A stretch of 33,327 bases of DNA from the IMG/VR virus record IMGVR_UViG_3300013005_006089, positions 1 to 33,327 of that record; one strand, given 5' to 3'. The notes beneath the pieces were generated by a model. That model ran no database searches. It saw only the letters and a program-made list of their open reading frames with translations, and was not told the DNA's origin. The translations under genes and the position numbers were made by a program. This document shows positions 1 through 33,327 of the stretch, piece after piece. This DNA is from a virus. How positions within the stretch are numbered: position 1 is the stretch's first letter; every line of letters starts with the position of its first letter.

Positions 1-240
1 ACACCTACGGCAACGGTCACCGGAACACCTACGGAAACACCTACGGAAACACCTACGGAAACACCTACGGAAACACCTACGGAAACACCTACGGCAACAC
101 CTACGGCAACACCTACGGCAACACCTACGGCAACACCTACGGCAACACCTACGGAAACACCTACGGAAACACCCACCGGAACACCCACCGGAACACCCAC
201 CGGAACACCCACCGGAACACCTACGGCAACACCTACGGAA
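1..240 (+). repeat. Twenty 12-bp tandem repeats coding T-P-T-E/A/G
   Basis: Uninterrupted 12-bp units of ACACCTACGGAA, ACACCTACGGCA and ACACCCACCGGA, with one variant unit (13-24, TVTG). All lie in the reading frame of the surface-type protein, so gain or loss of a unit changes length by four residues without a frameshift. Variants occur in blocks (E, A, E, G, then A/E), which suggests local amplification. Confidence 0.95.
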
Positions 241-591
241 ACGAGTTCGTCCTCGAGCAGTTCGTCCTCGAGCAGTTCGTCCTCGAGCAGTTCGTCCTCG
301 AGCAGTTCGTCCTCGAGCAGTTCGTCCTCGAGCAGTTCGTCCTCGAGCAGTTCGGATTCTCCGACGCCCACTCCGACATTCCCAACACCAACAGAGACGC
401 CCCCTACTCCGACCCAAACAAACTGCGTGCCGATAGACTGCAATGGAGCATGTGGAGTTTCTGACGGTTGCGGCGGCGAGTGTGCATGCCCCGCAGGATA
501 TTATTGTGATAACTACTATTGCGTACCCTCTGTCACCCCAACTTACTACCCAATTCCTTTCAGGAATTCTTTTGTGGAAATAAATTGGTGA
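1..591 (+). CDS. Thr-Pro / poly-Ser / Cys-rich surface-type protein, C-terminal part (5' end outside window)
   Basis: The open frame runs from base 1 to TGA at 589-591 (196 visible residues); the start lies upstream. In order it holds twenty 4-residue units of the TPTE/TPTA/TPTG type (residues 1-80), 37 consecutive serines (82-118), a Pro/Thr linker, then an eight-cysteine module (Cys 142-174, spacing C4C3C5C3C1C5C4C, containing CGVSDGCGGEC) and a short tail ending in W. This composition resembles extracellular stalk or mucin-like proteins, which are common O-glycan acceptors. In a phage it could be a fibre or virion decoration protein. The stop overlaps the ATG of the next glycosyltransferase (TGATG), which suggests translational coupling. 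No enzymatic domain is visible. That it is a glycan acceptor is inference. Confidence 0.7.
   Translation, partial: TPTATVTGTPTETPTETPTETPTETPTETPTATPTATPTATPTATPTATPTETPTETPTGTPTGTPTGTPTGTPTATPTETSSSSSSSSSSSSSSSSSSSSSSSSSSSSSSSSSSSSSDSPTPTPTFPTPTETPPTPTQTNCVPIDCNGACGVSDGCGGECACPAGYYCDNYYCVPSVTPTYYPIPFRNSFVEINW
244..354 (+). repeat. Seven 15-bp tandem repeats coding poly-serine
   Basis: Seven identical copies of AGTTCGTCCTCGAGC (244-348) followed by AGTTCG. Each unit codes five serines using four different codons. The identity between copies therefore reflects recent DNA-level duplication, not only selection for serine. Confidence 0.95.
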
Positions 592-1757
592 TGATTGATA
601 CTTTGATTCCTATATTCAACTTGACTCCTCTTAGAAGAAGGAATTTGGAGTTTATATATCAAAGACTTGTTGATGCCGGTGGTGATATAATTTTTGGCAT
701 TCAAGACCAGCACCCAGACCTTGACTATTACTCAAAGTTTGACAAAGCCAAATTGGTTTTTTGTAAAAGTCCAAGTTACAATCTTTTTAACAAGGGAAGA
801 ATATTTAACTTTTGCTCAAAGCAAGTCAATACTAAATTCTTCTTGTTCTTGGACGCAGACATTTACATATCATTAAATAGAATTTTAATTCGCGAAGACG
901 ACGAGGTCGTCAAGCCTTTCTCTCAGTGCGTTTATTTGGACCAAGAAAAGACTCTTGAGTTTTTGGAGAAAAGAAACACCCATGTGGATGAAAAATACAC
1001 AAGGGTTTCGTGTCTTGGCGGAGGGGCGGTTATCATCAAGACCGAATTTGCACTATCCCAGCCGCTTTTTGATGAAAAATTTTTGGGTTGGGGGTGGGAG
1101 GATATGGACTTTGGCGACCTGCTTAGGGCAAGGTTCAAAATAAGAACCATACGCCAGCCCGCCGTTCATTTGTATCATGAGCCTTCCCCTCCAAACAATG
1201 AAAACAGTGCCTATTATTGCAAAAAAGAAAAGCCAAAGTCCAAAATTGTTCATTTTTTTCATTTCAAATTAAGCAATGAAGTTTTTATATCTTATCTGAG
1301 CGAGAGGGGGATTGGCGTTTTGCTCATGAATTTTTCGGAATTAGACGGCCTAGAGGAAGACAGCGTCAAAATGTGTTACATGAATGATGAAGAAGCTTGT
1401 CTGAACTTCATGATATCCTCTTCCTTGCCGTATGTTGAGGATTCCGGATGGGTCTTGTATTTGGCTCCATTTGTAAAAATAGAGACCGGATTTTATCAGA
1501 GGGTTATGTCGCTAAAAGGTCACGCCTTAGTGATTGATCTTTCCGGAAGGGTTGTAGGATTTGCTTTGAAAAAATCTGATTTCAAAGGGTTCGGCGAATC
1601 TATTGGTCTTGATGGTTCCTACTTGGAGAGAGTTGCCCTTCTGCTGAGACAGCAAGGTTGCGTAGAGATTAATCTTCAAACTCATCCATGTCATTCTCTA
1701 ATGGAACCTCCCAATACATCTTATCGAGCCAGTGCTTCCATGTATCAAGAATCTTGA
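591..1757 (+). CDS. GT-A glycosyltransferase (galactosyltransferase/GT7-like) with extra C-terminal region
   Basis: 388 aa from ATG 591, which overlaps the upstream TGA; in-frame GTG 588 and TTG 519 lie further up. The N-terminal ~210 residues look like a GT-A fold: a DxD in FLFLDADIY (Asp 88/90), a GWGWEDMDFG segment (~166-175) typical of galactosyl/N-acetylgalactosaminyltransferases of the GT7 C-terminal type, and HLYHEP (~193-198) that could bind the metal. Residues ~215-388 match nothing I recognise. The last 89 bases overlap the 3' end of the opposing HNH gene, and the final residues look compositionally arbitrary, so the natural C-terminus may have been extended. Substrate unknown. Its coupling to the Ser/Thr-rich protein suggests that protein as a possible acceptor. 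Confidence 0.8.
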   Translation: MIDTLIPIFNLTPLRRRNLEFIYQRLVDAGGDIIFGIQDQHPDLDYYSKFDKAKLVFCKSPSYNLFNKGRIFNFCSKQVNTKFFLFLDADIYISLNRILIREDDEVVKPFSQCVYLDQEKTLEFLEKRNTHVDEKYTRVSCLGGGAVIIKTEFALSQPLFDEKFLGWGWEDMDFGDLLRARFKIRTIRQPAVHLYHEPSPPNNENSAYYCKKEKPKSKIVHFFHFKLSNEVFISYLSERGIGVLLMNFSELDGLEEDSVKMCYMNDEEACLNFMISSSLPYVEDSGWVLYLAPFVKIETGFYQRVMSLKGHALVIDLSGRVVGFALKKSDFKGFGESIGLDGSYLERVALLLRQQGCVEINLQTHPCHSLMEPPNTSYRASASMYQES

Positions 1758-2355
1758 TTCTTTCTTTTATGATTGAGTATTCGGGCTTTTTAGGCTCCTT
1801 CATCAATCGCATCGGGCTAGGGCCTATCCACTTTTTAGCTCTTTCTTTATCTTTTGGTTTGAATGCGTCCTCGGGTCTTCTGTCGGCCTTTTGGCTGTTG
1901 CACTGATAACATGCCAAGACGCAATTTGTCCAGTTAGTTTCGCCGCCGAGAGACCTGGGTACAATATGATCTAAAGTGCATTCGTCGTGAGCGGGTTTTC
2001 TTCCGCAATATTGGCACATATAATCATCACGTTTCCAAATAGATCTTCTGCAAAAGTTAACTTTTTGTTTGGGAATGGAGTCATACCTACTTAATATCAG
2101 AACCTCGGGTATCCGGTAAATCTTTGAGGCTGAAACTAGTCCATCTTCGTTTGACTCCGGTCTCAAATTAGACCAATCGCTCCACTGCCACACCTCATAA
2201 CTTCCCTTTGGTGGCGGAGTTATTATTTTGGCCTTAGGCTCTCCGTCCGAATAATGGCTAAAAAGAAGCGTTATCGCCCTCGGTAGCCCTATCACGCCCA
2301 CAGCGCACCAGTTTTTGTTGAGGACAAGAACTTTCTTGGAGATTGTGGCTTCCAT
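1669..2355 (-). CDS. HNH endonuclease
   Basis: 228 aa. The HNH core lies at residues ~105-160: CQYC (114-117), LDHIVPRSLGG with the DH pair at 129-130, an Asn at ~144 and CYQC (149-152), giving a zinc-binding Cys4 HNH module. The N-terminal half (VLVLNKNW…, …RIPEVLILSRY) is the extension seen in a widespread class of bacterial and phage HNH proteins. ATG 2355 has no strong Shine-Dalgarno; the gene sits 16 bases after glf on the same strand and is probably read with it. It may act as a free-standing homing-type nuclease or in DNA processing. No intron or target site is visible. Its 3' end overlaps the converging glycosyltransferase by 89 bp. Confidence 0.85.
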   Translation of the reverse strand: MEATISKKVLVLNKNWCAVGVIGLPRAITLLFSHYSDGEPKAKIITPPPKGSYEVWQWSDWSNLRPESNEDGLVSASKIYRIPEVLILSRYDSIPKQKVNFCRRSIWKRDDYMCQYCGRKPAHDECTLDHIVPRSLGGETNWTNCVLACYQCNSQKADRRPEDAFKPKDKERAKKWIGPSPMRLMKEPKKPEYSIIKERIKILDTWKHWLDKMYWEVPLENDMDEFED

Positions 2356-2371
2356 GCATTATGTACGCTTT

Positions 2372-3466
2372 CTATTTCAGCTCTTTTTCTGAGGCTTTCA
2401 AGGCCATGGATATGGTGTCATCCATGTCAAGGTACTTGTAGCTTCCGAGCCGTCCGGATATCAGCACATTCTTTTCTTTTTCGGCAAGTTTTCTGTACTT
2501 CCTATAAAGTTCGCCATTCTTTTCGTCGGTTATCGGGTAGTATGGATCCCTTGTCTCCCGCCAGTCTACAGGATATTCCTTGCTGATTATTGTCTTTTTA
2601 TGTTCCGGATTTTCAAAATGCTTGTGCTCCACTATTCTGGTGAAGGGCACGGACGCGTCTGTGTAGTTGACGCAAGAATGTCCTTGGAAGTCCCCGTCTA
2701 GCTGTTCGTGCTCCCACCGGAGGCTTCTGTATTCCAACTCTCCGTATGTTTTGTCAAAATAAGAATCTATACCGCCGCAGTATACTAGCCTTTTTGCATA
2801 CTTCTTCCATTTGTCCTTCATTGAGGAAAAATCCGTACCTAGTTCGACCTTTACCCCGCAGAGCATGTTTTCTACCATGCTCGTGTAGCCTCCTATTGGT
2901 ATTCCTTGGTGATTGAGGTTATGGAAATAGTCGTCATTGAAGGTGAATCTTATGGGAAGCCTCTTGACTATCGTTGCTGGTAGTTCTCTGGGATGCTTGT
3001 TCCACTGTTTTGTGGAATATCCCTCTATGAATGTTTTATAAAGTGTTTTGCCTATGTTTGAGAGGCACCATTCTTCCATGTTGCATGGATTTATGTGAGG
3101 GACTATGTCCTCCATGATCTTTCTTTTTGCCTCTTGGGGTGTCGTCACCCCCCAAATTTGGCTCATGGTCATGAGGTTGATGGGGAAGCTATAAATCTTG
3201 CCGCCAAAGTTTACGACGCCCTTGTGCCTGTAGTTGTTGAATTTAACGAAACGGTTGACATAATCCCACACTTCTCTGTTGTTGGTATGGAAAATGTGAC
3301 ATCCGTACGCATGCACATTGATCCCGTCGGTATTTTTTGTATACACATTTCCGCCTATATGGTCTCTTTTGTCCATGACCATGACGGTCTTTCCCTTCGC
3401 TTTAGCCTGCTGGGCGAATGTGGATCCAAATAGACCCGAACCAATGATTAAGTAGTCGTATTTCAA
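2372..3466 (-). CDS. glf: UDP-galactopyranose mutase
   Basis: 364 aa, the usual length for bacterial Glf. It converts UDP-galactopyranose to UDP-galactofuranose using reduced FAD. Visible marks are the N-terminal dinucleotide-binding motif IIGSGLFGSTFA (7-18), the MDKRDHIGGN segment (31-40), YGCHIFHT, KQWNKHP and a C-terminal GRLGSYKYLDMDD segment that fits the FAD-binding end of the family. The start is TTG at 3466, overlapping the upstream stop (TTGA); an AGGAGG site five bases before it supports that choice. It supplies activated Galf, so at least one neighbouring transferase probably uses UDP-Galf. Cytosolic. Confidence 0.95.
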   Translation of the reverse strand: MKYDYLIIGSGLFGSTFAQQAKAKGKTVMVMDKRDHIGGNVYTKNTDGINVHAYGCHIFHTNNREVWDYVNRFVKFNNYRHKGVVNFGGKIYSFPINLMTMSQIWGVTTPQEAKRKIMEDIVPHINPCNMEEWCLSNIGKTLYKTFIEGYSTKQWNKHPRELPATIVKRLPIRFTFNDDYFHNLNHQGIPIGGYTSMVENMLCGVKVELGTDFSSMKDKWKKYAKRLVYCGGIDSYFDKTYGELEYRSLRWEHEQLDGDFQGHSCVNYTDASVPFTRIVEHKHFENPEHKKTIISKEYPVDWRETRDPYYPITDEKNGELYRKYRKLAEKEKNVLISGRLGSYKYLDMDDTISMALKASEKELK

Positions 3467-3732
3467 TACCCCCTCCTGACTTTCACCACCAGATCCGTAG
3501 TTCCTTTTATGACTCTATGCCATTCTCCTCGGGAAATGCTTATTTCCTTGTCGATAGGTTCAGGAAGCGAATTGTCCCTCTGAAACATCCAGTCATTGTC
3601 GTTGAGCGGGATCACAACCCTGTCTTCCTCATCTCTGTGCCATTTCAGCTCATCCGGATCAACATCATTTGAAAATGTCCTGACATCGTCTTTTTCCGAG
3701 AATGGTAGTTCCATAATTTTATTAGAGTTCAT
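3463..3732 (-). CDS. Small cupin-like protein of phage type
   Basis: 89 aa. The pattern LKWHRDEEDRVVIPL … WMFQRD … ISISRGEWHRVIKGTTDLVVKV looks like a single small cupin barrel: His/Asp near residues 32-34, a Trp-Gln turn, and a late GEWHRV histidine that could be a metal ligand. I have seen similar short proteins in phage genomes but know no function for them. It overlaps the TTG start of glf by four bases, so the two are co-translated. ATG 3732 has no clear ribosome site; ATG 3714 is an alternative start. Confidence 0.6.
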   Translation of the reverse strand: MNSNKIMELPFSEKDDVRTFSNDVDPDELKWHRDEEDRVVIPLNDNDWMFQRDNSLPEPIDKEISISRGEWHRVIKGTTDLVVKVRRGY

Positions 3733-3767
3733 GGATGGTTTTTTGGACTTTTTTCATACATATTTCC

Positions 3768-4358
3768 ATGAGATTTGAAGAATACATCTCCCGAAGGAAG
3801 GGCATGAAGTTACTGCGTCAAGCCACTGTCAGCGAGGGCTTGAAGTACCATATTGATCGCGGCATGTGCCTTAACGAGAACATATACAGGATTTACAGCA
3901 AGGCGTGGTACGACCTTGTAATAGAAGCAAGAGCCCTTTATAATGCAGGGGCTCTCGCTCTAAACGACGAGGATGCCGAACTGGTAGAAAGCGATGCGGG
4001 AGAGATTGCCGAATACAAAGGCAAAAGAGTCCGTCTTGATTCTCCGTTTCCCATCAAGGAAAGGCTGGATGAGGCTGAGCACAAAGGGAAAAAGGTAAGG
4101 CTTGGCAAGCCATTCAGGACGCCCGGAGAGGGCAAGAAGTTCGCTGTATATGTCAAGACGCCTTCCGGCCGGGTGAAGAAGGTCAGATTTGGCGACCCGA
4201 ATTTGAAGGTGAGAAACGACAGCCCCGCCCGTGCGAAAAGTTTTCGAGCTAGGCACAAATGCTCCGAAAAGAAAGACAGGACCAAGCCCGGGTATTGGGC
4301 ATGCAATATCGCGAGGTACTCAAAGTCGGTCGGACTGTCGTCCTCCAGATCCTGGTGA
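3768..4358 (+). CDS. Phage protein of unknown function (MRFEEYISR…FRARHKC family)
   Basis: 196 aa from ATG 3768; the frame is open further up (3735) but MRFEEYISRRKGMK matches how this family normally begins. The N-terminal half has the LKYHIDRGMCLNENIYRIYS pattern, then EYKGKRVRLDSPF and EHKGKKVRLGKPF, and a C-terminal FAVYVKTPSGRVKKVRFGDP … SFRARHKCSEKKDRTKPGYWACN segment with two conserved cysteines. I recall this architecture only from tailed phages and marine viral contigs, sometimes near head or structural genes; the role is not established. It is strongly basic at the C-terminus, so nucleic-acid or scaffold contact is possible. It stands alone between divergent and downstream units and supports a phage origin for the window. 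Confidence 0.7.
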   Translation: MRFEEYISRRKGMKLLRQATVSEGLKYHIDRGMCLNENIYRIYSKAWYDLVIEARALYNAGALALNDEDAELVESDAGEIAEYKGKRVRLDSPFPIKERLDEAEHKGKKVRLGKPFRTPGEGKKFAVYVKTPSGRVKKVRFGDPNLKVRNDSPARAKSFRARHKCSEKKDRTKPGYWACNIARYSKSVGLSSSRSW

Positions 4359-4369
4359 AATGAACTACC

Positions 4370-4386
4370 CAACCCCTATGGGGTTG
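4370..4386. other. Perfect 7-bp hairpin after a gene, weak terminator candidate
   Basis: CAACCCC-TAT-GGGGTTG lies 11 bases after the stop of the preceding gene. The loop is short and no T-run follows directly (CCAAAAACG), so it could slow or end transcription but is not a typical rho-independent terminator. Confidence 0.3.
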
Positions 4387-4533
4387 CCAAAAACGCTCAA
4401 TTATTACTTTTCGCCAAAAGAACTAAAAATCGGCTCGTCCATAAAAAAACTCCTAAAATAAAAACCCAGTACGTATAGGTCGCCGGAAACAAGGAGATCT
4501 TACAGGCCTCAAGTTAAAAAATGTCCGAGTCAC

Positions 4534-4539
4534 TACCTT
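4534..4539 (+). promoter_or_regulatory. Possible leaderless -10 (TACCTT) before the GT-FkbM gene
   Basis: TACCTT, five bases, then ATG 4545. There is no Shine-Dalgarno near the start; the closest AAGGAG (4491-4496) is about 50 bases away. A -10 at this distance would begin the transcript at or near the ATG. No -35 is apparent. A six-codon ORF (4521-4541) also ends just before the gene. Confidence 0.25.
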
Positions 4540-4544
4540 AGACT

Positions 4545-5999
4545 ATGGACATAACGCTATTAACATGCACTTGGAACAACGAAGATTGTTTTGAAATAGA
4601 GAAGACTTCCCTCTATAGATCTTTCAAGAGGTTCAACCCCGAAAAGGAAATCGTTCATCGCCATTTTAACAGGGGAAAGTACCACGGGCTGGAAGGCCAG
4701 TTCTACGAAAGGTTCGGCCAAGAGAGCGAGTACATTCTGTACAAGATATTTCTCATGATAGAAGAGGCCAAAAAGGTAAAATCAAAATATGTGTTATTTT
4801 GTGACGCCAATGATGTAACATGCTTATCTTCCGTAAGCCGGCTTGATGGGGTTTTTGACCTTGACCGCTTCGTGATCTGCGGCCATGAGAAAAATCAGTG
4901 GCCCACTCCCGAAACAAAGGCCTCTTGGCCCAGATATCAAGATTATTCCGAAAAGGACACGCTCGGGGAAACCTATCTTAATTCGGGCATGATACTGGCA
5001 AGATCCGACAAGTATGCGGAAATGCTTCAAAGCATGGCGGACAATGTTCTGAGCCTTAATATAAACAATTTCAAGAACGATCAGGGCGTTTTTACATACT
5101 ACTACAACAGCCAGTTTGAGCCCAGGATAAAACTGGACTACTCCAGCGTTTTCGCCCTTAATACATTCAAGAGGCTCAAGGAAGACTTCTACTTGGACTC
5201 TTCTGGTGCCTTGGTTTCCAATGATACGGGCGTTCGTCCATGTTTCGTCCATGACAACGGATGGAACCACGGAAGCCCTAGGTTCCACAATGCGTTTGAA
5301 CTGAAGAGGCTCTATTCAGAGTCGTACGCCCATTTGAAGAACATTTCCACCCACAAAAACATAGGACAAGACCATCAGAACTACCTCAAGAGGCTTAGGG
5401 ATAATTTTGGATTCTATCCCAAGGTGGTTTACGACATGGGAGCGTGCGTCCTTTACTGGACTAAGATTGCGAGCGAGATATGGCCGGACGCCCAATATCA
5501 TTTGTTTGAGGCGATGGAGGAGTCTGAGGAACTTTTCCAAGAGACGCAATATCCTTATCACATCGGAGTGTTCAGCGACGAGGACGACAAAGAGGTCACA
5601 TTTTACAAGAATGTCCTTTTCCCAGGCGGAAACTCATATTACATGGAGAATCCCAAAGAAAGCCCCATAGCGGCTGATTTATTTGAAAATCCAGACAATC
5701 AATTCAAGAGAAGGACTCTGAAGCTTGACACCGTCCGCCAGCAAAGGAATTTTCCGTATCCTGACCTTTTGAAGATAGACGTCCAAGGGTGCGAGATAGA
5801 CATCTTGAGGGGAGCCACGGACATTCTGTCCCATGTGAAGCATCTCATAGTTGAGCTGCAGCATGTTGAGTACAACATAGGTGCTAAGTTGTGTCACGAG
5901 TCCATACCCATAATAGAATCTATGGGTTTCAAGTTGGTGACGCCTAAGTTCGCGATCTCCAGTCCGGCCGATTCGGATTATCACTTCGCAAGAATTTAG
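4545..5999 (+). CDS. Bifunctional PLOD-like glycosyltransferase fused to FkbM methyltransferase
   Basis: 484 aa. Residues 1 to ~260 resemble the procollagen-type (PLOD-like) glycosyltransferase fold: FCDANDV at 86-91 in the DxD position, TYLNSGMILAR (~143-153), NDQGVFTYYY (178-187), KLDYSSVFALN and a late HDNGWNHG (236-243) that could complete the metal site. Residues ~290-484 are an FkbM-type SAM methyltransferase: VVYDMGAC (294-301), FEAMEES, LLKIDVQGCEIDILRG (408-423) and LIVELQHVEY. The fusion predicts that one polypeptide adds a sugar and O-methylates it or the product. The start lacks a Shine-Dalgarno site. Its stop shares bases with the stop of the opposing carbamoyltransferase (TTAG at 5996-5999). 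Confidence 0.85.
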   Translation: MDITLLTCTWNNEDCFEIEKTSLYRSFKRFNPEKEIVHRHFNRGKYHGLEGQFYERFGQESEYILYKIFLMIEEAKKVKSKYVLFCDANDVTCLSSVSRLDGVFDLDRFVICGHEKNQWPTPETKASWPRYQDYSEKDTLGETYLNSGMILARSDKYAEMLQSMADNVLSLNINNFKNDQGVFTYYYNSQFEPRIKLDYSSVFALNTFKRLKEDFYLDSSGALVSNDTGVRPCFVHDNGWNHGSPRFHNAFELKRLYSESYAHLKNISTHKNIGQDHQNYLKRLRDNFGFYPKVVYDMGACVLYWTKIASEIWPDAQYHLFEAMEESEELFQETQYPYHIGVFSDEDDKEVTFYKNVLFPGGNSYYMENPKESPIAADLFENPDNQFKRRTLKLDTVRQQRNFPYPDLLKIDVQGCEIDILRGATDILSHVKHLIVELQHVEYNIGAKLCHESIPIIESMGFKLVTPKFAISSPADSDYHFARI

Positions 6000-7564
6000 T
6001 TCTTTGTAAAGTAATACCCGTCCAGGTATAGCCTGTCCAATTCCGTTTCGTCAAACACCTTGAACGCGTCTTTGTATGTTGACAGTATTGGCTTTCCGTC
6101 CACATTGAAGGAGGTGTTTACCAAGACCCCGATTCCTGTTCTTTTCTTGAATTCGGACAGAAGGTCGTAGATGAACTCGTTTTGTTCGCGAGTGACGGTT
6201 TGGACTCTTGCCGTTCCGTCAACATGTGTTACGGCCGGCAGTTTTGACTTGTAGCCCTCCCGGACTTTTGGACAAAAATTCATCCATCTGCTTTCGCCCT
6301 CCCACTCAAAGTATTCGGACACGTCCTCCAGTCTGACCACAGGTGCGAATGGCCGGTACCATTCTCGGTGCTTTACCTTGAGGTTCAGCGTGTCCTTCAT
6401 GTCGGAAGGTATTGGGGAGCAAATTATGCTCCTGTTGCCAAGTGCCCTAGGCCCGTGCTCCGAATTGCCTTGGACTACGCCCAGTATTTTGTTTTGCGTT
6501 AAATCCTCAACCATGGAATTCATGTCAGCCTTGTGGCCTCCGCGTGACTCCACATACTCCATGAGGCAGTTCTTGTCAAGCACTTCAATCCCCTTGTAGG
6601 TCACATCTATTGTCTTTTTGGGCTTGAAGTGTCTGCACAAGAGTCCCACCGTTAGCCCGCAGTCGGATGAGTTGGGAGCCACAAACACTTTCAGTCCGTA
6701 CTTCTGCTTGACAAGAGTGTTAAGAACTATATTCAAGGCGCAGCCACCGGACAACACTATCGGCAGATTGTGCTTCAATATGTGGGGCTCGGCAACCTCG
6801 AAGAATATATCTTCAAATATCTGCTGTGCAGTTCTTGCGAGGTCGTATGAGTTTTTTCCCGAAAGTTTGTTGGAAAAAGAAAAGTCTATGCCTATTTCCT
6901 TGGAAAGAACCTCGCCCTTCTTATGGTCGGGGCTTGTCGGGCCGAAGAAACTCATTCGCGTGCTGAAAAAGTCCCTCATAGGCTTTTTCCACGCCTCCAC
7001 GACTTCGCCGTAGGACTGCAAGCCGAGCAGCTTTCCTGCGGCCGTCAAGCAGTGGTATTTTCTTATCTCCTCGCAGTAGATGCCTATTACATTGTAGTTT
7101 GACCCCAGATCCACGCCCGCTTGCTCAATCAGTTCGGGATCCTTACCCCTCTCGGCTAAATAGAAATTGAACCACCCGTCGTTTGACCCTCCGTCAAAGG
7201 AAATGGCGAGCGCTTTTTCAAAAGGCGACTGGCAGAAGCTTCCGTACGCGTGTGAGGCGTGGTGGCTGTCGTCTATTATGTACTGTTCAGCAGGGATCGT
7301 GTCTTTGTAGGACTGCGGAAACGACGCATATCCGCTTCCTATTATGAATTTATCGTATCTGTCAAAGCCGAACTTATCTTTGAGATAGGAATAGAGGTTC
7401 GGCAGTATATTTTCGCGGCAGTTTATGGGCTCAAAAAAGTCTCCGCTCGCGTTTTTAAGATTAAGGAATCGTTCAAATTCTATTACAGAAACGACCTCGT
7501 CGTTTTGAAATACGGTCAAGGCCGCGTTGTGCCATGAGTGAAGTGCTATGCTTGGTAATGACAT
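5996..7564 (-). CDS. NodU/CmcH-family O-carbamoyltransferase (first of two)
   Basis: 522 aa. This family makes carbamoyl-adenylate from carbamoyl phosphate and ATP and transfers the carbamoyl group to a hydroxyl, often on a sugar. Visible are the HHASH iron-binding histidines (101-105), SFDGGSNDG (122-130), AAGKLLGLQSYG, LSGGCALN (271-278), and in the C-terminal YrdC-like half GNSEHGPRALGNRSI (366-380), REWYRPFAPVV and AVTHVDGTARVQTV, then NTSFNVDGKPI. Both halves are complete. AAAAGGAAAAG just before ATG 7564 is a good ribosome site. It lies 15 bases after the methyltransferase on the same strand, so the two are likely one unit. Acceptor unknown; sugar hydroxyls are favoured by context. Confidence 0.93.
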   Translation of the reverse strand: MSLPSIALHSWHNAALTVFQNDEVVSVIEFERFLNLKNASGDFFEPINCRENILPNLYSYLKDKFGFDRYDKFIIGSGYASFPQSYKDTIPAEQYIIDDSHHASHAYGSFCQSPFEKALAISFDGGSNDGWFNFYLAERGKDPELIEQAGVDLGSNYNVIGIYCEEIRKYHCLTAAGKLLGLQSYGEVVEAWKKPMRDFFSTRMSFFGPTSPDHKKGEVLSKEIGIDFSFSNKLSGKNSYDLARTAQQIFEDIFFEVAEPHILKHNLPIVLSGGCALNIVLNTLVKQKYGLKVFVAPNSSDCGLTVGLLCRHFKPKKTIDVTYKGIEVLDKNCLMEYVESRGGHKADMNSMVEDLTQNKILGVVQGNSEHGPRALGNRSIICSPIPSDMKDTLNLKVKHREWYRPFAPVVRLEDVSEYFEWEGESRWMNFCPKVREGYKSKLPAVTHVDGTARVQTVTREQNEFIYDLLSEFKKRTGIGVLVNTSFNVDGKPILSTYKDAFKVFDETELDRLYLDGYYFTKN

Positions 7565-7579
7565 CTTTTCCTTTTCAAT

Positions 7580-8629
7580 TTATTTGTTAATCAAAACGAT
7601 CGCCGAATCCACCAGGCCCGATTGGGGTCTAAGATCAAAAGTCGTTATGGAACTTTTGGGCACAATCTTAGAGAGTTCGTTTTTAAGACCCTCCTCTCCC
7701 GGAACGTCTTCTATCATATATAATCCGCCCTCGCTCAGCATAGGCCAGAGCAATTCAAAGGATCTGATTTGATCCGCCGGATTGTGACTTCCGTCATCAA
7801 TTACTACATCCAGTTTCTGTCCGCCGTTTAGATTATTTACTTCCAAAAACGGCTCCTTGTCCGAAGAATTTCCTATCACGACATTTATTCTTGGCTCCTT
7901 AAGGACTGATTCAGGATATATGTCAAGCCCGAAGACTTTGGCGTTCGGGAAAAAGTCCCGGAAGGTTCTGAGGCTTGCGCCTTGGGCCACCCCTATTTCC
8001 AAGAAAGATCTTGTTGAGAATCTCCTTGAGTTAAGCAGCGGTTCGTAAACATTCGTGTAGTGATGGAAACTATATTTTAGGTTCCAGTATATTACGGAAA
8101 GCCTTTCCATATCCGTTTTGGCTCCATGTGTCTCGGCCATCTCCTCCGATGGAATCGGCCGTCCGTTTCTTCTCGTTTCCGAAAAAAAACCCAACATGGA
8201 TTCGTTGTCTTGGAGCACGGCATGGCTTGGATTTCTGAAAATCATGTGATCCAGACCAGAGCACTTGCCTCCCTCAATAGCTGCCGGCGAGTTGCCTCTT
8301 ATTAAATCGGCAATCTTTGAAGCCAATCCTTCTGAAGGAACAAAGCCCTCCGGCATTGTCCAGACCCAGTCCCCCTCTTTGATTTCCAACAAGGCTCTCC
8401 TTGTCGCGCTCGTTCTGTCTTTTCTGCTCTCCCCGTCTACGACCACATTTGTGTTCGCGAAGGATTGAGATTGAGACTTGCAAGCCATGGATCTGTCCGA
8501 ACTGTGCGTCACTATCGTCCAAAGTACATCAAATCGTTTTTCAAGTTCGGATCTTTTAAATATTTCTGCCGCCTTCTCTATTAGGGGGTCGTTGCAAAGT
8601 ACGCCTGTGCTCAAAATATTAAGTTTCAT
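7580..8629 (-). CDS. SAM-dependent methyltransferase with N-terminal GT-A-like domain
   Basis: 349 aa. Residues ~185-349 form a class I methyltransferase of the macrocin-O-methyltransferase / cephalosporin-hydroxylase-like type: FLEIGVAQG (209-217), VFGLDIYPES (acidic end of strand 2), DVVIDDGSHNPADQ (274-287) and GGLYMIEDV. The IDDGSH motif is typical of enzymes acting on sugar hydroxyls with a divalent metal. Residues 1 to ~150 (NILSTGV…, RFDVLWTIVTHSS, GDWVWTMPEGFVPS) look like a small GT-A-like fold with a degenerate DxD position; I cannot say if it is active. No clear ribosome site; TATTTT sits five bases before the ATG. First gene of a two-gene unit with the carbamoyltransferase. Confidence 0.8.
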   Translation of the reverse strand: MKLNILSTGVLCNDPLIEKAAEIFKRSELEKRFDVLWTIVTHSSDRSMACKSQSQSFANTNVVVDGESRKDRTSATRRALLEIKEGDWVWTMPEGFVPSEGLASKIADLIRGNSPAAIEGGKCSGLDHMIFRNPSHAVLQDNESMLGFFSETRRNGRPIPSEEMAETHGAKTDMERLSVIYWNLKYSFHHYTNVYEPLLNSRRFSTRSFLEIGVAQGASLRTFRDFFPNAKVFGLDIYPESVLKEPRINVVIGNSSDKEPFLEVNNLNGGQKLDVVIDDGSHNPADQIRSFELLWPMLSEGGLYMIEDVPGEEGLKNELSKIVPKSSITTFDLRPQSGLVDSAIVLINK

Positions 8630-8634
8630 TCTCT

Positions 8635-8640
8635 AAAATA
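8635..8640 (-). promoter_or_regulatory. Possible leaderless -10 (TATTTT)
   Basis: On the minus strand TATTTT, then AGAGA, then the ATG at 8629. Same geometry as the motifs before 4545 and 30382. The intervening AGAGA could instead be a weak ribosome site, and no -35 element is evident. Confidence 0.25.
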
Positions 8641-8692
8641 GTGCCAGACAAGGCATTTTTTTTGGTGTACTTTGTAGGAAATTGGAGATTTG

Positions 8693-9589
8693 ATGTTTGA
8701 TCCGGATCAATTTCACAGAGATGCTTGTTTTGTTTATTTTGAGTCAAGAAACAAGACCTTGACTTCCTATAAGCACAGGGCTGGCCCGCTTCCCGGCGGC
8801 GGCCCCGGCCGGGGGTGCTGCGTAGAGCACTTGGTTAGGGATGCGTACGAATTAAGCCTCAAGCGAGATTTTAAATTCATTGTTTGTTGTGGCGATATGC
8901 GCATGCAATATCCGCAAATTCCCGATGTCAAGACTTTTTATTTTCATACTGAGACAGAAGACTACGAAGACACAGTTCCGTGCTACGCCTTCCATTCTTT
9001 GTCGCTAAAGGGAAGGTATGGGTTTTCCGGCGAGGGTTCTGACCGACATGAGGATTTCGTAATTTCCATAATGAAAGCGGGCGAAAAAAAGCCAAAGTGC
9101 GATCTGGGCGGTTTTGCAGGAACAATAGGTACGCACAAAAGAGAGTATTTTTTCAAGCAAGTGAAGGAGAAGCCCCTTTCGGATTTTTGCGAGTTCATAG
9201 AAGTCAGCTGGCTGGAGCCCACCCAAAACGAGCAATCTTGGCCGACAAACTTCATCACCATTCCGGAGCAGGTAGAAAGATGGAGGTTCATTGTCGATCT
9301 TCCCGGCCTTACTTGGACGGACAGGACCAAGTTCTATTTCTTCTCAAGAAGGCCTATGATTTTGGTGGATAGGCCGCACAAAGAGTTCTACTTCAAGAAC
9401 TTGACTCCTTGGGTTCATTATGTCCCTGCCCGTGACGCTGACGACGTTTGCAGAAGCATATCAAAGCTTTTGGAAGATCCATCACTAGAGAAGGAGATAG
9501 CCCAGAACGCCTTGGAATTCGCTCAAAAAAACCTAACTAGAAACAATGCCCTCGAGCGCTACAGAAATATTATGGATAACCAATTGTGA
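8693..9589 (+). CDS. Glycosyltransferase family 90 (CAP10/LPS glucosyl/xylosyltransferase-like)
   Basis: 298 aa from ATG 8693, preceded by GGAG at 8684-8687. The signature region lies in the C-terminal third: DLPGLTWTDRTKFYFFSRRPMI, VDRPHKEFYF, then PWVHYVPARDADD, a helix with SISKLLEDP and a closing FAQKNLTRNNALERYRNIM. This matches GT90 enzymes (fungal CAP10, animal POGLUT, bacterial LPS transferases), which transfer glucose or xylose. The N-terminal part carries HRAGPLPGGGPGRGCC, an unusual Gly/Pro-rich loop. It is shorter than most GT90 proteins and lacks a signal peptide, so it is probably cytosolic. It stands alone between the divergent methyltransferase and converging operon. Confidence 0.8.
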   Translation: MFDPDQFHRDACFVYFESRNKTLTSYKHRAGPLPGGGPGRGCCVEHLVRDAYELSLKRDFKFIVCCGDMRMQYPQIPDVKTFYFHTETEDYEDTVPCYAFHSLSLKGRYGFSGEGSDRHEDFVISIMKAGEKKPKCDLGGFAGTIGTHKREYFFKQVKEKPLSDFCEFIEVSWLEPTQNEQSWPTNFITIPEQVERWRFIVDLPGLTWTDRTKFYFFSRRPMILVDRPHKEFYFKNLTPWVHYVPARDADDVCRSISKLLEDPSLEKEIAQNALEFAQKNLTRNNALERYRNIMDNQL

Positions 9590-9597
9590 TTTTGTCG

Positions 9598-10668
9598 TCA
9601 AATGGATTTGGCCAATATATAATCCACAAAGCATTGAGACATTTGGAATGCGGGCTTTTCGTCCTTTCCCCATTGCTTTATTTCAAATACATCAAGTATC
9701 CTTTTTTTAACCATATCATTTTTTGAGAAAAAAGGCTCCACTTCTTGAAAGTCAATCTCTTGCTCTTCTACCGTGGTCAACCCAGCCTCTCCTATTGCTT
9801 TTGAATATGTGGCCAAGGGAAAAATTACTTTTTGATTGGCTTCTACCTCAACTCCGATATCCCTCAGTTCTTTTTCTGTGAACACTAAATGAACAAAAGC
9901 CTTGTTGATTTTTTTATACACATGTCCTCCATGACGCCCTGACCAAGGATGGCATCTCAAATACATCTTTCCATCTTCCGCAAGAACCGACTTTGCCTTT
10001 TCTAGCACTTCTCTCATGCTTTCTTTCTTGACATGATCTAAAACATCGTACAGCAGAATTATATCGTATGGGCCTTTTGACCTAACTAAATCAAAATTTG
10101 TAGTCAGAATAAAAGATTGATCAACTTTTTCCCAGTCAAATTTACTCTTTGAATTTTTTTCTATATCATAGCCAACCGATAACTCTGCAAGTTTGGAACA
10201 ATAATCAGCCACATGTCCCTCGCCGCAACCAAAATCTAGAAATTTTTTCCCATCAAGAGACGGAAGCAATATGTCTGCGATCCCTTCGGCTCTTTCTTTT
10301 TTGTCATCCTCAGAATTTTCATCGGCTATTTGAGAACTGAATACAGCTTGAGGCCATTCGTCGGAAAACAACAATTCTTTAAGGCTTTCAAATTCCAAAC
10401 TTGAGCTGTCAAATTTTTTAAATTCTGACTTGCCAAAAGCAATGTATTTTGAGAAGAAATCTTTAGGAGACATTGTGACGATGTCGTTGTCTTCTATGAA
10501 GGCAAAATGGTATTTTGAGTCTTCTTCTTCAATCACCGCAAGCACATTTTGCTCTTCGTGCATCTTGCCACGAAGTATGTCTAATAGACCTGCACACGCC
10601 AGGTCAAAAGAGGCGAAGGTTTGGCGTTCAACATTTCCGTTGTTTGAGAGTATAGCAGTGTTAACCAT
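9598..10668 (-). CDS. Class I SAM-dependent methyltransferase
   Basis: 356 aa. Motif I is FLDFGCGEGHVADYC (143-157), followed by VGYDIEKN (acidic residue for the SAM ribose), GPYDIILLYDVLDHV (motif IV region) and the post-motif LAEDGKMYLRCHPWSGRHGG. The ~135 residues before the Rossmann core have no family I recognise (NTAILSNNGNVERQTFASFDL…). Substrate unknown; a Methyltransf_11/23-type small-molecule or sugar substrate fits the setting. Last gene of a minus-strand run led by the WbsX-like gene, 15 bases after the preceding GT. No convincing ribosome site, though A/T-rich TATTATAAT lies directly upstream. Confidence 0.8.
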   Translation of the reverse strand: MVNTAILSNNGNVERQTFASFDLACAGLLDILRGKMHEEQNVLAVIEEEDSKYHFAFIEDNDIVTMSPKDFFSKYIAFGKSEFKKFDSSSLEFESLKELLFSDEWPQAVFSSQIADENSEDDKKERAEGIADILLPSLDGKKFLDFGCGEGHVADYCSKLAELSVGYDIEKNSKSKFDWEKVDQSFILTTNFDLVRSKGPYDIILLYDVLDHVKKESMREVLEKAKSVLAEDGKMYLRCHPWSGRHGGHVYKKINKAFVHLVFTEKELRDIGVEVEANQKVIFPLATYSKAIGEAGLTTVEEQEIDFQEVEPFFSKNDMVKKRILDVFEIKQWGKDEKPAFQMSQCFVDYILAKSI

Positions 10669-10683
10669 GTCATTATAATAGTT

Positions 10684-11406
10684 TCATACCAATATTTTAT
10701 TAGTGGTTTTTTTTAAGAATGATTTGAGATACGAGAAGTTTCCGTGGTTGGAACCGGCAAAATGCGTTCCGGACGAACCTTCCTTATAGGGCGCGAAACC
10801 GACATTCGGATTTGCCACCCAGATCACTTTGAGAGGAACGACTATCAAATCCAATTTTTTTACAGCGAGGCAAAATGCACCTTGGTCATCGCTATGGGTT
10901 TCCCATCTTTGATTTCCTATTGTATTATTTAATTCAGAACCGAAATCAAACTCGGGCGGAAGTCCAAAAAAACCAGTGTTGATTGCGTCTTGTTCTTTGG
11001 GAATTCTGTTTTGAAAATTTCCGAAGAATGGCTTGTGTGCGGCCGTTACTATAGCCGCATCTTTTCTTGACAAGAAATTATCAAGTTCTGAAAATTTTGA
11101 GTAAACAATCAAGTCATTGTCTATAAATACCTCATGATCATCTTTGCTAATTCTGGGCGGGTAGAATTTCCACGCCGAATCAAACGGCGGTATTTTTAGT
11201 GAGCTTTTGTACTTAGATTGCTCTATAAGATCTACATCCAAATCTCTTAAAATATCAAGTTCTTTTGTCTTAATTCCATTGTGGCAAACAAATATCCCAT
11301 TTGATGGTCTGCCGAATGTTTTGATCCAAGATTTTATTGATCTTTTCAGGCAAGTTAGGCCCAATCTATTGCAAGGCCCGATAGTCCATCTTACTATTAA
11401 TCCCAT
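10684..11406 (-). CDS. GT-A-like glycosyltransferase
   Basis: 240 aa from ATG 11406, which overlaps the previous gene's stop as TAATG; the frame is open to 11466 but that would overlap the upstream gene by 61 bases. Features: IFVCHNG near the N-terminus, then EVFIDNDLIVYS with a DND at the DxD position, NTGFFGLPPEF (the 'sugar-pocket' NTG motif), DDQGAFCLAV and a late THFAGSNHGN whose histidines could bind the metal. This order is typical of GT8/GT-A retaining-type enzymes, but I cannot place it in a named family. It belongs to the AT-rich block. Substrate unknown. Confidence 0.65.
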   Translation of the reverse strand: MGLIVRWTIGPCNRLGLTCLKRSIKSWIKTFGRPSNGIFVCHNGIKTKELDILRDLDVDLIEQSKYKSSLKIPPFDSAWKFYPPRISKDDHEVFIDNDLIVYSKFSELDNFLSRKDAAIVTAAHKPFFGNFQNRIPKEQDAINTGFFGLPPEFDFGSELNNTIGNQRWETHSDDQGAFCLAVKKLDLIVVPLKVIWVANPNVGFAPYKEGSSGTHFAGSNHGNFSYLKSFLKKTTNKILV

Positions 11407-12149
11407 TAGTATATTTTTATTTCTTGAAACTCTATATTGTTTTTCTTGAAGTAAGCCATGTTGCAAAAAATATTATTTTCGTAATCTATTTTTACATTAT
11501 CGCTATTTAGTCTAAAAATATCATGAACCACTGACTGATCACAATTATAAAGATTAATGTGGTCGCTACAATCAAAAATATCCCATATTTTTATTTGGGA
11601 GCATTTTTCAAAAAAATCTAAACAAAATTCTCTTTTTCCCATCCAAGCACCGGAGTTCAAAAATTTGAACTTTGATCCCAAACCTATTTTTTCTTGAAAT
11701 TTTTTGTTCTCATTGAAGTAGGCGTTTTGAATGCCAGGATAAAACCTCATCTCCCCGTTAAAGATCAATTCGCATCCTAATTCTTTAAACTTAGATAGAG
11801 CTTCTTTCGGACTCCCTAAAAATATTACATCGTGCGAATCTAATCCTATGAAATATTCGGAGTCGCAATTCTTTATGGCCTCTAGAGTAAGATCAAATTT
11901 AAAAAGATTGTTCCATATTTCAATTCCACTTCCTGTTTTTATGTAGGGTATTTTCTTAATATCCAATGATCTCTCCAAAACGCCCTTTTCAAGGTTGTTC
12001 CATGTGATTATTGATAGGTTTTTGGGAATTTTTTCTTGATCGTGGTTATGTTTGAAGTATCTGGACTTCAAAACGCTCCATGCGTCGTTCAAGTCGGGAG
12101 AATGAAAGATAATTGGAAAAGTGCCCGATAATTTGTTTTTTACTCTCAT
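11406..12149 (-). CDS. PLOD-like glycosyltransferase
   Basis: 247 aa. YFIGLDSHDVIFLG (DSHD at the metal site), ELIFNGEMRFYPG, FKFLNSGAWMGK, CDQSVVHDIF and KIDYENNIF follow the order seen in the glycosyltransferase domain of collagen lysyl hydroxylases and their viral and bacterial relatives (acidic DxD, F/FP, LNSG, DDQ, KLD…IFQ). It is a stand-alone GT domain. The start forms an ATGA overlap with the WbsX-like gene and the stop overlaps the next start, so three genes are tightly coupled. The acceptor of bacterial and phage members is generally unknown. Third-base AT-richness is strong. Confidence 0.75.
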   Translation of the reverse strand: MRVKNKLSGTFPIIFHSPDLNDAWSVLKSRYFKHNHDQEKIPKNLSIITWNNLEKGVLERSLDIKKIPYIKTGSGIEIWNNLFKFDLTLEAIKNCDSEYFIGLDSHDVIFLGSPKEALSKFKELGCELIFNGEMRFYPGIQNAYFNENKKFQEKIGLGSKFKFLNSGAWMGKREFCLDFFEKCSQIKIWDIFDCSDHINLYNCDQSVVHDIFRLNSDNVKIDYENNIFCNMAYFKKNNIEFQEIKIY

Positions 12150-13183
12150 AGTTTTATATCTGCCTTTTTTGCCTTTTTGATTGCCTCAAGATAACCGTAT
12201 TCGTCTATCTCCTCCGGCTCCAAAGCACAGCCCTCGCCCCATTCGTTCCAAGCATTTATGAAAATAAATTCAGATGAGTTTGATCTGATTATGGATTTCA
12301 AATTATCTTCAAATAATTTTGGGGTATTTTTTACAAACACATTGCATCTTATCGGGCTTCTGGGAGAACTGTCAAATCCTACCATGGTTCCTTTGAAATG
12401 ATTCTTGTGAACTGGCTTGTCAGAAATTATTCTATCGTAAACTTTTCTCATGTCATAAAACGCTGCTTTGTTCTGCACTATCCTTTCTATCATTTTTTCG
12501 TCCCATAGAAAATTTGGATAAAAGTCAAAAGAAGCGTCAAAGTACTCGGCATATGACTTGAAGTCGTCGACGAAAAAATTGCCTATTGTCATTACTAAAA
12601 AAATACCATTGAACCCCAGATCAATCATTCTAGATCGCCAGTATTCAAATCTTCTTTTGAAATTTTTTATTTGAGATACCCTGTATATGATGAATAAGGG
12701 CTTTCCGTCAATTTTTATGTAATTTTTGCTTTTGAAAAAGGGGAGCAAGTAATCCAGATGTTTTTCCCACTCTTCTTCATCTCCATAGTTATTTGGCTGA
12801 AGAAGTTCGCCATTGCCTCCGTTCATTCTTCTTGTCCACGGTTCGTTGGCCCAGCTCAAGCAGAACGGAATGTCCGGCTCTCCATCTTCAAGCATTTTTT
12901 TTAAGACAGAGTCCATTAGGACTTTGTCGCCAAACCAATAGTGGTAGTAACAAAACCCATAAACGCCATATTTTTTCGCCATCCTTGCTTGTTTGGCCCT
13001 TATATCTTTGTCAAGAAGTGAATAGTATCCTATGTCCGAGTGCGGCCTCTTTATTCTGTGGTCGGGATCTAACGAAACTGCGCTTCTCACGCATGTCCAT
13101 TCTGTGAAACCTTCACCCCACCACAGATTATTTTCTTCAAATTCGTGATACTGAGGGAGATAGAGTGCAATTATTTTTGTCAT
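12146..13183 (-). CDS. WbsX-like glycan-processing protein
   Basis: 345 aa. The opening ALYLPQYHEFEENNLWWGEG then FTEWTCV, the CYYHYWFGD segment, LSWANEPWTRRMNG and the C-terminal INAWNEWGEGCALEP are hallmarks of the WbsX family (Glyco_tran_WbsX), found in O-antigen and capsule clusters and structurally related to GH99-type barrels. Whether members transfer or hydrolyse sugars is not settled. Length fits the family. It is the first gene of the minus-strand run to 9598, starts 22 bases from the divergent plus-strand operon, and has no obvious Shine-Dalgarno. Probably acts on the same glycan as its neighbours. Confidence 0.88.
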   Translation of the reverse strand: MTKIIALYLPQYHEFEENNLWWGEGFTEWTCVRSAVSLDPDHRIKRPHSDIGYYSLLDKDIRAKQARMAKKYGVYGFCYYHYWFGDKVLMDSVLKKMLEDGEPDIPFCLSWANEPWTRRMNGGNGELLQPNNYGDEEEWEKHLDYLLPFFKSKNYIKIDGKPLFIIYRVSQIKNFKRRFEYWRSRMIDLGFNGIFLVMTIGNFFVDDFKSYAEYFDASFDFYPNFLWDEKMIERIVQNKAAFYDMRKVYDRIISDKPVHKNHFKGTMVGFDSSPRSPIRCNVFVKNTPKLFEDNLKSIIRSNSSEFIFINAWNEWGEGCALEPEEIDEYGYLEAIKKAKKADIKL

Positions 13184-13204
13184 TTGTCTTGCTTACCTAA
13201 GATC

Positions 13205-14101
13205 ATGGATAGAAAGGTTCGAGCCATCTGTCCAGCCGATTGGTTTCACCACAATACCGGCTGGCCGTCTTGCGTGAGAGAAGTTAGAAATCAACTCCAT
13301 ACCAATATTGGAGTTGATTTCTATCTGAATTCCATGATTCATATGCTGGAAAATGGGAACTATCCCAAAAGGCCTTGGGTAGGAGTTCTTCATGCAACTC
13401 CGGATCAGCATGTTAGGACTCTCATTTCCGAAAGCATTTACATGGAAAAATGCGTTGGTATATTTGGCCTTTCGGGATATGTTTGTGACTTTTTAAAGTC
13501 AATAACCGATAAAAAAGTTTCAAGGATACATCTTGCGGTAGGCCGCCCTGCTCATCCATTCAATCCAGACAAGTTCTTATCCAATCAGAGCCCCAAAATT
13601 TTAATGATAGGTCATTGGATGAGAAGATTTGAATCTATTTATCAATTGGTTGCAAAAGGATACAAAAAAACAATATTGATGTGCAAGGCACCAGAGGCGC
13701 CGGACTACGAAAATTTTTCAATCAAATTTCAAAAAAATGACCAGGTTTATTTGGAAAAAAGTCTAGCAAAAAGTGATTACGAAAAAATCTTTGAAGACAA
13801 TTTGGTGTTTTTGGATCTTTTGGATTCTTCTGCGAATAATTCTGTTATAGAATGTATGGTTAACAGAACTCCCTTGTTAATCAATAGGCTTCCCGCACTA
13901 GAAGAGCATTTAGGAAGTTCATACCCATTGTTTTTTGATAGTATTGATGAAGCTTCTTGTAAGATTAATGATAAAAATTTAATTTTGTACGCTCATGAGC
14001 ACATGAAGAGTATAAATATAGACAAATACTTATTGGAAAATTTTGCAAGATATTTGTCTGAATCCGATGTTTACAAGTCATTACCAAAAGTTAAAATATG
14101 A
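13205..14101 (+). CDS. GT-B-like glycosyltransferase
   Basis: 298 aa from ATG 13205 (MDRKVRAICPADWF); the open frame reaches back to 13145 but would overlap the divergent gene. The N-terminal half has WVGVLHATPDQHVR and IFGLSGYVCDFL; the C-terminal half has ILMIGHWMRRF (start of the second Rossmann domain), VFLDLLDSSANNSVIECMVNRTPLLINRLPALEEHLG and YPLFFDSIDEA, the pattern of a GT-B nucleotide-sugar domain in which the conserved Glu follows SANN. Exact family unknown. It leads a four-gene plus-strand operon in which every junction is an ATGA overlap. No clear Shine-Dalgarno site. Confidence 0.7.
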   Translation: MDRKVRAICPADWFHHNTGWPSCVREVRNQLHTNIGVDFYLNSMIHMLENGNYPKRPWVGVLHATPDQHVRTLISESIYMEKCVGIFGLSGYVCDFLKSITDKKVSRIHLAVGRPAHPFNPDKFLSNQSPKILMIGHWMRRFESIYQLVAKGYKKTILMCKAPEAPDYENFSIKFQKNDQVYLEKSLAKSDYEKIFEDNLVFLDLLDSSANNSVIECMVNRTPLLINRLPALEEHLGSSYPLFFDSIDEASCKINDKNLILYAHEHMKSINIDKYLLENFARYLSESDVYKSLPKVKI

Positions 14102-14895
14102 AAGTAATTTCCGTAACCCCAGCAGGCAGAGCCAGATATATCAATATATTGGCTAATTATATTCTAAAAAATAGAGATAAAATTGATGAACATCATTTTT
14201 GGATCAATACGGATGTTCAAGAAGACATATTGGCCATTGAAAAATGGTGCAAAAATCACCCAGATTTTTTTAAGGCAATAATGCCAAAATTCCCTCCGCC
14301 CAGAACCGCCAAAACAATACATCATTTTTATAAGGATTATTGCGAAGAGGATAGGGTTTACTTAAGATTTGACGACGATATTTGCTGGATGGCTGATGAT
14401 TGCGTTGCTGAATTGATCAAATTTAGAATGGAAAATAAAGATTTGTTTTTAGCGTATGCAAATGTGATTAATCACACTACTTGCAACAGATTTCACTCAA
14501 GAAAAATAAAATTTCCTGTTTTGGATTATTATTTCAATGGAAGTCACGCCAAAATAATTCACCATGCTTTTATTAACAGACTGCGCAGAAACGAATTAAG
14601 CGACTATTTATTTGAAGATTGGATAGTAGAAAAAAACGAAAGAGTATCGACAAATGTAATATCTTGGTTTGGATCTCATTTAAAAGAGATAAATGGAAAT
14701 GTAGTTGGAAATGAAGAGCAATTTTTAGCTGTTGATTATCCAAAAATGTCTGGGAAGAAGAACGGAATATGTGGATCTGCTTTGGCGTGTCATTTCGCAT
14801 ACGCACCCCAGAGAAATTACTTGGAAAAAACAAATCTCCTTTCATTATACGAAAAATATAGCGTCAATAATAATATTAAAAAGTTTTTTGTATGA
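14098..14895 (+). CDS. GT-A-like glycosyltransferase
   Basis: 265 aa, ATGA overlap with the preceding gene. KVISVTPAGRARYINILANYI is an inverting-GT-like first strand and helix; VYLRFDDDICWM carries the acidic DxD cluster (~residues 91-95); later GNEEQFLAVDYP and CHFAYAPQRNYLE resemble the acceptor loop and metal-binding His of GT-A enzymes. I do not recognise a named family. Strongly AT-rich coding, like the next gene, compared with genes before 9 kb. Substrate unknown. Confidence 0.6.
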   Translation: MKVISVTPAGRARYINILANYILKNRDKIDEHHFWINTDVQEDILAIEKWCKNHPDFFKAIMPKFPPPRTAKTIHHFYKDYCEEDRVYLRFDDDICWMADDCVAELIKFRMENKDLFLAYANVINHTTCNRFHSRKIKFPVLDYYFNGSHAKIIHHAFINRLRRNELSDYLFEDWIVEKNERVSTNVISWFGSHLKEINGNVVGNEEQFLAVDYPKMSGKKNGICGSALACHFAYAPQRNYLEKTNLLSLYEKYSVNNNIKKFFV

Positions 14896-15677
14896 AGAAG
14901 TACATCTACTTGAGATCATCTCCTGATTGGCATAAAATCAAATCAATAGATCAATACCTAGAAGCCAATAAGAACTCAAGATCTCTTATGAAAAATTGGC
15001 TTCCCATTTTAAAATATGCTATTTTAGAATGGAATAGAACATTCAAAATTAATTACTTTGATTTTAGACACAAAATGAAAGAAGTTACTATTGAAAATAT
15101 ATCTAAATTAAAAGATGCTTATATAGTAACTAAATCAGATAAGCAAATTTTGGATTTAGAAAAAGAAGATTTTTTGCTTTATTTAATAGACGATGACGAT
15201 TGGGTTTCTGAAAATGTTTTTGATCAAAATTATTTGAAATTAGAAGATAATGATGATGTTGTAGTATGGCCTTTTGGATTTTTTAGAAGCGATCATGTCA
15301 TGATCACCGATATCAAAAAGCCCATAGATGACATAAGGTGGGTTTATTCAAATAATGCAATCATTACAAGCAAAGGATATAGAAAGCTTTGTGAAGTTGC
15401 TGTGGATTTTTTGGAAGATCATAGAGAGGTCGATGTTTGTTGTCAAAATAATTTTGTTATAAAGATTACGCATCAAGTTTTGAGTGCTTATAACCACTCT
15501 CCTGCAAGCGCCACCAAGTTGTGGGGACACCATAAGCACGGCGGTGGTTCAATAAGAAACTTGATTTCTGGCTATGGTCAAATTCCATTGATTCCTGAGG
15601 AATTGAGTTGGTCTTATCCATACGCTAAAAAAATTTGGAATTTGATCTTAAGTTTGGAAAGGAAGGTTTTTATATGA
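14892..15677 (+). CDS. GT-A-like glycosyltransferase with DDDDW acidic motif
   Basis: 261 aa, four-base overlaps on both sides. FLLYLIDDDDWVSENVF (~93-109) is the DxD-type motif of GT2-like enzymes; AYIVTKSDKQI precedes it and VVVWPFGFFRSD, SNNAIITSKGYRKL and SAYNHSPASATKLWGHH follow, with the terminal His pair a possible metal ligand. It resembles short GT2/GT-A proteins in capsular clusters but no named family. It is among the most AT-rich genes of the window. The ribosome site of the next gene (AAGGAAGG) lies in its 3' end. Confidence 0.6.
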   Translation: MKKYIYLRSSPDWHKIKSIDQYLEANKNSRSLMKNWLPILKYAILEWNRTFKINYFDFRHKMKEVTIENISKLKDAYIVTKSDKQILDLEKEDFLLYLIDDDDWVSENVFDQNYLKLEDNDDVVVWPFGFFRSDHVMITDIKKPIDDIRWVYSNNAIITSKGYRKLCEVAVDFLEDHREVDVCCQNNFVIKITHQVLSAYNHSPASATKLWGHHKHGGGSIRNLISGYGQIPLIPEELSWSYPYAKKIWNLILSLERKVFI

Positions 15678-17371
15678 GATACTTTTCTCTGCACAATGGC
15701 CACGACGCAAGTGTGACAGCTTTTGAGGATGGGGAAATTGTTATGCACTTTGAGTTAGAAAGGCATTTTGGCGTCAAGCATTTGGCCGGTGTAGAATTTG
15801 GAAACGCAGTCGGGGATGCAATAACTTTATTGTTGTCTAAGTTGAACTGGAGCCTCGTAGACATCAAAGCCATATTGTTTTGTGGCTTGAGGGACTGGGG
15901 AGGAAACTGGACCCGAACGGAATTTCATCAGGTCACCAAAGACCGAGTTTATTCTAAAGAAATAGACAAGCCTTACCTTATTTGGTCATCCAATTGGCGC
16001 GGCTTACCCATGACTTTTGTTGGCATTACACATCATGTGAACCACATGGCCTACGCATACTACACCAGTCCGTTTGAAAAAAGCATCATCTTTGCAATTG
16101 ATGGAAAAGGGGATTTTGGCATTAATTGTACATATGGAACTGGCTGTGGATCAAAATTAAACTATTTGGGCAATACCTCTTGGGAAAATCCGATGAAAAT
16201 TGCCTTTGCAAATATCGGGATTTCTTATAGTCTGCTGGGAGTTTTGTTTCCCTTTTTGGGACTTGATCCATTGGCATGTGCTGGCAAAGCCATGGGCTTG
16301 TCTTCTTACGGACAAGCAGTGGATGATTGGAGGCTTTTGGTTAAGGAAGTTTTATTTCCAAATGACATAAGAGACTACATAGACGAAGTGGACTCCCTGT
16401 CCTGGGCAGCAACTAAAAAAAATATTGACAAGTTGAAATCATCATTGGATATTGATTATGGAAATCCAAATTGCAAAAGTACCCAAGATCTTATGGCTAC
16501 AATTCAAGATGAATTTGAAAGATACATGGTACTATGCGTCCGTAAATTATCAAATAATTATGATATACAATCAATTTGCTTAAGTGGCGGTTGTGCTCTT
16601 AATTGTCAAGTTAATTCAAGAATATTGAATGAAAAAGCCATAGAGAAACTTTATGTTCCTCCTGCATGTTCTGACTCTGGACTTTCAATTGGTGCTGGGT
16701 TGTATTATTGGCACAATATACTAGGAAATCAATTCAAGGGTCAAGAAAATCATATTCCATATTTGGGAGATTTATTATTGGTAAATCACAAAAAAAATAA
16801 AAGAATATTTGAAAAAACATTAGATAAAGAATCGCTTTTAGATTTTGTCTCGTCTAAAATATCTGAAGGTAAAATAATAGCTTGGGCTCAAGGGAGATCC
16901 GAGATAGGCCCCAGAGCATTGGGCAACAGAAGTATTTTGTGCGCACCTTATCCCAACGAAATGAAGGATAAGGTTAATGAAAAAATCAAACACAGAGAAT
17001 TCTGGAGGCCTTTTGCGCCCGTTTGTCTAGAAGAATGCGTAAGCGACTGGTTTGAAATAGACCATGCCCAGCCCTACATGCTTGAATGCCCTTCTGTGAA
17101 GAAAGATAAAAAAGATTTGATCCCAGCCGTCACGCATGTTGATGGAACTGCAAGGGTTCAAACTGTAAATAGAAGAGACAACACTTTGTTGTACGATCTT
17201 GTCAAAAAATTTAAAGACAAAACTGGCGTTCCTGTATTAATGAACACTTCATTAAATGACAAAAATAAACCCATAGCAAATGATTCAAAATCAATATTGG
17301 ATATGCTGATAAACACAGAGTTGGACTATGTGGTTATAAATAACTCCATATATGGCAAGTTGACACACTAG
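15674..17371 (+). CDS. NodU/CmcH-family O-carbamoyltransferase (second of two)
   Basis: 565 aa from ATG 15674, which makes an ATGA overlap and has AAGGAAGG ahead of it; the frame is open from 15635. Motifs: SLHNGHDASVTAF (5-17), THHVNHMAYAYY (119-130), AIDGKGDFG, CAGKAMGLSSYG, ICLSGGCALN (301-310), GRSEIGPRALGNRSI (~407-421), REFWRPFAPVC and VTHVDGTARVQTV, NTSLND. Both catalytic halves are intact. It is only distantly similar to the copy at 5996-7564 (different loop lengths, much more AT-rich), so it is not a recent duplicate. Last gene of the four-gene glycan operon; its stop interlocks with the opposing sulfotransferase stop (CTAG 17368-17371). Confidence 0.93.
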   Translation: MRYFSLHNGHDASVTAFEDGEIVMHFELERHFGVKHLAGVEFGNAVGDAITLLLSKLNWSLVDIKAILFCGLRDWGGNWTRTEFHQVTKDRVYSKEIDKPYLIWSSNWRGLPMTFVGITHHVNHMAYAYYTSPFEKSIIFAIDGKGDFGINCTYGTGCGSKLNYLGNTSWENPMKIAFANIGISYSLLGVLFPFLGLDPLACAGKAMGLSSYGQAVDDWRLLVKEVLFPNDIRDYIDEVDSLSWAATKKNIDKLKSSLDIDYGNPNCKSTQDLMATIQDEFERYMVLCVRKLSNNYDIQSICLSGGCALNCQVNSRILNEKAIEKLYVPPACSDSGLSIGAGLYYWHNILGNQFKGQENHIPYLGDLLLVNHKKNKRIFEKTLDKESLLDFVSSKISEGKIIAWAQGRSEIGPRALGNRSILCAPYPNEMKDKVNEKIKHREFWRPFAPVCLEECVSDWFEIDHAQPYMLECPSVKKDKKDLIPAVTHVDGTARVQTVNRRDNTLLYDLVKKFKDKTGVPVLMNTSLNDKNKPIANDSKSILDMLINTELDYVVINNSIYGKLTH

Positions 17372-17991
17372 ATTTGCACTATATTTTTTCTGTATATTTT
17401 GGTCATATCATGATCAATAAACTCATGATTTCTTTCTATATTTTTAATCTTCAATATTTCAAACGATTTGTTGATTGAATCAATTATTTGTTCGTAATTT
17501 TTTGATTTTCTGGTGGTGTTCTCGAATATTTTTCTTTCAAATTGAAATCCTATGACTTTGGCCAAGAATTTTTGCCAATTAGGTCTGTCAATACTAATTA
17601 TTACAAGTCTATCAGGGCAGTCCTTAAAAAGCGTCAAAATCTTGTTGAAATGATAGTGCCTGTCTAAGATCCATTCAACAAAAAGACTTGCACTGGGCGG
17701 CCAACCCCAGGATTTGAAGTTTCCGAACTCGTCGGGAGCACAATGTTTCGATCTGCTTAGAAGCCATTTTTCTAAGCTTCTTGTATTTAGAATGAAAAGA
17801 GATTTTGGATATTTTTCTTTAAGAAATTCTGCATCTTGTAAGTTTCCATTGTCGGAAAAGCAGTCGTAAGTGTCCGTGTCCCATTTTTTAGGGCTATGCT
17901 GAGATCGCAATCCAATATCACAGAAAATTTTATGGAAGGTTGATGTTGCCGTTTTATTGAAACCTATGACAAAAATCTTTTCCCATTTCAT
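17368..17991 (-). CDS. Sulfotransferase-like protein
   Basis: 207 aa from ATG 17991 (ATGA overlap; AAGGAAG lies eight bases before); a GTG at 18000 is in frame. The N-terminal FVIGFNKTATSTFHKIF fits the 5'-phosphosulfate-binding loop of PAPS-dependent sulfotransferases (GxxKxxTT/ST), and SLFILNTRSLEKWLLSRSKH fits the 3'-phosphate-binding strand and helix (R..S). Later FQFERKIFENTTRKS also fits family ends. It would add sulfate to a sugar hydroxyl or an amine using PAPS made by the host. Last gene of the long minus-strand run, behind two GTs and a radical SAM enzyme. Confidence 0.75.
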   Translation of the reverse strand: MKWEKIFVIGFNKTATSTFHKIFCDIGLRSQHSPKKWDTDTYDCFSDNGNLQDAEFLKEKYPKSLFILNTRSLEKWLLSRSKHCAPDEFGNFKSWGWPPSASLFVEWILDRHYHFNKILTLFKDCPDRLVIISIDRPNWQKFLAKVIGFQFERKIFENTTRKSKNYEQIIDSINKSFEILKIKNIERNHEFIDHDMTKIYRKNIVQI

Positions 17992-18707
17992 AGATGCCAC
18001 TTCCTTGCCATGCCCCTATCCAGATGATTTACCAGACAAGATAAAGATTTTGATCTAAGTTTAATTCTTAATTCAACATCATCTTCTATTTCAGATTTGC
18101 TAAAAGACTTGTGGCAAACATAACCACTTAGCATTTTCAAACCCATGAGATTAATGAACCTTATTTTATCTCCATTGCCAAAAACAATATTTTCATCTAA
18201 AAGAATATCTGCATCTTTTCTGAAAACCAACATGGCCTCTGTTTTATTTTTAAGACTACTCTCAAGCCTTATAGTTGGTATTCCGTAGTATTTAATATTA
18301 TTTGCTTTCTGGTCTTCTTTTATTTCTTCAATTGTATCTTCATAAATTTTTCTTTCAAAGAAACAATCCCCATCCAGCACGAAAACAAAATCATTTCCTT
18401 CAATTCCTTTCTTAAGTGCAAAATTTCTGGCAGGGTTTATATTGGTGGCGTAATGAATTTTTTGATTGTGATTTTTGCACCTCATGTATTCTTTACGAAC
18501 AAAAGGTATTTCAAATACTCGTTCTCCTCTGAGAATATTTTTTAGGACAATAAGCCTTTCTTCATCGTATATTCTGTTTAATATCCAAACCCTTGGTGGT
18601 TTGAAATTTTCATTCTTAAGGATGAATTCAAGGCTTTTTATTCTACTGCCCTCCTCATCTCTCGGAGGCAGTTCGTTTCCTATCACTCTGGCCACGCAGA
18701 ATTTCAT
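17988..18707 (-). CDS. GT-A-like glycosyltransferase
   Basis: 239 aa. KFCVARVIGNELPPRDEEGSR at the N-terminus, PARNFALKKGIEGNDFVFVLDGDCFF with a DGD metal motif (~108-122), then GIPTIRLE, AMLVFRKDADILLDENIVFGNGDK and a C-terminal NHLDRGMARKW. The N-terminal 'VIGNELPPR' pattern recurs in GT proteins of polysaccharide and teichoic-type clusters; I cannot name a family. Overlaps of four bases at both ends bind it to the radical SAM gene before and the sulfotransferase after. No ribosome site is evident, as for most genes in this AT-rich stretch. Confidence 0.65.
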   Translation of the reverse strand: MKFCVARVIGNELPPRDEEGSRIKSLEFILKNENFKPPRVWILNRIYDEERLIVLKNILRGERVFEIPFVRKEYMRCKNHNQKIHYATNINPARNFALKKGIEGNDFVFVLDGDCFFERKIYEDTIEEIKEDQKANNIKYYGIPTIRLESSLKNKTEAMLVFRKDADILLDENIVFGNGDKIRFINLMGLKMLSGYVCHKSFSKSEIEDDVELRIKLRSKSLSCLVNHLDRGMARKWHL

Positions 18708-19420
18708 GTTATATTCTTAATTTTTTGCACTTGGTTTCTTACTTTCATGTTTGATATGCACATTGTGCAAATATCTTCTTCTTGGTTTTTTCTAATTGAT
18801 TCGTATTCTTTCAAGAAATTCACGCCCAAATCAACGAAGGTTTTCGCATTGCTTCCGTTTCCCTTGGCTATGGATCCTGAGTGCGGGCACGCATAAATTT
18901 TTCCGTCATGATACAGACTCTCCGGATTTAGACACTCGGCAGGAAGAGAATTGGCCAATGGCTCCAAAGGATTCGCCCAGAACTCCGTCCTCTCTACAAT
19001 TGAAACTTTTTCTGGCCATTTTTCTTTCATATATTTCATGTGGGATTCATTTCCTTCATAATGAGATATTCTTATCATGTCAAGGCAATCAATGGATTTT
19101 TGAGTGAGTCTGTTGTGAAACATGGCATTTGTGAACATTACTATGCTCTTGGTGACCGGACTTTTTCTTAAAGTTATGAGACCCTCTTCTAAATTGCGCC
19201 AGAGTAACGGATCTCCCCCTGTCAAAACAAAATCAAACGAGTATTTTGAAAGCATGCTGAATTTTAGTAAGTCTTTTATTTCTTGAATTGACATTTGATA
19301 GCGAATGTCATCTTTCATAAGATGCTTCATTATGCACTCTTTGCAATCCAGGTTGCAAACTGATGTGACATACAAAGACATCTTTCTTCTAATTTTTTCT
19401 TTCCAAATTGAAAATAGCAT
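18704..19420 (-). CDS. Radical SAM enzyme, SPASM-like C-terminus
   Basis: 238 aa. The 4Fe-4S site is CNLDCKEC (Cys 22, 26, 29; CX3CX2C), followed by FDFVLTGGDPLLW (the GGxP-type SAM-binding strand, ~62-74) and SIVMFTNAM. The C-terminus has further cysteines at 163, 178, 218 and 221 (LNPESLYHDGKIYACPHSG, ICTMC), consistent with a short SPASM/twitch domain for an auxiliary cluster. It is at the small end for SPASM proteins. Such enzymes modify peptides or sugars by C-H chemistry; the substrate here is unknown. It lies between two glycosyltransferases (1-base gap and 4-base overlap), so a glycan or glycopeptide role is plausible. Confidence 0.85.
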   Translation of the reverse strand: MLFSIWKEKIRRKMSLYVTSVCNLDCKECIMKHLMKDDIRYQMSIQEIKDLLKFSMLSKYSFDFVLTGGDPLLWRNLEEGLITLRKSPVTKSIVMFTNAMFHNRLTQKSIDCLDMIRISHYEGNESHMKYMKEKWPEKVSIVERTEFWANPLEPLANSLPAECLNPESLYHDGKIYACPHSGSIAKGNGSNAKTFVDLGVNFLKEYESIRKNQEEDICTMCISNMKVRNQVQKIKNIT

Positions 19421-19421
19421 T

Positions 19422-20138
19422 TTATATTTCTACGAATTCATTGTAGTTGATGGTAATTACTTGAAAAATTTGACATTTATGATCAATTTTTATTTTTGGG
19501 TTTTTTATATAAAATAACTTTAGTTTGACTTGATCGCTATATTTATTTGATTCTGTTATTTTATCTTTATAGTACATACAATCAAAAAATAGATTCTTGC
19601 AGAATTTAGTTTTTCCAAAAAAACACCCTGAGTTTAGATACCGGAAAGGCCCATCATGAATAGCCTCTTCCAGCATCATGTAGGCTGGCTCTGTCGGCCA
19701 AGGAAACGCATCCGCATTAAAAAGAACTTCGCATTCAAAGGAAAGGAACTTCTCGACAATGTCTTCAAGGCTTGATATAATGGCTACATCATCTGCATCT
19801 AGGACTAAAATAAACTCTTCGCTTACTTGATCAAGGTTTTCACGCAAAAGCCTAATTTTTTGCCTATTGGTCCAGTTTTTGATTTCTTTGCCTAGAACCA
19901 AATAGTCCAAGCATAAAAAATCTAAGTTTTTTTCAAGCAAACTTTTGTAATTTCTGTTGTTGAATGTTATTATCTTAACCTCATCAGGTTTTTTAAAATG
20001 AAGTTTCTTATATTGACGAAGCGTTTTGGGCCAAAATGGATCAATCCCTTCTAATAAAAATTGATTACGAAAATGCTTGCAAGGACAGTGAATAATGGAA
20101 GGGTGGGTTCCGTATATTTTATTGACTAACTTGCGCAT
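19422..20138 (-). CDS. PLOD-like glycosyltransferase
   Basis: 238 aa. EFILVLDADDVAII (DADD, ~108-121), EVLFNADAFPWPTEP, FRYLNSGCFFGK, SDQVKLKLFY and KIDHKCQIFQ give the full PLOD-like glycosyltransferase order (DxD, FP, LNSG, DQ, KxD…IFQ). It is closer to the canonical pattern than the 11406-12149 paralogue. It starts seven bases after the helicase stop on the same strand and ends one base before the radical SAM start. No Shine-Dalgarno site. Marks the point where the minus-strand run changes from DNA enzymes to glycan enzymes and from moderate to low G+C. Confidence 0.8.
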   Translation of the reverse strand: MRKLVNKIYGTHPSIIHCPCKHFRNQFLLEGIDPFWPKTLRQYKKLHFKKPDEVKIITFNNRNYKSLLEKNLDFLCLDYLVLGKEIKNWTNRQKIRLLRENLDQVSEEFILVLDADDVAIISSLEDIVEKFLSFECEVLFNADAFPWPTEPAYMMLEEAIHDGPFRYLNSGCFFGKTKFCKNLFFDCMYYKDKITESNKYSDQVKLKLFYIKNPKIKIDHKCQIFQVITINYNEFVEI

Positions 20139-20145
20139 AATCTAT

Positions 20146-21186
20146 CTACATATCACACCAATAAAGTAATTCTTTGGCTCTGGAGGCTGCTGTATAAGCC
20201 CATCTTTTGTGATCCCATAGGTCGCATCTCTGCTCAAGCACAAGAACTTTTTCAAATTCGCTGCCTTGGGCTTTATGTGCGGTTATCGCGTAACAGTAGT
20301 CGAACGGGCTTGGGGCCTCTTGGTCATGATCTATTTCATATTTAACTTGGTTGAATATGTTTGGATCGTAATATATGGATAAGGCGTTGTTTTCGGATTC
20401 AAACAAAAACATGTCGTCCGCGTAAATTTCCCTAACCACACCTTGCATTCCGTTGAATAGTCCGCAAAGCCGATCATTTTTTAAGCACATGACCCTGTCG
20501 TCTTTCTCCGGCATTGATGTTTTTCGCCCTAGTTTTTCACGAACGAAAGAGTTCATCTCCGCTCTGGTCTTATTGAATGCACAAATGATTTGATCAACAT
20601 TCATGCATGCGGATTTGTGCGAATTCTTTTGCACAAACTTAATTTTTTCCCCGCCGCCGTTCCTAACCTCCCAACTGCTCGGCTTGTATCCTTTTCTTAT
20701 GTATTCCGCGAAGTGAGCTATCTCGCCCGCATTCCTGTGTATCGTCTCTAGCTTGTAATCCGGCTCGCTCATGATGTTGAACTTGTCGCCGACCGGCTCA
20801 AGCTGGCCGTGGTCGCCGACGAATATTATCGGTTTTTCAAAATACTTGAGATCCTTGTATATTCCCTCGCTGACCATGGAGGCCTCATCAACTATGATGC
20901 CGTCATAGTCTAAAGACGAAGCCAGCGAGAAATAGACCTTTTTGTCTTCGTCCGTGTAGGCTTTGTATATCAGGCTATGGATAGTCTTAGCGTCCATACC
21001 CTTGCTTCGCAGAACATTCGCTGCCTTTCCCGTGTATGCACAAACTGCAAAGTTCGGAAGCAATTCAACCAGATGCTTTATGACGGTGCTTTTGCCCGTT
21101 CCGGCATATCCAGAAAGCACTTGGACGGACTTTTTGAGTTTGATGATCTCTTTGATCACAAACTTCTGTTCTTCGGACAGTTTCAC
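20146..21186 (-). CDS. SF1 DNA helicase, Dda/RecD-like
   Basis: 346 aa, starting with GTG at 21186 (GTGA overlap with the methyltransferase stop). Motifs: LSGYAGTGKST (24-34, Walker A), AYTGKAANVL (Ia), GIIVDEASM (96-104, Walker B), FVGDHGQLEPV (122-132, motif III), ETIHRNAGEIAHFA (IV), YCYAITAHKAQGSEFEKVLVLE (V) and RWAYTAASRAKELLYW (VI). This is a 5'-3' SF1B helicase; in T4 the related Dda acts in replication start and recombination. It is compact, without an N-terminal nuclease or RecD extension. Co-transcribed with two C5 methyltransferases. Confidence 0.92.
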   Translation of the reverse strand: MKLSEEQKFVIKEIIKLKKSVQVLSGYAGTGKSTVIKHLVELLPNFAVCAYTGKAANVLRSKGMDAKTIHSLIYKAYTDEDKKVYFSLASSLDYDGIIVDEASMVSEGIYKDLKYFEKPIIFVGDHGQLEPVGDKFNIMSEPDYKLETIHRNAGEIAHFAEYIRKGYKPSSWEVRNGGGEKIKFVQKNSHKSACMNVDQIICAFNKTRAEMNSFVREKLGRKTSMPEKDDRVMCLKNDRLCGLFNGMQGVVREIYADDMFLFESENNALSIYYDPNIFNQVKYEIDHDQEAPSPFDYCYAITAHKAQGSEFEKVLVLEQRCDLWDHKRWAYTAASRAKELLYWCDM

Positions 21187-22250
21187 TTATTTGATGACTT
21201 GATGATTTGCTCGGCAAGAACCCGGCCGAGTATCGGTGGAACGGCATTTCCTATCTGGAGGTTCTTGGAACTCTTCCCGCCTTGGAACTTGTAGTGATCC
21301 GGGAAACCTTGAACTCTTGCCCCTTCTCGGGTTGATAAGGCTCTGTTCTGGTAGGGGTGGATGCACCTGGAGGAAGAGGGAGTTCCGAAGTTTCTTGTTA
21401 TTGTAGGGCACGGTTGGTCCGCCAGCAAACGAGCGTAAGTGTTTTTGAAATATCCCTTCGGCCGCAAATCCTCGGGAACATCCATTATAGACCCACCGGC
21501 GGGAACCTTGGACATGACCAGCCTCATTTTTTCCCCGTAGTTGGAGCACTTGTGCTCGGTCAAGGAACATCCAGATATGCGCATGGCCTTCTGGTATTCG
21601 TTCTGAGGCTCTTTTGCATATGCCTTGCCTTCATTGCCGGGTAGTATTTCCGGCAGGTCAGAAATGGCCTCGTAGAGGCTCACGAACGGAATCAACCCCG
21701 ATCCGTGGGTCGGCTTTGGAAGAGAAACCTCGTTCTCGCCTCTCTTCCAGGCTAGTATTATCGTTCTTTGCCTTGACTGCGGACATCCATAATCTTTGGC
21801 GTTCAGTACGGCGGATGTATGATCAAAACCTCGAGCGGACAGACCATCCACGGTTTTCTTATAAATCTTCCCCGAATATAGGCGTTTAAATCCCGACACG
21901 TTTTCAAAAATTACATACCTCGGATCCGATTCGTCAACAGCCCGAAGGAACTGCTCAAAAAGTGAGTTTCTGGGGTCGGAAAAATCCTTTTTGCCCACGG
22001 TGCTGAACCCCTGGCAAGGTGGACCCCCAGCAAGTATGTCGACCTTCCCTAGAAATCCGATTTTTTCAAGTTCTTTTTTAAAGTCAACATCATGGATGTC
22101 TTTATTTACCACCTTAACCTGAGGATAGTTTGACTCGTGAGTTTTGGCGAAGTCTTTCTCTATCTCATTTGCCAGTATGACATTTATGCCTGCCGCCTCC
22201 ATGCCAAGGCTTAGCCCTCCGGCACCTGCAAAAAGATGTATTGCGTTCAT
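21183..22250 (-). CDS. DNA cytosine-5 methyltransferase (first-type)
   Basis: 355 aa. AIHLFAGAGGLSLGME (motif I, 3-18), DILAGGPPCQGFS (motif IV with catalytic Cys 79), YVIFENVSG (motif VI, ENV 116-118), CPQSRQRTIILAW (motif VIII, ~156-168), a target-recognition stretch from ~200 to 300 and LQIGNAVPPILG (motif X). All catalytic residues are present. ATG 22250 overlaps the upstream stop and has GAGGAA ahead. No partner restriction endonuclease is visible, so it is likely an orphan enzyme for protection from host restriction or, less certainly, the first step of a cytosine hypermodification. Confidence 0.95.
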   Translation of the reverse strand: MNAIHLFAGAGGLSLGMEAAGINVILANEIEKDFAKTHESNYPQVKVVNKDIHDVDFKKELEKIGFLGKVDILAGGPPCQGFSTVGKKDFSDPRNSLFEQFLRAVDESDPRYVIFENVSGFKRLYSGKIYKKTVDGLSARGFDHTSAVLNAKDYGCPQSRQRTIILAWKRGENEVSLPKPTHGSGLIPFVSLYEAISDLPEILPGNEGKAYAKEPQNEYQKAMRISGCSLTEHKCSNYGEKMRLVMSKVPAGGSIMDVPEDLRPKGYFKNTYARLLADQPCPTITRNFGTPSSSRCIHPYQNRALSTREGARVQGFPDHYKFQGGKSSKNLQIGNAVPPILGRVLAEQIIKSSNK

Positions 22251-23437
22251 TGATTTTCCTCAAAAAGATTTTCATTAAGTATTAGAAATCTAGCACATCG
22301 CTCCACCATCTTCACATTGACCGCATTTCCAACTTGCTTGTATATGTGCTTCTCTTCAAACTTAAAGGTGTCGGGGAAGGATTGAAGACGCAGGAGTTCT
22401 CTGGCAGTAAGTTTTCTAGATTCCGGCCCATAAACGGGCACTTGCGCCAAAGCAACCAGGGTAGGTGCGTAGTCGGGTCTTTTAACTCTTATTCCCGATC
22501 CCCTGGCGGTCCATAGAACCTTATCCATGCCGTCGTCTTTCCTAAGATCGCCAGCCTGCCATTCAAATTTTCTGACGGCACCCGCCCATTCTTTTTTTGC
22601 TCTTGACCTCTCGAGCCATGGCTTGAGGATCTTCATGTTCGATGAGTAGAAGGCTCTGTTCTTGTCAATCCAGTTCTTGTATTTTTTATAGAATGCAGCC
22701 TTCTTCTCCACGGTGTTCTGTGCGGTTCCTTCGCCATCGCCATCCCACCAATCCGTCCAGATTGGGCACTTTGGAATTGCAATCAAGTTTGAAACAAGTA
22801 TTTTTACAAACTCATCCCAAACGCCCTCTACCACCTTCATTTTTCCTGAAATTTTGTTTTTATTGTGATCGCACAGTATGTCCTTGAGGTTCGTAGAGGG
22901 CTTGCATTTTGATATTTCTGGTAGCTTCGGCAAGTCGCCGAGATCCTTCCTCTTGCACATGATGATCATGCGCTCTCTGTTCTGAGGAACCTTGAAATCC
23001 AAGGCGTTTAAGATCAGTGGATCCTCATATGTGAGATACCCTAGATTTTCTATCGATTGTTTAATCACTTCCCATGTGTTCCCAGAATCATGAGACGCAA
23101 GGTTTCGAACATTCTCCAAGATCATGAATTTTGGTTTTTTAGCCTCGGCGATCTTGCATATATTGAAAAACAGATTTCCCCTGTCGTCTCCAAATCCTTT
23201 TTGGAACCCAGCCTTAGAAAAGGGCTGGCACGGGAACCCGGCACATAAAATGTCAAAATCTGGTATGTCGGAAACTTCTATTTCTCTTATGTCCCCTGCT
23301 GGGAGTATTCCATTGTTTTCAAAATAGGTTTTTCGGCAAGCCTCGTCCAAGTCGGATGCGAACACGCACTCAAATCCGATTCTGCCAAGTGCTTGGTGGA
23401 AGCCGCCTATGCCGCAAAATAAGTCCACGAATTTCAT
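22247..23437 (-). CDS. DNA cytosine-5 methyltransferase (second-type)
   Basis: 396 aa. FVDLFCGIGGFHQALG (motif I), ILCAGFPCQPFSKAG (motif IV, catalytic Cys 70), FMILENVRNL (motif VI, 104-113), VPQNRERMIIM (motif VIII, 150-160), a long variable target-recognition region (~185-310) and YKQVGNAVNVKMVE (motif X). Its motif IV (GFPCQPFS) and target region differ clearly from the adjacent gene, so the two probably recognise different sites. First gene of a seven-gene minus-strand run; its start faces the divergent small gene at 23546. TTGGACGA before ATG 23437 is a modest ribosome site. Confidence 0.95.
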   Translation of the reverse strand: MKFVDLFCGIGGFHQALGRIGFECVFASDLDEACRKTYFENNGILPAGDIREIEVSDIPDFDILCAGFPCQPFSKAGFQKGFGDDRGNLFFNICKIAEAKKPKFMILENVRNLASHDSGNTWEVIKQSIENLGYLTYEDPLILNALDFKVPQNRERMIIMCKRKDLGDLPKLPEISKCKPSTNLKDILCDHNKNKISGKMKVVEGVWDEFVKILVSNLIAIPKCPIWTDWWDGDGEGTAQNTVEKKAAFYKKYKNWIDKNRAFYSSNMKILKPWLERSRAKKEWAGAVRKFEWQAGDLRKDDGMDKVLWTARGSGIRVKRPDYAPTLVALAQVPVYGPESRKLTARELLRLQSFPDTFKFEEKHIYKQVGNAVNVKMVERCARFLILNENLFEENQ

Positions 23438-23545
23438 TCGTCCAATCTAATAAAAAACATAAGGTTTGATCAATAGCAAAAAGATCTATTTACATCTAGT
23501 GCTCCTCGTGCTAGACTTCCACTCAGTCTTTTACAGGAGATTTTC

Positions 23546-23830
23546 ATGCCGAAGAGAATTAAGGACAAAAACAAGAGCGTGCTTGTAAAGTTTCACGAGG
23601 ATGTTGCGGACAAAGAGATTTCTTCTATGCTTGCCTTGCTTGGCATCTCAGGGACAAAGGTCTCAAGCATTGTCAACCGATGGGCTGTGGAGGTTCCCTT
23701 CTGGAAGGAGGGGCATTTTGTGGCGAAGTTTAATGGCGATGAAAGGGTAGAGAAGGTTCACGAGAGCTTCGACAGAAAAAAGACGAGCTCAATTAGAGAG
23801 GAGGCCGATTCTGATGAAGAAAATATTTGA
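23546..23830 (+). CDS. Small protein resembling an I9/subtilase-propeptide fold
   Basis: 94 aa with an ACAGGAGA site 5-12 bases before ATG 23546. The core (KSVLVKFHEDVADKEISSML, then a turn, NRWAVEVPFWKEG, FVAKFNGDERVEKVHE) follows the beta-alpha-beta-beta-alpha-beta order of the I9 inhibitor/propeptide family, where 'vkF…ei…vP…V..V' positions are typical. The C-terminus is charged and probably disordered. No protease is encoded nearby, so if the resemblance is right it would be a free-standing inhibitor or chaperone. The match is by eye and weak; it could be an unrelated small phage protein. Overlaps the next gene by 17 bases. Confidence 0.6.
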   Translation: MPKRIKDKNKSVLVKFHEDVADKEISSMLALLGISGTKVSSIVNRWAVEVPFWKEGHFVAKFNGDERVEKVHESFDRKKTSSIREEADSDEENI

Positions 23831-24032
23831 CTTCAGAAACATGTTGGCCGAGCAAGGCGTGGAAATGACAATGGAACAAGCAAAAAAAGCCTACAAGATG
23901 GCTGGCAAGTTTATGAAAAGTGCCAAGAAAGTATCTGTTGCCGACATATGGTCTATTCAGTCGGCAGAAGGTTTGAGCCAGAAAGAAAAGGACGACATCA
24001 TTCGCCTCTATCAGTTTGCCAAAGAATTGTAA
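23814..24032 (+). CDS. Small helical protein, unknown function
   Basis: 72 aa. Predicted to be nearly all helix (QAKKAYKMAGKFMKSAKK, DIWSIQSAEGLSQKEKDDIIRLYQFAKEL), mixed charge, no membrane segment and no motif I recognise. GGAGG lies ten bases before ATG 23814 inside the preceding gene, with which it overlaps by 17 bases, so the two are one transcript. A strong terminator follows 41 bases after its stop. Confidence 0.65.
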   Translation: MKKIFDFRNMLAEQGVEMTMEQAKKAYKMAGKFMKSAKKVSVADIWSIQSAEGLSQKEKDDIIRLYQFAKEL

Positions 24033-24033
24033 T

Positions 24034-24273
24034 TCAATTTTTCTTTTTCTTTTTCAGATTCGGCTTCTTCTTGGAGACCCTCTTTTTAGAGGGTCTCTTT
24101 TTTGTTTTGGGTGGATTTTCTTCGTTGGATTCTTGCTCTTGCGGTTGCGGTTCTGTTTTGGCGTCTTCTTTGTTCGCCAATTCTTTTTCATAAGATTTAT
24201 TTGCCGATAGTACCAACGCCGTGAGTGCGATTGTCAATCCGATTATCATGAAGGCCGTAGTGGTTGTCGTCAT
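24034..24273 (-). CDS. Small single-pass membrane protein with Lys-rich tail
   Basis: 79 aa. One hydrophobic helix near the N-terminus (AFMIIGLTIALTALVLSA, ~7-24), an acidic Glu/Gln/Pro middle and a very basic tail (KKRPSKKRVSKKK and a terminal K5N). An AAAAGGACAAG site stands eight bases before ATG 24273. The basic tail would lie in the cytoplasm or contact nucleic acid or lipid; function unknown, with small phage lysis-accessory or anchor proteins as loose comparisons. Its coding region contains, on the opposite strand, the terminator of the converging two-gene unit. Confidence 0.6.
   Translation of the reverse strand: MTTTTTAFMIIGLTIALTALVLSANKSYEKELANKEDAKTEPQPQEQESNEENPPKTKKRPSKKRVSKKKPNLKKKKKN
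24074..24103 (+). terminator. Rho-independent terminator
   Basis: GAGACCCTCT-TTTT-AGAGGGTCTC, a perfect 10-bp stem with a 4-base loop, followed by six T. It ends the 23546-24032 transcript. On the minus strand the stem is not followed by T, so it should act in one direction only. Confidence 0.92.
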
Positions 24274-24326
24274 CTTGCTTGTCCTTTTCTTTATGTTTTT
24301 TGGTCTAGATCATTTTTTTGGTATGT

Positions 24327-24356
24327 ACTATATTAGCTACAACGGAACAGACACAA
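24327..24356 (-). promoter_or_regulatory. Possible sigma70-type promoter for the small membrane protein
   Basis: Minus strand: TTGTGT (24351-24356), 18-base spacer, TATAGT (24327-24332). The -10 is good and the -35 poor. It would give a leader of about 45 bases with the AAAAGGA site. Confidence 0.35.
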
Positions 24357-24382
24357 ACCGTAAAATTTAAAGGATTAGTCAA

Positions 24383-25630
24383 ATGGGCAAAATATTCGTA
24401 CAGATAGCTGCGTACCGCGACCCTCAGTTGAAGGCGACTCTCAAAGACATGCTTGAAAAGGCCAAGCGACCCGAGGATCTTGTTGTGGGAATAGCCTGGC
24501 AACACTCACCAGAGGACACATGGGATGATTTAGAGGATTATAAAAACGACCCCAGATTCAAGATAATAGATATAGATTACAAGGAATCTAAGGGCGTGTG
24601 TTGGGCTCGTCACGCAGTCCAGCAATTGTACAATTCGGAGGAATACACACTCCAGATAGATTCTCACATGAGGTTTGCTCAAGACTGGGACGAAACTCTC
24701 ATAGGCATGATCAAGCTTCTCCAGTGGAAGGGCCACAAGAAGCCTTTGCTGACCGCCTATGTCTCTTCATTTGACCCGGACAACGACCCGCAAGGAAGGG
24801 TTCTCTCGCCTTGGAAAATGAATTTTGACAGATTTATACCGGAGGGCGCTGTGTTTTTCCTTCCTGCCGAGATGCCGGATCATCAGTCTATGACCGAACC
24901 CTTGCCGGCCAGATTTTACTCGGCCCACTTCTGCTTTACTCTGGGTATATTTTCAAAAGAAGTGCAACACAATCCCGAGTACTATTTCCACGGGGAGGAG
25001 ATTTCAATTGCCGTTCGGGCATTCACGCACGGGTACGACTTGTTTCATCCTCACAAGGTCGTCGCGTGGCACGAATACACCAGGAAGGGAAGAACAAAGC
25101 AGTGGGACGACGACAAGGAGTGGGGAAGGAGAAACGAAAAGAGCCATCTTGCCAACAGGAAGATGTTTGGAATGGACGGCGAGGTTCAAGAAGGGCACGA
25201 TGGACTCTATGGATTCGGGAAGGAAAGGACAGTAAGAGATTACGAGAAGTACGCGGGAGTTTTGTTTTCTCGTCGTGCTGTGCAGAAAGAAACTCTTGAA
25301 TTTAAAAATCCTCCGAATCCAGTTTACAGTTGTGAAGAAGAGTGGCTTGCAAGCTTTTCCAGAGTCTTCAAGCACTGCATAGATGTCGGATTCAGTTCGG
25401 TGCCTGAACAAGACTATGAGTTTTGGGTTGTTGCCTTCCATGACGAAAATGGCGAGACAATTTATAGAAAAGATGCAGACAAGGAAGAGATAGCTCGAAT
25501 GCTGGCCGATAAGGACGGATATTGCAAGATCTGGCGCGAGTTTCAAACAACCGTCCAGCCCAAGAAGTGGGTCGTCTGGCCGTTCTCTAATTCAAAGGGT
25601 TGGTGCGAAAGAATGGAAGGTGGATTATGA
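24383..25630 (+). CDS. GlcNAc-family (Skp1-type) glycosyltransferase
   Basis: 415 aa, with AAAGGA ahead of ATG 24383. KIFVQIAAYRDPQLKATL (3-20), VVGIAWQHS, CWARHAVQQLY, YTLQIDSHMRFAQDWDE (~88-104) and YFHGEEISIAVRAFTHGYDLF are signature stretches of the GlcNAc transferase family (PF11397; Dictyostelium Skp1 GlcNAc-transferase type), where DSHMRF carries the DxD-like metal site. The C-terminal ~110 residues (from EEEWLASFSRVF) are extra and unrecognised. In eukaryotes the acceptor is a hydroxyproline; here unknown, though a Pro/Thr-rich protein sits at the left edge. First gene of a four-gene overlapping operon. Confidence 0.85.
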   Translation: MGKIFVQIAAYRDPQLKATLKDMLEKAKRPEDLVVGIAWQHSPEDTWDDLEDYKNDPRFKIIDIDYKESKGVCWARHAVQQLYNSEEYTLQIDSHMRFAQDWDETLIGMIKLLQWKGHKKPLLTAYVSSFDPDNDPQGRVLSPWKMNFDRFIPEGAVFFLPAEMPDHQSMTEPLPARFYSAHFCFTLGIFSKEVQHNPEYYFHGEEISIAVRAFTHGYDLFHPHKVVAWHEYTRKGRTKQWDDDKEWGRRNEKSHLANRKMFGMDGEVQEGHDGLYGFGKERTVRDYEKYAGVLFSRRAVQKETLEFKNPPNPVYSCEEEWLASFSRVFKHCIDVGFSSVPEQDYEFWVVAFHDENGETIYRKDADKEEIARMLADKDGYCKIWREFQTTVQPKKWVVWPFSNSKGWCERMEGGL

Positions 25631-26439
25631 AAAAGGTTCTTCTCGGCCTTTCCGACAACATAGACCTTCATAAGGATAAGGTCAGAATTTGGAGCGAGAG
25701 TTTTAAGCGACACTCCGATGGAAGAGTTGTTTTGTTGGCGGCCAACATGAGCGAAAAAGACATGGATGCTTGCAAGGCTTTAGATATAGAATTCAAGGAG
25801 GTCAAGGTAGATGAGCCTGGACAGATAAACCACAAGCGCTTGTCTCATATGTTGGATTATCTCAAATCCTCATCAGATGATGTTTTTCTTGTCACGGATG
25901 TCTTTGATGTGGCTTTCCAAGGCGATCCTTTTTCCAAGATGGACTTTGATAATTTTGAATTCTTCGCTGGCGGCGAGGGTATAGACGTTCATGAGGAGCC
26001 TTGGAATTTTGACAACATAGCGAAACTCTTCCCCGACCGGCTCGAGAGTTGCTTACATAGAGAAATAGTATGTTCTGGAGTGGTTGCTGGCAATAGGGGA
26101 GCTCTCGTTAAGGTTTATGAGAAGATGTTTGCCATGTGCGAGGCAAGCCCGAACACCCACGCCATAAAGGATCAGGCTGCCTTGATCGTCATGGTAGCTA
26201 ACAATGAGATTCCGAACATCAAGCTGTTTAACCTTGACGATGGGTGGGCGGTTCACTGTGCGGTTGCCGGACCAACCCAATTTTTTACTGCTTGGGGTTT
26301 CAATAACAAGTTAAAGTATGGCATTCCCTTTCTGGAGGGAGGTTTGGTTCGTACCGCAGCAGGAAATCCCTTCGACATTGTCCACCAGTTCAACAGAGTG
26401 CCCGAGTGGCACGAGGAAATAAAGTCTCAATATCCATGA
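25627..26439 (+). CDS. GT-A-like glycosyltransferase
   Basis: 270 aa from ATG 25627 (ATGA overlap; GGAAGG ahead); the open frame extends back to 25600. DDVFLVTDVFDVAFQGDP (~82-99) is a DxD segment like those in PLOD-related and plant or fungal GT families, then FFAGGEGIDV, CSGVVAGNRGAL, KDQAALIVMVAN and a C-terminal DIVHQFNRVPEWHEEI, whose HQFNR motif recurs near the active site of such enzymes. Family not named with confidence. Coupled to genes on both sides by 4-base overlaps, so it is made together with the GlcNAc transferase-like protein. Confidence 0.7.
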   Translation: MKKVLLGLSDNIDLHKDKVRIWSESFKRHSDGRVVLLAANMSEKDMDACKALDIEFKEVKVDEPGQINHKRLSHMLDYLKSSSDDVFLVTDVFDVAFQGDPFSKMDFDNFEFFAGGEGIDVHEEPWNFDNIAKLFPDRLESCLHREIVCSGVVAGNRGALVKVYEKMFAMCEASPNTHAIKDQAALIVMVANNEIPNIKLFNLDDGWAVHCAVAGPTQFFTAWGFNNKLKYGIPFLEGGLVRTAAGNPFDIVHQFNRVPEWHEEIKSQYP

Positions 26440-27224
26440 AGAATACATGCGTATCAATTTGTTCTTACCACCGAACCCTTCCTGAAGATTGTGACGGGAA
26501 CAAGGTTATAAGAAAGTTTGCAGCAGAAGGCTTTGAAAACTTTCGCGTCTTGTTTGACAATCAATCTGGCAAGTCCGAGGCAGAGGTTTCCGAGGCCTAT
26601 CAGTCGGAGGTTTGTTTATATAACGACGCAGATTTTGAAGAAAACTGCTTCAATCGACCGATAAGCAAGTATCACAGATGGGGAAGTCACCAGAACCCAA
26701 AGTATTTTTACGCTCATTTTAGGATGCTCGTATTTTTCCTCAAGAACCCGGGATTTGAATATTACTGGTTCTTTGATGACGATGTTAATTTTGATGGAAG
26801 CCTCAAGGACATACTTACGACCTACGAAGGTCTTCATGATGATTTTCTTGCCATCCAAGCGTTCAAAAAAGAGGATTATAAAGATTTTCCTAGGATAAGC
26901 GTCATAAACGACAGGATGGAGGGGTCTAGGGGGTTTTGGTTGGGGCATTGCCCAGGACCCGGCGACAATTTCAAAAGTTCCGAGAAGCACATTGGCTGCT
27001 TTTTCCCAATCGTAAGATTTTCCAAGAGATCCATGATTCATCTTTTGGATCTCAACAAAAGTGGTTATTTTGGTTATTCTGAGGGCTTCGTGCCTACATC
27101 ATTGGCTTCGGATGGCTTCAAAGTCGCCAGCATGATGGATGAGTTCAATAATTATTTCGTCAAAAACAACACAGACTGCGTACTTTATCACAAGGGAGCA
27201 AGATTCACATGGGAATGGTTGTAA
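26436..27224 (+). CDS. GT-A-like glycosyltransferase
   Basis: 262 aa from ATG 26436 (ATGA overlap); the longer frame from 26406 is less likely. CVSICSYHRTLPED at the N-terminus, EVCLYNDADFEEN, then FEYYWFFDDDVNFDGSL (~106-122) with the DxD metal site, FFPIVRFSKRSMI and GYFGYSEGFVPTSLASDG near the end, where the Glu of SEGF could be the catalytic base. I do not recognise a named family. The next gene starts 16 bases before its stop. Confidence 0.65.
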   Translation: MKNTCVSICSYHRTLPEDCDGNKVIRKFAAEGFENFRVLFDNQSGKSEAEVSEAYQSEVCLYNDADFEENCFNRPISKYHRWGSHQNPKYFYAHFRMLVFFLKNPGFEYYWFFDDDVNFDGSLKDILTTYEGLHDDFLAIQAFKKEDYKDFPRISVINDRMEGSRGFWLGHCPGPGDNFKSSEKHIGCFFPIVRFSKRSMIHLLDLNKSGYFGYSEGFVPTSLASDGFKVASMMDEFNNYFVKNNTDCVLYHKGARFTWEWL

Positions 27225-28591
27225 GTAAGCCCGTTATAGTTATGGCGCTTTATGATATAGGCCGAGACAATTGGAATTCATTCAACTTGTCTTATGACAC
27301 CTATCTTTGGTGGATGAAAAATACGCTTTCTATTGATGCGAATATAGTTATTTATACCGAGGAAAAGTTTGCATCCAAGATTAGGGACTATAGAAAGGAA
27401 TTTGATCCGGACTCCCAGAAAACCAAAATGGTCATCAGTCCCGTGGAGGAACTTGATTGCTATAAGTTGTATTATGACCGACTTAACGATCTGATGATGT
27501 CGTCGAACTTCAAGAAAAAGATACATCTTGAAGTTCCGGAGATGAACAGACCCCTCTACAACATCATCATGTTCAATAAACTGCATTTCTTGCAGCACGC
27601 CAAAAACGAGAACTATTTTGAAAATGATCTTCTTATATGGGCTGATGCGGGCGGGCTGAGAGAGTCTATTGATAATTACAAGGGAGCTAAATGGCCATCT
27701 TTGGACAAGGTTAATCAATTGGACAATTCCAAGATAACCTTCTTTAGCCACAGTAAGAACATAATAGTAAAGGACAAGGAGTACCATGCGCTTTCACAGA
27801 TCCGGTTCATTCAAGGAACGGCATTCTTTGTTCCAAGCGAATTGATAGATGGTTTGGTTGATGACTTCAATGAAACAGTGAATGAATGTATTGATTCTGG
27901 CTTCATAGGCAGCGATGAAAAGATTTTTGACATAACATATTGCAAGAACCGAGAGAAATATAATCTCATCAAGTGTGATTGGCGAACCTATTTCAAGATA
28001 TTCAAGGATGATGGGGTTAAGCTTTTTGACAAAAATGGAGAGCAAGCCAAGAGCATATTCATTGACCTTGGAGGCCATGAGGGGCAAGGGCTTTCTAGTT
28101 TGATAGATGTGCTTGATATTGACAACAGCTGGGAAGTTTACGCATTTGAGCCCAACTCTCTGATTGAAGATTTCTCTTCTGATTTTCCGAACCATGTGGT
28201 CAACTTTTCACGAAAGGCCGCATGGAAGAGAAATGGAAGGGCCATATTCAACCGATACGGATCGGACGGGAGAAGCCAAGGATCTTTGCTTGAGGAGACG
28301 GACGGAGGAAGGGGATACGGCGACTACTTTGATTACGAAGTCGTCCCGTGCCTCGATTTTTGGGAATTTGTCAAGTCCTTGGATGCTTCTAAGGAAATTT
28401 ACATAAAAATGGACATAGAGTGGTCAGAGTATGATGTCGTCTCTCGGATGCTCGAGATGGGATGGCCAAAAAACATTAAAAAGATATGGCTACAATGGCA
28501 CGGAACCAACGATTCCAAAATTGCTGCAAAGGCCGAGGAACTTCAGAAAAGAATAATCGCTGAAGGTACCCAAGTAGAGAAGTGGCGATAA
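27209..28591 (+). CDS. HtrL/WlaTC-type protein fused to FkbM methyltransferase
   Basis: 460 aa. Residues 1 to ~265 match the HtrL/YibB/WlaTC family found in polysaccharide loci: MALYDIGRDNWNSF (12-25), YLWWMKNTL, NIVIYTEEKF, LLIWADAGGLR (141-151, DAD as metal site), FIQGTAFFVP and GSDEKIFDI. Residues ~280-460 are an FkbM-type methyltransferase: IFIDLGGHEGQG (283-294), VYAFEPNS, KEIYIKMDIEWSEYDVVSRM (~396-415) and IKKIWLQWHG. The fusion suggests sugar transfer and methylation by one protein. ATG 27209 is used here; ATG 27215 is possible. Last gene of the operon, followed at once by a hairpin. Confidence 0.82.
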   Translation: MGMVVSKPVIVMALYDIGRDNWNSFNLSYDTYLWWMKNTLSIDANIVIYTEEKFASKIRDYRKEFDPDSQKTKMVISPVEELDCYKLYYDRLNDLMMSSNFKKKIHLEVPEMNRPLYNIIMFNKLHFLQHAKNENYFENDLLIWADAGGLRESIDNYKGAKWPSLDKVNQLDNSKITFFSHSKNIIVKDKEYHALSQIRFIQGTAFFVPSELIDGLVDDFNETVNECIDSGFIGSDEKIFDITYCKNREKYNLIKCDWRTYFKIFKDDGVKLFDKNGEQAKSIFIDLGGHEGQGLSSLIDVLDIDNSWEVYAFEPNSLIEDFSSDFPNHVVNFSRKAAWKRNGRAIFNRYGSDGRSQGSLLEETDGGRGYGDYFDYEVVPCLDFWEFVKSLDASKEIYIKMDIEWSEYDVVSRMLEMGWPKNIKKIWLQWHGTNDSKIAAKAEELQKRIIAEGTQVEKWR

Positions 28592-28624
28592 AAAAAACGG
28601 ACCCGCTTTGTTCAAACGGGTCCG
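28590..28624 (-). terminator. Rho-independent terminator of the minus-strand small-protein unit
   Basis: CGGACCCG … CGGGTCCG, a perfect 8-bp stem (28598-28605 and 28617-28624) with further TTTG/CAAA pairing in the loop. On the minus strand it is followed by at least seven T, so it ends transcription from 28865. The stem also closes the converging operon, though the plus strand lacks a T-run. Confidence 0.85.
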
Positions 28625-28646
28625 CCTAGAGAAACTTAGATTTATC

Positions 28647-28865
28647 TTAGTAGAGCCTCTGGGAGCACACGGTGACCGCGGGAACCCAGGCGCCGGACAT
28701 TGCGTTGCACATCATGTTGATCTTCGGGCAGCTTACCATGAAGTATTTCCATCCGCCGCACAGCTTCCTTCTGTTGCTGTTGGGGTTGGCGCAATTCTGC
28801 TTCAAAGTAGAGAGCACTCCGCGAGATTCGCCGTTGGCGGCGGGTTTGCGACAATAAAATGCCAT
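28647..28865 (-). CDS. Small Cys-rich protein, unknown
   Basis: 72 aa. Six or more cysteines are spread through the chain (CRKPA, QNCAN, KLCGGW, VSCPK, MMCNAM, VCSQ) with aromatic and Asn-rich stretches and no obvious signal peptide or membrane helix. The reading frame is supported by a perfect AAGGAGG at 28872-28878, six bases before ATG 28865, and by a terminator 23 bases after its stop. A competing frame (28642-28854) has no such site. The cysteines suggest a disulfide-rich or metal-binding mini-protein. I do not recognise it. Confidence 0.6.
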   Translation of the reverse strand: MAFYCRKPAANGESRGVLSTLKQNCANPNSNRRKLCGGWKYFMVSCPKINMMCNAMSGAWVPAVTVCSQRLY

Positions 28866-28944
28866 GTCATTCCTCCTTGTGTATAAAAAACACGTGTCAT
28901 TATTATTTACTGGGTGCCGGCATCATATCCGTTGTCGGCCGGAA

Positions 28945-29127
28945 TCATTTTTTTCCGACATAGTCGTAGAAAGTCTTGTCATCAAGATTCTTGTTTTCTC
29001 TGAGCCGATACAAGTAAAACTTATTCATGTGCGACATTATTATTTTTTCTTTGAAGCCTTTGTCGCCAATTGTTATTTTTGAGCCGCATAAAGGCCCACC
29101 CACAATCTCCGCGGAAATTTCTTTCAT
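28945..29127 (-). CDS. Small phage-type protein with GGPLCG motif
   Basis: 60 aa from ATG 29127, with ACAAGGAGG four bases before; a TTG three bases upstream is in frame. AEIVGGPLCGSKITIG resembles the 'VGGPLDG' beginning of many short phage proteins of unknown role, in which a beta-rich N-terminus is followed by a Tyr/Arg-rich end (KFYLYRLRENKN). The leader (ATGCACAAGGAGG) closely matches that of the Cys-rich gene downstream (ATACACAAGGAGG), so both are probably highly translated. Confidence 0.6.
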   Translation of the reverse strand: MKEISAEIVGGPLCGSKITIGDKGFKEKIIMSHMNKFYLYRLRENKNLDDKTFYDYVGKK

Positions 29128-29175
29128 CAAACCTCCTTGTGCATAAATATCTAGTGGGCTCGGCCGTTAAAGATT

Positions 29176-29973
29176 TCAACCCAGTCTTTTAATGTCCGCC
29201 AAGCACAACTTCCTGTTGTCTTCCATCACTCTTTTGGCATCTTCATTTTTTTCCCACAAATATTTCACAGTGCATCCTCCGTGATGTCTTATCCATGCCT
29301 TTGATGAGATGCCTTGAAGCAGTCCTTTTTTTCTCATTCTGTGTGTGAGCTCTTCATCCTCGTACCAGGCGTATGGATAGGACTTTATGAATCCTCCGAT
29401 ATAGGAGAAAAGATCCCTGTGACACATGGCGCAGAAAAGCGGCAGCGTTTCATTTTGAAGCACTATGTCCTTTTCTGCTTTTTCTCCGAAGTTGCCCATG
29501 GCCGCTTCGCAACCAACAGGATTATTCGATCTTGCCGACACCATCTTTACAGGGATCCCCTCCTTTTTCCAATTGAGCAGGGATTGCCCCATGCTGATCA
29601 TGAAGTTGGAATCTTCCACAACGCAGTCCGAATGCATCATCATCACCCATGGCAAGTTTGTGGCTTCAAACCCTGCCTTTAAGGCCGCCCCGAAACCTGA
29701 ATGCCGCTCCAGCCGTATGTATTGAATCTGGGGCTTGAAGCCTTGTGGCGTTGTTTTTATGAACTGTTTTTTTATTTCTTCGCCGAAATTTTTGTTGCCA
29801 GAGCAGTCGTCTACAAGTGTTATTTGATAAGGGTTGCTTCTGACCGAAATAAGTATGCTCTTTATAAGTTCGGTCACCTTTTCGTATTGGGAGTGGAATG
29901 GTATAAGTATATCCACCGGAGATCTTGAAAAAGGAGTGAATTCTAAGGGTCTGGATTTTACTGTCTTTTCCAT
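29176..29973 (-). CDS. Family 2 glycosyltransferase
   Basis: 265 aa with GGAG eight bases before ATG 29973. PVDILIPFHSQYEKVTELIKS (19-39), QITLVDDCSGN (VDD nucleotide-binding strand), RLERHSGFGAALKAGFEAT, WVMMMHSDCVVED (acidic site replaced by HSDC), PLFCAMCHRDLF and YAWYEDEELTHRMRKKG (ED-E catalytic segment) are the standard GT2 order. The N-terminal 18 residues are a basic, Ser/Pro-containing extension. It starts four bases after the phage-type protein upstream. Unlike the other GTs it lies among small phage genes, not in a GT operon. Donor and acceptor unknown. Confidence 0.88.
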   Translation of the reverse strand: MEKTVKSRPLEFTPFSRSPVDILIPFHSQYEKVTELIKSILISVRSNPYQITLVDDCSGNKNFGEEIKKQFIKTTPQGFKPQIQYIRLERHSGFGAALKAGFEATNLPWVMMMHSDCVVEDSNFMISMGQSLLNWKKEGIPVKMVSARSNNPVGCEAAMGNFGEKAEKDIVLQNETLPLFCAMCHRDLFSYIGGFIKSYPYAWYEDEELTHRMRKKGLLQGISSKAWIRHHGGCTVKYLWEKNEDAKRVMEDNRKLCLADIKRLG

Positions 29974-29977
29974 GCGG

Positions 29978-30382
29978 TCACTCCGATAAAACCTTAAACA
30001 TTCCCCTCAATATAGCAGGGGACAACTCCACATCTTCTCCAAATTCCGATATGGACAAGGGATTCAAGGTGACCTCCTCCTCTTTCCCCAGGATTTCACT
30101 TATTTCTGCATTCATTTGGCCTATGTTTTTGGTTTCAAAGACCATGGTGTTCGGCACCTCTTTGCCATTTTCATCCTTGGATGGGATGATTCTTCCGTTT
30201 TCATCCTTGAGCGCATGGGAGGCCTTGATTTGGTTGACCCTTTTGTCATAGGACTCGAGTGCTGGAACCAGGCCTCTTCTGAGGCCTTCGAGCTTGAAGG
30301 CGAGTCTTAGTTTTATTTTCTGCGTGAGAAGAAGGCCTATGCACCTCGCCGCTTCAAGTATTTCTTTGTTTGTCATTTTCAT
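29978..30382 (-). CDS. Phage-type protein, DUF1617-like
   Basis: 134 aa. TNKEILEAARCIGLLLTQKIKLRLAFKLEGLRR at the N-terminus, a KDENGRIIPSKDENGKEVP loop and a C-terminal VTLNPLSISEFGEDVELSPAILRGMF segment follow a pattern I associate with short phage proteins of the DUF1617 kind (helical N-terminus, acidic loop, 'ls…lSp' end). The role is unknown. Start is ATG 30382 or in-frame ATG 30376; there is no ribosome site, and TATATT sits five bases before the first ATG. First gene of the minus-strand unit running to 28647. Confidence 0.6.
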   Translation of the reverse strand: MKMTNKEILEAARCIGLLLTQKIKLRLAFKLEGLRRGLVPALESYDKRVNQIKASHALKDENGRIIPSKDENGKEVPNTMVFETKNIGQMNAEISEILGKEEEVTLNPLSISEFGEDVELSPAILRGMFKVLSE

Positions 30383-30387
30383 GTCTT

Positions 30388-30393
30388 AATATA
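30388..30393 (-). promoter_or_regulatory. Possible leaderless -10 (TATATT)
   Basis: Minus strand TATATT, then AAGAC, then ATG 30382. Only about 20 bases separate this gene from the upstream terminator, so either a very compact promoter or read-through must drive it. A transcript starting at the ATG would fit the spacing. No -35 is visible. Confidence 0.3.
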
Positions 30394-30404
30394 GTTCGAC
30401 AAAC

Positions 30405-30433
30405 AAAAAAGCCCGCTCCTTTTGGGAGCGGGC
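30405..30433 (-). terminator. Rho-independent terminator of the repeat-domain gene
   Basis: GCCCGCTCC (30411-30419) pairs with GGAGCGGGC (30425-30433) around a 5-base loop. On the minus strand six T and TGTTTG follow. It lies 28 bases after the stop at 30461. Confidence 0.92.
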
Positions 30434-30460
30434 CTCTTCGTCTCAAGTTTTTGACTACAT

Positions 30461-31369
30461 TTAAGCGACTTTGCGCCTTTTGGCCTTAGGATTGAGGCGA
30501 TAGCGATGGCTCGCCGCGTCCTTGAGGATCACTGCCACCTCTCCATCGTAGCCGGGATGGGCTGTTTTCCTGGACAGGTTGTTCAAGGCTTGCCAGACAT
30601 TCTGGGTGATGCCTTCTCGGCCCTTCCCCCCAGAATACTTATATCCTGACTTGATCACAAGATCGGTGATCTCGCTCAACTTCAGACCATCTCGTCCTCG
30701 GCTCTTCTGGAGGATGGCCACAGTAAGGGCTGTCATCGGCAGTCCGGCGAGGGATTCCTTCGATTGCTTGGGAGCCTTCGTCTTCTTGCCCTTGTGTTCC
30801 GCCATCGTGGCTCTGATGATGGAAACAAGGCTCGGATTCAAATCGACCTTGTAGGTCTTGAGAGCATAGTCTACAATGTCCTTGTTCTTGCACTCCATTC
30901 CGTGCTTTTCAAAGTACTTGCGGATCATCTCCGACTTGTTGACACCCTCAACCCTGCCGGGCTTGACGGCCTCCTTCGTCGCCTTCGCCTTTCCTCCCTT
31001 ATGCTCCGCCATTGTTCCTCTGATAATGGAAACAAGGCTCGGGTTCAGTTTGATCTTGTAGGTCTTGAGAGCATAGTCTACAATGTCCTTGTTCTTGCAC
31101 TCCATTCCGTGCTTTTCAAAGTACTTGCGGATCATCTCCGACTTGTTCAATTCTTCGGCCTTTTCTGTTGTTGGTGCCGCCTCCTCGACCTCAGGAGCGG
31201 CGACCTCCTCAACCTCAAGAGCTGCGACCTCGGAAGCCGTCTTTGTGGATTCCTCCACGGCCGGAGCTTGTTCCGCAGTTGTAAAACTATCCTTGATGGC
31301 TTTAACAATGGCATTGACCTTGGCAACCGACTTCTCAAGGGCCTCGAACGACTTTTCAATAGCAGTCAT
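30461..31369 (-). CDS. Repeat-domain, DNA-binding-like protein
   Basis: 302 aa. Residues 1 to ~72 are helical then Ala/Glu-rich. Two near-identical ~52-residue domains follow (~74-126 and ~143-195), each NKSEMIRKYFEKHGMECKNK … LNPSLVSIIR.TMAEHKG, with Lys-rich linkers (KAKATKE, KKTKAPK). Residues ~208-295 form another helix-turn-helix/winged-helix-like unit (MTALTVAILQKSRG, LSEITDLVIKSGYKYSGG, VWQALNNLSRK, HRYRLNP) and the end is KAKRRKVA. The layout resembles histone-H1-like or regulator proteins common in Planctomycetes; the resemblance is from memory. A role in DNA condensation or gene control is inferred. Own promoter, structured leader and terminator make it a single-gene unit. Confidence 0.75.
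   Translation of the reverse strand: MTAIEKSFEALEKSVAKVNAIVKAIKDSFTTAEQAPAVEESTKTASEVAALEVEEVAAPEVEEAAPTTEKAEELNKSEMIRKYFEKHGMECKNKDIVDYALKTYKIKLNPSLVSIIRGTMAEHKGGKAKATKEAVKPGRVEGVNKSEMIRKYFEKHGMECKNKDIVDYALKTYKVDLNPSLVSIIRATMAEHKGKKTKAPKQSKESLAGLPMTALTVAILQKSRGRDGLKLSEITDLVIKSGYKYSGGKGREGITQNVWQALNNLSRKTAHPGYDGEVAVILKDAASHRYRLNPKAKRRKVA
30848..30940 (-). repeat. 93-bp exact direct repeat, copy 2 (inside repeat-domain gene)
   Basis: Identical to 31055-31147, offset 207 bp (69 codons). It codes most of the second NKSEMIRKYF domain; similarity continues on both sides with substitutions. Confidence 0.95.
31055..31147 (-). repeat. 93-bp exact direct repeat, copy 1 (inside repeat-domain gene)
   Basis: Identical to 30848-30940 over 93 bases without even silent changes, while the flanking parts of the two domains differ at several codons. 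Confidence 0.95.
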
Positions 31370-31398
31370 GATCTCTCTTCTCTCTTATACCGGCCCGT

Positions 31399-31454
31399 TG
31401 TTTGAAGGCGGATCTGAGGCGGGCCAGCCCCGGATCCGCACGATATTTCAAACA
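31399..31454 (-). promoter_or_regulatory. Structured 5' leader of the repeat-domain gene
   Basis: In the predicted transcript, TGTTTGAA (31447-31454) pairs with TTCAAACA (31399-31406), and inside that GCGGATC (31433-31439) pairs with GATCCGC (31408-31414), enclosing a G/C-rich loop. The stem ends about 30 bases before the ATG at 31369. No known riboswitch is recognised; it could be a protein- or CsrA-binding leader or a stability element. Confidence 0.5.
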
Positions 31455-31481
31455 CTCCGTTGCTTAACCGTCTCCAATTTG

Positions 31482-31509
31482 ACTATACGCAGCAGCTTTC
31501 AGATGTCAA
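31482..31509 (-). promoter_or_regulatory. Sigma70-type promoter for the repeat-domain gene
   Basis: Minus strand: TTGACA (31504-31509), 16-base spacer, TATAGT (31482-31487). The -35 is perfect and the -10 differs at one position. Predicted start is near 31475, giving a leader of about 105 bases. Confidence 0.8.
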
Positions 31510-31614
31510 TTTTTTTGTTCGGATTTTTTCATGTTTTGCCCGCAAGTGTTTGCGGACAAAGAGTTTGCGTCTTTGGGATGCTTTAATTTCTGTCGGGAAA
31601 ACCATGGAATCTTG

Positions 31615-31643
31615 TGGAAAAAATTATCTCTGATCGCTACTAT
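31615..31643 (+). promoter_or_regulatory. Weak promoter candidate before csrA
   Basis: TGGAAA (31615-31620), 17-base spacer, TACTAT (31638-31643); four of six matches in each box. It is the best plus-strand candidate I find in the gap. Confidence 0.3.
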
Positions 31644-31722
31644 AGGTTGCGGTGATTGATGTGGAAAACCGAATTTTCACTGCCGCTTTATCTGTTTGGC
31701 ATGGAACTGAAAGGAGACTTAT

Positions 31723-31908
31723 ATGCTAGTTTTGAGTAGGAAGAAGGATGAGACAATCATAATGAGGATTCCTGGGCACGAGGACATCAAGCTCACGGTT
31801 GTCCGGATTGACAACTTGAATAAGGTCAGGATAGGCGTAGAGGCCGACAAGGATGTGGTCATCCTCCGGTCTGAATTGGACGCCAAAAAGCAGGTCCAAA
31901 ACTTCTAG
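31723..31908 (+). CDS. csrA: CsrA/RsmA-type RNA-binding translational regulator
   Basis: 61 aa, the typical CsrA length. MLVLSRKKDETI at the N-terminus, VVRIDNLNKVRIGVEADKDVVILRSEL in the middle and a short polar helix at the end align with CsrA throughout. Leu 4 and the Arg after the last strand (VVILRSEL), both needed for binding GGA motifs in RNA, are kept. CsrA dimers bind ANGGA sequences near ribosome sites and repress or stabilise mRNAs. AAAGGAGA stands seven bases before ATG 31723, and an ATGGA lies ten bases upstream of it, so self-regulation is possible. It is followed by the ligase-like gene with a 56-base gap. Confidence 0.95.
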   Translation: MLVLSRKKDETIIMRIPGHEDIKLTVVRIDNLNKVRIGVEADKDVVILRSELDAKKQVQNF

Positions 31909-31943
31909 GAAGTTGCTTTACAAGGAAGGGTTCGGGAGTCTAT

Positions 31944-31959
31944 ATTCCTCACAAGGAAT
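31944..31959 (+). promoter_or_regulatory. Hairpin enclosing the ribosome site of the ligase-like gene
   Basis: ATTCCT-CACA-AGGAAT, a perfect 6-bp stem whose 3' arm is the AAGGAA Shine-Dalgarno site of ATG 31965. It could limit translation until opened by a ribosome or an RNA-binding protein such as the CsrA encoded just upstream. Confidence 0.5.
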
Positions 31960-31964
31960 CAGAC

Positions 31965-32606
31965 ATGCCCGTACTCTACCCGCCTCACCCTTCGTGCAAG
32001 ATATCCCCCAGCAGTCTGGGGAAGTATGAAAGTGCTGGCGGGTGGCTTGCCCAGAGGAAGTTTAACGGAACCCATATCCTCATCCACATATCCATGGATA
32101 GGAAGGTTTCCATACTGACTCGGCATGGAACTGCTCCGAAGTTATTTTCGCTTACGAAGTCACATATATCCCAGATATTGTCCTTGAATCTGGAGGACGG
32201 CAAGGAATATTGGCTTGACGGCGAACTTTTGGATCACAAAACCAAAAGCAAAAAGTACAAGGGCAAAATTGTGCTTTTTGATGTGCTTCATGCTGGCCAA
32301 TATTTGATCAAAAAGTTGAACCAATTGCAGCGGATTCAGCTTCTTTCTGAAATTTGCCGCCACCCAAAAGATTTAGAGCCCAATGAGGGAATAGCATTGA
32401 GGGTGACGGACGATATTTGGATGGCGGAAACTTGGTCTTCGGATTTCAAGGCCCATTTTGAACGATTCATCCATCTTGATGAAATTGAGGGTCTCGTTCT
32501 TCGAAAGTCCAAGTCTTTTATAGACAACCTTGGACAGAAGGAGTACGATGTTTCCTGGATCGTCAGGGTGAGGAAACCGCACCCGGGAGGAATCTACAAC
32601 CAATAA
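31965..32606 (+). CDS. ATP-dependent ligase-like nucleotidyltransferase (domain only)
   Basis: 213 aa. AQRKFNGTHILI (29-40) fits motif I with Lys 32 as the adenylated residue (KxNG instead of the usual KxDG), TRHG is the motif Ia/nearby Arg, YWLDGELLD (82-90) is motif III, IVLFDVLHAG a motif IIIa equivalent, IEGLVLRKSKS (174-184) motif IV and WIVRVRKPHPGG (198-209) motif V. The chain stops there, so it lacks the OB-fold of normal DNA ligases. It may join DNA or RNA ends with a partner protein, or be an RNA-ligase-like repair enzyme. The ribosome site AAGGAA lies in a small hairpin. Probably in one transcript with csrA. Confidence 0.8.
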   Translation: MPVLYPPHPSCKISPSSLGKYESAGGWLAQRKFNGTHILIHISMDRKVSILTRHGTAPKLFSLTKSHISQILSLNLEDGKEYWLDGELLDHKTKSKKYKGKIVLFDVLHAGQYLIKKLNQLQRIQLLSEICRHPKDLEPNEGIALRVTDDIWMAETWSSDFKAHFERFIHLDEIEGLVLRKSKSFIDNLGQKEYDVSWIVRVRKPHPGGIYNQ

Positions 32607-32610
32607 AGAC

Positions 32611-32638
32611 TTGACAGCCCGAAAACGCACGATAGAAT
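32611..32638 (+). promoter_or_regulatory. Sigma70-type promoter before the ParB-like gene
   Basis: TTGACA (32611-32616), 16-base spacer, TAGAAT (32633-32638). Same spacer length as the promoter at 31482-31509. Predicted start is near 32645, only a few bases before the hairpin at 32650. Confidence 0.8.
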
Positions 32639-32649
32639 GTCGCCTTCAA

Positions 32650-32691
32650 CCCCTTCAAGGACGGACGGGTATGTCCGTTCGGGGGGTTTTT
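32650..32691 (+). terminator. Terminator-like hairpin directly after the promoter
   Basis: GGACGGAC (32659-32666) pairs with GTCCGTTC (32673-32680) with one G-T pair, closed by CCCC (32650-32653) with GGGG (32681-32684) across a bulge, then TTTTT at 32687-32691. It can end the csrA-ligase transcript, and it also lies in the leader of the ParB-like gene, where it would act as an attenuator or make a ~45-base RNA. Confidence 0.7.
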
Positions 32692-32721
32692 CCTTGGTCT
32701 TTTTAGCACGGAGGTATCTCT

Positions 32722-33327
32722 ATGACCACCACGACAAGCAAAATCCTGTCCCTCTTCGGTGATGAAATCCAGCATCTTCATGGAAACCTGTTCAGGGTTA
32801 AGAGGGAAAAAATCAAGCTCGCCAAGTCCGGTCTGAGCGTTAAAGACGGCGAACTTGTTTATGGCAACCCGAGATGGTTTACGAACGAGAAGGGTCAGCC
32901 TGAGGCCAAGGGCATTGAAAAGTCCAAGATGGAGGAGTTGGCAAACTCAATCCAGGACGAGGGGTTGGAGAACCCCATCAGGCTCAGGGTGATGGAAGGA
33001 AAAAAGAACTTTCTTGAGGTCGTGAACGGCGAGCGAAGGTTTCGTTGTTTGGCCGACATCTGCGAGAAAAATCTTTCTTGCTATGATCCGGAAACCAACG
33101 TGCAAAGGCCCGCAGCCGATTTGTACGAATGGGTTGATTGTCGAATTGAATTCATGGATGACAAGACGGCCCTCAGGGTCGCTCTTAAGCCCAACGAGAC
33201 GAGCGAGATTATCGGCGATCTTGCGAATCTGAATGTCGTCAAAATTCTCCGGGACTCTGGGTTTGACGATCAAGATATTTTGAAGTCCACCGGGAAGTCG
33301 ATCAGTTGGTTGCGCGAGACCGAGAAG
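32722..33327 (+). CDS. ParB-like (ParB/Srx N-terminal domain) protein, 3' end outside window
   Basis: 202 visible residues from ATG 32722, which has GGAGG eight bases before; the frame is open to the window end. GIEKSKMEELANSIQDEGLENPI (around residues 72-94) then LRVMEGKKNFLEVVNGERRFR (the GERRFR box, ~114-119) mark the ParB/sulfiredoxin-type domain, which in modern ParB proteins binds CTP. A long acidic stretch and helical segment follow (DILKSTGKSISWLRETEK), the start of a probable helix-turn-helix. Phage members act in partition, as transcription regulators or as DNases. It is the first gene after a strong promoter and a hairpin. Confidence 0.8.
   Translation, partial: MTTTTSKILSLFGDEIQHLHGNLFRVKREKIKLAKSGLSVKDGELVYGNPRWFTNEKGQPEAKGIEKSKMEELANSIQDEGLENPIRLRVMEGKKNFLEVVNGERRFRCLADICEKNLSCYDPETNVQRPAADLYEWVDCRIEFMDDKTALRVALKPNETSEIIGDLANLNVVKILRDSGFDDQDILKSTGKSISWLRETEK

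Follow-up and report, generated by a model that had tools for sequence, protein, structure and literature searches.

A glycan-enzyme island of a large tailed phage combines a GT60-containing cassette with an exchangeable AT-rich cargo slot

Large glycan gene clusters of phages are already known, and whether they act on host LPS, virions or DNA, or are filler, has been debated since the first reports (PMC3037559). The LPS-type clusters of cyanophages P-SSM2, S-SSM7 and S-SCSM1 contain many clustered glycosyltransferases (GTs), methyltransferases and a carbamoyltransferase, together with epimerases, isomerases and sugar kinases. In jumbo phage XacN1, which bears a GT60 gene (ORF334), at least two glycoproteins were detected by proteomics (PMC5852040); their association with ORF334 is one of co-occurrence. 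Mycobacteriophages Che8, Corndog and Myrna are cited as glycosylating their capsid and tail proteins with GTs of their own (PMC12363180, PMC12619734); they have few GTs and are not known to carry a cassette or cargo slot of the kind presented here. The T. cruzi members of GT60 add alpha-GlcNAc to mucin Thr, and Gal and Galf then lengthen the glycan (PMC9472816, PMC3769586).

The window analysed here is the entire IMG/VR virus record IMGVR_UViG_3300013005_006089 (33,327 nt), and its gene families were assigned by Pfam and PHROGs profile searches and, for g26, by predicted fold. A sequence-only reading had listed about twenty glycan enzymes of unrelated families; about 18 are supported by profile or fold and about 23 are likely. 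Eleven genes are GTs by profile or fold, one of them (WbsX, g13) by family name. Pfam bore out the three PLOD-like enzymes, GT90, WbsX, GT2, the GlcNAc family and HtrL, as well as Glf, two carbamoyltransferases, one sulfotransferase, one radical SAM enzyme and four methyltransferase domains (FkbM twice, MT24 and MT23). Two further GTs are supported by other means, g26 by fold and g15 by phrog_4447; g11, g16, g19 and g27 were not confirmed as GTs, and the label GT-B for g14 is unproven. These five genes (g11, g14, g16, g19 and g27), with zero Pfam matches at E 0.01, are likely candidates for further GTs. Interspersed among them are non-glycan genes, for one HNH endonuclease, one Dda-like helicase and a pair of C5 cytosine methyltransferases. 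The remark that one or two GTs are common in phages falls short of what is known, as P-SSM2 and S-SCSM1 have clusters of this size; the new parts are the cassette, the slot and the mucin-like link described below.

The density of these genes had also been likened to a complete capsule or O-antigen locus, which it is not: Pfam searches of the window found no family of initiating transferase, flippase/exporter (Wzx, ABC) or polymerase (Wzy), membrane proteins are unconvincing (only enzyme-core segments scored above 1.6), and the only sugar-nucleotide enzyme among all main ORFs of this fragment is Glf. Isomerases, kinases, nucleotidyltransferases and epimerases for sugar supply, which the cyanophage clusters do carry in part, are absent from the fragment by Pfam, as are acyltransferases, and no lipid-linked glycan machinery was found in it. 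Searches of the window for tRNAs and Rfam RNAs gave nothing useful, and a near-identity search of bases 1–25,000 against phage records gave no match.

At the left end, the window edge truncates a mucin-like ORF, of which the 3' part remains (1–591, + strand). Its translation runs through (TPTE/TPTA)n and about 41 Ser to a Cys-rich end, and the DNA repeats a 12-bp unit 18 times and a 15-bp unit 7.4 times in tandem; its product is a candidate glycan acceptor. The stop codon overlaps the ATG of g01 (591–1757, +), a galactosyltransferase-like GT-A enzyme whose earlier designation as GT7-like gains weak support from Pfam (PF02709, 0.0039) and phrog_1721 (galactosyltransferase, 1.9e-5). There follow g02, a framework HNH endonuclease (1669–2355, −; Pfam 2.9e-14) with about 78% identity to the independent contig G001; g03, the UDP-galactopyranose mutase Glf (2372–3466, −; PF03275 3.4e-74; phrog_9677 1.4e-127), with 73–78% identity in two contigs; g04, a small conserved framework protein (3463–3732, −; 73–75% in L003 and L002) with no family match in Pfam or PHROGs; and g05, a framework phrog_7595 protein (3735–4358, +; PHROGs) with homologues of about 43–45% in jumbo contigs G008 and G009. 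Farther right are g08, a Methyltransf_24 methyltransferase with an N-terminal extension (7580–8629, −; PF13578 1.5e-8), and g09, a GT90-like GT (8690–9589, +; PF05686 2.6e-11).

The glycan genes form two layers. The first is a phage-adapted cassette comprising a GT60-like GlcNAc transferase, two GTs, an HtrL/YibB protein, a PLOD-GT+FkbM fusion and a carbamoyltransferase, its order in the window being broken and rearranged. Its head, g25 (24383–25630, +), matches PF11397 over the full domain (4.5e-69; 234 bits, where the cut-off is 21) and phrog_24687 (2.9e-169), has homologues in 407 viral stretches and shares 49% identity with XacN1 ORF334; its predicted activity is GlcNAc transfer to polypeptide Thr or Hyp. 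g26 (25627–26439, +; AlphaFold2 pLDDT 74) has a GT-A, GT8/GT24-like fold, and its model matches UGGT, LgtC and glycogenin at 3e-10 to 6e-8 (Foldseek). g27 (26436–27224, +), a conserved enzyme of the cassette that bears a DDD motif (54–70% in G003, G005 and G006), is probably a GT-A enzyme; its predicted structure (pLDDT 57) was too poor for a fold call and was set aside. g28 (27209–28591, +) fuses an HtrL/YibB domain (PF09612 1.1e-17) to an FkbM-like methyltransferase just under the cut-off (PF05050 1.7e-4). The other members are g06 (4545–5999, +), a PLOD-type GT (PF25342 2.7e-8) fused to an FkbM methyltransferase (PF05050 7e-13) with homologues of 49–66% identity, and g07 (5996–7564, −), O-carbamoyltransferase 1 (PF16861 1.9e-63; phrog_1601 5e-118; 43% to XacN1). 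None of g11, g25 and g27 had a match when searched by sequence against the PDB.

Gene order in the cassette is preserved in G005 and G006 and changed in G003 (44–69% identity), all three being phage contigs that encode a portal protein, and is kept in part in L110 and in the cultured jumbo phages XacN1, CM1 and RAS14. In these cultured phages (ORF330–334 in XacN1), genes for GT60 (45–49% to g25), carbamoyltransferase (42–43% to g07) and an HtrL-type protein (23–27% to g28) are adjacent in a late region, near giant ORFs in XacN1 and RAS14. However, their version has only about five genes, and no Glf, WbsX, PLOD-GT+FkbM fusion, sulfotransferase or AT-rich cargo was seen; XacN1 ORF331 and ORF332 have no detectable homology to g26 or g27. 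The S-SCSM1 carbamoyltransferase shares 41.5% identity with g07, and a GT60 search of P-SSM2, S-SSM7 and S-SCSM1 gave no match. By its PF11397 domain and the mucin-like nature of its proposed Thr/Pro-rich acceptor, the predicted transferase g25 resembles T. cruzi TcOGNT1 and the Gnt1 proteins of Toxoplasma and Dictyostelium, but those enzymes act in a eukaryotic Golgi context, absent for g25.

The second layer, an exchangeable cargo slot with extra GTs and methyl, carbamoyl, sulfo and radical SAM modifiers, occupies an AT-rich island (g10–g21; 9598–20138; 31–38% GC vs 40–52% around it) of swappable foreign DNA. It starts with g10, a Methyltransf_23 methyltransferase (9598–10668, −; PF13489 1.2e-14; 55% to one G001 slot gene), g11, a possible GT without Pfam, PHROG or PDB match (10684–11406, −; two homologues of 27–31% in the G001 slot), g12, a PLOD-type GT (11406–12149, −; PF25342 1.7e-7), and g13, a WbsX family protein (12146–13183, −; PF14307 2e-103), a glycosyltransferase by Pfam name, although the fold of the family is glycoside-hydrolase-like. 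Four genes on the plus strand follow: g14, GT-B-like by eye only and with no Pfam match (13205–14101; a homologue of 27–32% in the G001 slot); g15, a phrog_4447-like GT (14098–14895; 3.4e-5); g16, a possible GT with no reliable family match (14892–15677); and g17, O-carbamoyltransferase 2 (15674–17371; PF16861 2.7e-64; closest solved structure NovN, 1.3e-52), only 31% identical to g07 of the cassette. On the minus strand, the island ends with g18, sulfotransferase-like (17368–18000; PF17784 8.4e-7), g19, a possible GT-A enzyme with no Pfam or PHROGs family (17988–18707), g20, a radical SAM enzyme (18704–19420; PF04055 5.1e-8), and g21, a PLOD-type GT (19422–20138; PF25342 1.5e-16). Scans of bacterial genomes with g17 and g13 did not reveal the donor of these genes: g17 had no relative, and WbsX relatives reached at most 44% identity, the best matches being mostly from Bacillota. 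In the 80 bacterial WbsX loci, the other island glycan genes were absent except for two distant GT2 matches.

To the right of the AT-rich island lie framework genes g22–g24, which encode a Dda-like helicase together with two C5 cytosine DNA methyltransferases (20146–23437, −; PHROGs); this block is inverted relative to G001, to which the helicase is 73% and one methyltransferase 79% identical. The right slot border, g29, is a GT2 family protein (29176–29973, −; PF00535 3.4e-14) kept in G001 (72%). The genes flanking the G001 slot are 65–79% identical to those of the window, and the slot is likewise AT-rich but holds mostly different genes, few being common to both, so that gene content is polymorphic between these related phages. 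Scanning viral contigs for ParB and HNH turned up only G001 and L002. The window is part of a large tailed phage, and a chimeric assembly, or a polysaccharide locus of a bacterium miscalled viral, is scarcely credible in spite of the sharp GC shifts at 9.6 and 20.1 kb and the lack of any structural gene identified by profile in the window (or in G001). Both shifts coincide with gene borders, an independent assembly (G001) has the same design with shared flanks around an exchanged slot, cassette homologues occur on portal-encoding contigs, and the bacterial WbsX loci share only the two GT2 matches with the island.

We propose, with a probability of about one half, that the island makes and decorates glycans on phage virion proteins, using host nucleotide sugars. 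A decorated glycan, for the virion or the infected-cell surface, had been suggested before; such a product is supported as likely, and the evidence leans towards the virion. Glf, WbsX-type and HtrL/YibB-type genes occur in LPS or O-antigen loci, which fits a remodelling of the O-antigen or capsule of the infected cell that would block superinfection. The enzyme kinds and the sporadic, polymorphic content also match P-SSM2-type clusters, for which this role was proposed (PMC7824862, PMC3037559). However, the window lacks the initiating transferase, flippase, polymerase, acyltransferase and convincing membrane protein, a lytic phage has little time for envelope remodelling, and the GT60-bearing XacN1 has glycoproteins; we consider cell-surface remodelling rather unlikely. 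Modification of the phage DNA, with cytosine methylated or hydroxylated and then glycosylated and carbamoylated, appears quite improbable, although two C5 cytosine methyltransferases lie inside the island, a phage carbamoyltransferase yields 5-carbamoyloxymethylcytosine (PMC8670742) and T in YerA41 is modified by a group that resembles an oligosaccharide and weighs about 1 kDa (PMC9023294). g07 and g17 have the motif GPRALGNRS of antibiotic carbamoyltransferases instead of the GPRALCNTT of the 5hmC enzyme from phage contigs (eLife 70021), a carbamoyltransferase of the same superfamily to which they are only 21–25% identical; at TobZ positions 421 and 423 they keep G and R, as does NovN, where the DNA-type enzyme has C and T. 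Moreover, the C5 methyltransferases are framework genes beside the helicase in G001 too, not cassette genes; no thymidylate-synthase-type gene occurs in the window, G001, G003, G005 or G006, all fragments; and a TET/JBP search of 10 records, in which the controls were silent too, gave no match. The antibiotic carbamoyltransferases NovN and GdmN are the closest solved relatives of g17, and Iyer et al. proposed a secondary-metabolite-like cluster for cyanophage S-SSM6a, but a pathway whose product is a small molecule with decorations, or a sugar-amino-acid compound, is very improbable here, as GTs are the majority of genes and Pfam found no halogenase, 2OG oxygenase, adenylation or condensation enzyme in the window.

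The enzymes look soluble, and the lack of a convincing membrane protein and of lipid-linked machinery speaks for glycosylation of virion proteins. They would draw on host nucleotide sugars, with Glf supplying UDP-Galf. The GT60-like enzyme would be the most likely initiator, placing GlcNAc on Thr of Thr/Pro-rich adhesin or fibre stretches; a short branched glycan would then most likely be built stepwise in the cytoplasm on phage structural proteins and capped with carbamoyl, methyl and sulfate groups. We infer this acceptor, the sugar order and the virion location, as well as a benefit that may lie in shielding or in altered adsorption or stability. Since the GT60-carbamoyltransferase-HtrL cassette is present in cultured jumbo phages, one with known glycoproteins, the question is directly testable.

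More tentatively, large phages may encode their own mucin-type O-glycosylation, in which GT60 enzymes would add GlcNAc to Thr of neighbouring adhesins, the cassette would lengthen the glycan and the slot would vary the coats. If true, phages would possess such a system together with an exchangeable slot altering the virus coat, and the link between GT60 and mucin-like Thr/Pro-rich adhesins supplies a named enzyme and acceptor for testing. Of 93 GT60 loci, 44 have a Thr/Pro-rich ORF immediately upstream in the same orientation, as do 8 of 31 GT60 clusters formed at 85% identity, whereas such ORFs make up 2.5% of all ORFs in the genomes of G008 and G009 (p about 7e-7); at 75% clustering, only 3 of 13 clusters retain an adjacent one (p 0.004). 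Composition was tested directly because the Blast family 'F1' had been partly merged through low-complexity Thr/Pro repeats. The diverged GT60 loci L113, L115, L116, L122, XacN1 and RAS14 are without an adjacent Thr/Pro-rich ORF. In the reverse test, a (TP)5 coding pattern occurred in 80 viral stretches, and the fetched DNA of five of them contained a GT60 gene, so such stretches do not require GT60. In the window itself, g25 sits 24 kb away from the left-end Thr/Pro-rich ORF.

The 33,327 bases of the window make up one complete IMG/VR virus record, in which a tRNA and Rfam RNA search gave no match and whose first 25,000 bases were closely matched by none of 50,697 phage records. The genes are tightly packed, with stop-to-start overlaps evident from ORF coordinates (e.g. 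g25-g26-g27-g28 and g14-g15-g16-g17). The many glycan enzymes claimed in the sequence-only reading were borne out by Pfam and PHROGs: eleven glycosyltransferase genes were supported, g26 being counted by fold, together with Glf, two carbamoyltransferases, a sulfotransferase, a radical SAM enzyme and four methyltransferase domains. No Pfam or PHROGs family matched g26, and its predicted model (pLDDT 74) resembles GT8/GT24-type GT-A structures, namely UGGT, LgtC and glycogenin (E 3e-10 to 6e-8). The assignment of g11, g14, g16, g19 and g27 as glycosyltransferases is unproven, and WbsX (g13), glycoside-hydrolase-like in fold, was counted as one by its Pfam name only. The further claim of a complete capsule or O-antigen locus fails, within the limits of a fragment, because the window contains no initiating phosphoglycosyltransferase, flippase, polymerase or exporter, no sugar-nucleotide gene except Glf, and no protein with a convincing membrane helix (top hydropathy windows ≤1.8, all within enzyme cores).

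The core cassette recurs in uncultured phage contigs. In G005 and G006, genes for GT60, g26, g27, HtrL, PLOD/FkbM and carbamoyltransferase lie on one strand in this order, with 53–69% identity to the window. G003 carries the six families in a changed order (44–67% identity) together with additional genes resembling Glf, GT90 and FkbM; a portal protein gene lies about 2.5 kb away. Contig L110 retains part of the cassette (31–68% identity). Portal genes were also found on G005, G006 and G008 to G011. In the window the cassette is split, 17 kb separating g06 and g07 from g25 to g28. The window and G005 have FkbM and HtrL joined in one gene, HtrL stands without FkbM in G006, and FkbM is also a separate ORF in G003. 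In viral GT60 loci (L030–L109), a family B DNA polymerase often comes after GT60, variable glycosyltransferases and HtrL (in 39 of the 89 sequences that were compared), as does a gene on the opposite strand that weakly matches a connector (33 of the 89); the layout recurs in large phage contigs.

The genes g10 to g21 (9.6–20.1 kb) have a GC content of 31–38%, versus 40–52% in all other window genes (Mann-Whitney p 2.6e-6). The related contig G001 (IMGVR_UViG_3300010885_066665, 48.6 kb) retains HNH, Glf and g05 in its left flank (78, 73 and 65% identity to the window) and GT2, g31, ligase and ParB in its right flank (72, 48, 72 and 74%). Between them, a Dda helicase and one C5 methyltransferase are kept (73 and 79%) but inverted relative to the window. 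The remaining genes, mostly unlike those of the window, are also AT-rich, most having 22–44% GC versus about 53% outside; among them are genes for radical SAM enzymes and a Gly_transf_sug enzyme, remote relatives of g11 and g14, and a homologue of g10 at 55% identity. The AT-rich stretch is a hypervariable cargo slot. An assembly chimera, named in the sequence-only reading among the findings that would undo it, is strongly disfavoured because G001, an independent assembly, repeats the flanks and the slot design. The window's helicase and two adjoining C5 cytosine methyltransferases occupy 20146–23437, and in G001 two radical SAM genes lie between the inverted helicase and methyltransferase. 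Within 20–48 kb (L128–L130), G001 also encodes an ATP-dependent DNA ligase, clamp-loader-like ATPases, a transposase and a ParB-like protein with 37% identity over 150 aa to LR756511, a 595-kb uncultured phage; the window's phage is probably of this large kind.

Hypermodification of phage DNA by these enzymes is possible but less likely. One known phage carbamoyltransferase does act on 5hmC (PMC8670742), but g07 and g17 are only 21–25% identical to it, and at the positions flagged in that study, TobZ 421 and 423, they have G and R, as does NovN, in place of the C and T of the 5hmC enzyme (position 408 is uninformative, g07 having V rather than W). No thymidylate-synthase-type gene was found in the window, G001, G003, G005 or G006; a TET/JBP search gave no match, its controls being likewise silent. 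The two C5 methyltransferases are neighbours of the Dda helicase and, since one of them is retained with it in G001, look like framework genes, as does the helicase.

Among the 50,697 phage records only three, the cultured jumbo phages XacN1, CM1 and RAS14, carry a GT60 gene, and in each of them genes for a carbamoyltransferase and an HtrL-type protein lie no more than about 7 kb away. In XacN1 and RAS14 this group adjoins giant late-region ORFs. XacN1 ORF334 is the GT60 homologue (49% identity to g25); ORF331 and ORF332 showed no detectable homology to g26 or g27. Proteomic analysis revealed at least two XacN1 glycoproteins, and the glycosyltransferases ORF328 and ORF334 were suggested as their makers (PMC5852040). 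Short of genetic proof, these glycoproteins are the best experimental support for glycosylation of virion proteins.

A candidate acceptor is suggested by the neighbours of GT60. In Trypanosoma cruzi, GT60 adds alpha-GlcNAc to mucin Thr, which is lengthened with Gal and Galf (PMC9472816; PMC3769586), and a eukaryotic GT60 adds alpha-GlcNAc to hydroxyproline of Skp1 (PMC6939170). Many genes directly upstream of GT60 in IMG/VR loci encode adhesin-like proteins with Thr/Pro-rich stretches. Judged by composition, a Thr/Pro-rich ORF is present in 71 of 80 loci; 129 of 130 such ORFs share the GT60 strand, often ending 50–100 bp ahead of it, and the immediate upstream neighbour is Thr/Pro-rich in 44 of 93 loci. 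Against a background of 17 Thr/Pro-rich ORFs among the 684 of G008 and G009, this adjacency holds in 8 of 31 GT60 clusters at 85% identity (p 7e-7) and 3 of 13 at 75% (p 0.004). The 41 control loci had three Thr/Pro-rich ORFs, all in loci also carrying GT60. The window itself begins with the 3' part of a Thr/Pro-rich ORF, whose stop and the start of g01, the GT7-like gene, overlap. In-frame repeats at 24–354 comprise near-perfect 12-bp units (x18) coding TPTE/TPTA and perfect 15-bp units (x7.4) coding poly-Ser; since the latter use four different Ser codons, the protein rather than a single codon run seems to be kept. Such tandem repeats could allow quick length change. In the cultured phages, the Thr/Pro-rich ORF325 of XacN1 and the 3,138-aa protein of RAS14 would be candidate acceptors. 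The association is dominated by one large-phage lineage, adjacency is lost in diverged GT60 loci, and among 80 fetched viral stretches that encode a (TP)5 pattern only 5 contained GT60. That the GT60-like enzyme glycosylates Thr/Pro-rich phage proteins in a mucin-type manner is proposed only tentatively, at a probability of about 0.3. Viral contigs commonly contain stretches coding for Thr/Pro-rich sequence, mostly with no GT60 nearby (L146–L225); these may be linkers or substrates of other glycosyltransferases.

Large phage glycan clusters are already known from P-SSM2, S-SSM7 and S-SCSM1 (PMC7824862, PMC3037559), with the choice between a function and stuffer DNA left undecided (PMC3037559). 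New here are a GT60 cassette conserved in large phages both cultured and uncultured, the AT-rich slot for cargo genes, and an association of GT60 with mucin-like adhesins; a full-text literature search of partial coverage found no description of this association.

Between the methyltransferases and GT60, about 945 bp (23438–24382) hold small ORFs only and no confident gene. A 30-bp direct repeat (77%; 28867–28896 and 29127–29156) flanks a short gap ahead of GT2 and is possibly a repeated regulatory site. Within g31 (30461–31369), a block of about 207 bp is duplicated (30774–31147), so that a short domain (NKSEMIRKYFEKHGMECKNKDIVDYALKTYK...), possibly DNA-binding, occurs in two nearly identical copies.
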